Assembly: GCF_030505195.1 (NCBI RefSeq)
Contig: NZ_CP129672.1
Span: 5,738,501-5,802,500 of the forward strand
Source of the DNA: Comamonas testosteroni
Lineage (GTDB): Bacteria; Pseudomonadota; Gammaproteobacteria; Burkholderiales; Burkholderiaceae_C
Direction of reading: 5' to 3'
DNA length: 64,000 nt
Shown: positions 1 through 64,000 of the stretch, one piece after another
Layout of the letters: each line of letters starts with the position of its first letter
Numbering within the stretch: position 1 is the first letter of the stretch
Position numbers and translations under genes: made by a program
The notes under the pieces: model-generated
The model's input: the letters and a program-made list of their open reading frames with translations, nothing else
What the model was told of the DNA's origin: nothing
The model's database searches: none

Positions 1-211
1 CGCGGACGCCGGCACCCAACTGCATCGATAAGGCGCTGCGATGGGGGGCAGCGCTGATCGGCGAGCCCCCGCCCATCCGATAGTAGAGACCCGACGAGGT
101 AATCGTCTGGGCGGCCGCAGGTGTCACGACCGTGGGAGCCAGCACGCAGGCCAAGGTCACGGCCGCGCAGATCCGCTTGAAGCGCAGAGAAGAGGAGTGT
201 GCGATTGTCAT
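1..211 (-). CDS. ICE conjugation protein, PFL_4711 family (N-terminal part, runs off the window)
   Basis: Only the first 70 codons are present. The reverse strand opens with ATG at 209-211 and reads a signal peptide (hydrophobic stretch ending in AAAQ near residue 35), then LYYRMGGGSPIS. That short motif is what I recall as the start of the mature PFL_4711-family (TIGR03755) protein of ICEclc/PFGI-1-type transfer regions. It starts 20 bases after the TraU-like gene ends, the usual family order. The mature protein should act in the periplasm or outer membrane of the mating apparatus. The family call rests on this motif and on gene order; the remainder lies outside the window. Confidence 0.7.
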   Translation of the reverse strand, partial: MTIAHSSSLRFKRICAAVTLACVLAPTVVTPAAAQTITSSGLYYRMGGGSPISAAPHRSALSMQLGAGVR

Positions 212-231
212 AGTGAAATTGGAGTGGGAGG

Positions 232-1527
232 TCAGGGCACGGAGTAGAGATACACGCCACGACGCCGGCAGCAGGTGTACTTTTGCCAAAGGTTCCAGGC
301 GTAGCCGTCATCAGAGCTGGTGGCTCCATCCCCGAACGAAGTCAGCGACAGCGAGTCGTTCTGGCCGAATTGCTGGCACCCGGACCAAGCCTGCGGATAC
401 AACATCTGCCATTTACGCTTCTCGCCATAGTTGAAGTAGCGATAGCCCCCGGAGGGCTGGACGCGCGAGTAGATGTGAGGCTGAGCTTCCTTGTAGATGA
501 TCGAGGCGACACGCTCAGCTAGCACTGCAGAAGCCTTCACGGGGTGCGACTGGATGATTTCTCCGGTACGTGGGTACAGGTTGCCCCAGGTCTGCGTATA
601 GCCCGAGCCGATCTCGCCCAGTCCGGGTACCCAGGCCTGCGCATAGATCATTTCCACGGGCACGATGCCGCGCCAGAAAGGCGCATCGAGCTCGCTTTGG
701 AAGTGCAGGTTGAAATAGCTGGCTCCGCCAGGACAGAAGAGGGCACCTCCGGTGCTGCCCGAGAGAATTTCGGAGAGCTGCTGCAGACCGGCGATGCCTG
801 CCTGGATCTGCTGCACTGTCTCGGCGATCTCCATCACCTGCTTCACGCCCTCGATGGTCTTGAGGATCGTTCCAAGGCTGGCCAGCAATGATTCCGAGCT
901 CAACAGGCCCTTGGCATCAGATGCCACGGTCTCCGCGATGCTGGCAGGCACTTGGGTCCACTGGCGCCCAATGTTGGGCAGCTCCTTCGAGGGGAACTTG
1001 GCCAACTCGCTAACCGTGGGAAATGCAATGGACTTCGGCATTGTGAACATGCCACCAGACGCGAGCATGCTGGCAAACATGCCGGCAGGATTGCCTATGG
1101 CATCCGCCCCTTTGAAGTTCGCCATGGCCGAGTTGCTGTCCAGGCCGCCGGCGGACGAGTCCAGCAGCCGTCCTGTCAGTGCAGATCCAGCCGTTGTCAA
1201 CGTGGTGGCCACGACCGTGCCGATGTCTGTCCAAGGGTGGCGCAGCGGTTCGTTGTAAGTGCTGACCACCACGTCTGGCACATAGTGGGAGATCTTGATC
1301 GAGGTCCGAATCCAGCATCCGGTCCAGCCGCAGCTCAAGAAAAAGCACACGCCCTCGACGGAGTACGACACACAAGACAAGGCCGCCTTGGCCGTATTCG
1401 CGATGATGGCCGGGGTGGTGGTTCCTGCCATGGTGGTGGCCGGTGTGAGCACGGCGCACATCGAGGCCGTACTGACGGCCGCGACGAGACGGCGCAGCCT
1501 GAGATTTAGGGAAGCTCGTTTTTTCAT
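232..1527 (-). CDS. TraU-like ICE conjugation protein, PFL_4710 family
   Basis: A 431-residue exported protein. It begins MKKRASLNLRLRRLV and has a signal peptide cleaved around residue 35. A Cys-rich segment follows (ALSC, GVCFFLSC, GWTGC), typical of TraU-like proteins whose disulphides matter for pilus assembly. The C-terminal part carries KWQMLYP...C and ends in a Cys pair (TCC). Family knowledge places TraU in mating-pair stabilisation and DNA transfer in the periplasm. Its ATG overlaps the stop of the thioredoxin-like gene by four bases (ATGA at 1524-1527), so translation is probably coupled. Family assignment (TIGR03756-like) is from motif and position. Confidence 0.8.
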   Translation of the reverse strand: MKKRASLNLRLRRLVAAVSTASMCAVLTPATTMAGTTTPAIIANTAKAALSCVSYSVEGVCFFLSCGWTGCWIRTSIKISHYVPDVVVSTYNEPLRHPWTDIGTVVATTLTTAGSALTGRLLDSSAGGLDSNSAMANFKGADAIGNPAGMFASMLASGGMFTMPKSIAFPTVSELAKFPSKELPNIGRQWTQVPASIAETVASDAKGLLSSESLLASLGTILKTIEGVKQVMEIAETVQQIQAGIAGLQQLSEILSGSTGGALFCPGGASYFNLHFQSELDAPFWRGIVPVEMIYAQAWVPGLGEIGSGYTQTWGNLYPRTGEIIQSHPVKASAVLAERVASIIYKEAQPHIYSRVQPSGGYRYFNYGEKRKWQMLYPQAWSGCQQFGQNDSLSLTSFGDGATSSDDGYAWNLWQKYTCCRRRGVYLYSVP

Positions 1528-1970
1528 CGGGGAGGCCTCTGCTGAGCCGCGGCGAACAGTTCGATGGCGCGGTCCACATCCGCAACTCCATAAATGACCT
1601 TGGCGCGATTGATGACGATGGCCGGCAGGCGGTCCAATCGGTACTGGACGGCCAGCGTCATGCCGGAGGCCGCATTGGTGATCTGGTCCTTGTAGCGGCG
1701 GCGGATCTCGCCCTCGTGCTGACGCATGTAGGCCATGGCGTCGGCCTCGTTCTTGGGCAGCCCTGCATTGAGCTGCTGCTCAAGCTGAGCCATGGCGTCG
1801 ACGCGATAGACCTTGAGCACGTAGCCAGGCTGGAGAAACGGCGGCCGCACCACCGTGGCCGAATTGGCGAAGACCTCCACGGTCGTCACCGAAGGGCCGA
1901 TGGAGCCTTGGGACAGGGCACCATGAGAGCAAAGGCACAACACCAGGGCAGTGAGGGATGACCGCATCAT
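1524..1970 (-). CDS. Thioredoxin-fold ICE protein, PFL_4709 family
   Basis: 148 residues from the ATG at 1968-1970, which overlaps the TraC stop by four bases; the longer reading back to 2027 has no reason to be used. Residues 1-20 form a signal peptide (MMRSSLTALVLCLCSHGALS). The mature part has VEVFANS at the first strand and LPAIVINRAKVIYGVADVDRA near the end, the thioredoxin-like cis-Pro and helix region of the TIGR03757/DUF1525 family. No CxxC active site is visible, so a redox role is doubtful; a periplasmic structural or chaperone role in the transfer apparatus is more likely. Confidence 0.78.
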   Translation of the reverse strand: MMRSSLTALVLCLCSHGALSQGSIGPSVTTVEVFANSATVVRPPFLQPGYVLKVYRVDAMAQLEQQLNAGLPKNEADAMAYMRQHEGEIRRRYKDQITNAASGMTLAVQYRLDRLPAIVINRAKVIYGVADVDRAIELFAAAQQRPPR

Positions 1971-4816
1971 GCGCGCGCCTCCTGCAGGCGTGCCGCCACG
2001 CGGTAGGCTGCTTGAACCTCGGTGCATCCATGCTCGTCCATGAGACGGCGGCGCTCAGCCTTCTCGTGGCCTTCCGTCATTGCCAGCGCAATTGGCAGTG
2101 CCGGCGGCACGTTTCGGAACAGCCACTGATTGTTCGCGCTGATGAGCACACCTTCGGTGTACTTCGCCGGCTCCTTGACGGCAGACTCCATCATGTGGCG
2201 TTGCTCTGGTGTGAGCGATCGAAAGCGCGCGATCTCCTCGATCTCGTTCTTGTCCATGGTCAGCAACATCCAGAACTCGCACATGGACAGCACGCGGGAC
2301 ATGCTGCCGGGGAAGTCCTTCAAGTTCTGCGTGGCCAGCCAGAACCAGGCATTGAGCTTTCGCCACATCTTGGTGCCCTTGGCCACCTTCGGGCCAAGCA
2401 GCTCGTTGGTGGTAATCAAGTGCCCTTCATCGGTCAGCATGATGAGGGGGCGATCCTCATGCTGAGCGGCCTCTGCGCGCGACTGCACCGAGTCCAGCAG
2501 GCTGGTGTAGGCCACAGCGAGCGCATCCTCATAGCCGTCTTTGGTCAGTGTGCCCATTTCCACGAGGGTCACATCGGCATCTGGCCAGTCCTGGCCCAAG
2601 CGGTTGAAGAGCTTGCCGCGCAGGCCTGTCGTGAAGCTCATCATCGAATGGCCCATCTCTTCGGCGCGCGAGCGGCGGTGCTCCGACAGAGATGCGTCCT
2701 TGACCATGGCGGTCAGCTCCAGGGCAACGTCTTGTGTCAGAGGATGGTGCTTGCCTTCATTGGACACGCGCACTGCGGCTCGAATAATGGCTCTGGTGAC
2801 CAGATAGCGGTCGGCCCGCGTCATGCGTTTGAGCTCGGCGTCTTCACCACCCGTAATCATCATGATGGCCGAAATGAGCATCTCGCCCAGGTAGTCGCGC
2901 TTTTCTTCGTCCGAGTCGTCGTCGGCGTCTGCAGGCTCCATCACTTCATTGACCGACTCCATCAGTCGCTCAGCACCGACGAGCTCAGCATCCTCTTCGG
3001 AGGGGATACCCGCTCCAGCGCCGAAGTATTCCTCCGCTGCCTTGAAGGACTCCATGATCTCCTTGTCCTGCAGCAGCTGGCTGCCGTACACGAATGGAGG
3101 CAGTGATACGTCTGTATCGCCGCTCAAGTTGACGCGATGCACGCTCAAGCCTTTGGTGGCCATGTCCTTGACCATCAGATCGAAGGACTTGCCTGCATCA
3201 GCAATCACCAGACGTGGGCGGTGGATGGCCATCACCAGCATGGACAGGTAATTCAACGTCGCCGACTTGCCCGCACCTGTGGGGCCGAACACCACCATAT
3301 GGGCGTTCTTCTTACGGTCAATCTTGTTGAGTGGGTCGATCCACAACGGCTCGCCGCCGCGATTCCAGAACCAAAAGCCGGGGTTGGCCGTGCCGCGTGA
3401 GCGCCCATAGACCGGCAAAATGGCGGCGATCAGGCTCGCAAAAGTCAGGCGCGACCGTCGCATGCTGCGAAGGTCGAACGTGGGATCGAATGCAAATGGC
3501 AATGCACGCAGGAAGGCGTCATGCGGCACCAGGTCCTCTCGGGATTCGATGAAACGCATCCCGGTCGGCGTCAGCTGGGCATTGACCTCGGAAACAGCCG
3601 CATCCAGATCCGCATGGGTCTTACCGCTCAGGTACAGCCCCATGAACATCGGATACAGCTTGTCCCCGGAGGCCATGTGCTGGAGCACTTGCTCCGACTC
3701 TCTATGGGTCTCCTGCGCCACGGCGTTTTGAGCACGGGAAGCCCTTTTGATGTCCTCGACGTGGCGCTCGACCTGGTACTGCGCTGCAATCGTCACCGTC
3801 ACGGACAGCATCGATCCAGGCGGCAGTCGGTCAAACCGCGCATAGGCTTCGCTCCCAATCCGGCTCTCTGCGGAGAAGTGCCCGATGCTAGGGTGAGCAC
3901 GAAGGTTTTGCAGCGTGAGGAACTTCACCGGCTGGCCATCGAATTCGAAGCAGCCTTGTTCCTGGTTGCACGAGGGCTCCGACAGGTTCAGCGACTCGGA
4001 AAAATCCCAGTCATAGATGCCCTCTGGAGCCTCGTCACCCGGATAGGGCGCGCCGCGGAACAGCTCGGCGCCCGTGCTGGCCCAGGGCACATTACGGTTG
4101 AAGAATGGAAGCATCCACTCGTAGAAGTCCTTGCCGTTGGCACGCCGCGCCGTCACGCCGGCTTCGTTCAGCGTGGCCAGCAAGGTGGTGGCCACAGCCT
4201 CCATCTGCTGCTCGGCCATGCGGCGCTCATTCACCAAGTCATCAAACTGGCGATAGATACAGCAGCGAACCCGGCGCTGCTGGCCACGCCAGGTCTGGCC
4301 CGTCACCAGGGTGTCGGTAAACAGCCCTTGCTCTCGGGAAACCTGCGACAGGTGACTGCGGAACTCCTTCAACACGGACTGCGTGTATTCCGAGTCGATG
4401 ATGGCCTGCGCGCGCTCGGCGTCCTTGTGCTGGGACAGGATGTAGTCGTGAAGGTATTGGTTCAGCCCGTCGATGTTTCGGTCATCGCTCAGGAAGAACT
4501 GGACCACCCAAGGCGAAGAGTCGACCTCGGGAATCGCCTGAATGGCCTCTTGAATCTTGCGGCAGTGCTCTTGCAGGTACTCCAGCGGCTGCGCCTCCGT
4601 AGCGACAGCGCCCAGCTCGAACAGCGCGCCCAAGGTCTTGCCGTCGCGCATCACAAAGTTGCGGTCTTTGGGTGAAAACTTGACCCAAGGCAGCAGCTCA
4701 GTGAAGGAGGGCGGACGGGCTGCCATCTGCTTGCGGTCGGCGGCCGTCATGAGCCGGCGCTTGTGCTTGCCCTTGGTGCCCCCAGACAGGCCCAGCATTT
4801 CCAGCAATCCGCTCAT
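1967..4816 (-). CDS. VirB4/TraC-type conjugative transfer ATPase, PFL_4706 family
   Basis: 949 residues. The Walker A motif GPTGAGKS lies near residues 510-517, followed by a hydrophobic beta strand and DAGKSFDLMV. The Walker B region reads LIMLTDEGH further on. The N-terminal half resembles the TraC/VirB4 assembly domain. It is the cytoplasmic or inner-membrane motor that energises pilus assembly and substrate movement in the type G secretion system. Length and motifs fit TIGR03744. The ATG overlaps the lipoprotein gene's stop by four bases (4813-4816), and the stop overlaps the next gene, so expression is strictly operonic. Confidence 0.92.
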   Translation of the reverse strand: MSGLLEMLGLSGGTKGKHKRRLMTAADRKQMAARPPSFTELLPWVKFSPKDRNFVMRDGKTLGALFELGAVATEAQPLEYLQEHCRKIQEAIQAIPEVDSSPWVVQFFLSDDRNIDGLNQYLHDYILSQHKDAERAQAIIDSEYTQSVLKEFRSHLSQVSREQGLFTDTLVTGQTWRGQQRRVRCCIYRQFDDLVNERRMAEQQMEAVATTLLATLNEAGVTARRANGKDFYEWMLPFFNRNVPWASTGAELFRGAPYPGDEAPEGIYDWDFSESLNLSEPSCNQEQGCFEFDGQPVKFLTLQNLRAHPSIGHFSAESRIGSEAYARFDRLPPGSMLSVTVTIAAQYQVERHVEDIKRASRAQNAVAQETHRESEQVLQHMASGDKLYPMFMGLYLSGKTHADLDAAVSEVNAQLTPTGMRFIESREDLVPHDAFLRALPFAFDPTFDLRSMRRSRLTFASLIAAILPVYGRSRGTANPGFWFWNRGGEPLWIDPLNKIDRKKNAHMVVFGPTGAGKSATLNYLSMLVMAIHRPRLVIADAGKSFDLMVKDMATKGLSVHRVNLSGDTDVSLPPFVYGSQLLQDKEIMESFKAAEEYFGAGAGIPSEEDAELVGAERLMESVNEVMEPADADDDSDEEKRDYLGEMLISAIMMITGGEDAELKRMTRADRYLVTRAIIRAAVRVSNEGKHHPLTQDVALELTAMVKDASLSEHRRSRAEEMGHSMMSFTTGLRGKLFNRLGQDWPDADVTLVEMGTLTKDGYEDALAVAYTSLLDSVQSRAEAAQHEDRPLIMLTDEGHLITTNELLGPKVAKGTKMWRKLNAWFWLATQNLKDFPGSMSRVLSMCEFWMLLTMDKNEIEEIARFRSLTPEQRHMMESAVKEPAKYTEGVLISANNQWLFRNVPPALPIALAMTEGHEKAERRRLMDEHGCTEVQAAYRVAARLQEARA

Positions 4817-5298
4817 TGGCCAGCCTCCCGAGCAGTGCGGCCACGTGAGAATGCGGCGCGGCCTTGTTGCAACTCTTCGGCCACCTCACCGGGCATGGCG
4901 TACTCCGTGGACTCATACATTGGGAAAACCGTGACATAGCCAGGCACGGGGTAGCGGCCCTTGGCCAGGTGGGGATAGACCACCATGACCAGATCCGGGT
5001 TGGGCACGCGTGCAAAGCGCTGTTGCATAGGCTCCAGGGCCGACCAGTAACGCTGCGTCATTTCGTCGCCGCGCGCGATCGGGCGCGCACTCGACGCACG
5101 CTCCAGGCGGTCCCGCGCTGTCTCACGAGAGGAAGCCGCTGACTGCGGGGGCTGAAACTTGCCCCGATACACATCCACCAGGGTCGGACTGCCAGCCGTA
5201 GCCTCCTTGAGCGGAGACTCGCGCGACCCAATTGCTGTGCAACCAGCCAGTAGCGCAGGGACCACGATGGCAAGAAGTAGGGAGTTATTCGAGGCCAT
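4813..5298 (-). CDS. Conjugative transfer region lipoprotein (TIGR03751-like)
   Basis: 161 residues from ATG 5296-5298. The open frame runs further upstream, but this start begins a clean lipoprotein signal: a hydrophobic core and the lipobox LLAGC with Cys20. The mature region has PTLVDVYRG and later DLVMVVYPHLAKGRYPVPGYVTVF, the pattern of the small lipoprotein between PFL_4705 and TraC in ICE transfer operons. It should sit in the outer membrane as part of the TraV/VirB7-like core. It overlaps the end of the TraB-like gene by 14 bases. Confidence 0.82.
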   Translation of the reverse strand: MASNNSLLLAIVVPALLAGCTAIGSRESPLKEATAGSPTLVDVYRGKFQPPQSAASSRETARDRLERASSARPIARGDEMTQRYWSALEPMQQRFARVPNPDLVMVVYPHLAKGRYPVPGYVTVFPMYESTEYAMPGEVAEELQQGRAAFSRGRTAREAGQ

Positions 5299-6703
5299 AG
5301 CGGGCTCCAGACAGGACATTGGGGGACTGCGTGCGGTGCACGATCTTTCTTGGGTTGGCGGGCTTGTCGATTTCGATCTGGCGGTCCAGATGCACGACCA
5401 ACTGCTGGCCAGCGGGCGTGACCACCGCGTCAAACGAGCTCTTGAGGCGCTCAGTCAGCCAGCGCACCAGCTCATCGGTGGCTCCCGAACCCATGCGGCC
5501 CAGTGCAAAACTGCCGGCATTTCCGGTGATCGAAGATGTGGTGCCATTGCTGCTGGCCATGGTGGTGGTCTGGGCCTGCGCCAAGGCCTCGGCGGCCACG
5601 CCCAAGCCCTTGGCACCAATGATGTCGGTCAGATAGGCCGGGGCATTGGTCACGAACTTGCCTTGAATACAGGGGTTGCCGTACAGATCACTGATGAATC
5701 CAAGGTCTGTGGAACCATTGGTAGCGATGGCTGTGACGCCGGCACCTGCCTGGGTCTGCGGCGCACGACGCGCCGAAACCGTATGGATCGCACCATCGTT
5801 GAACACGAAAGTCATGCTGCGGATCTTTCCCTCGGTGCACGACAGCGCCATATCGCCTACGGCCACGCCGGTAACGATCATCCCGGCGAGGTCTTCGGGC
5901 AACTCCCAGCCGTTGGCGGCCAAGTTGTCGCGCCCGACCATGGCTTTGAATTGCATGGGGTCCGTCACACGACCATTGACCGGCACACGGCCGATCAAAC
6001 TGGTCATCGCGGTGACGCCCGCCAGCGTGGAGTTCTCCGGCAGCGTGAAATAAGCCACGGGTTGCGGCTTCGTGGCCGCCTGAGAGGCCTGAGCAGCTTG
6101 TGCGGCCTGGGCCGCGCTGACCGCACTGGGCATGGATTGCGTGCCGTCCGGGGCTACCCGCACGTAGCGCGTAACCATCTTCCCTTGATGCTGAGTTGTC
6201 TCGGTCGTGTAGCCCATGGGCGGAACCACCTTGTAGGCAGTGCTGCCACCGGACAAGCCTAGATCCTGGGAGCCACCAACGGGACGATGACCTCCGCCGG
6301 CGCCATTCGAGCCAAGCCCCGTAACAGAGTCGATGGCGTCGCCAATGGGCTTAAAGACATCGACTGGGGCTGGATCTGTGTCATTGCTGGTACCACCGAC
6401 AGCACCAGCAGAAGAGGTCCCTGCAGGTGTACCTTTCTCCAAGCGCTCCAGGCGCTTGCTGAAATCCTGGTTAGCACGGAGCACGTCCTGAATATCTGCT
6501 CGCAGATCCCTGTTGGCTGCGACCACCGTGGCCAGCGTCTCGCTGGGTGTGTCCTCATCTGCGCCTGCCGTCTTGGGCAGAGGGGCGGCTGCCATGGGCG
6601 CAGCGGTAGGCGCATTGTTCTGGCGCATGACGATGACCGAGCCGACGATGACAAAAGCCACGATGACTAGAACAGGGGTGAGTTTGTTGCTTTTCACTGC
6701 CAT
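5285..6703 (-). CDS. TraB/VirB10-like ICE protein, PFL_4705 family
   Basis: 472 residues from the ATG at 6701-6703, seven bases after the preceding stop. The frame is open to 6856, but only this start places the single N-terminal membrane helix at residues 8-26, as expected for a TraB/VirB10-type protein bridging inner and outer membranes. A coiled-coil stretch (DLRADIQDVLRANQDFSKRL and beyond) and a Gly/Ser-rich linker follow. The C-terminal beta-rich domain contains DPMQFKAMVGRDNLAANGWELP and a charged tail. Matches TIGR03752 by architecture and position. Confidence 0.85.
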   Translation of the reverse strand: MAVKSNKLTPVLVIVAFVIVGSVIVMRQNNAPTAAPMAAAPLPKTAGADEDTPSETLATVVAANRDLRADIQDVLRANQDFSKRLERLEKGTPAGTSSAGAVGGTSNDTDPAPVDVFKPIGDAIDSVTGLGSNGAGGGHRPVGGSQDLGLSGGSTAYKVVPPMGYTTETTQHQGKMVTRYVRVAPDGTQSMPSAVSAAQAAQAAQASQAATKPQPVAYFTLPENSTLAGVTAMTSLIGRVPVNGRVTDPMQFKAMVGRDNLAANGWELPEDLAGMIVTGVAVGDMALSCTEGKIRSMTFVFNDGAIHTVSARRAPQTQAGAGVTAIATNGSTDLGFISDLYGNPCIQGKFVTNAPAYLTDIIGAKGLGVAAEALAQAQTTTMASSNGTTSSITGNAGSFALGRMGSGATDELVRWLTERLKSSFDAVVTPAGQQLVVHLDRQIEIDKPANPRKIVHRTQSPNVLSGARYGLE

Positions 6704-6710
6704 GGGTGCC

Positions 6711-7808
6711 TCACAGACAGGACTCGAAAGTGCGATCGCACACCAGGTACACCGCCGTGGTGTCGGTGTCTGTACCAGCAGCACCGATCCGGCCATGCTG
6801 GGCCGTGGCCGAGAGCCAGCGCCCGCGCAAGCTCTCCAAGGGCAACTCCAGGGCAAAGCGCGAGCGGTTGGTGACGCGCACCGCAGTCACATACAGGTTT
6901 CCCGACTTCCACTGGCCTACGGGCGCAGTGTCCACGGCAGCGCCTCGGAACAGTGTCGGCACGGGTTCGGTTCCTACGCCAACCTGGCTCACACCTGGAG
7001 TGCCACCAGCCAAGCGTCGAGGTGCGTAGAGCTGGCGGGCAGCATGTCGAGTGAGCTGCACCATGTCCGCAGCAACGCTCTCTTGCCGTTGAGACTGGCC
7101 ACCAGACAAAGCAGCTCCACCAGTGGGGTTCGGCACAGTCGCGGGCTCGATCACAGAAACCTGCAGCTCGCCTTTAGCGGACTGCGTGGACACGACCTTG
7201 CCCTTGGGGTCTTTGGCGTCTGGAGCGGCTACCGCAATCAGATCCATCGGAATCTGCTGGCCGCTATCCACCAGCTCGGCAATGATTCGGATCGCCGTGA
7301 ATGGCACGAGCGCAGTCACATAGATCGTGCCGGCGATCGTCTCGATACGCGCCACGCTATCCATGTCACTGGGCATGCGCAGCAACGCATCGGCTGGCAG
7401 GGTCACTAGGCGCTCCTGGCCGACCGTCAGATTCACCCGGACTGGCTCACGCGCAAACACAGCACGCTCGGCGGGGCCAGAAGTCAAAGGAGCTGGACCA
7501 ACGCGGCGTAGAGACGCTTCGGCAGCTGCGCGCCTGGCGGAACCTACGGCTGTATTCGCCAGCGGTGCGGGCACGCTAACACCTGCCACCATGCGCCCGC
7601 CAGCTGGGGTGCGTCCTGCATTGGCTCCAGCAGCTGGTGTTGCAGCTGCTGCACCCGTTTGGCCCAGATCAATAGGCTCATTGAACTCGGGCGTCTCGGT
7701 ACTGCCCGCAAGCGATTCGACCTGCTGAGCAGCGACGCTGCCATGCAGAAGCTGCAGGGCGACCAGGAGGCTGATCGAAAGAGAACGACGTTGGATCATG
7801 TGGATCAA
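6711..7808 (-). CDS. TraK-like secretin-type ICE protein, PFL_4704 family
   Basis: 365 residues with a signal peptide (hydrophobic residues 11-27, cleaved after VAA). The mature protein is beta-rich with ERLVTLPADALLRMP, IYVTALVPFTAIRIIAELVDSGQQIPMDLIAV, and a C-terminal SGNLYVTAVRVTNRS. This fits TIGR03749/DUF3438, the TraK/VirB9-like component of the type G outer-membrane core. Its ATG overlaps the upstream stop by four bases (7805-7808). An Ala/Pro-rich insert after the signal peptide is probably flexible. Confidence 0.85.
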   Translation of the reverse strand: MIHMIQRRSLSISLLVALQLLHGSVAAQQVESLAGSTETPEFNEPIDLGQTGAAAATPAAGANAGRTPAGGRMVAGVSVPAPLANTAVGSARRAAAEASLRRVGPAPLTSGPAERAVFAREPVRVNLTVGQERLVTLPADALLRMPSDMDSVARIETIAGTIYVTALVPFTAIRIIAELVDSGQQIPMDLIAVAAPDAKDPKGKVVSTQSAKGELQVSVIEPATVPNPTGGAALSGGQSQRQESVAADMVQLTRHAARQLYAPRRLAGGTPGVSQVGVGTEPVPTLFRGAAVDTAPVGQWKSGNLYVTAVRVTNRSRFALELPLESLRGRWLSATAQHGRIGAAGTDTDTTAVYLVCDRTFESCL

Positions 7809-8545
7809 TCGACAGAGGTGTCACGAGGCAGGCTCGAAGGGGCAATAGTTCCAGGCAGACGCGGTGCTTTCAGATCCGCTTGAACTGGAGCGCCAGGCTT
7901 GAGATCCGCAGGATTGAGGCGCGCGGGCTGGCTGCTGCCGAAGCAATCCAAGCCCAGACGCCATGGGTTGCGCTCACGGTCCACATCGAAGCGCACCACG
8001 CGCAGCGGGTACCGAATGAATACGTCCTTGACAGGCTGCCCGGCAAAGGTCTCCTGAACCTGCATGTCCAGCAGCACTGTCCAGGCGTCCGAGCCTTCAC
8101 GGATCACGCGGTTTTCGCTGTACGGAAAGCCGGGAATCTCGCTGATCTGGCGGGTACGGCGGCGCAGCTCGCCTTTGGCGTGACGCTGTTGCATGTCGGT
8201 TTGCAGTTGCGCCTGGCAACGCGGAGTCAGATAAAACTGCATCGCATAAATCTGCTTGCCATAGTCTTGAGAGCCGTCGCTTTGCCAGCGATTAATCTGC
8301 TGCCAGATGTAGTACGCAAAGCCGTAGGCATTTGTAGACGGCACTGGCGACTGCCCATCAATCACCCGTATCGCGTCACCCGCCTTAATATCGGGTGCGA
8401 CGTGCAAGTCGATATTTTTAGGAACGCGCGACGCGAACCACATCCCAGCCACACCGAAAAACACGACTGCAAAAATAATGTTTGTCAGTTTTTTGGTATG
8501 GCTGCGCTCCGACGCCAAAGCGTCCAGATAATCACCGCTGCTCAT
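7805..8545 (-). CDS. TraE/VirB5-VirB8-like ICE membrane protein, PFL_4703 family
   Basis: 246 residues with one N-terminal membrane helix at about 20-38 (IIFAVVFFGVAGMWFAS) and a large periplasmic domain. The domain has YAFAYYIWQQINRW-like Trp/Tyr-rich segments and a conserved FVRYPLRVVRFDVDRERNPW-like stretch. This is the DUF2895/TIGR03746 pattern, an inner-membrane scaffold comparable to TraE. Start and upstream stop share one base (TAATG at 8543-8547). The surrounding 1 kb (about 8.54-9.64 kb) is visibly more AT-rich than the rest of the operon. Confidence 0.85.
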   Translation of the reverse strand: MSSGDYLDALASERSHTKKLTNIIFAVVFFGVAGMWFASRVPKNIDLHVAPDIKAGDAIRVIDGQSPVPSTNAYGFAYYIWQQINRWQSDGSQDYGKQIYAMQFYLTPRCQAQLQTDMQQRHAKGELRRRTRQISEIPGFPYSENRVIREGSDAWTVLLDMQVQETFAGQPVKDVFIRYPLRVVRFDVDRERNPWRLGLDCFGSSQPARLNPADLKPGAPVQADLKAPRLPGTIAPSSLPRDTSVD

Positions 8546-8973
8546 TATTTATCTTCCGATGATTTAGATTTGGCCTGGATGGAATTCATGCGATAGCTGC
8601 AACCCAACTGCATCCGACCGTCATGGACCAGGAATTTAGGCTTTGCCAATTTATGTGACACAAGATAAAAATGCATCGAATGGAGATAGAAGCCTTCAGG
8701 CCGATTTCTCTTGACTTCTTGCAGATAGAGTGATGAATACCAGAGGACTGCGAAAGGTACGATAACGCACAAAATTGGAAGAGCGACCCAAAACCCGGTA
8801 ATAAGAGCTATCGTCCCACCAATAAAAGCGCTCACAGCGAACGACACGCCCCCAATATACCCAGCTTCGCTCGTCGCCATACCATTAATAATCGGCGGCT
8901 CAGAATTCACGCGATCTGTCAAGGGCGCCATGACAGGCGCCTTCCCTTGGAGGCGAGAGTCATTCGCTGCCAT
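8545..8973 (-). CDS. DUF3487 conjugative transfer membrane protein (TIGR03750-like)
   Basis: 142 residues. Two adjacent membrane helices (about residues 48-90: ISAFIGGTIAL-like and LPILCVIVPFAVLWY) are followed by a short basic loop and the segment RPEGFYLHSMHFYLVSHK, characteristic of the TraL-like DUF3487 family. It is probably the small inner-membrane subunit that anchors the pilus assembly complex. It begins one base after the pilin-like gene's stop. Assigned from motif and its fixed place between PFL_4702 and PFL_4703. Confidence 0.83.
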   Translation of the reverse strand: MAANDSRLQGKAPVMAPLTDRVNSEPPIINGMATSEAGYIGGVSFAVSAFIGGTIALITGFWVALPILCVIVPFAVLWYSSLYLQEVKRNRPEGFYLHSMHFYLVSHKLAKPKFLVHDGRMQLGCSYRMNSIQAKSKSSEDK

Positions 8974-8974
8974 G

Positions 8975-9358
8975 TTAGGACAGCGCTTGGGCCGCGTAGT
9001 TGACCATCAAGATCACAAAACTAATAATAATCACGCTCACGATTACAAACTCCTTAAGGTCGCCCAATTGAATCTTGCCAGCGGTGTAGTCACGGTAGCG
9101 CTGCAAAGAGGCAGTTACAACGAATAGAAATGCGATAGCGGCCAGAACCAATCCCAGAATGGTCATTCCGAGCTTAAAATACGCTCCCATTTGCCCGAGA
9201 ACATCGCCCTCTTGTGTAGTCCCACCGCCGATACTTCCACCTGCAGGAGGTTGAATTGTTGGCAGAGCGCTAAAAGCAGGGCAGGTTGCGAGCAGCACAA
9301 CCGGAGCCAGTGCAATAGAGGCGATTCCAGAATTAATTTTCTTCAAATGTTTTTTCAT
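8975..9358 (-). CDS. Putative conjugative pilin-like membrane protein, PFL_4702 family
   Basis: 127 residues. A basic start and signal peptide (to about residue 31) are followed by a Gly-rich stretch, a first helix (GMTILGLVLAAIAFLFVVTA) and a second helix (EFVIVSVIIISFVILMV) separated by a basic loop (RYRDYTAGKIQ). Two-helix topology after a long signal peptide is typical of TraA/VirB2-type pilins, and TIGR03745 proteins are proposed to take this role. The pilin role is inference. It lies 29 bases downstream of the DUF3262 gene. Confidence 0.8.
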   Translation of the reverse strand: MKKHLKKINSGIASIALAPVVLLATCPAFSALPTIQPPAGGSIGGGTTQEGDVLGQMGAYFKLGMTILGLVLAAIAFLFVVTASLQRYRDYTAGKIQLGDLKEFVIVSVIIISFVILMVNYAAQALS

Positions 9359-9387
9359 GATTTCTCCGGTTGATTAATTTCTTTGAT

Positions 9388-9630
9388 TCACAAAATTATT
9401 GATCCGAGCACACCGACCACTAATAGAACGGTGATGGCAATTCCAATACATGCACGCATGGCTTCCGGTGCATTCAGCTCTCCGTCTCCATAAGCCTTCA
9501 ATACCAGCGTGCCGAGCCATGCGCCAATAGAAAAAACCATCGCAAAAACCACGACAAAAAGCAGGTACTTCAAGCTTTGAGGATTGAAGCCGGCCCCTTG
9601 CATAAATGCCGTCGCCATTTCTGATTGCAT
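9388..9630 (-). CDS. Small ICE membrane protein, PFL_4701 family (DUF3262)
   Basis: 80 residues with two membrane helices (about 21-45 and 57-79) joined by a loop containing GDGELNAPEAMRACIG. Size, topology and the N-terminal MATAFMQGAGF match the TIGR03758/DUF3262 family, always next to the pilin-like gene in ICEclc-type operons. The exact role in the inner membrane is unknown. Confidence 0.82.
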   Translation of the reverse strand: MQSEMATAFMQGAGFNPQSLKYLLFVVVFAMVFSIGAWLGTLVLKAYGDGELNAPEAMRACIGIAITVLLVVGVLGSIIL

Positions 9631-9648
9631 GGTTTGTTTTTCTTTTGG

Positions 9649-9963
9649 TTATTGCCGATAGTCCCCACGCAATGGCGCGACTGGGCGAGGTTGGCGAGGT
9701 GCATCCACATGGTTCGTTACGCCGAGGCGCAGCAGCTCCAGGTCGCGCTGCAGCCAGTCGTATCGGAACTTCACGCGCTGGCCGGTCGGCGCGGCTTTTT
9801 CCGCGTCAGCAACCATCAGCAGCACCTGCTCGATCTCGCCAGCGATGCGCGCCAGGCGCTCGCGCTCCAGCTCGTCGTCGGCAACATCTGCCCAGGCCAT
9901 CGCAGTGGTGGAGAGCACTCCAATCACCAAGAGGGCAAAGAACGAATGTCGTGAGCGTTTCAT
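9649..9963 (-). CDS. RAQPRD family ICE protein
   Basis: 104 residues from the ATG at 9961-9963, preceded by AAGGAGAT at good distance. The same frame stays open to 10320, but that extension overlaps the PFL_4697 gene and is not used. The signal peptide ends around AMA-WAD (residue 24). The mature helix contains ELERERLARIAGEIEQVLLM, then RVKFRYDWLQRDLELLRLGV, the arrangement that defines the TIGR01690 RAQPRD family. Probably periplasmic; function within the apparatus unknown. Confidence 0.85.
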   Translation of the reverse strand: MKRSRHSFFALLVIGVLSTTAMAWADVADDELERERLARIAGEIEQVLLMVADAEKAAPTGQRVKFRYDWLQRDLELLRLGVTNHVDAPRQPRPVAPLRGDYRQ

Positions 9964-9986
9964 CAATATCTCCTTCAAAATCAATG

Positions 9987-10763
9987 TCATGCGTATTTCT
10001 TGAACGCGCCTACCGTTGTCGATAGGGTGAATGCCACAAGCACGGTGAATACCAGAACCATGTAGGCCGGGTTGAAGCCGCCGAATGGCCAGGACAGGTA
10101 CAAGCCAAAGCCACCTGTAAGCGCCCAGCCCACATAGCGCTTGGCGTGGTGGTAGACGAACGAGGATTCGCGGCCGCCTTGCCAACGGCGCCGATCCCTG
10201 CGCACCAGGCCGTCGATCACTCCCATCAGGCAGGCGAGCGCAAATGCGGGGAGCGCGAAAACAGCAGTGCAGAGGCGCAGCAGCACGTCCTGCAGGACAA
10301 ACATGCTGATGACCACCCATTCGCTGAGCATGTGGATGAACGACGCACCAGCCATGGCCAACCCTTTGAGTTGAGGCTGCACGCTCTGACCCAAAAAGCT
10401 AGGCAGTGCCACGTCTGTGCCAGCCTGCTGGGCGGCCAAGTTGCGCTGATACCAGCGCAGCGCGCCAAGACGCTCGTACGGCATACGTACCCACTTCACG
10501 ATGCGCAGCGAAAAGTCCACGGTGTCTGGCACTAGCAGACTGCGTGGAGCGGCTGCGATATAGCGCAGATCCTGCTGCACCATCTCCTGGGCATGGCGGA
10601 TGCCCTGGCCACGCCAGAAGAAATAGCCACCGCCGATTTCAATCACCAGACCGATGAGCCACGAGGACACTGTCACGCTGAATAGCCCAAAGCCAACCAA
10701 CACGGCCACACCCACAGGGCCGTGTGTACTTGGCTTTTTGGGGGGCGAGTTCGGAGCCGTCAT
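9987..10763 (-). CDS. ICE inner-membrane protein, PFL_4697 family
   Basis: 258 residues with membrane helices near 16-45, 125-165 and 210-245. A basic loop (LVRRDRRRWQGGRESSFVYH) precedes a signature HHAKRYVG. This matches TIGR03747, encoded directly after TraD in this ICE family and thought to partner it. Start and TraD stop overlap by four bases (10760-10763). Confidence 0.83.
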   Translation of the reverse strand: MTAPNSPPKKPSTHGPVGVAVLVGFGLFSVTVSSWLIGLVIEIGGGYFFWRGQGIRHAQEMVQQDLRYIAAAPRSLLVPDTVDFSLRIVKWVRMPYERLGALRWYQRNLAAQQAGTDVALPSFLGQSVQPQLKGLAMAGASFIHMLSEWVVISMFVLQDVLLRLCTAVFALPAFALACLMGVIDGLVRRDRRRWQGGRESSFVYHHAKRYVGWALTGGFGLYLSWPFGGFNPAYMVLVFTVLVAFTLSTTVGAFKKYA

Positions 10764-13006
10764 GAGTGTGGCCCCATCACGTTGCCGACCACCGCCGACG
10801 AAGTGGCACCTGCCATGGCGTAGCCAGGCATATCGTCATCAAAGGCAGAGGCGAGATCCGTGTCGATCAACCCGCCTGCACCAGCGCCCAAAGGCTGGGT
10901 ACTGAGCCAGTCGGTTTCTGCGGCCCATGTCTCACTCGTGCGATAGCGGCGCTTCATGTCCTCAGCAACCGCCTTGAGCGAAGCAGGGATGAACGGGTCG
11001 TCCTGGGTATCAGCCAGAGGAATACGAATCTTGTGGCAGCGGTTGCCTTCTAGCAGCGCAAACGCTTGACCCTGTGGCAATGAGAGAACGTCAGAAGGCT
11101 CGATAAGCGGCGCCTTCGACTTGTTCGCTATGTCATTGTTCTGGCTGGTGAAATCGACGCCATTGCCCTGGGCAGCCGTATCCGACACGCCCGATACTGG
11201 CGTGAGCACCGTCACATTGACCTGTGGCACCTGGTCCGTCAGCAGGCTCGCCGTGGCCTTGCTGCGCACCCGCAGCATGCAAAGGTGGTTGAAGTTGTCG
11301 AGGATCTGGCCAGCCTTGGCCTTGTCACCGACCTTCGCCTCGATGTCGAACATCGACTGGGTGTACGCAGTGATGCGAAAGCCCGATCCGCCAAGCTTGT
11401 TGACCATCGGAACGAACTCGGGGCCTGCAATCTCGTTGACCTCATCGAAATGGCAACACACAGTCGGCAGCTGCAGCTTCCCGTCGCCGTGTGGGTCGAG
11501 GCCTGTCTTGTAGAGCTTGCCGCCGGTCGAAACGAGATCGGACAGCATGGAATTACCCACGGCAGACGAAACCACGGAGTCAGACAAGGCATCCAGGCCG
11601 GCATACACGATGCCGCCCTGGCGGAACACCGTCATCCAGTCGAAGATCGGCCGCTTGTCGTTCGGGTCAAAGTAGTCAGGGCTGATGAGCTTGCCCACCG
11701 CGCCGGAGGTGAGCTTTTCGAGGAATGGCCCCAGGCTGGCAATGATCTTTTCGTAGAACGAACGCTCGTAGCTGAATGCGGCCGCCAGGCCGACCAGTAC
11801 CTTGTCGTCCAGTCGTGCTTCCTTGATGAGCAGATACATCGCCACCTGATCGGGCGAACGATCCTGCAGGCTTCTTGGAACCGGAGCCTTCTTTGCCACG
11901 ATAGCGCGCTCCAGCTCCACCAGGCGGTCCTGATAGCTGCCGAAGCGCTGGGGATGGTCAATCGCGAGCTTGCGAAACGTCATGCCCGCGTAGTCCATGA
12001 ACAGCGGGTCAATGCCAGTCACGTCCTTGAGCAGCGTCTCGTAGGTCGGAATGCGACCGAGTGCCACCTGGGCCTGAGCCACGATGTTGGTGAACCGCCA
12101 GCTGAACTCCTTGAAGGCAGCCGAGTTGCCCGAGGAGGGCAGGGCATTCGTGGCACGGCCAGCGACTTCGGTGATACGCGCGAAATTGCCAATGCCGTTG
12201 TAGCGTGCAGAAATCTCCGGGTAGCCCAGATGGAACATATAGAACTGATCGAGGCGACCAGCGCGTCGTGCCTCAGCATGCATGCGAAGCATCAGCTCCG
12301 CGTCGCCCTTGGGGTCGATGACGATCACCACATGACCGGCATGAATGTCCTGAGAGCACAGAAGCTCCAAGAGGCGCGTCTTGCCCACGCGAGTCGTGCC
12401 CATCACCAGCAAGTGGCCAGAGCGCGAGCCTTGGCGCAACACCACCGGCTTTTCGTTCTGCACTCCCACGCCATGAAGCACAGGGTTGCCGCCCAGGTCC
12501 ACGCCCGTGGCGAAGGGGTTCGCGGTACCACCGACATCAAGCGCACGCTCCAGTACCCTGGCCAGCAGGCTGTCGGTCTTGGCCTGCGCCCACTTGCGCA
12601 TCTTTTCGCCGGTCGCTGCGAGCTTGAGCTCGGTGGGCGACGCCTTCACGAAGCGCTGAACATCTGTCTCACGCGCGTCCAGCAAGCGCTGGGTGTGCAA
12701 CTGCGTCCACTCAAAGCCTTCGCCCAGGTAGAGATGCTCCTTGAGATTGACAGGAAGCTTGTGAGGGGCCAAGCGCGTCATCTTGGTGAACTTCAGCCCG
12801 CGTTGATAGCTATAGACCTGGAAGGCCTGGCGCGCACGCACGCAACCGAAGCCGGCAGCGATTGCGCCCGAGACTGCGCCCAGCGAGTGGGGCATCATCA
12901 GCGCCCATGGCGCGGCTGCAGCTACGCCAGCAATCCCAAAAGCTGTGGCTGCGCTCAATACTTCGACTGGCGGTCTCAGCACGCCTTCCATGGTCCCGTC
13001 ACTCAC
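10760..13006 (-). CDS. traD: TraD conjugative coupling factor (SXT/TOL subfamily)
   Basis: 748 residues from a GTG at 13004-13006, which overlaps the stop of the small upstream ORF (GTGA). Two N-terminal membrane helices lie at about 14-34 and 38-56. Walker A GTTRVGKT is at residues 203-210, VIVIDPKGD shortly after, and HFDEVNEIAG-type Walker B further on. These are features of VirD4/TraD hexameric ATPases that deliver the relaxase-DNA complex to the secretion channel. Length and motifs fit TIGR03743. Confidence 0.92.
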   Translation of the reverse strand: MSDGTMEGVLRPPVEVLSAATAFGIAGVAAAAPWALMMPHSLGAVSGAIAAGFGCVRARQAFQVYSYQRGLKFTKMTRLAPHKLPVNLKEHLYLGEGFEWTQLHTQRLLDARETDVQRFVKASPTELKLAATGEKMRKWAQAKTDSLLARVLERALDVGGTANPFATGVDLGGNPVLHGVGVQNEKPVVLRQGSRSGHLLVMGTTRVGKTRLLELLCSQDIHAGHVVIVIDPKGDAELMLRMHAEARRAGRLDQFYMFHLGYPEISARYNGIGNFARITEVAGRATNALPSSGNSAAFKEFSWRFTNIVAQAQVALGRIPTYETLLKDVTGIDPLFMDYAGMTFRKLAIDHPQRFGSYQDRLVELERAIVAKKAPVPRSLQDRSPDQVAMYLLIKEARLDDKVLVGLAAAFSYERSFYEKIIASLGPFLEKLTSGAVGKLISPDYFDPNDKRPIFDWMTVFRQGGIVYAGLDALSDSVVSSAVGNSMLSDLVSTGGKLYKTGLDPHGDGKLQLPTVCCHFDEVNEIAGPEFVPMVNKLGGSGFRITAYTQSMFDIEAKVGDKAKAGQILDNFNHLCMLRVRSKATASLLTDQVPQVNVTVLTPVSGVSDTAAQGNGVDFTSQNNDIANKSKAPLIEPSDVLSLPQGQAFALLEGNRCHKIRIPLADTQDDPFIPASLKAVAEDMKRRYRTSETWAAETDWLSTQPLGAGAGGLIDTDLASAFDDDMPGYAMAGATSSAVVGNVMGPHS

Positions 13007-13173
13007 TGCATGCCCTCCAGCTGGAACATGCCGTGATGGCTTGGAACATTTTGGGACTGTTCAGGCCCAAAAGCCGTTCCAAACTGACTCAGCACAGCAC
13101 GCAACAGTCGAGCATTGGCGCATGCTTTCACAGCGCCTTCCAATCCGATATGCACCAGGCCGAGTTCGCTCAT
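13003..13173 (-). CDS. Conserved-position small ORF (56 aa) between PFL_4695 and TraD
   Basis: A 56-residue reading frame running from ATG 13171-13173 to TGA 13003-13005. Its start overlaps the PFL_4695 stop by four bases (ATGA) and its stop overlaps TraD's GTG start (GTGA), so both ends are fused into the translational chain of the operon. The predicted protein has a helical N-terminal half (LVHIGLEGAVKACANARLLR) and a Gln/His-rich tail; no signal peptide or membrane helix. I do not recognise a family. The double overlap is the main argument that it is translated, either as a protein or as a coupling leader for TraD. Confidence 0.65.
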   Translation of the reverse strand: MSELGLVHIGLEGAVKACANARLLRAVLSQFGTAFGPEQSQNVPSHHGMFQLEGMQ

Positions 13174-13709
13174 GGAGCCACTCCAAACGTGCGCTGAGGC
13201 AGGATCTGGTAGGCACGGCCATTGCTGTGCACCAGCACGGGAAAAACTGGCGCACCCTTGGCGATCAATGTTTCTGCAAGGAATGCCCCTGTATCAGGAG
13301 CCAATTGCAAGGGGTTGGCCACTTGCTGCAGCAGCTTGAATGCGGCTGGCGTTGCTGCCTGCACCACAATGCCGACAGCATTGAGCTGTATTAGCTTCTT
13401 GTGATTGAAGGCTACCCAGCGCAAAGACGCGTCGTCCGCGCCGATCACGAACATGGGCTGAGTCAGCCATTGGCCATTGAAGACCTGCACGCCGTCTTGC
13501 TTGAGCACACCTCCGCGCAATTGGCTGCGAAATGGGAAACGCAGCCCGTCGAGCACATTCGCCTCATCTGTGCCGCCCACGATCTGGGCCACATAGGGCG
13601 CCAACGGCACCGACTTGCCGCTGTCGTGGATCATCTCCAGCTCCACGCCGGCCAGGGCCGGCGCGCTGCAAGCGAATCCAAGGGCGAGGATGGCGAACCT
13701 GCAGTGCAT
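13170..13709 (-). CDS. ICE periplasmic protein, PFL_4695 family
   Basis: 179 residues. A signal peptide (cleaved after ALA, residue 20) is followed by VELEMIHDSGKSVPLAPY and FNGQWLTQPMFVIGADDASLRW. The C-terminal region has QLAPDTGAFLAETLIAKGAPVFPVLV. This matches the TIGR03765 family, found immediately upstream of TraD in ICEclc/PFGI-1 elements. Role unknown; likely periplasmic part of the transfer complex. Starts one base after the PFL_4693 stop. Confidence 0.83.
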   Translation of the reverse strand: MHCRFAILALGFACSAPALAGVELEMIHDSGKSVPLAPYVAQIVGGTDEANVLDGLRFPFRSQLRGGVLKQDGVQVFNGQWLTQPMFVIGADDASLRWVAFNHKKLIQLNAVGIVVQAATPAAFKLLQQVANPLQLAPDTGAFLAETLIAKGAPVFPVLVHSNGRAYQILPQRTFGVAP

Positions 13710-13710
13710 A

Positions 13711-14241
13711 TCAGCGTTTTCCGCGGTTGGCAGGAGCTGGCGATGCGCGCTCGATGATCTGCGTGCGCGGCACGTTCAGCATGTCGGCTGCACCTACAGA
13801 CGACTGCACGCGCGGCAGGCCGTCATAGTTCACCATCGGCTCATTGGGATACAGGCGGGCCATGGCCGCCTGCATTTCACGGTCCCACAAGATGCTTCGC
13901 TCCACATCCTGGTGGAAGATCCGCGCCATGCGCTCGGCATACTGGCGGCGCTCTGCATCGTTGCGAGCATGAATGCCCAGCACCTCAAGGGGCGAGAGCT
14001 CCTTGACTGAGAAATTGGCACGAGGTCCCAGTGACAGCACCTTGGCGCGCTGCATCTCATCGGCAGTCAGACCCCACATCTGTTGCACAGCACGCGCTGT
14101 CTCGTCCAGTTGCGAGCGGCCCTGTTGAGTCGTGCTGGGCAACGAGCTCGCTTCTGCAGTGCGGCCAGTGCGCAGCTGCGCAAGGGCGCCCGTGCTCAGC
14201 TGCAATGCGACCACGGTGGCAATAACGGCAGTTTTTTTCAT
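13711..14241 (-). CDS. ICE protein, PFL_4693 family
   Basis: 176 residues with a signal peptide (residues 1-21). The core WGLTADEMQRAKVLSLGPR...LSPLEVLGIHARNDAERRQYAER is the signature of TIGR03759 proteins. The remainder is helical and charged, with a short basic C-terminus. Some relatives are followed by a lytic transglycosylase gene; none is present here, so this operon is more compact. Starts three bases after the upstream gene ends. Confidence 0.85.
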   Translation of the reverse strand: MKKTAVIATVVALQLSTGALAQLRTGRTAEASSLPSTTQQGRSQLDETARAVQQMWGLTADEMQRAKVLSLGPRANFSVKELSPLEVLGIHARNDAERRQYAERMARIFHQDVERSILWDREMQAAMARLYPNEPMVNYDGLPRVQSSVGAADMLNVPRTQIIERASPAPANRGKR

Positions 14242-14244
14242 GAA

Positions 14245-15615
14245 TCAGCCTCCATTGCTCACTGAAAGGGTCAGGCCTTGGCTGCCTGGAGCCACGAATG
14301 TGGCTGTGCGAGACACAGGATCTGCCGACTTGAGCGACAGACCATTGACCACATCACCTGGGCGCAAGACACGCACTCGGCGATCACCGGGCACGCCCGA
14401 CGCGACCACGACCGAAGGCTCGCCGTTCCACATATCGACGGACACAAGCTGGGCACCTGCAGGAGCTGCAACTGGCTTCGCTGCAACGACCTTTGCAGCC
14501 TGGCGTGGAGTCGCCGGCTTCGCCTTCACCATCACGCGCTTGGGTGCTGGGCGCGGCGACGGCTGCTCGACGGGGGCGGCCTGTGCGGCTGCCGGAGCCA
14601 CTGCAGGGGCTACCGCAGGAGCAGGAGCCGGTGCCGCAGAGGTCTTGCCAGCAAGCGCGTTGGCCTGCTGCATGGCGGCCAGTTGCTGGGACATCAGCAA
14701 CATCATGTCTTCCATGCGCTTCATGCGATCAAGCACCTGGGGGTCGACGCCGACTGGTGTTGCAGTCGCCACTGCCGTGGGGGCCACCGCCATAGTCGGC
14801 GCTGGTGCGGCAGTAATAGGTGCACTACCAGCCGGTGCTGCTGCAGCGGCCTCATTTCGCTGCAGGGCCAAGTTGGCCACGGCTTGCGGCAAAGCGCCCG
14901 CGTCCCCCAGGCTGGCAACGCCTGCATCAGCTGCAGACTGCCGCATAACCGCCTCTGGATCGAATTCTGGCTGCATGCCCACGGGGATTGGGTCCGCGTC
15001 GCCAGCTGGTGCTCCGCCGATAGGTGCCGCAGCCGCGTCAGCCAAGGGCGCAAGGGGCAGCGGGGAGGTGTCAGCCAGGCGCGGATCAAACTCGGAAGCA
15101 TCGAAAGCAGGCTGCGGCGTCACCAGGCCGGCCTCGGGAAGCGATGAGCCAAGCAGATCCAGTGCTGGTAGACGTTTCGGCCCGTACTGAAGGTACCCCA
15201 CTGCCAATAGTCCCACGACACCCGCAATGCCGATTGTGCGCAGCACCCATGGGTTCGTCGGCTTGCGTCGAGAGGGGATATCGCTGGACTCAACACTCAC
15301 AGGCACCTCGGCCTTGCGTGGTTTTGCTGCAGCCGGTGCGCGACCGAACGCGCGGGCGAGGAATCCTGGCCGTTCTTCAGCCTCTACAGGCGCAGCAGTT
15401 GCCGCCGCAGTTGCAGTGGCAGCACTGAGAGGAGCGGCAGTCTCAAGCTCGCTCAACCAAGAATGGTCGACGGCTGAATCGTCGACACCAGTGACCTCGG
15501 GGGCCACAGAAACCGCAGGCCGCAAATCTGCCACATCGGGAGGCGGCGGCGGTGGCACGCTTGGCTCAGTCACTTGTACGTCCGCATCGACAGTGCTTTG
15601 TACCGACATGCTCAC
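14245..15615 (-). CDS. Pro/Ala-rich membrane-anchored conjugation protein (PilP/TonB-like architecture)
   Basis: 456 residues: an acidic, Pro-rich cytoplasmic N-terminus (residues 1-120, with a run of six prolines), one membrane helix at 122-144, and a long Ala/Pro-rich periplasmic region. That region includes a Met-rich coiled coil (about 292-320) and a small beta-rich C-terminal domain (388-456) with VVVASGVPGDRRVRVLRPGD. The C-terminal domain resembles PilP-like modules. I recognise no named family. Its place between PilL and PFL_4693 suggests an inner-membrane alignment protein. The start overlaps the PilL stop by four bases. Confidence 0.7.
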   Translation of the reverse strand: MSMSVQSTVDADVQVTEPSVPPPPPPDVADLRPAVSVAPEVTGVDDSAVDHSWLSELETAAPLSAATATAAATAAPVEAEERPGFLARAFGRAPAAAKPRKAEVPVSVESSDIPSRRKPTNPWVLRTIGIAGVVGLLAVGYLQYGPKRLPALDLLGSSLPEAGLVTPQPAFDASEFDPRLADTSPLPLAPLADAAAAPIGGAPAGDADPIPVGMQPEFDPEAVMRQSAADAGVASLGDAGALPQAVANLALQRNEAAAAAPAGSAPITAAPAPTMAVAPTAVATATPVGVDPQVLDRMKRMEDMMLLMSQQLAAMQQANALAGKTSAAPAPAPAVAPAVAPAAAQAAPVEQPSPRPAPKRVMVKAKPATPRQAAKVVAAKPVAAPAGAQLVSVDMWNGEPSVVVASGVPGDRRVRVLRPGDVVNGLSLKSADPVSRTATFVAPGSQGLTLSVSNGG

Positions 15616-16115
15616 TCCTTGGCGGACGCCTTCGGCTGAGGCGAAGTGCTAGGGCTGACGATGGGCTCAAGGCGCCGAGGCTTGGCTGCGTTGGCCAGGG
15701 TGAACCAAACGCGGCGAGTGATGTGGTCGGTGTGCCAGCGCCATGCTGTGCCCACCAGCACATTCAGAACGTCTTGAACAGAAAACGGGCCCAGCGTGCG
15801 CTGAGCCTCGGGCAGCGGCAGACCGAGAAAGCGCCGCGCATCGGAAGTCAGTGATTGGGAATCCACCAGGGCATAGCCCGTACGAAGCAGCGTGTACTCG
15901 ATGGCTTCGCCAACGGTGGTCACCTGTTCGCGCGGGAATGTGAGCTGGGCCACCAGGGCCAGCGGCTCATTCAGATGCGGCTGCGGCAGGGCTTCGGCAG
16001 TGGTGTAGCGGCCCAACTGCAGGCGTTTGTTGCCATCAACAAGCTGAGGGGTGGCCTGGGCTGAGGCCATGGCCAGCAAAGCCATGCTGGCAAAGAATCT
16101 GGGCATGCGGGTCAT
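15612..16115 (-). CDS. PilL-like conjugative transfer protein (TIGR03748-like)
   Basis: 167 residues from ATG 16113-16115, which gives a signal peptide (MTRMPRFFASMALLAMASAQA). An upstream in-frame start at 16157 is possible but would bury the signal sequence. The conserved part reads GRYTTAEALPQPHLNEPL, then IEYTLLRTGYALVD, LPLPEAQRTLGPFSVQDVL and a terminal RRVWFTLA. This is the PilL_N/TcpQ-like domain of ICE transfer operons, probably an outer-membrane or periplasmic secretin-associated protein. It is the first gene of the minus-strand operon, so its promoter must lie between about 16,116 and 16,480. Confidence 0.8.
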   Translation of the reverse strand: MTRMPRFFASMALLAMASAQATPQLVDGNKRLQLGRYTTAEALPQPHLNEPLALVAQLTFPREQVTTVGEAIEYTLLRTGYALVDSQSLTSDARRFLGLPLPEAQRTLGPFSVQDVLNVLVGTAWRWHTDHITRRVWFTLANAAKPRRLEPIVSPSTSPQPKASAKE

Positions 16116-16405
16116 GGACCGTAGGAACTCCGTAAAAAGAACCCGGACCACAACCAAGAGGAGGTGTGCGAAGAAGATCAGTGGCCCGGGGGTGTCGACG
16201 CAATGCGTCAGTCGCCGAGCCGAATGTTCTTAGAGCTGCCGCTTTGTCGCCAGCGGAAACCGTGCGTTACATACCTAACGGTTAACGCTTGACACGAAAG
16301 AAAATAAATGGTAGGTAATTAAATGGTGTAAAGGATGGCGAGCGTCAGGGGCCGCTCGCATACGGGACAAACGGTTTTACTGGGTACAGGGCCTATCCAA
16401 AGGGC

Positions 16406-16437
16406 GCGCATGCTCCTAAAAATTTAGGAGCATGCGC
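16406..16437. repeat. Perfect 32-bp palindrome (15-bp arms, 2-bp centre)
   Basis: Bases 16406-16420 are the exact reverse complement of 16423-16437, separated only by AA. There is no T-tract on either side, so it is not a standard intrinsic terminator. It may be an operator for the transfer operon or part of an origin-of-transfer-like region; either is inference. Confidence 0.85.
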
Positions 16438-16482
16438 AAAGGATTCACTGGTACAGGGAAAGGGCATATACGGGCAACAGGC

Positions 16483-16517
16483 AAAAGCCCCTGGCCTCGG
16501 GGAGGCCAGGGGCTTTT
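16483..16517 (-). terminator. Strong intrinsic terminator hairpin, probably bidirectional
   Basis: Perfect 16-bp arms (16483-16498 and 16502-16517) with a GGG loop, GC-rich stem, A-run on the left and T-run on the right. It stands directly downstream of the 16572-17069 minus-strand gene and would stop its transcription before the conjugation operon. Confidence 0.9.
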
Positions 16518-16571
16518 GAAAGGGAAGCCCTTCGCGATCTCAGAATAGGAGAATCTGCGCGCGGCTAATGA

Positions 16572-17069
16572 TTAATGTTTCTTATAAAACCCGTTTGGAT
16601 TCATTCTGTTGTAATACCATTCTTCCATCTTTTGCGAACTTGTCTTTCCATCTAGTGGCCGCGCTACACCTGCTCCTCCGAAAAACCAAATTAATCCACC
16701 AATAAACAATATCGGAGCAACAATGAGGGAAATCATCAATAACACCGGGACCTGAATTAATGAACAGATGAGTCCAAATCCAATTGTGGTGGCAACACAA
16801 TTGACAAATAGAAGCCAAATCATGATGGATATACTTGCGAGAATTAATGCAGCTGCAATCGCAAGATCAAAGCTGATTTGACTTCTATTTTTTGGAGTCA
16901 AGTAAAGTCCAATCAATAGCAAAGAAGAAGAGACCAAAGATATATAAAATATCTGCTTGGAAAAAAATGAGTAATCAAATTTCTTCAAGCTGTACCAGTT
17001 TAAGGCCAGTGAGATAGATGCTAGAGTAATTGTGCCTCCAGCAATCATATGCACCATCTGAATTTTCAT
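16572..17069 (-). CDS. Hypothetical four-helix membrane protein
   Basis: 165 residues, low-GC codons, four predicted membrane helices (about 8-25, 39-58, 69-92 and 99-132) and a C-terminal soluble tail with GGAGVARPLDGKTSSQKMEEWYYNRMNP. I do not recognise a family. It follows the 347-residue gene by 47 bases on the same strand, and a terminator comes right after it, so the two likely form a transcription unit inserted between the secretion operon and the relaxase operon. Base composition differs sharply from both flanks, which suggests transferred cargo. Confidence 0.7.
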   Translation of the reverse strand: MKIQMVHMIAGGTITLASISLALNWYSLKKFDYSFFSKQIFYISLVSSSLLLIGLYLTPKNRSQISFDLAIAAALILASISIMIWLLFVNCVATTIGFGLICSLIQVPVLLMISLIVAPILFIGGLIWFFGGAGVARPLDGKTSSQKMEEWYYNRMNPNGFYKKH

Positions 17070-17116
17070 AGGTTAGTCTTCATTATTATCTGTAATTAAA
17101 CTAGCCATAAATGAAG

Positions 17117-18160
17117 CTAATCATTGCTCAGTGGCGAACGGACATACTTCAGATCCTTTGCTACGAGACGATATTGCATTTTTTTCAGCTGCACAGTGTC
17201 TTGAGAGTATGGGTGTTTGAATGGCGCTTCAAAGTGAAGCGCTTGGTCCCACTCCGTGCTTCCTTCTTTGAAACCAACTTGGCTTAGCGTATGTACAGCC
17301 GCGCTGACAGGTAGCTCAGCACCAGCGTCCTGTCCATTGAGCAGGACATGGTAGTAGAACTCGCCAAGTGAGCGTATCGGCGTGGGAGCCTCTGCGGATG
17401 AAGTCGGCTTTACGCTCGGCTGCACGCCATGCATCATCATCAATCGGCCGATCTCAAATAATATTCCTGGTTCTTCTCTTGAAGGTTCTGAGAGAATATA
17501 ACCATCGTGCGACCGTACAAAAGCCGTTCCGTCATAGTAGACGTGCGGATACAGTGGAGTCAGGTCACGAAAATCCGAAGAGTCTATATAACCTTCTACA
17601 TTGGCAATTCCCGCAGTCAAGGAGTGATTGCCTCCATGAACAATTCCAATCCCTATTGGGAGCAGTACCGCCACGCGATGATTTTTGTCTTGCCTCCAAG
17701 CACCCTCTAATTTTCCGAAGCCAATATTTGCCAGAGCTTTTGCCAAGTCATCTCGACGCCTCGGAGTTGCCAGCACTGGGTCAATACCGAGACGCAATCT
17801 GTAAATTTGATTAGTGCGCCGCGGTGATATGTCATTGGCAGACTCGCGGTTAATGGAAATAGCCTGGTCCTCCTCGAAAAAGAAAGCGCCGAAGTTGTCT
17901 TTCCTTTTGACTGTATGGGACTCGGCATATGCGGCAGCGGTAGTTGTCATCGCCTGTAATGGTGCCGCGACCAATCGAACCAAGGTGCTAAGACTCTTCG
18001 GGTCACGCGTGGCAATATCGTTTGCCAACTCCATCACGTGTTGAAAGCGCAGAGTACGCTCCGTAATTTTCCCCTTGCTTGGCAAGATAATACTCAGCAT
18101 GCGATAGATCAGGGATTCTTGTGGCCGTGAGTCAGTCGATTTAGAAATAGGAACGAGCAT
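17117..18160 (-). CDS. Hypothetical protein, possibly DUF6710 family
   Basis: 347 residues, soluble, no signal peptide. The central motif IGIVHGGNHSLTAGI, with nearby VAVLLPIGIG and YYDGTAFVR, resembles what I remember of the DUF6710 family (conserved GNHS). That match is from memory and moderate. The N-terminal 100 residues are helical and charged. No catalytic motif that I can name is obvious, though an invariant His/Asn/Ser cluster is suggestive. Paired with the downstream four-helix membrane gene in AT-richer DNA, it may be an accessory or defence module carried by the ICE; this is inference. Confidence 0.6.
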   Translation of the reverse strand: MLVPISKSTDSRPQESLIYRMLSIILPSKGKITERTLRFQHVMELANDIATRDPKSLSTLVRLVAAPLQAMTTTAAAYAESHTVKRKDNFGAFFFEEDQAISINRESANDISPRRTNQIYRLRLGIDPVLATPRRRDDLAKALANIGFGKLEGAWRQDKNHRVAVLLPIGIGIVHGGNHSLTAGIANVEGYIDSSDFRDLTPLYPHVYYDGTAFVRSHDGYILSEPSREEPGILFEIGRLMMMHGVQPSVKPTSSAEAPTPIRSLGEFYYHVLLNGQDAGAELPVSAAVHTLSQVGFKEGSTEWDQALHFEAPFKHPYSQDTVQLKKMQYRLVAKDLKYVRSPLSND

Positions 18161-18326
18161 CTGGTTCTGGCAAAAATCATTCGGTCAGGGAAAGTATGCT
18201 TCTAAATTGTAGCAATATGTTACGCTCCTAGCATATCTATGGCAGAAGTTCAAGCGAAAAGCCTCCGATCATCACCGCAGGGTTTCGCGCTGACAGGTGA
18301 GGGTGCACTAGGTACGGTTGCGCCCC

Positions 18327-18875
18327 ATGGACGACCTCGCCCGCGCACCGCACCTACATAGTCAGCACATCCAGCAGAGAGCCAACAGTGATCCACCATT
18401 TCTAGGCCGAGATCCGCTTGATCGAGGCTGCTCGATATTCGCTATCGCAGACAGCTTGCAACTGCTGGGCCTTGCCAGCAAAACGAACCCGCTCATGCGT
18501 TGGTTAAGTCGCTTCGAGGGGCTGGAGCAGCATCTGGAGGAGGAGCTTGACCCAATCTTCTGCGTGCGCTCAATCCTGCTGCAGCTGGTTGCTGACCATC
18601 CCAAGATGCCGCATGTGCCCAAACCTCAGCAAGAGAAGAACTGGCACAGCTTCGTCTTGCGAGTCGTGGCGCAGCCGTTCGTGCACACATGTGGCGACTG
18701 GGGCCGCGACGGCATCGCCTCACGCATCAAATGGAACCCGCTGCAGCAGAGTTTCATGGACTTCCTCGCGCTGGGCCAGCCTGGGGAGGAGCTGTCTATC
18801 TGGACACCCACCGATGGCAAGTCAGCCCGTGCCCAGCACTTCGCTCGAATCCTGCTCCAAGAGGAGTGCGCGTGA
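18327..18875 (+). CDS. Hypothetical protein upstream of and coupled to the relaxase gene
   Basis: 182 residues from ATG 18327-18329 (a TTG three codons earlier is also possible; neither has a strong ribosome site). Soluble, mixed helix, with FLGRDPLDRGCSIFAIADSL, LQLVADHPKMPHVP and SRIKWNPLQQSFMDFLALG. Its TGA overlaps the GTG start of traI (18872-18875), so the two are translationally coupled. This points to a role in relaxosome function or its regulation. Family not recognised. Confidence 0.72.
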   Translation: MDDLARAPHLHSQHIQQRANSDPPFLGRDPLDRGCSIFAIADSLQLLGLASKTNPLMRWLSRFEGLEQHLEEELDPIFCVRSILLQLVADHPKMPHVPKPQQEKNWHSFVLRVVAQPFVHTCGDWGRDGIASRIKWNPLQQSFMDFLALGQPGEELSIWTPTDGKSARAQHFARILLQEECA

Positions 18876-21559
18876 AGAGTATTGCTTCAAAGTTGCTTGC
18901 CATGGTGCCCTGGAGCAAGGCCAAGCCCGTGCAGTCTGCGCCTGCAGGCCCGCTGCCGCTGCCGCTGCCCGACGCGCCAGTATCGACGGGCGCTCAAGAT
19001 CTGCCACTCAAACCAGACGAGATCCACATCGCGGGCAGTGAGCCCGGATGGTTGCGCGTGCTCAATGCCCAGCAGCTGCTGGCCACGGTCCGCGCAGAGC
19101 GGGCTATCACCCAGATCTGGAGCCAGTCGCACCAGTCCCAGGCCATTTGGGAACGGGACCTGCTGCCAGCGATTCGACGGTACGCCGAGTTCGTGCAGCT
19201 CATGCCGGCCTCCGAAGCGCACCACCACGCCCACGCAGGCGGCCTGCTGTCGCACACCATCGAAATGCTGCTTGCGGCCATGACCTGGCGCAATGCCCAT
19301 CTGCTGCCAGGCGGAAGCCAGATCGAGATCGTTGACGCCCAGCGCGATCAGTGGACCTATGTGGTGTTCTTCTGCGCCCTGCTGCATGACATCGCCAAGC
19401 CGATGACCGACCTGCGTATCGCGTGGCGTCCAGTCGGCGAGAACGATCCAATCCGTTGGGCACCTGCAGGCGGAAGCCTGTCTCAGATCGCTGGCCAACG
19501 TACTGCCGAGTACCTAGTGGACTTTGCGCCCAAGGGGCAGCGCGATTACAGCGCCCATGCCAAGCTGGCCCAGTTGCTGCTACCCCGCATTGCGCCAGAA
19601 AGTGCGCTGCGATTCCTGGCGCACACGCCCACAGCCTTGGATGCCCTGGAGCAATACCTCACCGGCCAGGACAAGGACAGTCTCGTTGCCAAGATCGTCA
19701 AGCGGGCCGACCAGCTATCCACACAGCGAGCCTTGCAAAAAGGCTCCAAGGCTCGCTTCGCCACGGCCAAGGCCGTGCCTCTCATCGAGCTGCTGATGCA
19801 GTCCATGAGGACCATGCTCCAAGCTGGCACACAGCTCCCCCTGAATCGCAACGGTGCGGCAGGTTGGGTGTTCGAGGGGGCAATCTGGTTCGTGGCCAAG
19901 CGCCTCGCTGATACCGTGCGAGAGCACATCCAAGCAAACGAGCCCGACGAAAGCGTGCCTGGCAACGCAAAGAACGACCGGCTGTTCGACACCTGGCAGG
20001 ACTACGGCGCGATCGAGCTCAACCCTGCCAGCGGCCAGGCCGTCTGGCATGTCACGGTGCACGGTTACGCCGAGGATGGGTCAGAGCAGGGGGCCTACAT
20101 GCATGACTTTGCCATGCTCAAGTTCCCTCTGGCCAAGCTGTTCAACCACGAGAGCAAGTACCCGGCCGCCATGCGCGGGCGGCTGGAGATCCGCGACCGT
20201 CGAGCAGGGCAAGACGAACATCAAGCTGCTGCAACTCTCAGTGCATCGGAATCTGCGGCAGCAATCGATGCCAATGCGCCCCCAGCTGCGGCATCCTCAG
20301 CCCAGCCAACCCAAGCTGCGGCAAAGCCTGCGAAGCAACGCCCCCAGGATGCGGCAGAAGCAAAAAAGCATGCCGCCATCATGCGGGAGCCTACTTTCAC
20401 CAAGCCGCCGAATGCTGCGGCAAAGCCCAGGCCTGCGGCAACCACTGCGGCAGCAGCCAAGACACCTGCACCAGAAACTCCATCCCAAACTGCGGCAGTC
20501 TTGGCAGTTAGGGCGCCTACGGCGCCAGTGAAGCAGACCCAAGCTGATACAGCCTACGACGAGTTTGAAGGTGGGGCAGCATCGAGATCCGGCGTGCCCA
20601 CGCCATTGAAGCTGGACTACGACAGCCTCGACAACGGCGAAGCCGCGTATTTGCTGGGCGACAGCGAGGGCAGCTACTTCCTCGATCCATCCGAATCTGC
20701 AACAGCATCGGACAAGCCTGGCAAAAAGAACAAGCCGGCCAAGAACCCACAGCCGGCAGAGAAGGGCGCAGCGCCCTTGGGGCAACCATTCCAAGATGCC
20801 GCAGCGGTGCCACCACCAGCTGCGCCTCCTCAGCCCGCCACCTTGCACCAGCCGCCCCAAGCTGCCGCAACTGCGGCCGCAAGGCCGCCTTCTGTCAAAC
20901 CTGCAGCAGCTGCGCCGCCGCCAGCGCCAAGCGCACCTAAGAATCCCGCCCCCGTGCTACGCCATGACCAAGTGCCGCGCTCTCAAAGCGTGAGTGCCGA
21001 GTTCAAGCGCATGGCCGCTGATCTGGACGAGCTCGATGACCTGCCCGTACTCAAGGGACGCACCGTCACTGCAAGTCCGCCGCCGGCGGCCGCAGCAACA
21101 CCGGGGCCGGTTCTTCTGCTTCAGCCGCTGCCCGACATCGACGCAAACCCCGACAAGCCGCCACCCGAGCCAAGCCCCTTGGCATTGGCTTTCATGCAGT
21201 GGGTGCAAATGGGGCTGGTCAATCGCGAGCTCAAGTTCAATGAGACCGGCGCGGCGATTCACTTCGTGGAGGAGGGCATGGCCCTGGTATCGCCCAAGAT
21301 CTTCAAGGAGTACGCACGCCATGGCGACCGTGAGGACGGCCACGAGGATCTCACCGTCGACGAGCTGAGCACCAAGACCCAGCGGGAGGTCATCAAGTGT
21401 GGCTGGCACCTGCCAGCCGCGAACCGCACAAACATCGTCCGCTATGAGATCCACAGCCGCGGCACGGTAGTGGCCCATCTGTCCTGTGTTGTCCTCACCA
21501 GCCCAGGCCGGTGGGTCCAGCCCATCCCCCCCAGCAATCCCGCATTGAAGATGGTTTGA
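18872..21559 (+). CDS. traI: TraI conjugative relaxase, MOBH family
   Basis: 895 residues from GTG 18872-18874, six bases after GAGGAG; the longer frame to 18689 overlaps the upstream gene. The N-terminal TraI_2-type domain carries the His cluster HHHAHAGGLLSH at 117-128 and an HD pair in LLHDIAKP at about 171, the metal-binding signature of MOBH relaxases that nick oriT. A roughly 300-residue Ala/Pro/Gln-rich linker (about 450-760) separates it from a C-terminal domain (about 765-885) with FMQWVQMGLVNRELKFN and VEEGMALVSPKIFKEYA. The linker looks unusually long. Transcribed away from the secretion operon. Confidence 0.93.
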   Translation: MKSIASKLLAMVPWSKAKPVQSAPAGPLPLPLPDAPVSTGAQDLPLKPDEIHIAGSEPGWLRVLNAQQLLATVRAERAITQIWSQSHQSQAIWERDLLPAIRRYAEFVQLMPASEAHHHAHAGGLLSHTIEMLLAAMTWRNAHLLPGGSQIEIVDAQRDQWTYVVFFCALLHDIAKPMTDLRIAWRPVGENDPIRWAPAGGSLSQIAGQRTAEYLVDFAPKGQRDYSAHAKLAQLLLPRIAPESALRFLAHTPTALDALEQYLTGQDKDSLVAKIVKRADQLSTQRALQKGSKARFATAKAVPLIELLMQSMRTMLQAGTQLPLNRNGAAGWVFEGAIWFVAKRLADTVREHIQANEPDESVPGNAKNDRLFDTWQDYGAIELNPASGQAVWHVTVHGYAEDGSEQGAYMHDFAMLKFPLAKLFNHESKYPAAMRGRLEIRDRRAGQDEHQAAATLSASESAAAIDANAPPAAASSAQPTQAAAKPAKQRPQDAAEAKKHAAIMREPTFTKPPNAAAKPRPAATTAAAAKTPAPETPSQTAAVLAVRAPTAPVKQTQADTAYDEFEGGAASRSGVPTPLKLDYDSLDNGEAAYLLGDSEGSYFLDPSESATASDKPGKKNKPAKNPQPAEKGAAPLGQPFQDAAAVPPPAAPPQPATLHQPPQAAATAAARPPSVKPAAAAPPPAPSAPKNPAPVLRHDQVPRSQSVSAEFKRMAADLDELDDLPVLKGRTVTASPPPAAAATPGPVLLLQPLPDIDANPDKPPPEPSPLALAFMQWVQMGLVNRELKFNETGAAIHFVEEGMALVSPKIFKEYARHGDREDGHEDLTVDELSTKTQREVIKCGWHLPAANRTNIVRYEIHSRGTVVAHLSCVVLTSPGRWVQPIPPSNPALKMV
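20253..20497 (+). repeat. Seven copies of CTGCGGCA within the traI linker
   Basis: Exact octamers start at 20253, 20286, 20316, 20415, 20433, 20445 and 20490, each covering an Ala-Ala pair written GCG GCA. The preference for one codon pair in an Ala-rich stretch may reflect slippage or expansion. Confidence 0.8.
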
Positions 21560-21560
21560 T

Positions 21561-22706
21561 ATGAAATCCACCTGCTCAACTGATTACGAGATTGGCGACA
21601 ACACCGCGCCAGACAAGCGCTTAGAGCTATGGAAATCACGTAGCTTCTGGTTTCGGCTGCGGCACCGATGGAACGTGCTCAGTGCTTTTGCCGAAGGCAG
21701 TTTGACCTGGCACCACGCAAAGCTCGGCCTCAAATACCCGGATCAGGTCATGTGGCTGCAGCGCTGGCCGCCAGGCAATGGATTGATGCCAGTCTGCCCA
21801 GCCGTCATTGCTGAGCTCGAGCACATCGATCGCACCATGATGGACTCCGACCAGCCAGCGCCACGGGCAGCTGTCTTTTCACCCCACAGCATCGGCCACG
21901 ATCGTACCCAGTGCAGGAACTGCGGCGGATCTGGCAGGGCCTTGCCCACGCAATGCCCAGGTCGCCCCATGACCGATGACGAGCGGCAGGCCGTCCTGGA
22001 GGGGCTACTCGATTACGTCGATGGGCAATGGCTTGGCCAAGTCATCAAGCAGGCCCCGAAACCGCTTGCCGAAACCTGCAAACTGGAGCCCAAGTTGGTT
22101 GCCGAAACCTGCAAACTTGAGCCAAAAAAGTCTGCCGAAACCTGCAAACTGGATTTGCCGTTTCCTGCACTCTATATACAAGGGTCTTCTTTACAAGAAA
22201 CTACTACTACGTCTCCAAGTGTCGTAGCGCTCGAAGTGGCACCAGCTCGCGAGGCGCAAGTCTTCTCGGAAAACGACTGGGCAGCGAAGTGCTCAGCCTT
22301 GTCGGATGCTGCCAATCGAGGCTGTGGCCAGGTCTACGAGACCTACGAGCTCCGCGTCGGAGCCAGCATTGACCTAGCACTACAACAGGTGCCCGAGCAA
22401 CAGCTCGATCGCGCCATCGAGATCGCCATACAGCACGGATACACCACGACGGAACAACGCGCACAGACACAACGGATGCTGCAGGATGACGGATGCTGCA
22501 GCCACGGCCTTGACCCGCATTGGTGTCCCGTTGGATGCGGAGACGTAGACAATGGAAGCGATTCAATGCTGGACTTTGACTGGACGCCATGTGCCTCATG
22601 CGGCGAGCCTGCGGATGCTCACCAAGGCTCCAGTGCTTGCGACTTTGTAGCAGCGGACGCAGCGCCGATGCCGGGAAAACATGACAGGTCAAACAAAAAT
22701 GTTTGA
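21561..22706 (+). CDS. Hypothetical Cys-rich protein with three 11-residue repeats, downstream of traI
   Basis: 381 residues, starting one base after the traI stop. A central zinc-finger-like segment (CRNCGGSGRALPTQCPGRPMT, about 118-138) resembles a motif seen in phage and mobile-element proteins. Three tandem 11-residue repeats with AETCKL follow at about 170-200. The C-terminus is rich in Cys pairs (CCSHGLDPHWCPVGC, CASCGEPADAH), suggesting further metal sites. The DNA after the repeats (22,145-22,200) is AT-richer and promoter-like, so part of this frame may serve regulation. Function unknown; operon position suggests a DNA-processing or control role. Confidence 0.65.
   Translation: MKSTCSTDYEIGDNTAPDKRLELWKSRSFWFRLRHRWNVLSAFAEGSLTWHHAKLGLKYPDQVMWLQRWPPGNGLMPVCPAVIAELEHIDRTMMDSDQPAPRAAVFSPHSIGHDRTQCRNCGGSGRALPTQCPGRPMTDDERQAVLEGLLDYVDGQWLGQVIKQAPKPLAETCKLEPKLVAETCKLEPKKSAETCKLDLPFPALYIQGSSLQETTTTSPSVVALEVAPAREAQVFSENDWAAKCSALSDAANRGCGQVYETYELRVGASIDLALQQVPEQQLDRAIEIAIQHGYTTTEQRAQTQRMLQDDGCCSHGLDPHWCPVGCGDVDNGSDSMLDFDWTPCASCGEPADAHQGSSACDFVAADAAPMPGKHDRSNKNV
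22068..22150 (+). repeat. Three exact 17-bp direct repeats at 33-bp period (iteron-like)
   Basis: GCCGAAACCTGCAAACT occurs at 22068-22084, 22101-22117 and 22134-22150. The period is exactly 33 bp, close to three DNA turns. All 17 bases are identical in each copy, including synonymous positions. Confidence 0.9.
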
Positions 22707-23035
22707 CAGTTGGCAGCGAAGTCCTTAGAGTCCGTACCGTGCGTCAACGGGAGCTATTTGTAACTCTCGCAGAATTGGTTAAGAGGAAGAGGTAAAAGCG
22801 TAGTCCCATGGGTCTACTGAAAGCCTTGAAAACTGGAGCTCTAGTGCTCCTATTTTTAGAGCTTTTCTACTAGAGACGATGTATATTATGTTAAATCGCG
22901 TCTTCGACAGCTCAAGGCAAGACTGTCCATGCGACTGACATCGCTCCAGTTTTCATAACGATTGAGGTGGGTGAAGTAAATTCTTGTACGAGTGTGAAGT
23001 AAGTTCTTGTACTGTCATTGATGGTGACAGCCGAA
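22707..23035. other. Gap downstream of the relaxase operon
   Basis: No gene supported. It holds a weak stem with 7-bp arms (22839-22845 and 22869-22875), the paired 19-base repeats at 22971-23012, and a 6-bp-arm dyad (23012-23017 and 23025-23030) close to the end of the XRE gene. The DNA is AT-richer than the relaxase operon and probably marks a junction. Confidence 0.55.
22971..23012 (+). repeat. Two 19-base direct repeats 23 bp apart
   Basis: 22971-22989 and 22994-23012 read GTGAAGTAARTTCTTGTAC and differ at one base (A/G). The spacing is about two helical turns. They lie 24 bases beyond the 3' end of the XRE gene. They could be a protein-binding array or a trace of an insertion event. Confidence 0.85.
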
Positions 23036-23323
23036 CTAGCCTTCACGAGTTGAACGTGCAATCCTCAGACGAACAGCCTTCACTAATTCTTCGGGAGCCA
23101 CTAGCAAGGCCTCAGCCAATTGGAACGTAACGCTCAGCGATGGCTGGGTACTGGCCACCTCGAGCCTTGCAATGAAAGTTCGATGAAGTCCCGCTCGAAA
23201 CGCGAGCTCTTCCTGACTGATCCCGATCAAGCCACGACGAGCTTTGACCTCAGCCGCAACTGCTTGACGAAAGTTGAGTTCGGAGACACTTGGCACCCGC
23301 CGACTGTCGCGGGGTTGCATCAT
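23036..23323 (-). CDS. XRE-family (Cro/CI-type) transcriptional regulator
   Basis: 95 residues with a helix-turn-helix domain at about 18-75: VKARRGLIGISQEELAFRAG, then HRTFIARLEVASTQPSLSV. This is the standard HTH_3 pattern with recognition helix LHRTFIARLE. There is little beyond the DNA-binding domain, as in antitoxin or element-control regulators. It is divergent from the 23420-23890 gene, with a dyad in the shared promoter, so it probably represses itself and perhaps its neighbour. Confidence 0.85.
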   Translation of the reverse strand: MMQPRDSRRVPSVSELNFRQAVAAEVKARRGLIGISQEELAFRAGLHRTFIARLEVASTQPSLSVTFQLAEALLVAPEELVKAVRLRIARSTREG

Positions 23324-23338
23324 TTGAGCACCAGCATT

Positions 23339-23355
23339 AATGATACATAATCATT
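23339..23355. promoter_or_regulatory. AATGAT-N5-ATCATT dyad, candidate XRE operator
   Basis: Perfect 6-bp arms at 23339-23344 and 23350-23355, sixteen bases upstream of the XRE start and in AT-rich promoter-like DNA. The position suits autoregulation. Confidence 0.55.
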
Positions 23356-23419
23356 GTTCTCTAACCTAGCAAGCTTCACACCCCTTGCTGTTGGGTGTGT
23401 CAGCCAATCCCACGATTTC

Positions 23420-23890
23420 ATGTTTCAGACCAACGACGCCAACAAGCATCCTGTTTCCCAGCTGTACAACAAAGGCACTCATGTTTGGACAGGTGTCGAG
23501 CTCCAACTGCGACGAATTTGGTTCATGATCGACTATCAGTGGGTCTATCGGGAAGGTAGTGATGAGCTATCTTTTACAGACACTGTGTTGCTGTCTACAG
23601 CAGAAGATGTTTTGAGCTTTGCTTCCCAGCATGAGTCAATACTCTCTGTGTATCTCATGACTCCTATTCTTGGCGGCGGTTGGCAAAAGGATCTGCTAAC
23701 GGGGATCTGGGAAGCTGCAGATCCGGCGGACCCTCGTCTCATGACCAAGATCTATGCAAAAGTGGATGGCAGTCATCATGTAGATTCGCTGCCTGAAGCC
23801 ACGGCAGCTCAGCCCAAAGACTGGGAACAGCTTCTAGCGTTCCCCGTCTATCCGGCGAAGTCTGTGAGTGAAACGAACGAACTTCACTGA
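23420..23890 (+). CDS. Hypothetical protein (156 aa)
   Basis: Read from ATG 23420-23422 (MFQTNDANKHPVSQLY); the frame is open from a TTG at 23354 but that stretch looks like promoter DNA. No strong ribosome site is visible. Soluble and mixed alpha/beta, with several Trp residues (VWTGVELQLRRIWFMIDYQW, GGGWQKDLLTGIWEAADP). I do not recognise a family. It is divergent from the XRE regulator and is followed by a large dyad. Confidence 0.55.
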   Translation: MFQTNDANKHPVSQLYNKGTHVWTGVELQLRRIWFMIDYQWVYREGSDELSFTDTVLLSTAEDVLSFASQHESILSVYLMTPILGGGWQKDLLTGIWEAADPADPRLMTKIYAKVDGSHHVDSLPEATAAQPKDWEQLLAFPVYPAKSVSETNELH

Positions 23891-23918
23891 CGACAAGGAC
23901 ATTCATTGCATTCATGCG

Positions 23919-23966
23919 CCACCCCTAACATGCACAAGTTATATAACTTGCACAAGTTAGGGGTGG
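23919..23966. repeat. Nested 48-bp dyad (11-bp outer arms, 8-bp inner arms)
   Basis: Outer arms 23919-23929 and 23956-23966 are exact reverse complements. Inside them 23935-23950 is a perfect 16-bp palindrome (CAAGTTATATAACTTG), with symmetric 5-base spacers. No T-tract follows, so a simple terminator is unlikely. Confidence 0.85.
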
Positions 23967-24051
23967 GTGAATTTCTTTGAGAGAACTCTGCAAATTATTG
24001 AAAAATAAAGGTTTTCCTTAATTTTTCTAAAAGTAGGTTTTTGAATACAAC

Positions 24052-24954
24052 ATGGAGTTCAAGCAGCAGCCAAACGTCACTGCCAAGCAAGTGATCGATG
24101 CGACCCGTGCCTATAAAGAGTTGATTCGCACTCGGCGTTATATGCAAAAGCTAGGTGGTCGTATGTTTTGGAAGCTGTCTGGGGACTACGTTTACTTGGC
24201 CCAGTGCTCTTTTTTTGACAGTCGCAAGGTTCATCACCTCGGTATCAAGTCAAGTCAAACGGAGCAGAGCCTAAAAGAATACGAAACTGAGCGCGCACGA
24301 TTGCAGCAGCGCGAGGCAGCGCTGCAAGAGCGCATCTCAGTGTATGAACGAATGAACAAAGCAGTTCGTGCCGGTGCCGTGTCAGATGATGTAATTGACA
24401 CTATCCGCTTGCTTGAAAGAGTCGGAATCTCAGAAGATTGCTTGTGGATGGGAACGCCAGCGCAACATGCATACTGGCAGTTTTCTGGTCTTGAAGTACC
24501 TAAGGTTCTTGGCGACGGCGAGGACTTAGGTAGGCACATAGTATTCGTGCAACGCAGACTAGATGCAATGTCTCTTAACAAGCTCCACCGATGCAAGGCC
24601 TTTAAGCTGGATACAGTACGGGGTGGCCAGAGTACTTTACTGATCATCGAACCTCAAGCAACGTCTCGTTCGAGCAATGACCCAAAATCATCTGAGGCAC
24701 ACAGATTTCGGCGCTATTCAAAGTTCATTCACGATACGGTTCGTGAATACATTGATCTGATCTTTGTTGAAAGTGAAACGCACCCTTCTTTTGAGCAAGT
24801 ACTTATTAGCAAGACCGGACGAATGGGCGTGATGAGAACCGTTGCCCCCCATTTGTTTGTGGCTTGGAATATGCTGTTTGGCCTTACGACAAGGGAAAAG
24901 GATTCGTTTGAACAGTTGCTCGAATCTGGTCGCCTTGTCCGGAAAGGCAACTAG
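24052..24954 (+). CDS. Divergent nucleotidyltransferase-fold-like protein (GSU2403-like), uncertain
   Basis: 300 residues, AT-rich. The order of elements recalls the GSU2403/NTP_transf_8 family: an N-terminal RYMQKLGGRMFWKLSGDYVYL segment, HHLGIKSSQTEQSLKEYE, a coiled coil (about 75-105), then GTPAQHAYWQFSGLEV where that family has its GTxAxxAYE motif. The family's usual Asp-x-Asp after this motif is not evident (GDGEDLGRHIVFVQRRLDA), so it may be inactive or only distantly related. Standing alone in accessory DNA beside an XRE gene and an integrase, it could be cargo of the mobile region. The call is tentative. Confidence 0.45.
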   Translation: MEFKQQPNVTAKQVIDATRAYKELIRTRRYMQKLGGRMFWKLSGDYVYLAQCSFFDSRKVHHLGIKSSQTEQSLKEYETERARLQQREAALQERISVYERMNKAVRAGAVSDDVIDTIRLLERVGISEDCLWMGTPAQHAYWQFSGLEVPKVLGDGEDLGRHIVFVQRRLDAMSLNKLHRCKAFKLDTVRGGQSTLLIIEPQATSRSSNDPKSSEAHRFRRYSKFIHDTVREYIDLIFVESETHPSFEQVLISKTGRMGVMRTVAPHLFVAWNMLFGLTTREKDSFEQLLESGRLVRKGN

Positions 24955-25018
24955 GCTTTCGAGTTTTCTGAGCTGCAGCAGGCTTACGATTCTTTCAACG
25001 AAAGTTTGGGCTGGCATG

Positions 25019-25093
25019 CTACAGGGTCTCAAAGCGATGGCGACGCACGCATTGGTCCTTGAGCATGCGGATCACGCCTTCAACCATGCCCAT
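25019..25093 (-). pseudogene. Remnant of an IS3/IS481-type transposase (DDE C-terminal helix)
   Basis: The reverse strand reads MGMVEGVIRMLKDQC then VRRHRFETL and a stop. It corresponds to the well-known segment around the third catalytic Glu of IS3/IS481 integrase-core transposases (NGMVERVIRTLK). Only about 25 codons survive, so an older insertion was mostly deleted here. The gap 24955-25285 holds nothing else coding. Confidence 0.6.
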
Positions 25094-25243
25094 GTTCTAC
25101 CTCCCGCTCACGTTTCTTAAGTCATCGGCAGAAACTACGGTCTAATAAAATCTACCTAGCGCAGGGTGAGATGCTGAATTTTCCACCAACCAAAGAGGGG
25201 GCAGTTCACGCATCCGACCTTCATTTTTGGGTTAATTAATTAC

Positions 25244-25268
25244 TTTCGATAAATGAAGATTATCGAAA
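25244..25268. promoter_or_regulatory. 9-7-9 dyad upstream of integrase: candidate recombination core site or operator
   Basis: TTTCGATAA (25244-25252) and its exact reverse complement (25260-25268) flank a 7-base spacer, ending 17 bases before the integrase start. Inverted 9-13-bp arms around a 6-8-bp spacer are the classic layout of a tyrosine recombinase core site. Confidence 0.55.
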
Positions 25269-25285
25269 CCTAAGTTTGCAAACCA

Positions 25286-26368
25286 TTGAAAACAAATAAT
25301 TTATCTGGCGTTGAGCTGATCGCTTTGGATGCTGTGGATGTGCAGCTCTTAGACCCTGACCTGCTGGCGGCGGTCACCATACAGGCCGCCGATGATCTGA
25401 TTCACGAAGGCGAATCTTCGAACACGCTGGCCAGCTATCGAGGGGCTCTGAGGTACTGGGCTGCCTGGTACCAATTGCGATTTGGTCATCCCCTGTCACT
25501 GCCTCTGCCTGTCAACGTCGTGGTGCAGTTTGTCGTGGACCACGCTGCTCGCACCACCGCTGCCGGCTTACGGCATGAGTTGCCGGTTGAGATCGACCAG
25601 ATTCTGGTGAAGCACAAGATCAAGGGCAAGCCAGGTCCGATGAAGTTGACGACCTTGCTGCACCGTCTCGCGGTGATTTCAAAAGCGCATCAACTACAAG
25701 AGCTGGACAATCCTTGCCATGATGGAAAGGTGAAGGAGTTGGTGGCCCGGACGCGGCGAGCGTACGGGAAAAGAGGTGACATCGCCGAGAAAAAAGACGC
25801 GCTGACCAAGGAGCCCCTCCTGGCCATGCTTGAGACCTGCGATGACAGCCTGATCGGCCTGCGCGACCGTGCCCTCCTCCTTTTTGCCTGGTCAACCGGA
25901 GGACGCCGGCGCTCGGAGGTGGCATCTGCTTCCATGAAGTTTCTGAAGCGCGTTACGGGCGGCGCCTTTGTGTATACGCTGACGCACTCCAAATCGAACC
26001 AGGCAGCGAACGACCGTCCCGAGAATCGCAAGCCCATTCAAGGACCGGCCAGTGAGGCCCTGCAAAATTGGCTGGAAAAATCGGGGATCCGGGAAGGGGC
26101 CATTTTCCGGCGCGTCCTCAAAAACGGCCGCCTCGGAGAGTCGCTCTCCCCTACTTCGGTTCGGAACATCGTCCGCCAGCGGGCACAGCTCGCCGGGCTT
26201 TCGGACGATTTTTCTGCCCATTCACTGCGTTCAGGGTTTGTGACGGAGGCTGCGAATCAGAATATTCCGCTGCCAGATACCATGGCTCTGACGGGACACC
26301 GTAGCGTCTCCAGTGTGCTGGGCTACTTTCGGGCGACAACCAACAGCAAGGCGGCAAACCTATTGTGA
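25286..26368 (+). CDS. Tyrosine-type site-specific recombinase (integrase)
   Basis: 360 residues from TTG 25286-25288; no in-frame ATG lies near, so a TTG or nearby GTG start is needed. The N-terminal SAM-like core-binding domain spans about 25-150 (ESSNTLASYRGALRYWAAWY). The catalytic domain has Arg in STGGRRRSEV, Lys in HSKSN, HSLRSGF, GHRSVSS and the Tyr nucleophile in VLGYFRA; all six canonical residues are present. It should cut and join DNA at its own att site. Not of the classical ICEclc P4-integrase length, so it more likely serves a smaller element in this zone. Confidence 0.9.
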   Translation: MKTNNLSGVELIALDAVDVQLLDPDLLAAVTIQAADDLIHEGESSNTLASYRGALRYWAAWYQLRFGHPLSLPLPVNVVVQFVVDHAARTTAAGLRHELPVEIDQILVKHKIKGKPGPMKLTTLLHRLAVISKAHQLQELDNPCHDGKVKELVARTRRAYGKRGDIAEKKDALTKEPLLAMLETCDDSLIGLRDRALLLFAWSTGGRRRSEVASASMKFLKRVTGGAFVYTLTHSKSNQAANDRPENRKPIQGPASEALQNWLEKSGIREGAIFRRVLKNGRLGESLSPTSVRNIVRQRAQLAGLSDDFSAHSLRSGFVTEAANQNIPLPDTMALTGHRSVSSVLGYFRATTNSKAANLL

Positions 26369-26550
26369 AGTGAGCGAGGTCCGCGGCTGGGCTGTGTCTA
26401 AGAGGAAACTGAGCTTCAAAGTGACCTCTTACGGCGTTCTCAAACAAGTACACACGTTCGCCTTCAACTAAAAAGCGAGAGATATCACGAATACATGCTC
26501 CACCCTCAGCCAAGCTCATGTGTAGAGGCTGTTGTGGAGGTGAGCCCCAT

Positions 26551-26898
26551 TTAGCGGCGGTTGCGCCCTGCCGCTGCGGCCATTTCAGCCAAGAATGGAC
26601 CCTGGGACTGAGGGAGTTCGACAATCAAGAAATCCTCGCGGTTCTTGCCCGAAATCCATGAGGGAGGCTTGCCAATACCGGTCCATGTGGCACCAGACTC
26701 ATCGTCCCTGTACTTGGCCTCCCTCTTCTTCTTTTCCGAAGATCCGATGGGGAACAGCTGCTGCAGTGAGAAGCCAAACTCGCTGACGAGCTCCTGCACT
26801 TTCTCCAGTGCCGCGGCTGATTCGGTCTGGCGAGCGGCCACGATTTTCGCATCGAGGGCTGCGAGAGAGGTTTCAAGTTCTTTAAGTGTTTGGGGCAT
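26551..26898 (-). CDS. H-NS-like nucleoid-associated protein
   Basis: 115 residues: an N-terminal coiled-coil oligomerisation region (about 1-50) and a C-terminal DNA-binding motif with AKYRDDESGATWTGIGKPPSWI (about 80-101), the H-NS/Bv3F histone-like signature. The usual RGR or QGR grip is replaced by GIGKPP, which may alter affinity for AT-rich minor grooves. Such proteins silence AT-rich foreign DNA, and element-borne copies often keep mobile genes quiet. It sits alone between the integrase and the IS30 copy, fitting the AT-rich mosaic around it. Confidence 0.88.
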   Translation of the reverse strand: MPQTLKELETSLAALDAKIVAARQTESAAALEKVQELVSEFGFSLQQLFPIGSSEKKKREAKYRDDESGATWTGIGKPPSWISGKNREDFLIVELPQSQGPFLAEMAAAAGRNRR

Positions 26899-27113
26899 TT
26901 ACGTTGTGAGGAAGTAATTTCTCCGTGTGCTTATTATCTTATTAGGATCATGCCCCTCGACAAACCTTACGCTAACTTTACATTGGGTGCAGCGATTGAT
27001 AACAGCCAGCGACTCTGCAGGCTAAGCGGGAGGCTGAAAGGCTTTTCATTCCTGTCTAGCAGAGTTTCGTCCAGCAAACATGAGCGGTTGAAAGCGGCCG
27101 ACCGCTTCACCTT

Positions 27114-28259
27114 TGTGGATTCAACCGATGGATGCAACACATTCGTTAAACATCTCAGCCGGGGTTCTGTACCCCAAGGTCTTCCTGGGCCGCTCGTTTA
27201 ATTTTCTCGCAATCGCATCCAATTCATCCTGCGAGTAGCCAGAGATGTCGATGCCCTTGGGCAGGTACTGCCTCAGTAGCCCATTGGTGTTCTCGTTCGT
27301 TCCGCGCTGCCATGGGTTTTGTGGATCGCAGAAGTAGACCTGGATGTCGGTGGCCACAGTGAATCGTTTGTGCCCCGCCATTTCCGATCCTCGATCCCAG
27401 GTCAAGGATCGATAGAGCTCTTGTGGCAAGGTCTGCGCATGCCTGGCCAGCGCCGCCGCCACGGTGTACGAGTCCTTGTCCACTAGCTTGACCAACATTA
27501 CGTAGCGGGTGTGCCGCTCTACTAGCGTTGCCACCTGGCTGTAGGCATCGCCAAACAACAGATCGCCCTCCCAATGGCCCGGCACTGCTCGATCCTCTAT
27601 GCAGGCTGGGCGCTCGCTAATGGGCACTGCATCAACGATCCGGCCATGGGTCGGCGTCTTCTGGGTGTAATGGCGTGAGCGACGCATTCCTCTGGTGCGC
27701 CGCAGATGCTCCAGAAGCTCTTTCTTCAAGGCTCCGCGTGTTTGGACGAAGAGCGTGCGGTAGATGGCTTCGTGAGACACCTGCATATCCTTTGCGCCGG
27801 GTAAGTTCGTTTGAGCCACCCTGCTATTTGCTCGGGCGACCATAGACTTTGTAATTTACCCGCCACGATCTGTGCCAGCGCAGGATTGCAGGCCAACTTG
27901 CACATCTTTGGGCGACGTGCCCGCCCCCAGGCTGCCTCATCTGCTTTTGTAGCTCGGTAGCAGGTTTTGCCGCCATTGCGTAGGAGTTCTCGGCTGATGG
28001 TGGATGCTGCTCGCTTCAAGCGCCTGGCAACGCAGCGGATGGATTCACCTGCGGCCAACGCCCTGGAGATTTCTTCTCGCTCAGAAATGGTCAATGCCCA
28101 GCGAGACCGACGCCTCGCTGGTGGCCGGATGCCACCCGTCGCACTCAAGATGGTGTGAATGGACGAGTGTGGTCGGTCAAACAGCTTGCCTATCTCGTGC
28201 AGGGTATCGCCAGCTTTCCAGCGATCCCACATCAGGGCTTTCTGAGCTTCGGTGTAGTA
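27114..28259 (-). mobile_element. IS30-family element, left copy (right end missing)
   Basis: The left inverted repeat lies at 27114-27139 and matches 22 of 26 bases with the terminal repeat preserved at 33570-33595 beside the second copy. The transposase runs on the minus strand and carries a frameshift. The upstream end is cut at 28259/28260, where an IS5-family element begins, so about 80 bases including the right inverted repeat are missing. Confidence 0.8.
27121..28232 (-). pseudogene. IS30-family transposase, broken by a one-base deletion
   Basis: Two frames make one protein. The first (28232 to about 27800) has HTH segments TLHEIGKLFDRPHSSIHTIL and RALAAGESIRCVARRLKRAA, then SPEQIAGWLKRTYP. 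The second (27843-27121) continues GAKDMQVSHEAIYRTLF and the DDE domain (VPGHWEGDLLFG, LTWDRGSEMAGH, NPWQRGTNENTNG). At about 27,797-27,799 this copy has two Cs where the second copy (33,078-33,080) has three; this single deletion causes the frameshift. The true N-terminus lay upstream of 28232 and is cut off by the IS5 element. Confidence 0.85.
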
Positions 28260-29134
28260 AGAGTGGCTAACATCACTTCGTCATAGCCCCTCGCAGAGCA
28301 GTTATGCTTGCGGCCCTCATGGCAAGACGACCCGTTAGCAAAGAACTGTGGCGACAGCTACAACCCCTGATCCCAGCCTTCGTGCCTTCTGCCAAAGGCG
28401 GTGCGCGCAAGCTCGCGGTCAGCGACGAAGCCGCCCTCAACGGCATCCTGTTCGTGCTGCAAACAGGCATTCCATGGGAGGACCTTCCCCAATCTCTTGG
28501 GTACGGCAGCGGCATGACTTGCTGGCGGCGCCTGCGAGACTGGAATGCCGCTGGTGTCTGGAAGCAGTTGCACCAGGCCATGCTGACGCGCTTGCGTGAA
28601 CACGACCAGATCGATTGGAGCCGGGCCAGCATTGATGGCTCCTCGGTACCAAGCCCCCGGGGGGCCAGGAAACGGGCCCCAACCCCACGGACAGAGGCAA
28701 GCTCGGCTCCAAACGACACATCGTCGTAGATGCCAGAGGCATTCCGCTGGTGATCTTGGTCAGCGGCGCGAACCGGCACGACTCTAAGATGTTCGAGAGG
28801 TGCGTGGACGCGATTCCTGCGATTGCAGGCTTGTCAGGGCGTCCCCGTAAAAGACCAGCCAAGCTGCACGCTGACAAAGGCTACGACTTCAAGCGATGCC
28901 GAAACCACCTGAGGCAGCGGGGCATCATCGGCCGGATTGCCAGACGAGGCGTTGAGAGCAGCCAGCGGCTGGGCAAGCACCGCTGGGTGGTGGAGAGGAC
29001 GCACAGCTGGTTTGCAGGCTTTGGCAAGCTGCGAATCCGCTTTGAACGACGGCTGGATATCCACGAAGCGCTGTTGAAGTTGGCGGCAGCGATCATCTGC
29101 GCACGCTTCGTGGATAGGTGGTGTTAGCCAGTCT
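28260..29134 (+). mobile_element. IS5-family element (IS427-like group), 875 bp
   Basis: The ends carry inverted repeats of AGAGTGGCTAACATCAC type: 28260-28276 and the complement of 29118-29134, matching at 15 of 17 positions. A possible TA target duplication flanks it (28258-28259 and 29135-29136). The two flanks do not rejoin into one known sequence: the left is IS30, the right is an unrelated membrane gene. A deletion next to the element, or an older rearrangement, is therefore likely. Confidence 0.82.
28304..29127 (+). CDS. IS5-family transposase in two overlapping frames (frameshifted)
   Basis: The first frame (28304-28729) begins MLAALMARRPVSKELWRQLQ and carries DWSRASIDGSS with the first catalytic Asp. 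The second frame, closing at 29127, contains VILVSGANRHDSKMFE, HADKGYD (second Asp) and RWVVERTHSWF (Glu). The frames join at the run CCCCCGGGGGG near 28,657-28,667. A -1 shift on the G-run restores GGQETGPNPTDRGKLGS, the expected sequence. IS427-type elements often use programmed -1 frameshifting, so this copy may still be active, but a plain inactivating deletion is equally possible. Confidence 0.75.
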
Positions 29135-29593
29135 TAGTGCTTCTTTCGTGACAACTGGAATAAGGGTGTCATCCTCGACAAAACGCCGTGAAAGAGCTGT
29201 GACTGTTGGAGACGTTGGTGGGGGTGTAGTTACTGGCACAGACGCTTCACTCTGCCCCTTTGATACAGGGTGTACATCAGGAATGAACCTAGAGGTTGCC
29301 GTAACTGAGGCATGAAGTGAATCTGCCTCTCGATCACGAGCCGCCGCAGTTTCCTGCGTTACCCAAGACGAGGTTTCGGGTGACTTTGTTATAGCTGCCG
29401 TTTTCGTTTTTGCTTGAGAAGGTATTTCGGATTTCGGCTGTTCCGACGCACTGGAAAACAGTGTTCGATAAGCCCAGGCACCACCAATCATTAGAATGAT
29501 GTAGCCCCATGTGCTGCGGGGAAAAATGATACAAAGAATTACTATAACAATGGCTGCAACTACGCCATTTCTTGTCTTTTTCTTTCCCGCCAT
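29093..29593 (-). pseudogene. Membrane-anchored protein gene truncated by the IS5 element
   Basis: The frame starts at 29593 with MAGKKKTRNGVV, has membrane helices at about 10-27 and 29-45, and then a Ser/Thr/Pro-rich soluble part. Native sequence ends near 29135 (VVTKEAL); the last 13 residues and the stop are read from inside the IS element. The original C-terminus is gone and is not found on the far side of the insertion. Family not recognised. Confidence 0.65.
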
Positions 29594-30377
29594 TCTTTTC
29601 CTCGCAAACTGAAAGGCAGCTAGTTCTAGCCTAAAAATGGCATTACGGTAACAGATTGTTCATATCGATGAGCGAAGCAGGCCACCTCTCAAAGAGAGCT
29701 TTCGGCTTGAGACCAGCGAAACGGCTACTAAATTAAAGGGTGCTCAGTCGTTAAACGTCCTCGACAGGCTGCGGCCTTTGCGGAGCCAACTCAGAAGCTA
29801 TCACTCAGCTGCAGGGTGGGCGCGGCCATCGATCCACTCCGCTCCGAACGACTACTAAGTCCAAAACAGCAGACTGGTACGAGCACATTGAGAACGGCTC
29901 GAAATGTCCGGTCGTAGTCGATTGGTGCGCGCTCGACAGCTAAGTGCCGATGACCGCAACCTCTGCAGAGCAGACATCTGACGCAGCAGTATGGACGGCA
30001 GCAGCGGATCGATCGCACCACATCAACGCATGCAAAAGCGGCCAATCGACCTAATTTATCCACCAGCGACAGTTGAGGTGCAGAGCGGACATGCAAAAGC
30101 GATTCAGCGCAATGAGTGCTTTGGATAGCAGCAGTCTTGAGTTGACCGGCTGCGATCAGCCTGAAGCTTGTGTGCGGACCTTCGCTGCGAATGTCTACTA
30201 AGCCATTCGAGAGTAGTAGTCTGGTCAGCAGAAACCGCCTGAGGTGGTCAATTCCACGGGAAATTCAGGATGCGGCATCAATCTTGGATGGGCTACGCAG
30301 TGATCCAAGGGCTCTGCGGTACTCGACAAAGCCCAGCGCCCCCAACAAGAACTTAAGCATTTGCTCCCATGGTGACA
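29594..30377. other. 784-bp stretch without a supported gene
   Basis: Short open frames exist on both strands, but none has a recognisable domain, convincing start or ribosome site. The DNA looks decayed. The motif CTACTAA recurs at about 29,727, 29,851 and 30,195. The IS481-family element interrupts the right edge of this stretch at its GGTGACA target. Confidence 0.5.
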
Positions 30378-31594
30378 TGTAGAAGTTCAGACTTGATCTG
30401 ACAGTGGGCCTTGCCAATAGGTGAGGTTTCCCGTTTTGATAAGGGTACGAATCTTTATCAATCCGGGCGCGCGAGCGCCCAACGGAGAAACCTCATGAAC
30501 AGTTTCAACCAAACCATCATTCGGCACAAGGTCGGCCTACTCAATCTGGCCAGTGAGCTGGGCAACATCTCCAAGGCATGCAAAGTCATGGGCGTGTCCC
30601 GTGACACCTTTTATCGCTATCAGCATGCCCACGAAGAAGGTGGCGTTGAAGCCCTGATCCAGACCTCTCGGCGAAAGCCCAATCCCAAGAACCGGGTTGA
30701 TGAAGCCATTGAAGCGGTTGTCCTCGCCTATGCCCTTGAGCAGCCAGCGCATGGACAGTTGCGTGCCAGCAATGAATTACGCCAGCGGGGCATCTTTGTG
30801 TCGCCATCCGGTGTGCGCTCCATCTGGATGCGCCATCAACTGGCCAGCTTCAAACAGCGTCTGTCAAACCTGGAGGCCGAGGTCGCCAAAACTGGCGCTG
30901 TGCTCACCGAAGCCCAGGTGACAGCCTTGGAGAAAAAGCGTGAAGATGAGCTGGCCTGCGGAGAAATCGAAACCGCCCATCCCGGTTATCTGGGTAGCCA
31001 GGACACCTTCTATGTGGGCTCGATCAAGGGAGTCGGGCGCATCTACCAGCAGACCTTTGTGGACACCTATTCCAAATGGGCCGCTGCCAAGCTCTACACC
31101 ACAAAAACACCGATCACGGGTGCTGATCTGCTCAATGACCGGGTGCTGCCGTTCCTGGCCGAGCAAGGCATGGGGCTGTTGCGAATCTTGACCGACAGGG
31201 GCACGGAGTATTGCGGTAAGGCCGAAACGCACGACTACCAGCTGTACCTAGCCGTCAATGACATTGAACACACCAAGACGAAGGTGCGTCACCCGCAGAC
31301 CAATGGCATCTGCGAGCGATTCCACAAGACCATCCTGCAGGAGTTCTACCAGGTGGCGTTCAGGCGCAAGATCTACCGATCAATTGACGAGCTGCAAACG
31401 GATCTGGACGACTGGATCAATTACTACAACGGGCAGCGAACACATCAAGGCAAGATGTGCTGTGGCCGGACGCCGCTGCAAACGCTGATGGATGCAAAGG
31501 AGGTGTGGGACGACAAGGTAAAAGAGCTGAATTAATCTGACAGCCGTACCGTCCGAAACGGGAGCATCTGTCAGATCAGATCGGAACTTCTACA
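30378..31594 (+). mobile_element. Intact IS481-family element, 1,217 bp, with 7-bp target duplication
   Basis: The left end begins TGTAGAAGTTCAGACTTGAT and the right end is its imperfect inverted copy (TGTAGAAGTTCCGATCTGAT when read inward). Exact 7-bp duplications GGTGACA lie at 30371-30377 and 31595-31601. Intact ends, target duplication and an intact transposase point to a recent insertion. Confidence 0.9.
30495..31535 (+). CDS. IS481-family transposase
   Basis: 346 residues from ATG 30495-30497, with GGAGAAAC upstream. An N-terminal helix-turn-helix (NISKACKVMGVSRDTFYRYQ) and a second HTH (LRASNELRQRGIFVSPSGVR) precede the integrase core: GSQDTFYVGSIKG with the first Asp, then ILTDRGTEYCG (second Asp) and NGICERFHKTILQEF (Glu). 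All catalytic residues are kept and there is no frameshift. IS481 fits the single long ORF; relation to IS3-type OrfB is the alternative. Confidence 0.88.
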   Translation: MNSFNQTIIRHKVGLLNLASELGNISKACKVMGVSRDTFYRYQHAHEEGGVEALIQTSRRKPNPKNRVDEAIEAVVLAYALEQPAHGQLRASNELRQRGIFVSPSGVRSIWMRHQLASFKQRLSNLEAEVAKTGAVLTEAQVTALEKKREDELACGEIETAHPGYLGSQDTFYVGSIKGVGRIYQQTFVDTYSKWAAAKLYTTKTPITGADLLNDRVLPFLAEQGMGLLRILTDRGTEYCGKAETHDYQLYLAVNDIEHTKTKVRHPQTNGICERFHKTILQEFYQVAFRRKIYRSIDELQTDLDDWINYYNGQRTHQGKMCCGRTPLQTLMDAKEVWDDKVKELN

Positions 31595-31692
31595 GGTGAC
31601 AGAACTGCCTTCGCAGCTCGCTATTTAGTGAGTGTCATTCGCTCGGATAGCTTATAGGCGGCTCACGTGCTCCGACTAACAATAATTGCGCG

Positions 31693-32892
31693 CTACTCTA
31701 TTGACCAGCCTATCTTGTGTGCGCTGGAGGTCTGATCATGGCGCGCATCGTCCTCGGTGTGCATATAGATGCTGGTGGTTGCAATATTGGCATGTCCCAG
31801 GTTATCCCGCACCATTTTTAGGTCCATGCCGTCGCTTTGGTGAGTACCTGCTGTATGGCGAAGCCAGTGAGCAGATGCCTGTTCCAAATGGTTTGCAGCG
31901 GCTTCAAATTCCAGCCCTTTAGCGCGGACCGACTCCCCTGCCCTTCGGAAAACCTCCTTGACTAGCTCGTGCACGGCGCTTCGCGCCATGGGTTTGGTAG
32001 ATCCAATCATGGGCAGCAGCAAAGGAAGGTCTTCGCCAGGCCTTGGGAGCACGGCGAGATCGTTGGCTTTGCGATAACGCATGAGTTCAGAGATCAATTC
32101 ATCGGTCGCCGGTATTAGCCGCTGCTTCTCTCCTTTTCCTTGCACCTCCAGCCACCAGCGCTCGCGCCCATCGACGCCGCGGCGCCAGTAGAAGTCGCCC
32201 ATGGAGTTGTTGCAGACCTCGGAGATCCGCAGCCCCCCGATGTAAAGCAGTGAAAACAGCCAGCGGTAGCGTGCGGCCTGCTTAGCCAAACGTGGCGTGT
32301 CCGTCGGAAGCGATTCGATCGTGGCTTTCATTTGGGCCCAGTGCTCATGCGGTAGAAACCGGCTGGTCTGACTGGCACGTCGGACGGTTTTGCGCCTCCT
32401 GAGCGCTAAGGGGTTGCCGGCCAGATATCCCGCTTGGACCAACCAGTTGAAAAGACTATTTAGGATCGAGAGCGCCTGGCGTTGGCTTTGTGGATCCAGG
32501 GCTTTGGCAAATGGCCGCCAGTGGATTGAAGAGCGTGGAGCCTTTTGTGCAACTTGCATCACCCATCGATCGGCGGGCTGTGGGTTGCCGAGGAAGTGCT
32601 CATAGACCAGGAAATCCTCATGCGTCAGATCTGACATTGCCTTGCCATGCTGGAGGACAGACCACAGCAGCAAGCGCTCGGCTTCCTTTCGGTAACTGTC
32701 CAGTGTTGCGGGTGAGTTTTGATACCGCGCGAGCCAGGCCAGAACGGCGGATCGATCGTCGTTGGCCGCCACTTGGGCAAGGCCGGAGGCACGATTGCGC
32801 CCGCGCTCACCTGACAGCTCAGCGGGCAACGCCAAGCCTTCCAAGGGAGCCAACCGCCCTACTCCTACTTCCACAACACTCAAATCATTCAT
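31693..32892 (-). CDS. Tyrosine-type site-specific recombinase (integrase), second type
   Basis: 399 residues. A core-binding domain (about 45-165; NSPATLDSYRKEAERLLLW) precedes the catalytic domain: IGGLRISEVCN (Arg), GKGEKQRLIP (Lys), SAHWLRHTAGTH (His and Arg), LGHANIATTSIYMH (His and Tyr). It is unrelated in detail to the recombinase at 25286 and has an insert around the Lys segment (WRRGVDGRERWWLEV). Its start lies four bases from a large symmetric dyad, a plausible recombination site. Probably belongs to its own small integrating unit. Confidence 0.9.
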   Translation of the reverse strand: MNDLSVVEVGVGRLAPLEGLALPAELSGERGRNRASGLAQVAANDDRSAVLAWLARYQNSPATLDSYRKEAERLLLWSVLQHGKAMSDLTHEDFLVYEHFLGNPQPADRWVMQVAQKAPRSSIHWRPFAKALDPQSQRQALSILNSLFNWLVQAGYLAGNPLALRRRKTVRRASQTSRFLPHEHWAQMKATIESLPTDTPRLAKQAARYRWLFSLLYIGGLRISEVCNNSMGDFYWRRGVDGRERWWLEVQGKGEKQRLIPATDELISELMRYRKANDLAVLPRPGEDLPLLLPMIGSTKPMARSAVHELVKEVFRRAGESVRAKGLEFEAAANHLEQASAHWLRHTAGTHQSDGMDLKMVRDNLGHANIATTSIYMHTEDDARHDQTSSAHKIGWSIE

Positions 32893-32896
32893 TGGC

Positions 32897-32938
32897 CCAA
32901 TTCTATGGACATTAGAGTAATTATGTCCATAAAATTGG
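32897..32938. promoter_or_regulatory. 16-bp-arm dyad upstream of the second integrase: candidate core recombination site
   Basis: Inner arms ATGGACAT/ATGTCCAT (32905-32912, 32923-32930) flank a 10-base spacer. Two bases outside each, CCAATT (32897-32902) mirrors AATTGG (32933-32938). That gives 14 matching bases of 16 per arm, directly before the integrase start, in AT-rich DNA. Confidence 0.6.
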
Positions 32939-33029
32939 ATTTTCTGTATTATACTAATAAATATCTGTTATATACACTACACAATACACATTGCCTTATC
33001 ACTGATAACTAGCAAAACCAGTTGTTGGC

Positions 33030-33595
33030 AGGAGGAGCGTGCGATAGATGGTTTCGTGAAACACCTGCATATCCTTTGCGCCCGGGTAAGTTCGTTTGAG
33101 CCATCCTGCTATTTGCTCAGGCGACCATTGACTCTGCAATTTACCCGCCACGATCTGCGCCAACGCAGGATTGCAGGCCAACTTGCACGTCTTTGGGCGG
33201 TGCGCTCACTGCCAGCGCTGCATCATCTGCTTTTGTAGCTCGGTAGCAGGTTTTGCCGCCATTGCGCATGAGTTCTCGGCTGATGGTCGATGCTGCTCGC
33301 TTCAAGCGCATGGCAACGCGGCGGATGGATTCACCTGCGGCCAAGCTGCGCGATATCTCCTCGCGCTCAGCCAAAGATGCCTTGCTGGTGGTCGGATGCC
33401 CCCTGTCGCACTCAGGATGTTGTGAATCAAGGTGTGCGGTCGCTCAAACAGCTTGCCGATCCCGTGCAAGGTATGGCCAGCTTTCCAGCGATCCCACATC
33501 AGAGCCTTCTGAGCTTCGGTGTAGTAAATGCGCGGTCTTTAACACTCCATCCGCCAGAGGCAGTCATTGTGTTGCATTGACCAGTTGAATCCACA
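33030..33595 (-). pseudogene. IS30-family element, right copy: truncated and multiply frameshifted
   Basis: Three frames are needed to follow the transposase: LMWDRWKAGHTLHGIGKLF (33499 down), MAEREEISRSLAAGESIRRV (33374 down) and MACNPALAQIVAGKLQSQ with TYPGAKDMQVFHE (33181 down). Similarity to the left copy stops at about 33,030, so the DDE domain is absent. The right inverted repeat is preserved at 33570-33595. This copy keeps the extra C that the left copy has lost. Confidence 0.8.
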
Positions 33596-33759
33596 GCCAG
33601 AAGCATTCGCTCAGTTTTAACCAGCGGAGTGACTGTGCATCGCGCTACACAGCCATCATTGCTCTAACGCTTTGCCTGTTTGCGCCGCTCCTCAGTCTCT
33701 CTGCTAATGCGATTGGTTTGGCCCAAGTCATTTTTGCCACAGCACTTCTCGCACTCTAT

Positions 33760-34059
33760 TCAATTCCGATTGCAGCCTGGCGGTTTGGCCTCAAGCTGGA
33801 GCGTGAGTTCGCAGGCCTGACTGCGCACGCGCCAATACCTAGCCTTGCTCTCGGCCTCACGGCCCAAGCTTTCAATGCTTTCGATGGGCAGTTGCTTCAA
33901 GGCGTCCTCCAAGCGTGGACTGGCCACCACCATCTGGATCCGCTGAAAACTATCCTGCTAGCCGGATAGAGCTGGTTGCGCATGCGCGGCCAGGGCCCAG
34001 ACAGGCAACACGCACGCCAGCGCCCTGAGGCGATTACCGAATGGTTTTCTGAAAGACAC
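33760..34059 (-). pseudogene. Small secreted protein gene interrupted by an in-frame amber codon
   Basis: From GTG 34057-34059 the frame reads MSFRKPFGNRLRALACVLPV and a signal peptide ending AAHA, continues to PALSG and meets TAG. It resumes in the same frame with QDSFQRIQMVVASPRLEDAL, then a helical charged region with two Cys (RSQACELTLQ, KPPGCNRN), and ends at TGA 33760-33762. In total 99 codons, with the amber at codon 34. A CAG-to-TAG change would explain it. The plus-strand frame 33718-33969 lies opposite and is judged the shadow. Family not recognised. Confidence 0.55.
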
Positions 34060-34176
34060 GGCGGCGCCTGTATGCAGTTGCGTGGATACCGCAATCCTAT
34101 GGACGCACCTGGGCCGTGCCTATCACTAAAAACTGGCGATTTCACCTCCCTCAGCAAGAGCTTTCGAAACATGGCG

Positions 34177-35091
34177 CTAACCCGCCCCAGTCCTCGCGAG
34201 ATTTGTGTGCAGAAAATCGAGAAACACCTGCACCTTTTTGGAATACCGGCGGTTTGGAAGGTAGGCCGCATAGACGCAAACGCTTTGCTCCTTGGGGTTG
34301 ATTTCATAGTCTTCAAAAAGCCGCCGCAGACGTCCTGCGCGTACGTCCTCCCGGATCAGCCACTCAGCAAGCAGCGAAACGCCCAATCCATCTAGCACGG
34401 CCTCGCGCAGAATGTCCGCGTTGTTCGCGGTCAGACGCCCCTGCACCTCCACGTGCTGCACTTGTCCGTCGCGGCGAAGGAACGACCAGCGCTGCGGGCC
34501 GGCCTGGTAGCTGAATCGCAGGCATTCGTGCTTCGTCAGTTCTTCGGGCGTCAAAGGAGCGCCGTGGCGCTCCAGGTACTCTTGGCTTGCCACCGCATAA
34601 CGTCGGTGCTCTGCCAGATTGCGCACGATCAACTGGGGCTGCAAGGCCGGCGTGCCGATGCGGACCGCGACATCGATCCGCTCCGAGACCAGGTCAACAT
34701 GCGTATCGGACAGCACCAGGTCCAGTGACACGCGCGGGTTCTGACGCAGAAAGCCTGGGATATACGGCCCCAGGCAAAGACGCGCGAAGGTCACGGGAAG
34801 GGATACGCGCAGGGGGCCGACCGCCTCCGCCCCTGTGTCCGACACGCTGCTGTCCGCCTCCTCCAGATCCGACAACACCCGGGAGACCTGCTCCATGTAG
34901 GCTGCCCCGGCATCTGTGAGCGTTACCCGACGCGTCGTACGAGTCAGCAGTGCGGTGCCAAGAGACTCTTCCAGGCCATCGATCAGCCTCGTGACGGAGG
35001 ATGTGGCGACCCCCAGCCGCCGCGCGGCTTTGGAGAAGCCACCTGACTCAGCCACGTCCAGAAAGGCGCGCAGAGCATGCAATTTATCCAT
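34177..35091 (-). CDS. LysR-family transcriptional regulator (CrgA-like subgroup)
   Basis: 304 residues from ATG 35089-35091, which puts MDKLHALRAFLDVAESGGFS at the N-terminus as in most LysR proteins; an upstream ATG at 35127 is possible. The winged HTH spans 1-60 (SKAARRLGVATSSVTRLIDG), and the effector-binding domain follows from about 90 (GPLRVSLPVTFARLCLGPYI). It is divergent from an MFS transporter across 150 bases with two dyads, so it very likely controls that gene and itself. Effector unknown. Confidence 0.9.
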   Translation of the reverse strand: MDKLHALRAFLDVAESGGFSKAARRLGVATSSVTRLIDGLEESLGTALLTRTTRRVTLTDAGAAYMEQVSRVLSDLEEADSSVSDTGAEAVGPLRVSLPVTFARLCLGPYIPGFLRQNPRVSLDLVLSDTHVDLVSERIDVAVRIGTPALQPQLIVRNLAEHRRYAVASQEYLERHGAPLTPEELTKHECLRFSYQAGPQRWSFLRRDGQVQHVEVQGRLTANNADILREAVLDGLGVSLLAEWLIREDVRAGRLRRLFEDYEINPKEQSVCVYAAYLPNRRYSKKVQVFLDFLHTNLARTGAG

Positions 35092-35110
35092 ATTTATCTT
35101 TGCGTTATTC

Positions 35111-35152
35111 GCAATGGTTGATTGCAATGATTATGTATTCATTTACATGAAT
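35111..35152. promoter_or_regulatory. Two dyads in the LysR/MFS intergenic region
   Basis: GCAAT-N5-ATTGC (35111-35125) and ATTCAT-N4-ATGAAT (35137-35152) are perfect inverted repeats. The first is a 15-bp interrupted dyad of the kind LysR regulators bind, next to the regulator's start. Confidence 0.55.
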
Positions 35153-35243
35153 GCAAAGATTAATCTTCCTCCTGCCGTGTCCGCACAGGCCATGCCACAA
35201 CCCATCGCATGGCTCACCGCCCAACATTTTCAGGACTACCACC

Positions 35244-36455
35244 ATGACCTCCGTTCACGCAACTGCCAACGATAAACTGACGCCTGCCGCACCCTCCGGG
35301 CTCCCGCTTCCCCTGATCTTCATGCTGGCCAGCGGTGCCGGCCTATCGGTCGCTTCGCTGTACTACAGCCAGCCCATGCTGGGCGTGCTGGGCTCGGACA
35401 TCGGTACCTCGGCCCAGTCGGTCGGGCTGTTGCCCACGCTGACACAGCTGGGCTATGCCCTCGGCATCCTCTTTCTGGCGCCGCTGGGCGACCGGCATGA
35501 CCGCAGAAAGATCATTCTGACCAAGGCCGCCGTCCTGTTTGCAGCCTTGCTGCTCGCGGCACTGTCACCTTCGCTAATGACGCTGCTGCTCGCCAGCATG
35601 GTGATCGGTCTGTCAGCCACAATGGCGCAGGACATCGTTCCGGCAGCCGCAACACTGGCACCACCGTCGCACCGCGGCAAGATCGTGGGCACGGTGATGA
35701 CCGGCCTGCTGCTAGGCATCTTGCTGTCACGGGTGGTCAGCGGCTTCGTCGCAGAGCACTGGAGCTGGCGGGTCATGTTCGGTGGCGCGGCCTTGAGCAT
35801 CGCGTTGGTCGGTCTCGCCGCATGGCGCCAGCTCCCGCGCTTCCAACCAACCACGCACCTTTCCTACTTCGCGCTGTTGCAATCACTTGGCGGGCTGTGG
35901 AAGCAACATGCGGCGCTGCGCCGGGCCACCTGGGCCCAGGGTCTGTTGTCCATCGGTTTCAGCGCCTTTTGGTCCACCCTGGCGGTCATGCTGCATGGTG
36001 AGCCGTTCCATCTGGGGGCGGCGGCAGCAGGCGCTTTCGGATTGGCCGGAGCGGCCGGAGCCCTGGCTGCGCCTGTTGCCGGACGCATCGCCGACCGCTA
36101 CGGCTCGCCGCTCGTCACCCGCCTGGGTGCGGGCCTAGTCGCAGTGTCCTTCGCGGCCATGGCACTGGCACCGCTCATGGCGCCCGGCGCCCAGCTGTGT
36201 CTGCTGGTCTTGAGCGCCATCGGTTTCGACCTGGGCATCCAGGCCTCGCTGATCGCCCATCAGACCATCGTCTACGGCATCGATGCCAACGCTCGCAGCC
36301 GGCTCAACGCTGTGCTGTTCACCGGCATGTTCATCGGTATGGCAATTGGGTCGGCCCTGGCGGCCTGGCTATTCGCACAGTTCGGCTGGATGGCGGTGAC
36401 TGCATTGGCAACGGCCACTGCACTGACTGCGTTTGCACTGCGTCTGAGAAGCTAG
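35244..36455 (+). CDS. MFS transporter (YnfM-type exporter-like)
   Basis: 403 residues from ATG 35244-35246; the frame is open from 35151 but that portion overlaps the operator. About twelve membrane helices. Helix 1 contains LPLIFMLASGAGLSVASLYY, and the MFS loop 2-3 motif reads APLGDRHDRRK (family consensus GxLaDrxGrrk). The divergent LysR gene suggests inducible export of a small organic compound. Substrate cannot be named. Confidence 0.88.
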   Translation: MTSVHATANDKLTPAAPSGLPLPLIFMLASGAGLSVASLYYSQPMLGVLGSDIGTSAQSVGLLPTLTQLGYALGILFLAPLGDRHDRRKIILTKAAVLFAALLLAALSPSLMTLLLASMVIGLSATMAQDIVPAAATLAPPSHRGKIVGTVMTGLLLGILLSRVVSGFVAEHWSWRVMFGGAALSIALVGLAAWRQLPRFQPTTHLSYFALLQSLGGLWKQHAALRRATWAQGLLSIGFSAFWSTLAVMLHGEPFHLGAAAAGAFGLAGAAGALAAPVAGRIADRYGSPLVTRLGAGLVAVSFAAMALAPLMAPGAQLCLLVLSAIGFDLGIQASLIAHQTIVYGIDANARSRLNAVLFTGMFIGMAIGSALAAWLFAQFGWMAVTALATATALTAFALRLRS

Positions 36456-36888
36456 CCTACAGATGACTCGCCGCAAAGTCGGCTTGGCAGCGATTGCAAA
36501 CCTTCACACTTCAGGTTAAGACGTCGTTACGCATGTCAAGTCACCTCGCGTTCACCTGTGCAGCAGGCATGTTCCCTGCCTGATTCGGCCCGACGAAATT
36601 TATAAGTCATCCAGTTCTGCTCGTCAATGCTCCATTCGGGAGTTGATGCCCTGCTGTCCGCTTTCCCGGGATGTAGCTGAACTAAACTGCTAACTCCTCC
36701 TAGCGCGTATTGCGGGTACCGCTTCTAGCAGGCACGACTTGGCAAACCGATGGAACCGAACCCCGCTGCCCCAATGGCTCCTCGAGGCTGTACTGCGGCT
36801 CAACGATCGCACAGCACAGATATGATTCGGTGGCTTATTGAAGCCGGCTCCAAGCCAGTATCTCAAGTCCTGCCCAAGTCTCACTGCA
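36456..36888. other. 433-bp gap before the two-component system
   Basis: No gene supported. A TTG-initiated extension of the kinase frame begins at 36838, but the ATG at 36889 gives the better N-terminus. No repeat or clear promoter recognised; the kinase promoter should be here. Confidence 0.5.
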
Positions 36889-38259
36889 ATGGAGTCTGCA
36901 TTGTCACTACCCGCCCCCGTCCGACGTGACCTGCTGATTCTCTGGATGTGCATTGCTGCAGTGGCCCTTGTGCTTGGATGGCTGCTGTTGACTCTGAGCC
37001 GACAAGGTTCAGGCCCTCAAATCGCGCACGCACAACGCCTGACCTCAACGAGTTGCAGGGCACTCCAGGCCGGTGCAGAACACCTGAGTCAGCAATCTGC
37101 CGATACCTCCATCAGCGTTGCCCCGGCGATCGTCCAGGCAGTTCTCGATCTCGCGCTGCGGGATCAGCCAGGCATGGAAGGTGGCATCTGGCGAGCCGAT
37201 GCCGGAGTCGTCGCATATGCCTTTCCGACCTATGACGGCACTGGCATTAAGCGCGACCCGCCAAGCGCCGAGCTGGAACGCATTGCATCCACCGCACAGC
37301 GTGCCCAGGACGCTGGCGTACTTGTGACCGACATACGGCCCGGTCTACGCGAAGCTGTCGCATTTGCCGCCTGCCCTGTCGATCTGGGTGACAAGCGCCT
37401 GGTCGCCTGGACGCTGATGCGCGTGCCGATCATGGCAGCAGAGACAGTCAATACGCTGATCCTTGCGGTGAGCCTGCTTCTTGCACTGGTCGTGGTATCC
37501 GGGGCTTGGCTCGGCCGGATGATTTCGCGATGGCAACGCCAGTCTGCAGAACTCAGAAAACAACTGGCTCAGTCTGAGCGTCTGGCCACACTAGGCCGGG
37601 TGTCTGCAGGACTGGCTCATGAGATCCGCAATCCGCTGGGCACCATGCGCATGAAAGCGGAGAACGCACTCGCGGCTCCTGCTGAGCTGCGCAGTGTGCG
37701 CGCCGATAGTGCACTGCAAGTCGTGCTGTCGCAAACCGAACGCCTCGAAGCCTTAGTGTCCAGTCTGCTGGCGTTGACTCAGCCGCTTCGCGTGGAGCAT
37801 CAGGAAGTCGATCTGCACCAATGGCTCCAGGAGCGATGCAACGCCCACGCCGAGGCTGCCCAACAGCAGCACAAACAGCTTACTGTGGCGCTTTCGTCCC
37901 AGTTGCTTGCTAGCGCACAAGGACTTGCTTTGTTCGATCCCATCCAGATGGCACGGGTCTATGACAACTTGCTGCTCAACGCGCTTGCGCATACCGTGCC
38001 TCATGGTTCGATTGAGCTTGGAGCGAGCCGCACGCCTGCAGGCGCTTTGCGGCTCTGGGTGGCTGACGACGGCTGCGGCATCCCGCCTTCCTTGGGCGAA
38101 ACGCTGTTTGAACCGTTCGCCACGACTCGCGCTGGCGGTACCGGGCTGGGTTTGGCGCTGGTGCGCGAAATCGTTCAGGGACACGGTGGGCGAGTTGCAT
38201 TAGCGCCTTCCGTGAAAGGAACTCGCATAGAGATGGAGCTGCCATGGCCCACATCCTGA
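36889..38259 (+). CDS. Sensor histidine kinase
   Basis: 456 residues from ATG 36889-36891. Membrane helices at 15-36 and 187-208 bracket a periplasmic sensing domain of about 150 residues with two or three Cys. The cytoplasmic part has the H-box GLAHEIRNPLG with phospho-acceptor His244, an N-box (YDNLLLNALAH), and G-boxes DDGCGIP and GGTGLGLAL. This is the NtrB/ZraS-like class that partners sigma-54 activators. Its end overlaps the response regulator start by 16 bases, so the pair is co-translated. Confidence 0.92.
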   Translation: MESALSLPAPVRRDLLILWMCIAAVALVLGWLLLTLSRQGSGPQIAHAQRLTSTSCRALQAGAEHLSQQSADTSISVAPAIVQAVLDLALRDQPGMEGGIWRADAGVVAYAFPTYDGTGIKRDPPSAELERIASTAQRAQDAGVLVTDIRPGLREAVAFAACPVDLGDKRLVAWTLMRVPIMAAETVNTLILAVSLLLALVVVSGAWLGRMISRWQRQSAELRKQLAQSERLATLGRVSAGLAHEIRNPLGTMRMKAENALAAPAELRSVRADSALQVVLSQTERLEALVSSLLALTQPLRVEHQEVDLHQWLQERCNAHAEAAQQQHKQLTVALSSQLLASAQGLALFDPIQMARVYDNLLLNALAHTVPHGSIELGASRTPAGALRLWVADDGCGIPPSLGETLFEPFATTRAGGTGLGLALVREIVQGHGGRVALAPSVKGTRIEMELPWPTS

Positions 38260-39593
38260 TTGTTGATGATGATGTCGCATTTCGCGCCAGTCTGGCGGAA
38301 ATGCTTGAGGACCTGGGTCACTCCGTGCTGCAGGCCGAAACCACCGATGCCGGTCTGCACAGGCTGCGCACAGAAGTCGTGGATGCCGTCATCGTCGATC
38401 TGCGCATGCCCGGTGAAGACGGCCTGTCATTTCTACGCCGGGCAGCCAAGATCTCCTTCGTGCCCTGCATCATGCTCACCGCCTATGCCAGTGGTGACAA
38501 CACCATAGAGGCCATGCGTCTGGGTGCATTCGATCACCTGACCAAGCCTGTTGCGCGTGCCAGTCTGGTGGAGACACTGGAGCGAGCATTGCGGGAGAGA
38601 CCGCCCTCCTCCCAGCAGGTCCAAGGGACGGCAGAATCCCCCGATGCCGATACGCACGACGGCAGTGAGCTGATTAGCAGCAGCGAGGCAATGCGTCAGG
38701 TCTTCAAACGCATTGGGCTTGCAGCAGACAGCGATGCCACTGTCTTGATTCTTGGTGAAACCGGAACTGGCAAGGAGCTGGTGGCTCGGGCCCTACATCG
38801 CAATAGCGCAAGAGCAGAAGGGCCTTTTGTGCCCGTGAACTGTGCTGCAATTCCGGCTGAGTTGATGGAAAGCGAGCTGTTTGGCCATGTCAAAGGCGCA
38901 TTCACCGGCGCCGTCAATGAACGCATGGGCCGTTTCCGGGAAGCGGATGGCGGCACTTTGTTTCTCGATGAGATCGGAGACATGCCGCTGTCCACCCAGG
39001 CAAAAATCCTGCGGGTGCTTCAAGAGCGCGAGGTGACGCCGGTGGGCGGCAACCGAGTGCAGTCCGTGAGCGTGCGTGTCGTCGCTGCCACCCACCAGGA
39101 TCTGCCCACAGCCGTTGAGCAAGGACGGTTTCGTGAAGACCTCTGGTATCGCCTGCAGGTGGTACCTCTGTGGCTTCCTCCGCTGCGCGAGCGGCTCGGC
39201 GACGTGGTGCTGCTCGCCGAGCATTTTTTACGCCTGCAGGGGGGTGACTCGCCCAAGCGCCTGAGCGCTGCAGCGGCTCGACTACTACTGGCCCACTCAT
39301 GGCCTGGCAATGTGCGCGAACTGCGCAATGCCATGGAGCGAGCGGTGCTGCTCAGCCATGGTCCTGTGATTGAGATTGAGCACGTTGGATTGCAGATACC
39401 CACAGCACCCAGCACTCCGGGCTTGGAGATCGACTGGAATGGTTCTCTTGACCAGGCTGTGGCACGCGTCGAACGAGAAATGATTGCCCGATCCCTCGCT
39501 GCGACCGCAGGTAACCGTGCAGAAGCCGCCAGACGCCTGGGATTGTCGCGCCAACAGCTATATCGCAAGCTGGCCGAGTTCGACTTGGACTAG
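38244..39593 (+). CDS. NtrC-family sigma-54-dependent response regulator
   Basis: 449 residues. Receiver domain 1-118 with phospho-acceptor Asp52 (VIVDLRMPG) and Lys101. AAA+ domain about 142-380 with Walker A GETGTGKE at 171-178, the sigma-54 contact loop GAFTGA at 218-223 and Walker B GGTLFLDE at 236-243. A Fis-type HTH at the C-terminus (NRAEAARRLGLSRQQLYRKL). All residues needed for phosphorylation, ATP hydrolysis and sigma-54 contact are intact. A canonical -24/-12 promoter lies about 110 bases downstream, in front of the next gene, so that gene is the likely target. Confidence 0.95.
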   Translation: MAHILIVDDDVAFRASLAEMLEDLGHSVLQAETTDAGLHRLRTEVVDAVIVDLRMPGEDGLSFLRRAAKISFVPCIMLTAYASGDNTIEAMRLGAFDHLTKPVARASLVETLERALRERPPSSQQVQGTAESPDADTHDGSELISSSEAMRQVFKRIGLAADSDATVLILGETGTGKELVARALHRNSARAEGPFVPVNCAAIPAELMESELFGHVKGAFTGAVNERMGRFREADGGTLFLDEIGDMPLSTQAKILRVLQEREVTPVGGNRVQSVSVRVVAATHQDLPTAVEQGRFREDLWYRLQVVPLWLPPLRERLGDVVLLAEHFLRLQGGDSPKRLSAAAARLLLAHSWPGNVRELRNAMERAVLLSHGPVIEIEHVGLQIPTAPSTPGLEIDWNGSLDQAVARVEREMIARSLAATAGNRAEAARRLGLSRQQLYRKLAEFDLD

Positions 39594-39612
39594 ATCACTT
39601 CAAAGTGGGAAG

Positions 39613-39651
39613 TGTCCGATTCTGTGACACCCCGTGTCACACAAGCGGACA
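39613..39651. promoter_or_regulatory. Palindromic upstream activator site for the NtrC-type regulator
   Basis: TGTGACA-N5-TGTCACA (39623-39629 and 39635-39641) is a perfect dyad inside outer arms TGTCCG/CGGACA (39613-39618, 39646-39651). It lies about 53 bases upstream of the -24 element, a usual distance for an enhancer site. Confidence 0.7.
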
Positions 39652-39702
39652 AGCAATGATCATCAAGAACACCAAGCCTTTGATTTAATTAAGAATCATG
39701 AA

Positions 39703-39718
39703 TGGCACGGTCGTTGCA
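39703..39718 (+). promoter_or_regulatory. Sigma-54 (-24/-12) promoter
   Basis: TGGCACGGTCGTTGCA, with GG at 39704-39705 and GC at 39716-39717, ten bases between, matches the sigma-54 consensus. Transcription would begin near 39,730, giving a 30-base leader before the AGGAGA ribosome site of the next gene. Confidence 0.88.
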
Positions 39719-39759
39719 ACTTCTAGGGAGTGTTTTTCACTCAACCCAGGAGACCTTCA

Positions 39760-40434
39760 ATGTCCAAGTCGATTACTTCCCTGCCTGCTGTGCTTGCTTT
39801 CAGCCTGTGCAGCCTGAGCGTGCAAGCCCAGCCTCATGGTCCTGCCCCCCAACATCCTCCGATGCCCTCCCGCCCCGGTCTTGCCGGGCAGTACGTTGTG
39901 GAAGGCCAGGTGCAGAGGATGCTTATCAATCCCTATGGAGAAGTCGACGGGCTGCGCTTGAAAGACGGCACCATCGTTAAGTTCCCACCGCACATGGCCG
40001 AGGCGCTCCTGGCCGCTGTCAAGGTCGGGGATGCTGTGCGCGTCATTGGTAGAGCGCAAACCCGAGGCACAGTACAGGCTGAAGCTATCGTCCAGACTGC
40101 CAGCGGGCGGACAGTCTACGAGCAGCCCCCTGTTGTAGGCGAAGGACGGGTCTTGCCCCCACATCTGCGCGCTCAACGTCTGCAGACTCAACAGGTCGAG
40201 GGTCGCATAGACACCGTGCTCACGGGTCCGCGCGGAGAGGCAAATGGCGTCATCCTCAGCGACGGCAGCATTGTTCGCTTCCCTCCCGAGAGCCTGCGTA
40301 TTTCCGTTCAACCTGGAGCCGCTTTCGCAGCGTCGGGGATGGGCACACGCAATGAGTTTGGCACTTCGTTGGAGGCCGTGAGCATGGGCACCACATTAGC
40401 TGCCCTGCAACCGCTTTACGACCGCGCCCAGTAA
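39760..40434 (+). CDS. Exported protein with two tandem DUF5666-like/OB-fold repeats
   Basis: 224 residues from ATG 39760-39762 (AGGAGA upstream). Signal peptide 1-24, cleaved after VQA. Two homologous units follow: VEGQVQRMLINPYGEVDGLR with LKDGTIVKFPP (about 45-95), and VEGRIDTVLTGPRGEANGVI with LSDGSIVRFPP (about 148-190). Both show the DG-x-I-V-[KR]-FPP turn. The fold is probably a small beta barrel in the periplasm. It is the sole gene directly behind the sigma-54 promoter, so it should be made on the kinase signal. Biochemical role unknown. Confidence 0.75.
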   Translation: MSKSITSLPAVLAFSLCSLSVQAQPHGPAPQHPPMPSRPGLAGQYVVEGQVQRMLINPYGEVDGLRLKDGTIVKFPPHMAEALLAAVKVGDAVRVIGRAQTRGTVQAEAIVQTASGRTVYEQPPVVGEGRVLPPHLRAQRLQTQQVEGRIDTVLTGPRGEANGVILSDGSIVRFPPESLRISVQPGAAFAASGMGTRNEFGTSLEAVSMGTTLAALQPLYDRAQ

Positions 40435-40518
40435 ACAGAGGCATCGAAATCTGGCAGGCCTGTGCGGCATCCAGTCGCACTGGCCTTGATCGCCCTATTT
40501 CTCCCACCGAAATACGAC

Positions 40519-40866
40519 ATGCCTCCCAAAATCTTGCCCGTCGTCCTGCTCTTTATCTCCAACGCATTCATGACCGTGGCCTGGTACGGCCATCTCAAAT
40601 TCGGAGATCGCCCTTTGTATCTGGTGATTCTCGTGAGCTGGATGATCGCCTTGGCTGAATACTGCTTCGCCGTGCCGGCAAACCGCATTGGCCACACCCT
40701 GTATAGCGCTGCCGAACTCAAGACGATGCAAGAGGTCATCACCTTGGTGGTCTTTGCAGTCTTCTCCATCGTCTATCTGGGAGAGAAGCTCACGCTCAAT
40801 CACCTTCTGGGTTTCAGCTTCATCTGCCTGGGTGCTTTCTTCGTCTTCAAAGGCCCTTTGCACTAG
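40519..40866 (+). CDS. DUF486 small membrane protein (DMT superfamily-like)
   Basis: 115 residues from ATG 40519-40521, with four membrane helices. The motifs FISNAFMTVAWYGHLKF, LAEYCFAVPANRIGHTLYSA and LKTMQEVITLVVFAVFS are those of the DUF486/DMT_6 family, small relatives of drug/metabolite transporters. It follows the DUF5666-like gene by 84 bases and precedes the MFS gene by 10, so the three are probably one operon. Confidence 0.88.
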   Translation: MPPKILPVVLLFISNAFMTVAWYGHLKFGDRPLYLVILVSWMIALAEYCFAVPANRIGHTLYSAAELKTMQEVITLVVFAVFSIVYLGEKLTLNHLLGFSFICLGAFFVFKGPLH

Positions 40867-40876
40867 GAGCGGGACG

Positions 40877-42151
40877 ATGGCAAAGCCTCATCTGACACCA
40901 GAGCCTACTGGCTCGCGCCGCCCGCTGTCCGGTCTGAACTTTTTCCTCGCTGATGTGCGCGATGGCCTGGGCCCGTTTCTGGGAGTTCTTCTGCTTGGAC
41001 AAGGATGGCGCGCCGACGACATTGGCTATGTCATGACGGCCGGCGGCATCGCTGGCATGCTGGCGACCGCGCCCATGGGAGCCTGGGTGGATGCCTCGCG
41101 CCACAAGCGCCTGCTGCTGACCCTCGGCATACTGGCGCTCACTCTGGCCAGCTTAGCACTTTGGAGCTCGCCGTCGTTTGGCGTCGTGCTTGTCTCCCAG
41201 TTGGTGACCGGGGTGGTCGGAGCCTTGCTGGGGGCCTGTGTCATGGGCATCACCCTGGGCCTTGTAGATCCAGGGCATTTGTCAAAACAGCTGGGCAGTA
41301 ACGAAGCCTGGAATCATGCTGGCAATATGGTGGCGGCCACTCTGGCTGGCCTGGCCGGATATTGCTGGGGCATTTCAGCGGTGCTGGTTCTAATGACGCT
41401 GATGGCCTGCGCATCCCTGCTGTGCCTGCACAAGATCCGTCCACAAGATATCGATCACGACCGGGCTCGGGGCCTTGAGGCGACATCGGCTTCAGATAGA
41501 GCACGCCAGCGTGGCCAGACATCCACGCTTCAGGTCCTCGCACAGTCGCGCGAGCTTGGCCTGCTGGCAGCGACCCTGCTGCTGTTTCACCTGGGCAATG
41601 CTGCCATGCTGCCGCTGTTTGCTCAGGCCATGGTCGCTCGCGCACCCGTGAATCCCAGCGCATTCACGGCCTCAACCGTCATCGTTGCGCAACTTGTCAT
41701 GATCCCCATAGCTTTAGGCGCCGGACGGTATGCAAGCCGCCACGGCTATCGCCCCCTGATCATGGCGGCCTTGATGGTGCTGCCCGTGCGAGGAATCGTG
41801 GCCGGCTTCTGGGAGTCTCCGTGGGCCGTGATCCCCGTGCAGGCTCTAGATGGCATTGGAGCCGGCCTGCTCGGAGTCGCCTTGCCCGGCCTGGTCTCCA
41901 GAATATTGCGCGGAACCGGACACATCAATGCAGGACTGGGTGCGGTGATGAGCATCCAGGGGCTTGGAGCGGCGATAAGCCCCGCCTTGGCGGGAGCCGT
42001 TGCACAGCGTTTCGGTTACTGCACCGCGTTTATCTCACTTGGCATGATCGCTGCCGTCGCGCTTCTCACATACCAATTCGCGAACCGTTGGACTGCCCCC
42101 ACCAGACGGCCTAAAAGTCGCACTCTCGCCCTGCGAAACAAGGACAGCTAA
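40877..42151 (+). CDS. MFS transporter
   Basis: 424 residues from ATG 40877-40879, with AGGAGCGGG just upstream and overlapping the end of the DUF486 gene. About twelve helices; the loop after helix 2 has PMGAWVDASRHKRLLL. An Arg-rich cytoplasmic loop lies near 195-225 (LHKIRPQDIDHDRARGLEAT). Likely an efflux or uptake carrier co-expressed with DUF486. It ends 73 bases before the convergent MmgE/PrpD gene; a weak CTCAGAG/CTCTGAG stem lies between. Confidence 0.87.
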   Translation: MAKPHLTPEPTGSRRPLSGLNFFLADVRDGLGPFLGVLLLGQGWRADDIGYVMTAGGIAGMLATAPMGAWVDASRHKRLLLTLGILALTLASLALWSSPSFGVVLVSQLVTGVVGALLGACVMGITLGLVDPGHLSKQLGSNEAWNHAGNMVAATLAGLAGYCWGISAVLVLMTLMACASLLCLHKIRPQDIDHDRARGLEATSASDRARQRGQTSTLQVLAQSRELGLLAATLLLFHLGNAAMLPLFAQAMVARAPVNPSAFTASTVIVAQLVMIPIALGAGRYASRHGYRPLIMAALMVLPVRGIVAGFWESPWAVIPVQALDGIGAGLLGVALPGLVSRILRGTGHINAGLGAVMSIQGLGAAISPALAGAVAQRFGYCTAFISLGMIAAVALLTYQFANRWTAPTRRPKSRTLALRNKDS

Positions 42152-42224
42152 ATCTCAGAGTCGTAATGGATTGAAGGGAGTCCTCTGAGCGTCTCGGATC
42201 AATCTGAAGCTTCCGTTCGCCCGC

Positions 42225-43568
42225 TCAGCTGGCGCTTTGGATGTCGAACAGTGTATCTGCACGTTCCAGCGCCCACAGTTGAGCAAGTAGGTTCTTAGCG
42301 CCCGTAACACCTATCACCGGCTCCGATAGCTCCAGGAACTTGCTTGTTAGTTCTGCATCGGACAGCGGTAACTCCGGGTCTCCCTTGCGGTTGGGCTGCA
42401 GGTGCACAAGCTTAGCACCGCTATGGGTGGTGATCTCAACACGCGCCGACCGCTGGCCCGGAAATGCAGCGTCGATCTCGGGGTCCACGCGCGGTTCGAT
42501 GCGGGTCATCAGCTCGCGCACACGCGTATCCTCCAGTTGTGCAGGGTCGTAGGCAGCCAAGCGCACGCTGCCACGTGTCAGCGCCGTAGCGACGACGTAA
42601 CGAAGGCTGAAGCGGGCTTCGTTGGCGCTGGCCGGATTCTCGTAACAGGCTATGTCCAGTGCAGGCCGGTAGGTGTCCACACGAACACGGGCAATGTCCT
42701 CGGCATGCAGGCCGTGCTTCTCACGTAGCTCCAATGCGCCATCTATGGCAGCGAAAGTGTGGCCGCAGCCGATATGGTTCTTGAAGGTCAGTCGCGTGAT
42801 GTGAAAGTCGCTCCCAAGCGTGGCGCCGACCTCTGACCAGTCCGGACCGTTGCTCATGGCTTGACCCAGGCCTGACTTCCCGTCCAGCACGTCCAACGAA
42901 CCAGTCACGCCGCGCGCTGCCATCTGCGCAGCCAAAAGCCCCCCCTCGGCTGCACGACCCGCATGCAACGGTTTGGACATGGAATCCATGCGAAAGGCCT
43001 GCTGTAGTCCCGCCGCGAATGTTGCGGCCGTGGCCAAGGCATGTGCGAAAGGCCGCGCACCCAAGCCCAACACGCCAGCGGAAGCTGCGGCCGCGCCGAA
43101 GGTGCCAACCGTACCTGTGTTGTGCCAAAAGCGGTAGTGCGGACGTCCCATAACCACACCAATGCGGGTTGAGACCTCGTAGCCCAGCACCAGCGCACGC
43201 AGGAAGTCCAGACCACTGACACCGGCGTCCTGGCTGGCCGCCAGGGCCGCAGCGATGGTCGCTGCGCCGGGATGGTACATGGCGTCGCGGAAGCTGTCGT
43301 CCACCTCAGCTGCATGGGCTGCTGTGCCGTTGTACAGTGCGGCAGCGCGAGCCGTGGCGGTGCGGCCATTGCCCAGTCGAGCGCGTCCATGGTCCAGATC
43401 CTCGGCCAAAACCTGTTCGAGCTGAGCAAGAGGGGCGGCCGCCAGACCGGGGAACAGCGAGGCGTACCAGTCGATTACGGCACGTTTGGCATGGTGGACC
43501 ACCTCGTCGGGCAAACGGGTGCCTTGGAATTGCTCAGCATACTGGCCGAAGACTTCTGTGGCGTACAT
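42225..43568 (-). CDS. MmgE/PrpD family protein
   Basis: 447 residues from ATG 43566-43568, preceded by GAAGGAGATCC. N-terminal helical domain with AKRAVIDWYASLFPG and YNGTAAHAAEVDDSFRDAMYHPGA, a His/Asp-rich segment lining the active-site cleft of 2-methylcitrate dehydratase (PrpD) and cis-aconitate decarboxylase relatives. The second domain has HIGCGHTFAAIDGALEL and SVRLAAYDP. Catalyses hydration, dehydration or isomerisation of a tricarboxylate-like substrate. As last gene of the minus-strand cluster it probably handles an acidic intermediate. Substrate not predictable; 2-methylcitrate itself is unlikely without prpB/prpC neighbours. Confidence 0.88.
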   Translation of the reverse strand: MYATEVFGQYAEQFQGTRLPDEVVHHAKRAVIDWYASLFPGLAAAPLAQLEQVLAEDLDHGRARLGNGRTATARAAALYNGTAAHAAEVDDSFRDAMYHPGAATIAAALAASQDAGVSGLDFLRALVLGYEVSTRIGVVMGRPHYRFWHNTGTVGTFGAAAASAGVLGLGARPFAHALATAATFAAGLQQAFRMDSMSKPLHAGRAAEGGLLAAQMAARGVTGSLDVLDGKSGLGQAMSNGPDWSEVGATLGSDFHITRLTFKNHIGCGHTFAAIDGALELREKHGLHAEDIARVRVDTYRPALDIACYENPASANEARFSLRYVVATALTRGSVRLAAYDPAQLEDTRVRELMTRIEPRVDPEIDAAFPGQRSARVEITTHSGAKLVHLQPNRKGDPELPLSDAELTSKFLELSEPVIGVTGAKNLLAQLWALERADTLFDIQSAS

Positions 43569-43582
43569 GGGATGGATCTCCT

Positions 43583-44410
43583 TCAATCGAGGTGAGGGGC
43601 TGCTAGCCATTTGCTAAGTAGCATGTCGATGGCTGCAGCGGATTCGTACTGAACCCAGTGGCCTGCGTCTGGCAGGGTGGCAGTGATGCAGTGTGGGTGG
43701 CAGGCAGCCAAGGCTGGCGCAAGCGACACCGGATCGGCGGTCACGTCGTGCTCTCCCCAGACCAGCAGCAGGCTTGGCGCCGTGCGGCTCAACAGAGCCT
43801 GCAAGCCACCGGATCTAGAGATGGGCTTGCTACGAAAGCGTGTGCGTAGGCAAGCATCGGTATGGATTTGCAAGGCCTGTTCGTCGACGCTGGCCTCGGC
43901 GTGCAGCATGTGGGCCAGCAGGTTGTGCCTCATGGCTTGATTCAAGGCCTGTGTGTCACCCATTTGCGCATGGACACGCCAATCCAGCAACTCGGCCTTA
44001 GGACGACGAATGCCTCCGTGGCCAACGACACCCAGAAGCGCAAGGCGGTCCACGTCGCCTCGGCTTGCAGCGAGGTGCGCCGCCATCAAGCCGCCGAAGG
44101 AAAAGCCTCCCAAATCGATGCGTGTACCTGTGCCCAGCAGAATCGTCAGGGAACTATCCAGACGTTCCAGAAGAGCCTTCACCGTCGACTCATCGGTCGG
44201 GTCAGAGTCTCCGTAACCTGGCATATCGGGCACACAGACCATACGCTGTTCGGCTAAAGCCTGGATGTTTCGAATCCAGTGCCTCCATGTTCCATGGCCA
44301 CCGTGCAGCAGCACCAAGGGACGGCCATGGCCGAATATTCGCCAGGCCACACGGCCTCCGTGGCTGTCCACCATTTGGAGCTCCTGCTGCCGTTCGAGCG
44401 CGTGCGTCAT
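43583..44410 (-). CDS. Alpha/beta hydrolase
   Basis: 275 residues from ATG 44408-44410 (an AAGG-type ribosome site precedes it). The fold's landmarks are all present: oxyanion strand VLLHGGHGTWRHW, nucleophile elbow GGFSFGG (Ser), acid in VWGEHDVTADP (Asp) and His in LPDAGHWVQYE. The cap-domain sequence is typical of C-C bond or lactone hydrolases, but no subfamily is certain. Ends 15 bases before the MmgE/PrpD start, so the two are co-transcribed. Confidence 0.85.
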   Translation of the reverse strand: MTHALERQQELQMVDSHGGRVAWRIFGHGRPLVLLHGGHGTWRHWIRNIQALAEQRMVCVPDMPGYGDSDPTDESTVKALLERLDSSLTILLGTGTRIDLGGFSFGGLMAAHLAASRGDVDRLALLGVVGHGGIRRPKAELLDWRVHAQMGDTQALNQAMRHNLLAHMLHAEASVDEQALQIHTDACLRTRFRSKPISRSGGLQALLSRTAPSLLLVWGEHDVTADPVSLAPALAACHPHCITATLPDAGHWVQYESAAAIDMLLSKWLAAPHLD

Positions 44411-44744
44411 ACGGCCTTGATGGATTGAGCCCTGATCACCTGGCGCGACTTGCATAACGCCAAGTTGGCAGCGGTGCCTTGTAGCAGCCTACGACGCAGT
44501 GCCGAGAGGGTCTTTGTTGAGTTTCGTTTCATTCAAGGGTTTCCTGTATTTCCGGGCGGCACGCCACGGCGTGAGGGCCTGTTCATACTTGCTCCCGTAC
44601 CATAGGGAAGAGCACGGTGCTGACGTCTGTACACATGTACGCTAGGCGTCCTCGGCTTTACGACGTTCGCGGCAGGTGCTGACCTCAGTTATGCCTGTAT
44701 CTACTCGATGCCAAAATTGGAGTGATGCTTCTGCACCGTCAAAT
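44411..44744. other. 334-bp gap between two hydrolase genes
   Basis: No gene supported. A GTACA-CA-TGTAC dyad lies at 44629-44640. It may hold a separate promoter for the 44410-42225 gene pair. Confidence 0.45.
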
Positions 44745-45575
44745 TCATGTGGTGTCGGATGTGGCACCTACCGTGCTGTCAAGAAACATGCGCAAGGAGC
44801 GGTTGAAGCGCTCTGGCTGCTCGATACAGGTCATGTGTGCCGCGTCTGCGATCACGGTTAGCGTGGATTGGGGTAGGTTGCGGTGCATCTCCAGCGAGGC
44901 AGCCAGCGGCGTGCCGATGTCGTGCTCTCCAACGATCACAAGCGCTGGGCAGTCGATCCGGGGGAGATCTTCCGTGGTATGCACCGACGAGATGGCTGCG
45001 CAGGCACCGGTCCAACCTTCGATGGTGGTAGAAGCGATGACGCGTGCCACGTCCGCCACAGCCGCGGACTCTGCCTCGCGGAATGCGGCCGTGAACCAGC
45101 GCCCGATGGCCGGATCCACAAGGGGCGCAATGCCCTGGGAGCGAGCGACACGGATGCGTTCGTCCCAGACCGATTGGGGTGTCGCGTCGTGCTGACTGGT
45201 GGTATCGGCAAGTACAAGTGCCTGCACGCGATGCGGGTACTTGAGCGCAAAGGTCTGGCCAATCATGCCGCCCATGGAGAAGCCGATCCAAGTGACCACC
45301 GTGATGCCAAGATGGTCCATCAGTTGTGCGACGTCATCGGCTAACTGGTCTAACGTGTAGGGAGCCTGGCCGGCACCACTGCGTCCGTGCCCGCGCGTGT
45401 CGTAACGAAGCACGCGATAGCGCTCGGCCAGTGCTGCAATCTGAGCGTCCCACATGGAAACGTCGCAGCCGAGCGAGTGAGAAAGCAGCAGCCAGGGGCC
45501 GCGCGTTCCGTCGATGGTGTAGTGGATGGCCGGGGCACCAGCCGGTTCGAACATGCTCATTGGGTCTGCTTTCAT
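44745..45575 (-). CDS. Alpha/beta hydrolase, 3-oxoadipate enol-lactonase (PcaD)-like
   Basis: 276 residues from ATG 45573-45575, overlapping the Bug-receptor stop by four bases (ATGA). Landmarks: LLLSHSLGCDVSMWDAQ, RYDTRGHGRSG, nucleophile GFSMGG, acid VIVGEHDIGTP, His in DAAHMTCIEQPERFN. The N-terminal third reads closely like PcaD. In this setting it probably opens a lactone to a keto or unsaturated acid before CoA activation. Not linked to pcaC/pcaB, so beta-ketoadipate itself may not be the substrate. Confidence 0.82.
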   Translation of the reverse strand: MKADPMSMFEPAGAPAIHYTIDGTRGPWLLLSHSLGCDVSMWDAQIAALAERYRVLRYDTRGHGRSGAGQAPYTLDQLADDVAQLMDHLGITVVTWIGFSMGGMIGQTFALKYPHRVQALVLADTTSQHDATPQSVWDERIRVARSQGIAPLVDPAIGRWFTAAFREAESAAVADVARVIASTTIEGWTGACAAISSVHTTEDLPRIDCPALVIVGEHDIGTPLAASLEMHRNLPQSTLTVIADAAHMTCIEQPERFNRSLRMFLDSTVGATSDTT

Positions 45576-46588
45576 TGCGCGGTAATGTTTGCTGCCTTAG
45601 CGATGCGTGCGTACTTAGCTACTTCCGATTCAATTAGTTTTTGAAATTCGGCGGGAGTGCCGGCCGCCACCTTCACGCCCATGTCGGCCAGTTGCGCCTT
45701 TACCTGCGGCAGGCGCAGGACGTTATTGATGTCCTTGTTCAGTTGGGCGACTACCGGCGCAGGGGTCTTTGCAGAGGCCAGCAACCCGTACCAGAAGCTC
45801 CATTCGTAGCCTGGCACGCCGGCCTGTGCAGTGGTAGGCACGTCTGGCATCTCGGCGATGCGTGAGGCTGAAGTCACCGCCAGCGCACGCACCCGCCTGT
45901 CCTTAACCATACCGACAGCCGAGACGTAGGGCGCGATATGAAACTGCACGCGCCCGGCGATGGTTTCGGTCATCGCCTCGCCCACGCTCTTGTACGGAAT
46001 GTTCACGGCCTCGATGCCAGCCTGTTGGCAGAACAGAGCGGCTGCGAAGTGCGAGCTGCTTCCCACTCCTGCCGACGAGTAACTGACCGAACCAGGGCGC
46101 GCCTTAGCCTGCGCCACTAGCTCCGACAGCTTCTTGGCGGGAAGGTCCTTGGGCACCACGATCAGCGCAGGGCCTTCGCCGATTAGCGTGACCGGGGCGA
46201 AATCGCGCAGCGTGTCGTAGCCTGGGTTGCGGAAAACGGCCGGAGCCGTCGCATGGGCAGGCGACACGCTGAGCAAGGTGCTGCCGTCGGCCGGAGCGGC
46301 CAGTACAGCGCGTGCCGCCAGCGTTCCGCCCACGCCTACCTTGTTCTCCACGATGGCCGGCAGCCTCCAGCGTTCGGACAGGGTCGCAGCGATCAAGCGC
46401 GCAGCCGCATCGGGCACACCGCCCGCGCCGAAGCCCACGATGAAGCGGTAACTGGCTAGAGCCGGCGCCGGAAGTTCGCTGCCGACAGGTGACTGCGCCC
46501 AAGCCGGAGCTGCGGCGCAGGCGATGCCGGCCGGTACACACTTAAGCAGTGCGCGGCGCGACGGAGTATGAACAGAGGTGTAGGGCAT
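45572..46588 (-). CDS. Bug-family tripartite tricarboxylate transporter receptor
   Basis: 338 residues with a twin-Arg-like signal peptide (SRRALLKCVPAGIACAAAPAWA). The mature protein has FIVGFGAGGVPDAAARLIA, IVENKVGVGGTLAA and VNIPYKSVGEAMTETIAG. These match the Bug fold except that the usual P-x-x-P-G-G start is less strict here (GFGAGG). It should bind a carboxylate in the periplasm. No TctA/TctB membrane genes accompany it. First of two receptors in the minus-strand unit to lie inside the enzyme genes. Confidence 0.88.
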   Translation of the reverse strand: MPYTSVHTPSRRALLKCVPAGIACAAAPAWAQSPVGSELPAPALASYRFIVGFGAGGVPDAAARLIAATLSERWRLPAIVENKVGVGGTLAARAVLAAPADGSTLLSVSPAHATAPAVFRNPGYDTLRDFAPVTLIGEGPALIVVPKDLPAKKLSELVAQAKARPGSVSYSSAGVGSSSHFAAALFCQQAGIEAVNIPYKSVGEAMTETIAGRVQFHIAPYVSAVGMVKDRRVRALAVTSASRIAEMPDVPTTAQAGVPGYEWSFWYGLLASAKTPAPVVAQLNKDINNVLRLPQVKAQLADMGVKVAAGTPAEFQKLIESEVAKYARIAKAANITAQ

Positions 46589-46612
46589 GTTGTCTCCTGG
46601 ATTTGTGCTGCC

Positions 46613-48715
46613 TTAAGGCAATCTGGTTGGGATTGCACGGGGACTTCCCGCGTTAGTCGGTGCCAGCAGTAGGTCTCGCGAGTCGCCGACTCTACTTGCG
46701 GGGCCGCTGATCTCGGCCAGCCAAGCAAAATCTTCTCGCAGTCCGGCTTCGCTGCGTTCGCGGGCCCAAAAAACCACGCCGCCTTCCCAACGCGGGAAAC
46801 CGTAGCCATTGACCAGAGCTAGGTCCACATCGGTGGCATAGACCGCAACTCCTTCGGCCAGGAGCAGTGCGGCCTCGTTGGCAAGGGCCAGTAGCGCACG
46901 GCGCACGATTTCTTCGTCAGTAATGACACGCGGTGCGATACCCTTGTCAGCCCGTGCCTGCTCGATTAGCACATGCACTGCCGGGTCCACCGCCGGCTTA
47001 CCACCCTCTGCATAGGCGTAGTAACCAGCGCTAGTCTTTCGTCCCAGCCGGCCGGCCTCGCACAACCGGTCGGCTATGTCAACGTAGCGCGTTTGCGGAT
47101 CGCGTGTTGCTGCCTGGGCCTGGCGCATGCGCCAAGCAATATCCAGTCCAGACAGGTCGGCCACCGCAAATGGGCCCATGGCGAAGCCAAAGCGCTGCAG
47201 TGCTGCGTCCACCTGCTCAGGCCAAGCGCCCTCCTCGACTAGGAACTCGCACTGGCGCCGGTAAGCGGCATACAGCCGGTTGCCGATAAAGCCGAAGGCA
47301 TTGCCGGTCAGCAGCGGCAGCTTGCCGAGCCTCTTTGCCACAGTCAGCCCTGTGACTAGAACGTCAGGCGCCGACGCCTGGCCGCGCACGACTTCCATGA
47401 GCCGCATGACGTTGGCCGGACTGAAGAAATGCAGACCAACCACGTCCTGTGGGCGCGACGTAGCTGCAGCGATGGCGTCCAGGTCCAGGTATGACGTGTT
47501 GCTTGCAAGCACAGCACCGCGCCGGGCCACAGAATCGATGCGCTCGAACACCTGCCGCTTGACGTCCAGATCCTCGAACACGGCCTCGATCACAAGGTCT
47601 GCCGAGGCCAGGTCGTCCCATCGCAAGCTGCTGCGTAAACGCCCGTGGCGCGCCTGGGCTGTATCGGACGCCATCTTGGCTGCGCGCACACGGCCAGCAT
47701 AGTGGTCCTGGATGCGAGTTGTTCCACGTTCCAGCGCCACACCGTCCTGCTCCAGCAGCAGCACTTCGTAGCCAGCATCCAGTGCCGCGATGGCAATGCC
47801 GGAGCCCATGGTTCCGGCGCCGATGACTGCAATGACCCGCACTGAACGCGGTGCTACGCCGGCCAGCGAAGGATGTTTGGCGCTCTCACGCTCGGCGAAG
47901 AACTGATAGCGCAGAGCTGAGGCTTCGCGCGAACTGCGCAACTGCTGGAACACTGCGCGTTCGTCGGCTAGCGCGGTGTCGAAGTCGTGCACAACCGAGG
48001 CCTTGATGGCTTCGATCGCCGCAACTACGGCAGGGCGGTACTTGCCAGCTTTCAGTGCGGCTGTGGCAGCGTCTTCCACGGCTTTGGGCTCGGCCGGAGG
48101 CACGGAACGATCTCGCAAGCGCCGCTTACGCCCTACCAGGCTTCGTGCCAGGGCCAGCGCCTCAGAGCGAAGCTCGCCTATGGCCTCGGCGTCGATAAGG
48201 CCGGCAGCCAAGGCGGATGGGCTCTTAACCCGCTTGCCGCTGCAGATCATTTCTATGGCGCTAGGTACGCCGACCAGACGCGGCAGGCGCTGGGTGCCGC
48301 CCGCGCCCGGAATGATGCCCAGCGTGACCTCTGGCAGGCCGACAACGGTGTCGGGCGCTGCGATGCGCGCATCGCAACCCAGAGCCAGCTCAAAGCCGCC
48401 GCCCAGCGCCGCGCCGTGCAGCGCGGCCACAAAGGGCTTGCTGCAGGCATCGATGGCTGCTATCACGCTGGGCAACTGAGGCTCGGCAAGCGGCTGGCCA
48501 AACTCGCGGATATCCGAGCCGGCCATGAAAGTGGTGCCGACGCCGATTAGTACGGCGGCCACCAGGCTGTCGTCGCGTGCCACTGTATCAATGGCCTGTA
48601 GAAGTCCGGCACGGACAGTCGCAGAACCGGCGTTAATGGGTGGGTTGTCGATGCCGATGATGGCGACGTCGCCGTCGCGCTCCAGGCGCACCTGGTCCAA
48701 AGGTGCGGGATCCAT
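46613..48715 (-). CDS. Bifunctional enoyl-CoA hydratase / 3-hydroxyacyl-CoA dehydrogenase
   Basis: 700 residues from ATG 48713-48715, which shares a base with the synthetase stop (TGATG). Crotonase domain 1-200, with an oxyanion pocket at HGAALGGGFELAL (Glu109) and LPEVTLGIIPGAGG (Glu129). An NAD-binding domain starts at about 293 with GAGTMG (299-304); HFFSPANVMRLMEVV and the two C-terminal 3HCDH domains follow. Both catalytic Glu residues of the hydratase and the His/Glu pair of the dehydrogenase region are kept. Same order as FadB/FadJ. Performs two consecutive beta-oxidation steps. Confidence 0.92.
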   Translation of the reverse strand: MDPAPLDQVRLERDGDVAIIGIDNPPINAGSATVRAGLLQAIDTVARDDSLVAAVLIGVGTTFMAGSDIREFGQPLAEPQLPSVIAAIDACSKPFVAALHGAALGGGFELALGCDARIAAPDTVVGLPEVTLGIIPGAGGTQRLPRLVGVPSAIEMICSGKRVKSPSALAAGLIDAEAIGELRSEALALARSLVGRKRRLRDRSVPPAEPKAVEDAATAALKAGKYRPAVVAAIEAIKASVVHDFDTALADERAVFQQLRSSREASALRYQFFAERESAKHPSLAGVAPRSVRVIAVIGAGTMGSGIAIAALDAGYEVLLLEQDGVALERGTTRIQDHYAGRVRAAKMASDTAQARHGRLRSSLRWDDLASADLVIEAVFEDLDVKRQVFERIDSVARRGAVLASNTSYLDLDAIAAATSRPQDVVGLHFFSPANVMRLMEVVRGQASAPDVLVTGLTVAKRLGKLPLLTGNAFGFIGNRLYAAYRRQCEFLVEEGAWPEQVDAALQRFGFAMGPFAVADLSGLDIAWRMRQAQAATRDPQTRYVDIADRLCEAGRLGRKTSAGYYAYAEGGKPAVDPAVHVLIEQARADKGIAPRVITDEEIVRRALLALANEAALLLAEGVAVYATDVDLALVNGYGFPRWEGGVVFWARERSEAGLREDFAWLAEISGPASRVGDSRDLLLAPTNAGSPRAIPTRLP

Positions 48716-50808
48716 CACGCTAGTACCACCACGCCGTCTGCTGCACACACACCTTGTCCCTGCGGCAATACGAACACTGGGTTGATTTCGGCCTCGACCA
48801 AGCGGTCGCCCAACTGCGCCGCCATCTCCGAGAAGGCGACGATGGCCGAGACCAGCGCTTCCACGTCAGCCTTGGGCCGGCCGCGGAAGCCATCCAGCAG
48901 CGGCCAGGTCTTGAGATCCTGGGCCATAGTCAGTGCGTCGGCGCGCGAAAGCCCGCCGCTTGGCGGCAACAGGCGCAGCGTGGTGTCCTTGAACAGCTCT
49001 GCCGCCACGCCGCCCATACCCAACATAATGGCGGTTCCCAGAGCGTCGCGGTGCATGCCCAGGATCAGCTCAGTGCCGCCACTGACCATCTTCTGCACTA
49101 GGAAGCGCCGGGGTCGCACACCAGCCTTGGTTTCGACCTCGGCGGCCATCTGCGTGAGCCGTGCTCCTATGGTCTCGGGTGACAGGCCTACAGCTACACC
49201 ACCTACGTCACTTTTGTGCGTGATCTGGGCGGACAGAATCTTCAGTACAACGCGGCCACCCAGGGTGCGTGCGGCAGCCTGCGCCTCTTCGGCAGTGGTG
49301 ACCACTTGCTCAGCCGCGCATGGCAAGCCGAAGCGGGTGAACAGCTGTTTGGCCTCGGCCTCGTCCAGTGATCCACTCGGTAGAGTATCGAGTGCAACGG
49401 GTTTAGCCGCCTCGCAACCGTCGGCCGGAGCTGGTTCCTGGAAGTTAGCCACGCGCAACATTCCTGCCAGCGCCGCAGTGCAGCTTTCCGCTGCTCCGAA
49501 CGCCGGCACCCCGCGTTCTGTCAGCAGTGCACCGATCTCGGGCGCGTGCGGGCTTACGTACGCTAAGACAGGCTTGTCGGAATTAGGCAAGCACTCTTGA
49601 ATGGCGCCCACTAGTAGCTCAGGCATAGCTAGGCTGGACGATCCGACGATGATGACCAAAGCGTCGTAGCTCGGACTGGCCAGCAGCGCATTGATGGCTC
49701 CGCGCAGAAGGTCAGGCCGCAACCCGGCTAGGGTCACGTCTATAGGGTTTCGGTCCAGCACCGCCTCGCTGCCGGTTTGCAGCGCCCGCAGCGCGTCGGC
49801 CGTGGCAAGGTCGGGCGCGGGCGTCTCGAACCCGGCCACGCCCAAATCATCGGAAACAAGCGTGCCGGCACCGCCGGTGGAGGTGAGGATTGCCACGCGC
49901 TTACCGCGCAGATGACGGCCGGTGGTCAGTGCGGCGGGGATGTCGAGCAGGTCGGAGAAAGTCTGTGCGCGGATCACACCGACCTGCTTGAACAGCGCGT
50001 CGTACATGCTGTCGGCACCAGCCATCGCTCCTGTGTGCGACACAGCGGCTTGGGCGCCAGCCTCGGAGCGACCAATCTTGAAGGCCACGACTGGCTTGCC
50101 CGCATGCGCTGCCTTCAGGCAGGCAGCGCGGAATCTCGACGGATTGCGCACCGTCTCCACGTACAGCGCAATCACTTTGGTGGCAGGGTCATCGACCAGG
50201 TGGTCAATAAAATCAGCAAGCTCCAGATCAACTTCGTTGCTGGTGGAGATCAGTTTGGAAAGACCAATGCCGCGAGCTGAAGCACGCGACAGCAGTGACC
50301 CAAGGATGCCGCCACTTTGCGAGACGACGCCGATCCCTCCGGCCTTAAAGTCGTCCATCTCCAACGCACCAGAAGGCGAAAGCACTATCTTGTCAGTCAG
50401 ATTGACCAGTCCGATCGTATTGGGCCCCAGAATTCGCATCGTGCCGGCCGCTTCGACCAGTTGCTGCTGACGGCGAGCGCCTTCTTCACCGGTTTCGGTA
50501 TAGCCACTGGCCAACACGATGGCCGCAGCACAACCGCGCTCCGACAATTCCTTTACCGTAAGATGCGCTCGCTCTGCGCCCAGCAACACAACTGCGACAT
50601 CAGGAACCTCGGGAAGTGAGGCAATATCTGGGTAACATGGCAGATCACCGATGGCTTCGACCTTGGGGTTCACGGGCATGATTCGACCGGAGTACCCATG
50701 CTTTCGCAGGTACGCGACAGGTCGGCCTGTAGTTTTCTTCGGGTCAGCCGAGGCTCCGATGACGGCAACACTTCGTGGAGAAAGCAGCTTTGAAATGGCG
50801 CTGTTCAT
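48715..50808 (-). CDS. Acyl-CoA synthetase, ADP-forming type (CoA-binding, succinyl-CoA-ligase-like and ATP-grasp domains)
   Basis: 697 residues. N-terminal CoA-binding Rossmann domain (SVAVIGASADPKKTTGRPVA), a ligase-like domain with the phospho-His loop VSHTGAMAG (His about 257), and a C-terminal ATP-grasp domain from about 470 (GGRVVLKILSAQITHKSDVG). This is the acetate-CoA ligase (ADP-forming)/pimeloyl-CoA synthetase-like architecture. It should activate a carboxylic acid to its CoA thioester with ATP. Placed just before the beta-oxidation fusion, it is the logical entry step. Starts four bases after the hydratase gene ends. Confidence 0.9.
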   Translation of the reverse strand: MNSAISKLLSPRSVAVIGASADPKKTTGRPVAYLRKHGYSGRIMPVNPKVEAIGDLPCYPDIASLPEVPDVAVVLLGAERAHLTVKELSERGCAAAIVLASGYTETGEEGARRQQQLVEAAGTMRILGPNTIGLVNLTDKIVLSPSGALEMDDFKAGGIGVVSQSGGILGSLLSRASARGIGLSKLISTSNEVDLELADFIDHLVDDPATKVIALYVETVRNPSRFRAACLKAAHAGKPVVAFKIGRSEAGAQAAVSHTGAMAGADSMYDALFKQVGVIRAQTFSDLLDIPAALTTGRHLRGKRVAILTSTGGAGTLVSDDLGVAGFETPAPDLATADALRALQTGSEAVLDRNPIDVTLAGLRPDLLRGAINALLASPSYDALVIIVGSSSLAMPELLVGAIQECLPNSDKPVLAYVSPHAPEIGALLTERGVPAFGAAESCTAALAGMLRVANFQEPAPADGCEAAKPVALDTLPSGSLDEAEAKQLFTRFGLPCAAEQVVTTAEEAQAAARTLGGRVVLKILSAQITHKSDVGGVAVGLSPETIGARLTQMAAEVETKAGVRPRRFLVQKMVSGGTELILGMHRDALGTAIMLGMGGVAAELFKDTTLRLLPPSGGLSRADALTMAQDLKTWPLLDGFRGRPKADVEALVSAIVAFSEMAAQLGDRLVEAEINPVFVLPQGQGVCAADGVVVLA

Positions 50809-50812
50809 ACAA

Positions 50813-51604
50813 TCATTCCTTCGCTGCAGCTTTAGCTAAAAAGGCTTCTACCGAGGCGCGGTGTTCGCTACTCGTGTAGCAGATACCTTGTGCCAGACTG
50901 CCCTGCGCGAACACGTCGTGGGACGACAACTCGAAGCTCTGATTGAGGATGGTCTTGGTCAATGCCAATGCGGTTGATGAGGCTTTGGAAAGCTCCGCAG
51001 CCCATGCCTGCGCATCGGTCAGCAAGGTGTCGGCACTGGCTTTTCGATCGACGATGCCCAAATCGAGGGCTTCGTCCACTTTGACTTGGCGCCCAGTGAA
51101 GATCAGTTCCTTGGCCTTTGAAAGACCTACGCGTCTCGGCAGAAAATACATGCCGCCGCCGTCAGGAATGATGCCGCGGTGAATGTAAGACCAGGTGAAG
51201 CTTGCCCACTCGCTGGCGATGATGAAATCGCAGGCCAGCGCAGTGTCGGCCCCCAGCCCAGAAGCTGCTCCGTTGACAGCGGCAACCACCGGTTTAGGCA
51301 TTGTGTGCAGCAACGCTTGAGTACGGTGCACACGTTGCTGACGATGCCAACCGTTAAAGCCAACTTCGCCGGCCGGTGCATTCATTCGCTTTTGCATGCC
51401 ACTGATGTCTCCACCTGCACAGAAGCCTTTTCCTGCTCCGGTGAGAACCAACGCCCTGATGCTTTTATCGGCGGCAACACGTTCCAGCGCGTCGATAAAC
51501 TCCGTGCGCATGTCATCGCTCATCGCATTGCGCTTGTCCGGACGATTCAACGTAAGCGTTGCCACCGCGTCATTGACTTGAAGTTCTATTAGGGAATAGC
51601 TCAT
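50813..51604 (-). CDS. Enoyl-CoA hydratase/isomerase family protein
   Basis: 263 residues from ATG 51602-51604, with GGAG seven bases upstream; an alternative TTG at 51616 is less likely. Crotonase fold: GAGKGFCAGGDISGM and NGAASGLGADTALACDF form the CoA and oxyanion site. The second catalytic position reads HRGIIPDGGGMYFLPR, with Asp where classic hydratases have Glu, as in PaaG-like isomerases. It may therefore isomerise or hydrate a branched or ring-containing acyl-CoA. Sits between the first Bug receptor and the synthetase. Confidence 0.88.
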   Translation of the reverse strand: MSYSLIELQVNDAVATLTLNRPDKRNAMSDDMRTEFIDALERVAADKSIRALVLTGAGKGFCAGGDISGMQKRMNAPAGEVGFNGWHRQQRVHRTQALLHTMPKPVVAAVNGAASGLGADTALACDFIIASEWASFTWSYIHRGIIPDGGGMYFLPRRVGLSKAKELIFTGRQVKVDEALDLGIVDRKASADTLLTDAQAWAAELSKASSTALALTKTILNQSFELSSHDVFAQGSLAQGICYTSSEHRASVEAFLAKAAAKE

Positions 51605-51638
51605 TGTTTTCTCCAAAAATTACCCGACACAATGCCGA

Positions 51639-52616
51639 TCAGTCCGGCTTGATGCCGCTTGCCTTGATCACGCGAGCCCAACGTTGCTCCTCGGCTTGTA
51701 CATATGCATCCAATTCGGATGGCGTGCCCGCGCTGACAATCAGACCTTCGTGTTCGACCTTGCGGACAAAATCAGGTGAGCGAGCCGCCTTCCGAGCTGC
51801 TGCATTCAGGCGCTCTATCACAGCTGGAGGGGTGGCTGCGGGGACATACAGTCCGTACCAGCTATCGACGACATAGCCAGGCACCGTGGCAGCGATAGGC
51901 GCAATGCCCTTGAACGCCGGCGAAGGCTCAGAAGTTGTGACACCCAGTGCTCTAAGCTTTCCACCGTCCACAAATGGCGAAACTGCAGCAGCTGTTGCAA
52001 ACATCATGTCTACCTGACCTCCCATCAGATCGGTCAGTGCCGGCCCTGCGCCGCGATAAGGGATATGGTTGATCTTTATCTGGGCCAGATTGGCGAACAG
52101 CTCTCCGGCGAGATGGGCTGAAGTGCCAGCCCCTTGGGAAGCAAAAGTCAGTTTTCCCGGGCTAGCCTTGGCAGCTGCTACGACATCGGCTACTGACTTG
52201 AATTGACTGTTGGGCCGCACAACCAGTACGTTGGGGCCTTTACCAATGAGCATCACCGGCGCAAATGCTTTGTTGCTTCCATATGGAAGCCTGGGTTGCA
52301 GTGCTGGATTCACCGCATGCGCGAAGGATGCAACGACGATGCTATATCCGTCAGGAGCGCTCTTGGCAACGTTGTCGGTTCCTATCATGGTTCCTCCGCC
52401 AGGCTTGTTCTCCACTATGACGGGCTGTCCCAAGTCCTTGGACATTTCTGCCCCCAATGTGCGAGCGATCAAATCCGTGCCACCTCCCGGTGCAAACGGA
52501 ACAACCATGCGAATGGTTTTATCTGGGAACGTTGCCATAGCAGATCCTGCTGAAGCAACAACGGCCATGAAAAGTGCAATGGATCTCGCACCTCTGCGAA
52601 CCAGGGAAGCAGTCAT
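51639..52616 (-). CDS. Bug-family tripartite tricarboxylate transporter receptor
   Basis: 325 residues. Signal peptide 1-28 (cleaved around AMA), then TIRMVVPFAPGGGTDLIART, VENKPGGGTMIGT and HIPYRGAGPALTDLMGGQVD, the core Bug motifs for carboxylate binding. It is the promoter-proximal gene of the minus-strand catabolic unit, 286 bases from the divergent IclR gene, and should be the first made on induction. Confidence 0.92.
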   Translation of the reverse strand: MTASLVRRGARSIALFMAVVASAGSAMATFPDKTIRMVVPFAPGGGTDLIARTLGAEMSKDLGQPVIVENKPGGGTMIGTDNVAKSAPDGYSIVVASFAHAVNPALQPRLPYGSNKAFAPVMLIGKGPNVLVVRPNSQFKSVADVVAAAKASPGKLTFASQGAGTSAHLAGELFANLAQIKINHIPYRGAGPALTDLMGGQVDMMFATAAAVSPFVDGGKLRALGVTTSEPSPAFKGIAPIAATVPGYVVDSWYGLYVPAATPPAVIERLNAAARKAARSPDFVRKVEHEGLIVSAGTPSELDAYVQAEEQRWARVIKASGIKPD

Positions 52617-52734
52617 TGAGTTGTCTCCTTGTTATGCGGCATCTGCCGCCTGTCTCTCAAAGCCGGAACATCGCGGCTCTCGATGTCGGTCTTTTAAAGC
52701 TTAGGGAGAGATAGCAATCCTGGCACCCCCCTAT

Positions 52735-52792
52735 TTCCAACAGATGGAATTTGCAGGAAAAGTTGGCATGTCTCGAATTCCAAGGGATGGAA
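52735..52792. promoter_or_regulatory. Pair of TTCCA-N5-TGGAA boxes, probable IclR operator
   Basis: Perfect dyads at 52735-52749 and 52778-52792, starts 43 bp apart (about four helical turns), lie midway between the divergent Bug and IclR genes. IclR-family operators commonly use such TGGAA/TTCCA half sites. Confidence 0.75.
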
Positions 52793-52902
52793 CACTCCTT
52801 GACAGTTGTGTGGGTGCAAGAGCGATCAAAATTGCACTAATTCAGCGCCCTCCTTGAGAACCGACGCTATCCCCGTGTGAACTCCGAACCATCAAAAAGC
52901 TA

Positions 52903-53700
52903 ATGATCAAAAGCCGCTCTGCCATCCTTAATGACAAGCCGGGTCAGTCGCCCTCCAATCGATCGCTTGAGCGAGGAATAGAAATACTTCGCGCTTTCCG
53001 ACCTGGATCGGAGCTGCTTGGAAATGGCGATATTGCAGAGCGAACAGGGCTATCGAGGTCTACCGTCAGTCGACTAACTCAGACGCTGGTCGGAACTGGG
53101 ATGCTGCAGGTGGACACATCTGTGCGCGCCTACCGCCTGGCGCCGGCTGTTCTAAGCCTGGCACATGCCATGCGTACCGGCTCGCAGGTCCTAGCCATTG
53201 CCGCACCGCTGATGCGGACGCTTGCAGAGGCCCAACGCATCAACGTTGGCCTAGCCGCCCCCGACAGAGATGAAATGGTCTACCTGGAATCCATCCGCTA
53301 CAGCCGGCGCGTGGTGCTTCGCCATGTGGTTTCGGGCCAGCGAGTCCCCATGGAGCTCACTTCCTTGGGGCGTGCCTATCTGGCGGTCGCGTCCGAACCC
53401 AAACGTGAGGCACTGCTAGCCACATTTCAACACCGCAGAGCCGCACAGTGGGAAGTCCTTGAGCAGGCGATCGAAGACGCGCGCCAAAGCGTGAGAACGC
53501 GAGGCTTCTGTGCCGCAGCATGGCAGCCTGAGGTGGTTGCCCTGGCAACTCCCTTGGTCACGCCGGATGCAATCTATGTTCTAAACCTTAGCATCTCTAC
53601 AGAGGAGGCTCTGGCAAAAGTCGTGGAGGACCTGTGGAGCCCGTTGATAGCACTACGAGACGATATCCAGAAAAGACTGAGCGCTCTGCAATCGATGTAA
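52903..53700 (+). CDS. IclR-family transcriptional regulator
   Basis: 265 residues from ATG 52903-52905. N-terminal winged HTH (SLERGIEILRAFRPGSELLG, IAERTGLSRSTVSRLTQTL; 22-85). The effector domain from about 95 has MVYLESIRYSRRVVLRH, GRAYLAVASE and GFCAAAWQPEVVALATPL. Members sense aromatic or aliphatic acids. Divergent from the catabolic unit, with two boxes between, it is the probable local switch. Confidence 0.92.
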   Translation: MIKSRSAILNDKPGQSPSNRSLERGIEILRAFRPGSELLGNGDIAERTGLSRSTVSRLTQTLVGTGMLQVDTSVRAYRLAPAVLSLAHAMRTGSQVLAIAAPLMRTLAEAQRINVGLAAPDRDEMVYLESIRYSRRVVLRHVVSGQRVPMELTSLGRAYLAVASEPKREALLATFQHRRAAQWEVLEQAIEDARQSVRTRGFCAAAWQPEVVALATPLVTPDAIYVLNLSISTEEALAKVVEDLWSPLIALRDDIQKRLSALQSM

Positions 53701-53874
53701 ACGGGATTTTTCATCATGCTTATGCTGTGCATCGAAGCCATCGCGATGACGACAGTGCCAAAGTTAGGTTGTCCCAAAAATCCAGCGGAGAAAAGCCGCT
53801 ATTTCCAAGCAATGAAAGCCTGCGCCGCACTAACTCCCAAATTGCCGCCGATGCTCAGTTAAATAGCTAAAAGG

Positions 53875-53888
53875 CATAGCTGATATAG
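53875..53888 (+). promoter_or_regulatory. 14-bp motif CATAGCTGATATAG upstream of the plus-strand catabolic unit
   Basis: Exact copy of the sequence at 59608-59621. It lies 47 bases before the hydrolase gene start. A shared LysR (58698-59597) site is the simplest reading. Confidence 0.6.
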
Positions 53889-53934
53889 CCGCTAGAGGCT
53901 TATTGCAGAGCCAGTGGCGTAAGAGACTGGTTGC

Positions 53935-54768
53935 ATGACTAACACAACTACAGAGACATCACGCCGACTTGTTCGGTACCTCCCACCAAAGAGCAATACG
54001 GAAGTTCATATCGAATATGCCGATCAAGGCACAGGTCGAATCATTTGCATTCTTCCTTCGTTGGCTCGATCAGGTCGCGACTACGACGTCGTGGCGCACC
54101 ACCTGCAGCAAGACGGCTTCCGCGTAATTCGCCCAGAGCCGCGCGGCATCGGGAATAGCCATGGTCCCATGCAGGGCCTAAGCTTGCATGACTTTGCTGC
54201 CGATGTGGCCGCTGTCCTGGATCAGGAGCGCACCGGCCCCATCCTCATAGTGGGTCATGCCTGGGGCAGCCAACCCGCTCGCATGCTGGCTGCTGATCGC
54301 CCCGATTTGGTATGCGGCGTCATCATGGCAGCTGCTTCTGCGGGCAAGCTGCCGCCTGAGTCGAGCGAAATGCCATACAGCCGTCTGCGCGACGCCATAG
54401 ATGGAGCAAGTGACTTTAGCCTGTCAGAAGAACAGCGGCTGGACTGCCTGCGCCGAGCCTTCTTCGCCCCTGGTCACGATCCACGCGTCTGGCTAGACGG
54501 CTGGAACACAGAGGCTCACGAGGCTCAAAGCCATGCTCGACGCAGCACCCCTGTCGATGACTATTTCACTGCTGGTACCCAAGTGCCCATCCTGGATCTA
54601 CAGGCCGAGCACGATGCAGTAGTGATTCCGAAGGTAATGAAACTCTACCTTGGCGAGCGTGTCACTGAGCAAGTGATTAGCGACGCCGGTCATGCAATGG
54701 CACCAGAACAGCCACGCGCCATGGCCGATGCCATCGCTGCTTTTGCTCATCGCATCTATCAGAAGTAA
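53935..54768 (+). CDS. Alpha/beta hydrolase-fold protein lacking the nucleophile serine
   Basis: 277 residues. The fold is clear (IICILPSLARSGRDYDVVAHHL, VIRPEPRGIGNSHGPM), but the nucleophile elbow reads GHAWGS: residue 109 is Ala (codon GCC at 54259-54261) in place of the expected Ser. The acid region (LDLQAEHDAVV) and His (DAGHAMAPEQP) remain. A classic acyl-enzyme mechanism is therefore impossible; the protein may be non-hydrolytic, a lyase, or use water directly. First gene of the unit that continues into three receptor genes. Confidence 0.85.
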   Translation: MTNTTTETSRRLVRYLPPKSNTEVHIEYADQGTGRIICILPSLARSGRDYDVVAHHLQQDGFRVIRPEPRGIGNSHGPMQGLSLHDFAADVAAVLDQERTGPILIVGHAWGSQPARMLAADRPDLVCGVIMAAASAGKLPPESSEMPYSRLRDAIDGASDFSLSEEQRLDCLRRAFFAPGHDPRVWLDGWNTEAHEAQSHARRSTPVDDYFTAGTQVPILDLQAEHDAVVIPKVMKLYLGERVTEQVISDAGHAMAPEQPRAMADAIAAFAHRIYQK

Positions 54769-55017
54769 GCGAGCCCTGCCACAGCGCTCGCCCAGACCGA
54801 CGGCAATCCGCTTCTTTGCGTTGTTTCTATTTCGATAGCGCGCCTACCAATAGGGAGCGTAAACACCACGTGCCCACTGAAACCGCGCGTGGCATATGCG
54901 CATGGCCTGCCACGCCATGTAGGAATCAGCACAGTTCGACCTCCCTGCAGCAAGACAAGACCACCCAAGAGTCAGCTGCAGGGGTTTTGACAGAAATAAA
55001 TATTACCGGAGACATCA

Positions 55018-56007
55018 ATGAAACATTCCTTCCAACGCACGGTCAGAACGTCTCTCAAGGCGGCCACCATGTTTGCGGCCACCCTGGCCATTGGTCTCAA
55101 CGCGGCCCAGGCAGCGTTCCCTGACAAACCAGTAAAGTTAGTGGTTCCATTCGCGCCCGGAGGTGGGGCAGATCTGATCGCGCGAACGCTCGCAGTCGGA
55201 ATGTCACAAGAATTAGGGCAATCGGTCATCGTTGAAAACAAACCTGGAGCAGGCACGATCATCGGTTCGGAAATGGTTGCCAAGAGTGCTCCGGACGGCT
55301 ACACGCTACTGGTGTCCTCTATAGCGCACTCGGTCAACCCGAGTCTTATGGAAAAGCTTCCTTACGCTACAGAAAAAGCTTTCACGCCGGTGTCCATGGT
55401 GGTGCGCTCCCCAAATGTACTGGTCGTGCGCGCAAGCAGCCCGTACAAAACAGTCAAGGACATTATTGCGGCAGCCAAAGCAAAGCCCAACCAGTTGACA
55501 TACGCATCGCCTGGTAACGGAACTTCGTCTCACCTCGCTGCAGCTCTTTTTGCGGATCTGGCTAAGCTACAGATTCAGCACATCACCTACAAAGGATCCT
55601 CCCCTGCCCTCACTGATTTGCTGGGCGGGCAGACCGACATCCTGTTCGGCACATCAGGGTCTGTTGGTTCATTCATTGACAGCGGAAAACTAAGAGCGCT
55701 CGCGGTGACTTCGGCGACTCGCTCGAGCGCCTATCCGAACGTGCCAACCATGGCTGAAGCAGGTGTCGCAGGGTATGTATCGGAGGGTTGGTACGGCCTG
55801 CATGCTCCCGCCGGCACGCCTACAGCCATCATTGAACAACTCAACGCCACAATCCGTAAAGCAGCTCAGAGCGACTTCTTTAAATCAAAGTTGGTTCATG
55901 AAGGCATGGTGGCCCAAACGGGCACTCCAACCGAATACGAAGCATTTGTTCGTGCTGAGATCGCTCGTTGGTCCAAGCTCGTCAAGGCAGACGTGATCAC
56001 GAAATAA
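55018..56007 (+). CDS. Bug-family tripartite tricarboxylate transporter receptor (tandem copy 1)
   Basis: 329 residues; signal peptide cleaved near AQA (residue 32). Motifs: VKLVVPFAPGGGADLIARTL, VIVENKPGAGTIIGSEMVAK, HITYKGSSPALTDLLGGQTD. Most similar by eye to the 51639 receptor (shared GTDxxAKSAPDGY and PNVLVVR segments), so the two may bind the same or related acids. Followed by two more receptor genes at 22-base spacing. Confidence 0.92.
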   Translation: MKHSFQRTVRTSLKAATMFAATLAIGLNAAQAAFPDKPVKLVVPFAPGGGADLIARTLAVGMSQELGQSVIVENKPGAGTIIGSEMVAKSAPDGYTLLVSSIAHSVNPSLMEKLPYATEKAFTPVSMVVRSPNVLVVRASSPYKTVKDIIAAAKAKPNQLTYASPGNGTSSHLAAALFADLAKLQIQHITYKGSSPALTDLLGGQTDILFGTSGSVGSFIDSGKLRALAVTSATRSSAYPNVPTMAEAGVAGYVSEGWYGLHAPAGTPTAIIEQLNATIRKAAQSDFFKSKLVHEGMVAQTGTPTEYEAFVRAEIARWSKLVKADVITK

Positions 56008-56029
56008 GAAGCCATAACGGGAGACAAGC

Positions 56030-57013
56030 ATGAACAAAGCAAATACTTCGCTCGTCCTGAGACTTGCTCTAACAGGCGCCTTGATTGGAATTAGCGCGAC
56101 AGCCAGTGCGCAAGACTATCCGAGCAAGACCATTCGTATGGTGATTCCCTACACTCCAGGAGGATCCATCGATACCGTTGGCAGATTGGTAGCTGACCAG
56201 TTGCAGCGCCAACTCGGTCAGCCGATTGTCATTGAAAACACGCCAGGCGCTTCTGGCCTCCTTGGCTCCATGCATGTGAAGAACGCGAAGGCCGATGGCT
56301 ACACTTTGCTGTTCAACGCCTCCAGCCAGGCGTACCTGCCGCTCGTAGTTGCCAAGAAGACCTACGACCCGCAGCGAGACTTCACTCCCGTAGCGCAGAT
56401 AGGGTACGTGCCGCTCATCGTTGCCGTCAACAATGGCGTTCAAGCCAAGACGATCGAAGAATTCATCAAATTGGCCAAAGCCAACCCTGGGAAGTTCACT
56501 TGGGCAACTTCCGGCTTGGGTACGACCAGTCACTTGAGTGAAGAAATGCTCAACCGAGCACTTGGTCTGCAAATGGAGATCGTTCCTTACAAGGGAGCTG
56601 TGCCTCAATTGACTGATGTGGTTGGTGGACATGTCTCCGCGGCGATTTCGCCTATGCCCGGGGTCACACCCTTTGTTCAGGCCGGCCGCCTGCGGCCACT
56701 GGCGGTGACTAGCAAGACGCGAGCTCCATCACTGCCAGACGTTCCGGCGCTAGCTGAAAGCACCGTCCCGGGATTCGAGTTGTTGTCTTGGTATGGCGTA
56801 TGGGGCCCAGCCAACATGCCAGTCGAAGTTACCAACAGACTGAATGCAGAGATCGCCAAGGCCGTCGAAGCACCGTCCTTAAAGACCAAATTTGCCGAAC
56901 TGTCATTTGTGCCTACAAAGTCCAGTCCCTCGCAATTTCGGCAGCTGATCGCTGAAGACTTGCTGAAAATCGGCAAAGCGGTCAAGGAAGCAGAGATTCG
57001 AATTGACTTTTAA
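56030..57013 (+). CDS. Bug-family tripartite tricarboxylate transporter receptor (tandem copy 2)
   Basis: 327 residues; signal peptide to SASA (about residue 27). IRMVIPYTPGGSIDTVGRLV, IVIENTPGASGLLGSMHVKN and IVPYKGAVPQLTDVVGGHVS define it. The ligand loop differs from copies 1 and 3 (NTPGASG instead of NKPGxGT), suggesting another substrate. A ribosome site (GGGAGA) precedes the start 22 bases after copy 1. Confidence 0.92.
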   Translation: MNKANTSLVLRLALTGALIGISATASAQDYPSKTIRMVIPYTPGGSIDTVGRLVADQLQRQLGQPIVIENTPGASGLLGSMHVKNAKADGYTLLFNASSQAYLPLVVAKKTYDPQRDFTPVAQIGYVPLIVAVNNGVQAKTIEEFIKLAKANPGKFTWATSGLGTTSHLSEEMLNRALGLQMEIVPYKGAVPQLTDVVGGHVSAAISPMPGVTPFVQAGRLRPLAVTSKTRAPSLPDVPALAESTVPGFELLSWYGVWGPANMPVEVTNRLNAEIAKAVEAPSLKTKFAELSFVPTKSSPSQFRQLIAEDLLKIGKAVKEAEIRIDF

Positions 57014-57034
57014 CTAGCAGCCAGGAACTCATAA

Positions 57035-58027
57035 ATGTCGCACTCTGTTTTCACACGTCGCCAGGTTCTGCGGTCCGGTACAGCACTTGCCTCGGCTTCG
57101 TCACTTATAAGCTTAGAAGCCTGGTCTGCCGACAACTTCCCGACACGCACCATACGTGTGGTTGTACCGTTCGCCCCGGGCGGGGGCACCGATGTCATTG
57201 GGCGGGCTTTGCTGGAAGGAATGCAGCGGGAACTTGGAAAAGCCTTGATCATTGACAACAAGCCCGGTGGCGGCACCATCATAGGCACAGACATCGTGGC
57301 CAAATCGCCTGCCGACGGCTACACGTTGCTTCTTACGACCTCAGCTATTGCGATCAACGACTCTCTGGTCAAGAGGCTCCCCTACAAGACGCAAAAGGAC
57401 TTCACTGAAGTGGCACGGGTCTGCAGCGGGCCTAACGTCCTGGTCACTCCCCCCAACAGCCGCTTCAAAAGCATCGCTGACGTGATTGCCGCCGCGAAAG
57501 CAGCCCCCGGAAGGCTGACGTATGCATCTTCGGGCAACGGATCTGCCGTCCACTTGGCTGGCGAACTGTTCAAGACCATGGCTAACGTGGATATCACGCA
57601 TGTGCCCTACCGAGGAGCTGGCCCTGCCTACACCGATCTGATTGGCGGTCAAGTCGACCTTTTGTTCGGTACGGCGGGTGGAGTGGCAAAAATGGTTGCT
57701 AGCGGCACAATGCGACCGCTCGGCATAACCTCTCCAAAGCGCAGCGAAGCCTACAAAGGGGTTCCAGCAATTGCAGAGACCCTGCCAGGCTATGAGGCCG
57801 ATGTCTGGTACGCAGCGTTTGCACCTGTTGGCACGCCAGCACCGGTCATTTCGAAGATTAATGCAGCTCTGCGCAAAGTTGCAGAAACAAGCGCTTATCG
57901 CGAGCGCCTTGCTCGCGAAGGGTTGACCGTAGCGGTAAACACGCCGGAGCAGATGACACAGTTCATGCGCGCCGAGGAGGCACGCTGGCGTAAGGTGGTG
58001 ATCGCTGGCAAAGTCACTATCGACTGA
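57035..58027 (+). CDS. Bug-family tripartite tricarboxylate transporter receptor (tandem copy 3)
   Basis: 330 residues. The signal has a twin-Arg-like start (FTRRQVLRSG), unlike copies 1 and 2, so export may go through Tat. Core motifs: IRVVVPFAPGGGTDVIGRAL, IIDNKPGGGTIIGTDIVAKS, HVPYRGAGPAYTDLIGGQVD. Twenty-one bases separate it from copy 2. Ends 43 bases before the EthD-like gene. Confidence 0.92.
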   Translation: MSHSVFTRRQVLRSGTALASASSLISLEAWSADNFPTRTIRVVVPFAPGGGTDVIGRALLEGMQRELGKALIIDNKPGGGTIIGTDIVAKSPADGYTLLLTTSAIAINDSLVKRLPYKTQKDFTEVARVCSGPNVLVTPPNSRFKSIADVIAAAKAAPGRLTYASSGNGSAVHLAGELFKTMANVDITHVPYRGAGPAYTDLIGGQVDLLFGTAGGVAKMVASGTMRPLGITSPKRSEAYKGVPAIAETLPGYEADVWYAAFAPVGTPAPVISKINAALRKVAETSAYRERLAREGLTVAVNTPEQMTQFMRAEEARWRKVVIAGKVTID

Positions 58028-58070
58028 AGCCTCAATCCCTCATCGCACCGTAAGTCCCCTCCGCGAACAT

Positions 58071-58676
58071 ATGTCCAGTGAATTCCTTCCCACAGACATG
58101 ATTTTGCTGCGCATGCAGGGCGCGCAGCAGTCCATGATTTCCGGCCTCGAACTGCACGTGATGGCCAATCCCGTCAATGCCGAGTTGCAGGGCTCAATCG
58201 TGCGCAAAGCCTGGGCAGAGCATTCCCAAACTGCATATGTTTATCTTGCTCTGCCCCACCGTTTGTCTCTCGCGAAGCAAACATTGGATGCTCTGACATG
58301 CCCATCCAGGCCCGGCATAAGCCTATCTGCCAGTCGCATGACATTGATGGATAGCCTGACTGGAGCTAGCTTGTTAAGACAGGCGTCGTTTCACTATGTC
58401 GTGGAAACGACGCCTGAAACGGGCTGGGAGTTAGAGCTTCAGAGATGGTATGCAATGGAACATCTCCCGGGTCTTTCTAAGACTCCTGGATGCGTGCAGG
58501 CACAGAGATTCTGGAACCATGACGAAGGACCTCGGTCTTTCGCATGCTACGACCTAGTCGATGAACAAGCTCTGGCTTCACCCGAATGGCTAGCGGTCCG
58601 CGAAACTTCCTGGAGTGATCACGTGCGCCCTCATTTCACCAACACCATTCGGACCATGTTCACCATTCAGTTGTGA
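58071..58676 (+). CDS. EthD-like dimeric alpha/beta-barrel protein
   Basis: 201 residues. The C-terminal half contains WELELQRWYAMEHLPGLSKT, PGCVQAQRFWNHDEGPRSFA and CYDLVDEQALASPEWLAVRE, the arrangement of EthD/DUF4286-type stress-barrel domains with the conserved His in the EHLP motif. The N-terminal half may be a degenerate second barrel. Such proteins often assist catabolic enzymes or isomerise small substrates. Last gene of the unit, ending 22 bases from the convergent LysR gene. Confidence 0.75.
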   Translation: MSSEFLPTDMILLRMQGAQQSMISGLELHVMANPVNAELQGSIVRKAWAEHSQTAYVYLALPHRLSLAKQTLDALTCPSRPGISLSASRMTLMDSLTGASLLRQASFHYVVETTPETGWELELQRWYAMEHLPGLSKTPGCVQAQRFWNHDEGPRSFACYDLVDEQALASPEWLAVRETSWSDHVRPHFTNTIRTMFTIQL

Positions 58677-58697
58677 ATGTGAGCAAGCGCGTATGGC

Positions 58698-59597
58698 TCA
58701 AAGCGAGCGTGCTCCATTACGGAAATCCAACTCTCGTAGCAGTTTGGCAGTCTCTGCGACCAGACGTGTTGCGGGCCGAGCTCGCGGCAGTGCAAGCACT
58801 AAGAGGTTGTGAATAGCTGGCGGCCCAATCGGAGTTGCTTGGATCTCTGACCTCCTACTGCTCAGGCACAGGGCACTGTCTGGAAGAATAGAGCAAGCTA
58901 GGCCGTCCTCAACCACCGCCAATGCGGTATGCACGGCTCCTACCTCCGCAACGACGTTCAGCACGATGCGGTGGGGCAAGAGCACCGAATCCACCAGACT
59001 TCGGATCGGGTTGTGCGACCCTGGCAGCACCAACGGGAAGTCGGCCAACACCTCAAGACTCACTTGCTTCGGTAATCGGTAGCCTTTCGGCGCAACAAGC
59101 ACCATCCGCTCGCGCATCAACGGTTCATACGACAGTAGCGGCGTGGGTGCTGGATCAAATAGCAAACCCAGATCGATACGACCTGCTATTAAGCCTTCGC
59201 GCAGCGAAAGACTAAGCCCCTCGACCACGGACAACAATGCATTCGGCAAGCGACGCCGAAACTCCCGAATCAGTGGGACCCCCAAGCCCATGGCCACTCG
59301 ATTAGGCAAGCCAACGACGATTCGTCCAACGGGTTCTGAATGCATCTCCTTAAGGTCCGACAGTGCTTGGCTGGCCGCGTTGAGCATGACGCGCGCATGA
59401 GCGAGCAGCGCATGACCGGCAGCCGTCGCAGTGACCCCCCTCCCGGTGCGTTCCAACAAACGTTGTCCAAGCTCCTCTTCCAGCAAGGCTATCTGCCGAC
59501 TGACACTGGGTTGCGCAAGGTTAAGGGTCGCTGCGGCACGGCTGAAACTACCTTGCTCAGCAACAGCGACGAAGTATTCAAGCTGCCGCAGATCCAT
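58698..59597 (-). CDS. LysR-family transcriptional regulator
   Basis: 299 residues: HTH 1-60 (MDLRQLEYFVAVAEQGSFSR, LAQPSVSRQIALLEEELG), effector domain from about 92 (GRIVVGLPNRVAMGLGVPL). Divergent from the SDR gene. Its own start lies 11 bases from the motif at 59608, which is repeated upstream of the 53935 unit, so it is a good candidate to control both. CatM/TsaR-type regulators with this layout bind aromatic acid intermediates. Confidence 0.92.
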   Translation of the reverse strand: MDLRQLEYFVAVAEQGSFSRAAATLNLAQPSVSRQIALLEEELGQRLLERTGRGVTATAAGHALLAHARVMLNAASQALSDLKEMHSEPVGRIVVGLPNRVAMGLGVPLIREFRRRLPNALLSVVEGLSLSLREGLIAGRIDLGLLFDPAPTPLLSYEPLMRERMVLVAPKGYRLPKQVSLEVLADFPLVLPGSHNPIRSLVDSVLLPHRIVLNVVAEVGAVHTALAVVEDGLACSILPDSALCLSSRRSEIQATPIGPPAIHNLLVLALPRARPATRLVAETAKLLRELDFRNGARSL

Positions 59598-59607
59598 AGG
59601 AAATAGA

Positions 59608-59628
59608 CATAGCTGATATAGGAGCTAT
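59608..59628. promoter_or_regulatory. Second CATAGCTGATATAG copy, with ATAGCT/AGCTAT dyad
   Basis: The 14-bp motif at 59608-59621 is identical to 53875-53888. Here ATAGCT (59609-59614) and AGCTAT (59623-59628) form an inverted repeat with an 8-base spacer in the LysR/SDR intergenic region. Confidence 0.65.
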
Positions 59629-59720
59629 CGAGTTTAACTTACCCCCTCAAAAGCGCAAACTGATTTCCATGCAGCAACCGCAACGACGGTTGCTCCGCTA
59701 TTTCAATGACAGGAGCAAGC

Positions 59721-60518
59721 ATGAGAAGGTTCGAATCCAAAATTGCCATCGTAACGGGCGCCGGTTGCGTCGGAGCCGGCTGGGGCAACGGTCGTGCAAT
59801 GGCCGTTCGCCTCGCCGAAGAAGGCGCCAAAGTATTGGCTGTCGATCGCGACCAGGATCGATTGAATGAAACGCTATCTCTAGCGGGCGATGCAGCCTCT
59901 TCCATCACGACCTGCATCTGCGATGTGACTAGTTCTGCAAGCGTACAAGCCATGGTCGAAGCATGTCTGTCGACTTATGGTGCCCCGGACATCTTGATTA
60001 ACAACGTAGGCGGCTCCGCTGCAGGAGGGCCAGTGCAGTTGAGCGAGGAAGCCTGGGACAGTCAGATTGACATCAACCTCAAAAGCGTCTTCCTGACCTG
60101 TAAATATGTGCTGCCACACATGGTGGAGCAAAAACGCGGCGCCATTGTCAATGTGGCGTCTACATCAGGCCTTCGCTGGACTGGCAGCGCTCAGGTTGCT
60201 TACGCCGCAAGCAAAGCCGGCGTGATCCATCTTTCTCGCGTAGTTGCCGTTCAGCATGCTCCGGATGGGATCCGCGTGAATACGGTAGTTCCAGGTCAGT
60301 TGCACACCCCTATGGTTGAGGTGCGCCTAGCCAAGCAGCGCACGGGAGGCGATGTGGAGTCTTTGCTGGCATCCCGTGTCAAGCGTATTCCACTTGGCTT
60401 CATGGGTGACGGTCGCGATACGGCCAGCGCTGCACTCTATCTCGCTAGTGACGAAGCACAGTTCATTACAGGAACGGAACTGGTCGTGGATGGTGGCATG
60501 ACTGCTCGCTGCGACTGA
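59721..60518 (+). CDS. Short-chain dehydrogenase/reductase
   Basis: 265 residues from ATG 59721-59723 (AGGAGCAAGC upstream). NAD(P) site VTGAGCVGAGWGNGRAMA, with an unusual insert in the Gly-rich loop; Asp after strand 2 (LAVDRD) favours NAD. NNVGG, catalytic Ser in VNVASTSG, YAASK with Tyr and Lys, and a VNTVVPG segment. Oxidises or reduces an alcohol/ketone of the pathway. First gene of the last plus-strand unit. Confidence 0.92.
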   Translation: MRRFESKIAIVTGAGCVGAGWGNGRAMAVRLAEEGAKVLAVDRDQDRLNETLSLAGDAASSITTCICDVTSSASVQAMVEACLSTYGAPDILINNVGGSAAGGPVQLSEEAWDSQIDINLKSVFLTCKYVLPHMVEQKRGAIVNVASTSGLRWTGSAQVAYAASKAGVIHLSRVVAVQHAPDGIRVNTVVPGQLHTPMVEVRLAKQRTGGDVESLLASRVKRIPLGFMGDGRDTASAALYLASDEAQFITGTELVVDGGMTARCD

Positions 60519-60545
60519 GCAATGCCAGTGCAAGGAGACATATTC

Positions 60546-61511
60546 GTGAACAAAAGACACATCCTCATCGCAGCGGCAGCGCTCTCGCTGGCATCTATCA
60601 GTTATGCGCAGTCCAGTGGAAAACCCGTGCGCATCATCACCTCATTCAGCGCAGGAGGTCCTGTCGATTTTGTTGCGCGTACCCTGGCCGATCAGCTAGG
60701 ACGCGAACTCAAGCGCCCAGTCATCGTGGAGAACAAGCCTGGTGCAAATGGTGCATTAGGCGCAATGGAGACCCTGCGAGGAGAAGCCGATGGGACATCT
60801 ATATGGATCACCAGTGTGGGGGCTGCAGCAATCAACCCGTCATTGCAGGAAAAGGCGCCCTACAACACACAGCGCGACTTTGCACCAGTTTCCCTAGTGG
60901 CAAACAACGTAGAAGTGTTGGTGGTCAGCTCTAAGGACCCCGCAAAGGATGCAGCGGAGTTCGTAAAAAATGCGAAGAGCATTAAGGAGTCAACACCCAT
61001 GGCTTCCTCAGGATCCGGCAGCATCCCTCACCTGGCTCTTATCCAGTTGGAAGAGTCCACAGGGGCGAAGTTCCTGCATGTCCCGTACAAAGGAATGGCG
61101 CCAGCGATGACCGACATCATGGGTGGACAGGTGAAAGGCGTTTTTGCGGACGTCGCGGCCATCATGCCCCACGTCCAAGGGGGACGTCTGAAAGCCATCG
61201 GGCTAGCAGCACAGAAGCGACATCCTTCGCTTCCAAACGTGAAAACGTTCGAAGAACAAGGTATCAAGGCTGTCGACACCAATAACTGGTATGCCTTGTT
61301 CGTGTCCGCAAAGACCTCTCCCGCCGTTGTCGAGCAACTGAACAAAGCGGTGCGTGCAGCGATCGCGAATCCAGATGTAAGTGCTAGGTTGTTGCAAGGG
61401 GGTGCAGAGCCGAAATCTTCTACTTCCCAGGAACTAGCCGCTCTGCTGAAGGCGGATACGGAAAAATGGGGCGCCATCATCAAGTCCCGCAACATCAAGG
61501 CAGATCAATGA
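60546..61511 (+). CDS. Bug-family tripartite tricarboxylate transporter receptor
   Basis: 321 residues from GTG 60546-60548, seven bases after AAGGAGA; the ATG at 60522 is upstream of that ribosome site and so not used. Signal peptide to SYAQ. VRIITSFSAGGPVDFVARTL, VIVENKPGANGALGAMETLR and HVPYKGMAPAMTDIMGGQVK are the family motifs. Stop overlaps the next start (ATGA). Confidence 0.9.
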   Translation: MNKRHILIAAAALSLASISYAQSSGKPVRIITSFSAGGPVDFVARTLADQLGRELKRPVIVENKPGANGALGAMETLRGEADGTSIWITSVGAAAINPSLQEKAPYNTQRDFAPVSLVANNVEVLVVSSKDPAKDAAEFVKNAKSIKESTPMASSGSGSIPHLALIQLEESTGAKFLHVPYKGMAPAMTDIMGGQVKGVFADVAAIMPHVQGGRLKAIGLAAQKRHPSLPNVKTFEEQGIKAVDTNNWYALFVSAKTSPAVVEQLNKAVRAAIANPDVSARLLQGGAEPKSSTSQELAALLKADTEKWGAIIKSRNIKADQ

Positions 61512-62035
61512 CGACCTCTCATATTCGCGTGCCCCTGGTGGTACCAGGCTCGAAACCTGAACTAGCTGAGGTAGAAGCGCGCATACAGTCCGAACGCGGC
61601 CGCATATCACTGCTGTATCAGGCATTGCTCAACAGCGCACCGATTGCTGCGGGATGGGAGGCTATGTTGACCGCCGTGCGCAATCGAACAGGGGTTGCGG
61701 CAGACCTGCGCGAGATGATCATTCTTCGAATTGCCGTTTTGAACGATGCAGCCTTCGAGTTCGACGCACATATCCCGCACGCACTCAAAGCCGGCTTTCC
61801 GCAGCACAAGATTGACGCGCTCAAAAGTACGACTCCAGAAGGAGTCTTCACTGAGCAAGAGTTGTTGCTACTGGAACTCACCGACCGCATGACACGCGAT
61901 GTCAAAGTGCCAGAAGAATTGATGGGGTGCATCAACGCACTCCACGATCCTCAGACAGTGGTTGAACTTGTGGCGACAGTAGCGGCCTACAACATGGTGT
62001 CTCGCTTCCTGGTGGCACTCAACATCTCGCATTGA
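61508..62035 (+). CDS. Carboxymuconolactone decarboxylase family protein
   Basis: 175 residues. Helical CMD core with LREMIILRIAVLNDAAFEFD, then AHIPHALKAGFPQHKID and a hydrophobic helix pair. It lacks the CxxC of AhpD-type peroxidase relatives (FEFDAH in that place), so a decarboxylase-like or other non-redox role is favoured. Translationally coupled to the receptor gene. Together with the LigI-like hydrolase it hints at lactone or pyrone chemistry. Confidence 0.85.
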   Translation: MTTSHIRVPLVVPGSKPELAEVEARIQSERGRISLLYQALLNSAPIAAGWEAMLTAVRNRTGVAADLREMIILRIAVLNDAAFEFDAHIPHALKAGFPQHKIDALKSTTPEGVFTEQELLLLELTDRMTRDVKVPEELMGCINALHDPQTVVELVATVAAYNMVSRFLVALNISH

Positions 62036-62227
62036 AGCACGCAAGCACCCTCAACCAGAGCGAGCAAGCCGTCGCAAGCTCGATCGCTGCTCCTTCAATG
62101 GGGTAGTGCTTGGAGCCCAGCCTGCCCCATGAGCTCGCTAATGGCCTAACACCATCGAGGTTCAAAGCTTGATGGTGTACCAATTGACGCCTAAGCGCTC
62201 CCCCTGCTCAACTCACCATTGCCCTGT

Positions 62228-63130
62228 ATGTCTGCCCTGACCTCCGACTCTGCTCTCCCTGTACGTACCTACCTGGAACACCCGACGGCACCAAAGTTGC
62301 GCCTGCCCCCACAGGCATGCGATAGCCATGTCCATGTTTTAGGACCTGTTGCCCGATTCCCCTACAACCCCCAGCGTCGGGCTACCCCAGTTGAGGCGCC
62401 TAAGGAGACGTTGTTTGCCTTGCATCGTCAAATGGGCATCGAACGTTGTGTCATCGTTCAGTCGATAACACACGGCACAGACAACCGGGTTGTCGAGGAT
62501 GCAATTGCTGCGGGAGAGGGGCGTTACCTCGGTGTTGCACTGGTTGATCCAGACATCCTCGACACCGAGCTTCAACGCCTCGCACAGGTGGGCTTTCGCG
62601 GCGTGCGCTTTAACTTCATGAGACATATCGACGGCGGGGTTACCGTCGACAAAGTCTTAGCGCTTACGCCACGCCTTGCAGCTGTGGGGATGCATTTGCA
62701 GGTGCATTTTGAAAGCGAACTGATTCATGAACTTGCCGAGCCCCTGCAACGCAGCCATGTACCGGTAGTGATTGATCATATGGGACGCGTAGACGCTACG
62801 CGTGGGGCTAGCCATGCTGATTTTCAAGCACTTCTCAAACTGCTAGACAATGGGAAGTTCTATGCAAAAGTAAGTGGAATTGACCGTATTGATGCCCATG
62901 CACCTCCGCAGCAACGCTACCGCAACGGAATAGCACTGGCACGCACACTTTTAGAGCGCTTTCCAGAGCGCTGTGTTTGGGGGACAGACTGGCCCCACCC
63001 CAATCACACACACATTCCCGACGATGGAATACTAGTTGATTCACTGTCTGAAATAGCTAACAACTCCAATCTTCTTGAACACCTACTTGTCAAGAATCCG
63101 CAGGCGCTTTATCGATTTCAGGCGCATTGA
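62228..63130 (+). CDS. Amidohydrolase 2 family, 2-pyrone-4,6-dicarboxylate hydrolase (LigI)-like
   Basis: 300 residues from ATG 62228-62230. ACDSHVHVLGP at the N-terminus gives the metal pair His-x-His; then GIERCVIVQSITHGTDNRVV, GFRGVRFNFMRHIDGG, PVVIDHMGRVD and the catalytic Asp in WGTDWPHPNHTH. The whole pattern mirrors LigI, which opens pyrone or lactone rings and does not strictly need metal. 4-Sulfomuconolactone hydrolase is an alternative. It closes the last catabolic unit. Confidence 0.87.
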   Translation: MSALTSDSALPVRTYLEHPTAPKLRLPPQACDSHVHVLGPVARFPYNPQRRATPVEAPKETLFALHRQMGIERCVIVQSITHGTDNRVVEDAIAAGEGRYLGVALVDPDILDTELQRLAQVGFRGVRFNFMRHIDGGVTVDKVLALTPRLAAVGMHLQVHFESELIHELAEPLQRSHVPVVIDHMGRVDATRGASHADFQALLKLLDNGKFYAKVSGIDRIDAHAPPQQRYRNGIALARTLLERFPERCVWGTDWPHPNHTHIPDDGILVDSLSEIANNSNLLEHLLVKNPQALYRFQAH

Positions 63131-63633
63131 GCACTCCTGGACGTGAGTTAGCTTTAAACCGCTCCAGCGTATCTTGGCGCGCTTTATTGGGAGGTTGCAT
63201 TTCCCGCTCTCACCTCTGGGCTCGGCGTTTTGGGGTCGGAGGCGAACCTTCACATTCGCTAAGGTCAACCTACTGATGCGGGTATGGCAACGCCATCACT
63301 CCGCATCTATCTACCGGGTCTTGGAGCGCGCTGACTGGTATCGATGCTTCAGCGCGCAGTGGCCTCGCTGTTTACATAGAACACCTGTATTGAGTTCTTC
63401 TGACTATGGTTGCCGACTCTCCAACGAGTTAGCCAGCTATCGCCGCCAAAAGTTTGCAAGAAATGGCCAGCCCTACTTCCCAACTCGCTAGACTCCCGTT
63501 GTTGAGCTGGCATGCAGGATCTACGACAATGCTGTGCCATCCGTTTCTGCTTCTTGCTTTCAAGCCCAAGACAGCTGCCAAGCAAGAGACGTTGCACATC
63601 AAGTGACCCGTTCTGTTCTTGCATTGGTCTTCC
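63131..63633. other. 503-bp gap without a supported gene
   Basis: Small frames on both strands show no domain, start signal or codon pattern to support them. No repeat noticed. Holds the promoter of the following LysR gene. Confidence 0.5.
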
Positions 63634-64000
63634 ATGAAGCTGCCCCCCCTCAATCCACTCAAAGTCTTTTACGTGGTGGCTCGCACAAAGAACTTGACCC
63701 GAGCGGCTCAGGAACTGCACATCAGCCAGTCAGCGGTGAGTAAACAACTGAATGTGCTCGAGAGCTATCTGGGCATTGAGTTGTTTCGGCGTGAGCGGCA
63801 TGGAATTGTGCTGACGCAGGCTGGGATACGGTTTGGCGATGAAATCTCTCCGGCACTCGACTTGATCGCAGCCTCGACAAAGGAAATTATGCGCAGCGGT
63901 GCTGACAATAAATTGCGTATACAAACGTACACGACATTTGCTGCCAAATGGCTAATTCCGCGCTTGTTCAGTTTCAATAAGCGCTATCCAGACATTGCAG
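63634..64000 (+). CDS. LysR-family regulator, GcvA-like (cut by the window end)
   Basis: 122 codons visible from ATG 63634-63636. HTH at 1-60: LNPLKVFYVVARTKNLTRAA, LHISQSAVSKQLNVLESYLG; then FRRERHGIVLTQAG and the start of the effector domain (LRIQTYTTFAAKWLIPRLFSF). The RIQTYTTFAAKWLIPRL segment is typical of the GcvA subgroup. Remainder lies beyond the window. Confidence 0.9.
   Translation, partial: MKLPPLNPLKVFYVVARTKNLTRAAQELHISQSAVSKQLNVLESYLGIELFRRERHGIVLTQAGIRFGDEISPALDLIAASTKEIMRSGADNKLRIQTYTTFAAKWLIPRLFSFNKRYPDIA

Follow-up and report, generated by a model that had tools for sequence, protein, structure and literature searches.

Which organic acid is handled by a cluster of Comamonas testosteroni in which receptors of the Bug type stand among lactonase-like and beta-oxidation enzymes, and do the genes of this cluster belong together? 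The cluster reaches the end of a 64,000-nucleotide stretch of contig NZ_CP129672.1 (the whole stretch is called the window here). A sequence-only reading had placed a single catabolic island at 42225-63130 and proposed that it serves uptake of an acid, ring opening, CoA activation and beta-oxidation.

Gene content and modules

The six Bug receptors of that reading are all PF03401 matches far above the cut-off, and Pfam and NCBIfam profiles bear out the families of its enzymes (acyl-CoA synthetase, crotonase, fusion, MmgE/PrpD, PcaD-like, LigI-like, CMD and SDR). The sixth receptor stands as a Bug, but its given start, 60546, is an internal GTG of a frame at 60522-61511, though that GTG is perhaps the likelier start. 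The reading lacked an IclR gene (52903-53700), a LysR gene (58698-59597), an open reading frame with no Pfam match (58071-58676) and two alpha/beta-hydrolase-type or related genes besides PcaD (43583-44455 and 53935-54768). The cluster also continues beyond 63130: up to about 6.5 kb outside the window there are a LysR-like gene (so named by inspection), another acyl-CoA synthetase, the seventh Bug, an acyl-CoA dehydrogenase and a further MmgE/PrpD. Module A is defined as 42225-53700, module B as 53935-63130 and module C as a third unit that continues out of the window.

42225..43610, minus: MmgE/PrpD family protein mmgE1, module A (PF03972/PF19305)
43583..44455, minus: alpha/beta-hydrolase abh1, module A (PF00561)
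44407..44532, minus: Bug gene remnant (comparison with DNA of Comamonas G050)
44745..45575, minus: PcaD-like lactonase, module A (TIGR02427)
45572..46588, minus: Bug receptor 1, module A (PF03401)
46613..48748, minus: enoyl-CoA hydratase/3-hydroxyacyl-CoA dehydrogenase (ECH/3HCDH) fusion, module A (PF00378, PF02737, PF00725)
48715..50808, minus: ADP(NDP)-forming acyl-CoA synthetase acs, module A (PF13380, PF13607, PF13549)
50813..51616, minus: crotonase ech, predicted isomerase-type site, module A (PF00378)
51639..52616, minus: Bug receptor 2, first gene of its unit, module A (PF03401)
52903..53700, plus: IclR regulator, divergent from Bug 2, module A (PF09339/PF01614)
53935..54768, plus: alpha/beta-hydrolase abh2 without nucleophile (Ala109), module B (PF00561)
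55018..56007, plus: Bug receptor 3, module B (PF03401)
56030..57013, plus: Bug receptor 4, module B (PF03401)
57035..58027, plus: Bug receptor 5, module B (PF03401)
58071..58676, plus: orf201, module B (no Pfam or NCBIfam match)
58698..59597, minus: LysR regulator, divergent from SDR, module B (PF00126/PF03466)
59706..60518, plus: SDR dehydrogenase, module B (PF13561)
60522..61511, plus: Bug receptor 6, module B (PF03401)
61466..62035, plus: carboxymuconolactone-decarboxylase-family (CMD) protein, module B (PF02627)
62219..63130, plus: LigI-like amidohydrolase, module B (PF04909)
63634..64000 and on to about 64554, plus: LysR-like gene, start of module C (open frame, LysR by inspection only)
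outside the window, after the LysR-like gene: acs2, Bug 7, acyl-CoA dehydrogenase and mmgE2, module C (Pfam)

Two of the genome's three MmgE/PrpD genes and two of its three full-length NDP-forming acyl-CoA synthetases lie in the cluster; a fourth PF13607 match in the genome is a frame of 307 residues. The 20 region frames scanned with Pfam include no recognised oxygenase, so that, as far as those families show, aromatic ring cleavage is not encoded in the cluster. The GC content shifts inside module A (acs 62% vs ech 55.5%) rather than at the A/B border and hence favours neither one island nor unrelated operons.

Receptors, enzymes and conserved sites

The reported lack of tctA and tctB in the 21 kb was confirmed: six window genes and one beyond it match PF03401, and neither TctA (PF01970) nor TctB (PF07331) is encoded nearby. 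A profile search of the genome found only two TctA and two TctB genes, at 1.24 and 1.65 Mb, against 112 TctC matches. At 1.65 Mb no tctC accompanies the pair within 9 kb; the reading had suggested a search for orphan tctAB elsewhere in the genome. Receptors without membrane genes had been offered as a novelty, but this is a known state in such bacteria, as shown by the counts in this genome and by the passages of PMC5994714 and PMC5812351 that report orphan Bug expansions, Comamonas included. The cluster resembles the expansions of Bordetella, Cupriavidus, Comamonas and Rhodoplanes in having many receptors, few membrane pairs and receptors beside catabolic genes; the sections consulted describe 130 tctC genes in Variovorax paradoxus TBEA6 and a tandem array of nine in Rhodoplanes (PMC5994714, PMC5812351, PMC8102459). 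It differs from them only in having six or seven Bugs around one enzyme set. The seven Bug starts within 21.3 kb form the densest spot among the 112. When the Bugs were placed uniformly, one of 3000 trials put at least seven of them within 22.5 kb; with tandem blocks kept whole, 70 of 3000 did so. The clustering by itself is therefore only mildly unusual.

The remnant at 44407..44532 consists of the first residues of a Bug fused in frame to its last residues. Comamonas G050 has a full-length Bug at this site, and about 880 bp of its DNA is missing from the window at 44452/44456. The N-terminal residues of abh1 overlap the remnant, and the true start of abh1 is probably internal, near 44410. 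The protein has a Ser-Asp-His set, with Ser119 in 13 of 13 aligned sequences and Asp237 and His266 in 12, the remaining row being a gap there.

The nearest solved relatives of mmgE1 are IDS-epimerase (145 bits) and then cis-aconitate decarboxylase-type proteins (98-119 bits); its active-site-like motifs vary little or not at all across 29 aligned sequences, and the MmgE/PrpD proteins reach at most 37.9 bits against the 950 of the PrpD (2-methylcitrate dehydratase) equivalog. The PcaD-like protein passes the TIGR02427 equivalog cut-off (266.2 vs 255.85 bits) and keeps Ser, Asp and His in 5/5 aligned sequences. The fusion, which had been called FadB/FadJ-like, has an HCDH domain and both hydratase Glu residues (120 and 140, in 24/24 aligned), but it scores far under the FadB and FadJ equivalog cut-offs (402.6 vs 869 bits for FadJ). 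The SHTGA motif of acs is kept in all 70 aligned sequences.

The crotonase ech has Asp124, Tyr144 and Asp152 in 59/59 aligned sequences. Asp124 and Tyr144 occupy, in all 59, the places of what we take to be the catalytic pair of enoyl-CoA hydratase, two Glu residues, and judged by its residues the site is isomerase-type rather than hydratase. In lacking this pair and in having Asp in a PDGGG stretch, ech resembles PaaG-type crotonases (1,2-epoxyphenylacetyl-CoA isomerase); unlike PaaG, it scores 188.4 bits with TIGR02280, below the cut-off of 345.15, and no other paa-type genes were among those scanned around it. As the crotonase looks isomerase-like and no acyl-CoA dehydrogenase is encoded in modules A and B, the module A substrate probably arrives unsaturated.

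In module B, abh2 resembles serine alpha/beta-hydrolases (bromoperoxidase/arylesterase type) in its predicted fold (pLDDT 87.5; hydrolase fold match at TM about 0.75) and in its triad Asp and His, but its nucleophile is Ala in every member sampled. The elbow has no Ser, Cys or Asp: Ala109, Asp227 and His253 occur in 120/120 homologues listed, and the Ala also in all seven of an alignment of the window copy with six relatives at 35-46%. The literature searched yielded no description of the chemistry of this serine-less family. The neighbouring orf201 is predicted to form a tandem alpha+beta barrel of two ferredoxin-like halves (pLDDT 96), with Foldseek matches to putative monooxygenases, HmoB, chlorite dismutase/coproheme decarboxylase and chalcone isomerase (TMq <= 0.65). 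A possible reading, though one we would not favour, is that the island encodes an undescribed Burkholderiales pathway and that abh2, as a new kind of alpha/beta-hydrolase-fold enzyme that has lost its nucleophile, catalyses the entry step with a His-Asp base; it might then be a lyase, an isomerase or a cofactor-free oxygenase, perhaps acting together with orf201.

The LigI-like protein matches LigI 4d8l of the amidohydrolase superfamily at about 230 bits and keeps six of its residues, namely H31, H33, H180 and D248, presumably the catalytic His/Asp set, with R124 and R217. It differs from LigI at R130 and Y156, which we take to contact the substrate carboxylate; both are His in the island protein, and position 156 is His in 14/14 island-type sequences aligned. 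It also reaches only 208.6 bits with the 4-sulfomuconolactone hydrolase model (cut-off 500). The host's second copy, its probable pyrone-dicarboxylate hydrolase, keeps R130 and Y156 and belongs to an operon for protocatechuate 4,5-cleavage at 5.23 Mb. The pyrone part of the sequence-only reading is weakened by the location of that enzyme and by the residues of the island copy. The nearest solved chain to the SDR is 5jc8, a putative SDR, and the CMD protein has no match to any PcaC model at E 0.001.

Recurrence across genomes and rival explanations

The core of module A (IclR, Bug, crotonase and ADP-forming CoA-ligase) recurs, mostly in Burkholderiales. Among 70 loci fetched with acs, and with identity cut-offs applied, a crotonase is present in 59, Bug2 in 56, IclR in 51, mmgE in 35 and the fusion in 24; pcaD (at least 55% identity) is present in only four and so is not part of the core. 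Counting the own genome, 7 of 53 genomes of the genus have an acs orthologue at 84% or above, and 30 of 299 genomes of the family have one at E 1e-250. Related crotonases occur in other settings: an Agrobacterium plasmid has one with MmgE/PrpD, CoA transferase, TctA, TctB and TctC genes, and on a Paraburkholderia plasmid an MFS transporter gene adjoins the crotonase-ligase pair, with no Bug there. Against the explanation put forward below, related crotonase-ligase loci on two plasmids, fetched over 18.8 kb, show no MmgE/PrpD. The analysis directly supports the gene content, the family assignments, the conserved sites, the recurrence and the modularity.

The modules might be two or three unrelated operons (A with IclR, B with LysR, C with a second LysR), neighbours by accident and each with its own substrate and Bugs, which is a possible but doubtful explanation. 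Comamonas G050 carries module A at 93-97% DNA identity without B, having no match above 300 bp outside A in the 80 kb taken, and module B genes occur in only 7 of 70 acs loci (4 of 33 among loci of at least 22 kb), so that in some bacteria A works without B. Of the 299 family genomes, 18 carry the LigI-like gene (at least 59%), the own genome among them, and only seven of these have acs. The two genes are no more than 12 kb apart in the own genome and one other; in four the LigI-like gene is on another contig and in one about 290 kb away. These separations count for unrelated operons and against a single island. Against accident, abh2 occurs in four of the 299 family genomes, own included, and lies 3.0-4.8 kb from acs in all four; the chance that all abh2 genomes fall among acs genomes is 8e-5, or 8e-4 for the three of three that remain when the own genome is left out (kinship uncorrected in both). 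On plasmids the four closest abh2 relatives (44-80%) each have an ech relative no more than 12 kb away. Modules A and B also adjoin in Variovorax, Acidovorax, a Cupriavidus plasmid, another Comamonas and MAGs, the linkage being kept while gene orders vary between genera. The single-island reading is weakened by genomes where A and B are separate, although abh2 stays beside module A in all four.

A variant of the beta-ketoadipate route, with PcaD as a genuine 3-oxoadipate enol-lactonase, the CMD protein as decarboxylase of a carboxylactone and the ADP-forming ligase in place of PcaIJ, would account for the PcaD score and for the best NCBIfam match of the IclR regulator, the PcaR/PcaU/PobR model (101.1 bits, under the cut-off of 284.75). 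It is distinctly unlikely, as no pcaB, pcaF, catB or ring-cleaving dioxygenase is among the cluster frames scanned, the CMD protein misses the PcaC model and pcaD is outside the core. An itaconate or aconitate route is less probable still. There a cis-aconitate-decarboxylase-like MmgE/PrpD would act on a tricarboxylate imported by the Bugs, and the product would be CoA-activated and hydrated; the kinship of mmgE1 to such decarboxylases and the binding of citrate by TctC, in the part of PMC5812351 consulted, agree with this, but mmgE1 is nearer IDS-epimerase, no CitE-type lyase is among the island genes scanned and the lactonases are left unexplained. That some Bugs are sensors or scavengers is improbable too, if somewhat less so. 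Seven Bugs are many for so few enzymes, and a passage of PMC5994714 discusses a sensory role of TTT binding proteins. However, the island regulators are of cytoplasmic IclR and LysR types, the island genes scanned include no sensor kinase (one is encoded outside the island, at 36838-38259), and TctA, TctB and TctC accompany the related Agrobacterium cluster.

Proposed route and its meaning

The explanation put forward, with middling confidence, is a composite, patchy catabolic island of a Comamonas species, whose separately regulated units serve one class of organic acid, probably unsaturated or derived from a ring. The Bug receptors would bind the acid in the periplasm and pass it to a TctAB pair encoded elsewhere, for which the orphan pair at 1.65 Mb is counted. 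In the cytoplasm, the SDR, CMD-family, LigI-like and PcaD-like enzymes would act on a lactone-type intermediate and open it, the ADP-forming ligase would make a CoA thioester, the PaaG-like crotonase would shift its double bond and the fusion would yield a 3-oxoacyl-CoA. The island has no thiolase; cleavage would fall to a thiolase from elsewhere or to abh1. MmgE/PrpD probably acts on an acid intermediate as an epimerase, dehydratase or decarboxylase. We infer the order of steps, the transport partner and the union of A and B in one pathway. What survives of the original proposal is an acid-catabolic cluster with lactonase-type, CoA-activating and beta-oxidation enzymes.

The cluster is similar to the terephthalate system of Comamonas sp. 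E6, TphC/TpiBA with the tph operon, in having a Bug as first gene behind a divergent regulator in a catabolic operon; the portions of PMC8556258 and PMC5812351 consulted place the membrane pair in a separate operon from the Bug, a precedent in the same genus. Unlike the tph operon, the island has no terephthalate dioxygenase genes, has several Bugs and uses CoA-dependent enzymes rather than an oxygenase route. While orphan Bugs without Tct membrane genes are known, the enzyme combination, as in the sequence-only reading, matches no named pathway in the literature searched.

Judged by record titles, the module A core is found in many freshwater and soil Burkholderiales, including Variovorax, Hydrogenophaga, Limnohabitans and Polynucleobacter; the acid it handles may therefore be common in the environment and yet missing from pathway maps. 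The cluster offers a few testable enzymes and receptors able to report that substrate, a serine-less hydrolase family for study and a test case for one TctAB pair serving many receptors.

Organization of the cluster

The catabolic genes lie in the window at G000:C1:5738501-5802500 of the 6.08-Mb Comamonas testosteroni genome and constitute a real, recurrent set that is assigned to no pathway and whose parts are of known kinds. The sequence-only reading had proposed one possibly undescribed island containing six TctC-type periplasmic receptors (Bugs) and a list of enzymes; all six receptors and every enzyme listed are present in the window, and three units can be drawn.

Modules of the catabolic cluster (window positions)
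Module A, 42225-53700: IclR regulator, divergent from Bug2; crotonase; ADP-forming acyl-CoA synthetase (acs); hydratase/dehydrogenase fusion; Bug1; PcaD-like protein; alpha/beta-hydrolase abh1; MmgE/PrpD protein
Module B, 53935-63130: alpha/beta-hydrolase abh2; Bugs 3-5; orf201; LysR regulator (divergent); SDR; Bug6; CMD protein; LigI-like amidohydrolase
Module C, window end to about window position 70550: LysR-like regulator (by inspection); acyl-CoA dehydrogenase; Bug7; second acyl-CoA synthetase; second MmgE/PrpD protein

The acyl-CoA synthetase and MmgE/PrpD protein of module C compare with their module A counterparts at 37% and 55%, respectively. Within module A the GC content falls from 62-64% (bug1, fusion and acs; 45572-50808) to 55-56% (crotonase gene ech and bug2; 50813-52616), and this low GC persists across module B. 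Module A also contains a Bug gene remnant (44407-44532), at the place where the compared genome G050 has a full-length Bug. A sigma-70 scan returned one promoter-like site against 7.0 expected, and 22 terminator-like sites were found against 16.6 expected.

Window positions 1-33000 are, by content, an integrative conjugative element whose tyrosine integrase gene lies approximately 9 kb before the catabolic genes, with no evidence connecting the two.

Features of the integrative conjugative element (window positions)
10760-13006: TraD/TraG-type coupling protein
18689-21559: TraI-type relaxase/helicase
31693-32892: tyrosine integrase

Two MFS transporter genes enclose a histidine kinase paired with a sigma-54 response regulator (36838-39593). 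Beyond module C and outside the island, fetched locus L073 (7028-17508) encodes a KAP-like NTPase (a weak match below the cut-off) and frames named by eye as outer-membrane-efflux-like and RTX-repeat-like.

Recurrence and gene linkage

Comparison with other genomes showed that the cluster recurs. A scan of species genomes for acs yielded 70 loci, mostly from Burkholderiales by title, many of them short (at least 22 kb in 33 of the 70). At the identity cut-offs used, the frequent partners of acs are the crotonase (59 loci), Bug2 (56), IclR (51), MmgE (35) and the fusion (24), followed by abh1 (19), a module C-like acyl-CoA dehydrogenase (10) and abh2 (6); the rarest are the SDR (5), PcaD (4), the CMD protein (4) and the LigI-like protein (2). 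The acs gene is present at 84% or more in 7 of 53 genus genomes and, at E 1e-250, in 30 of 299 family genomes, the own genome included in each count. Modules A and B occur side by side in Variovorax (loci L003 and L005-L007; plasmids L079 and L080), a Cupriavidus plasmid (L081), Acidovorax (L018), two metagenome-assembled genomes (L023, L027), another Comamonas (G051) and one family genome (G104), in layout comparisons whose coverage limits exclude weak or short matches. Genome G050 matches window positions 42238-53811 as two blocks of 93.0 and 97.1% DNA identity; in the 80 kb taken from it, module B is absent and no match longer than 300 bp falls outside that interval.

Two genes of module B differ in their linkage to module A. 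At E 1e-60, abh2 is found in 4 of the 299 family genomes (own included; the G104 copy has only 45% identity), and in all four acs is 3.0 to 4.8 kb away. In contrast, LigI-like relatives of at least 59% occur in 18 of 299 family genomes, 7 of which have acs, and the two genes are 12 kb or less apart in two (own and G287); G296 and G104 carry relatives at 49-50% that lie 10 and 15 kb from acs, and any LigI-like match is found in 174 family genomes. Thus, abh2 is linked to module A and the LigI-like gene is not.

In Variovorax plasmid L079 (17224-18627), the genes between Bugs of the A/B cluster include one for an SMP-30-type lactonase and one for a second CMD protein; PcaD was not found in the L079 cluster, where the SMP-30-type enzyme is another lactonase in the same setting. 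The cluster is also present in records titled Pantoea sp. (L021; title probably wrong) and Akkermansia muciniphila (metagenome-assembled genome L010; title doubtful).

Receptors and their membrane partners

The absence of Tct membrane genes beside the Bugs had been taken as a sign of novelty. This argument fails, as the genome has 112 PF03401 matches (111 above the cut-off, one of those with internal stops) against two TctA and two TctB genes, and expansions are published. PMC5812351 and PMC5994714 describe receptors of this orphan type in Bordetella and expanded sets in Cupriavidus and Comamonas, and PMC8102459 gives 130 tctC genes for V. paradoxus TBEA6. Orphan Bugs are therefore ordinary. 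PMC5812351 and PMC8556258 describe Comamonas TphC as operating with TpiBA, with tph and tpi in separate operons. The check proposed in the sequence-only reading, a search for orphan tctAB genes elsewhere in the genome, found one such pair among the two. The pair at 1.24 Mb has an adjoining TctC, whereas that at 1.65 Mb (G000:C1:1651312-1653351, L075) has no adjacent tctC (the nearest TctC is approximately 9.4 kb off) and is flanked by genes for a type II secretion ATPase and a DUF3422 protein; it is a candidate common membrane partner of the orphan Bugs.

The cluster is the densest Bug spot of the genome, with seven within 21.3 kb. At least seven Bugs in 22.5 kb arose in 70 of 3000 placements when tandem blocks were kept and in 1 of 3000 when they were not. 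Two of the genome's three MmgE/PrpD genes and two of its three full-length NDP-forming acyl-CoA synthetase genes sit in the cluster; the enzyme set is concentrated there more clearly than the Bugs are.

On an Agrobacterium plasmid, a 58% crotonase relative is encoded beside annotated MmgE/PrpD, CoA transferase, TctC, TctA (in pieces) and TctB genes, and on a Paraburkholderia plasmid a crotonase-ligase pair is found beside a helix-turn-helix regulator and an MFS transporter, with no Bug in the fetched stretch. These contexts support a role for the Bugs as receptors that would take up the substrate of module A. The contrast between Bug-only and TctABC-bearing crotonase loci is the same as that reported for arylmalonate decarboxylase clusters, where beta-proteobacteria have orphan receptors and alpha-proteobacteria have complete systems (PMC5812351).

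Enzyme sites and candidate chemistry

The catalytic roles of the aligned residues in the fusion, crotonase, hydrolases and LigI-like protein are presumed here. Both hydratase Glu residues are retained in all 24 aligned fusion proteins. In the stand-alone crotonase, Asp124 and Tyr144 occupy the hydratase Glu places and Asp152 lies within PDGGG (59 of 59), a site resembling that of PaaG-type isomerases; its solved relatives include 1,2-epoxyphenylacetyl-CoA isomerase, though not as the top match. Ser-Asp-His is retained in PcaD (5 of 5 aligned) and in abh1 (12 of 13; the remaining row is gapped there), and the MmgE/PrpD protein is closest to IDS-epimerase (145 bits) and next to cis-aconitate decarboxylase-type proteins. 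An acyl-CoA dehydrogenase is present in module C and absent from modules A and B, so the simplest substrate would be an already unsaturated acyl-CoA.

Several known routes were weighed. The pyrone (PDC) route has been dropped. The catalytic His/Asp set is intact in the island LigI-like protein, but its positions 130 and 156 are both His, whereas the second copy of the host, encoded alongside protocatechuate 4,5-dioxygenase subunits and LigK in one operon, retains Arg and Tyr there. The 14 island-type sequences compared were the island protein, cluster proteins from L007, L079, L080, L027 and L081, and those of eight of ten loci (L127-L134); L126 was omitted as identical with the island gene, and L135 because of an internal stop. 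All 14 have His at position 156, whereas at position 130 there are 12 His, one Arg and one Lys. These differences make it unlikely that the island enzyme is the PDC hydrolase, and the probable PDC hydrolase of the host is encoded elsewhere. A ferulate-type CoA route was rejected, the hydroxycinnamoyl-CoA hydratase-lyase model being absent among the 25 NCBIfam matches listed for the crotonase. Thiodipropionate degradation was rejected as well, since the V. paradoxus TBEA6 cluster, in the accessible parts of PMC6370202 and PMC8102459, has different genes (mdo, act, acdA and ech-20/30). The gene set was tied to no pathway in the portion of the open-licence literature seen, where absence proves little; the proposal of an unmatched catabolic pathway still stands without a named counterpart but has lost its argument from Bugs without Tct genes.

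The 201-residue product of orf201 (58071-58676) matches no Pfam family, and neither does any of its 64 homologues. Its model (pLDDT 96) is a tandem alpha+beta barrel of two ferredoxin-like halves, the second with a conserved WY..EH.P stretch. This fold class includes cofactor-free monooxygenases and muconolactone isomerase, from which a role as an isomerase or oxygenase is possible.

The nucleophile elbow of abh2 (53935-54768) is GHAWGS. Ala109, Asp227 and His253 are present in 120 of 120 homologues among the matches listed (of 1347 found), and Ala, Asp and His also in 7 of 7 aligned sequences, namely the window protein and 35-46% relatives from Aminobacter, Rhizobium, Phyllobacterium, Thioclava, Comamonas and Cupriavidus. 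The predicted fold is that of an ordinary alpha/beta-hydrolase (pLDDT 87.5; TM approximately 0.75 to esterases/bromoperoxidases). No alanine-nucleophile family of this kind was found described in the portion seen of the open-licence literature, where absence proves little. Plasmid contexts of abh2 relatives were examined in 8 of 14 records, and relatives at 35-43% in other contexts indicate a family wider than the island pathway. Among the parts of the cluster, this hydrolase lacking its serine is of greatest interest.
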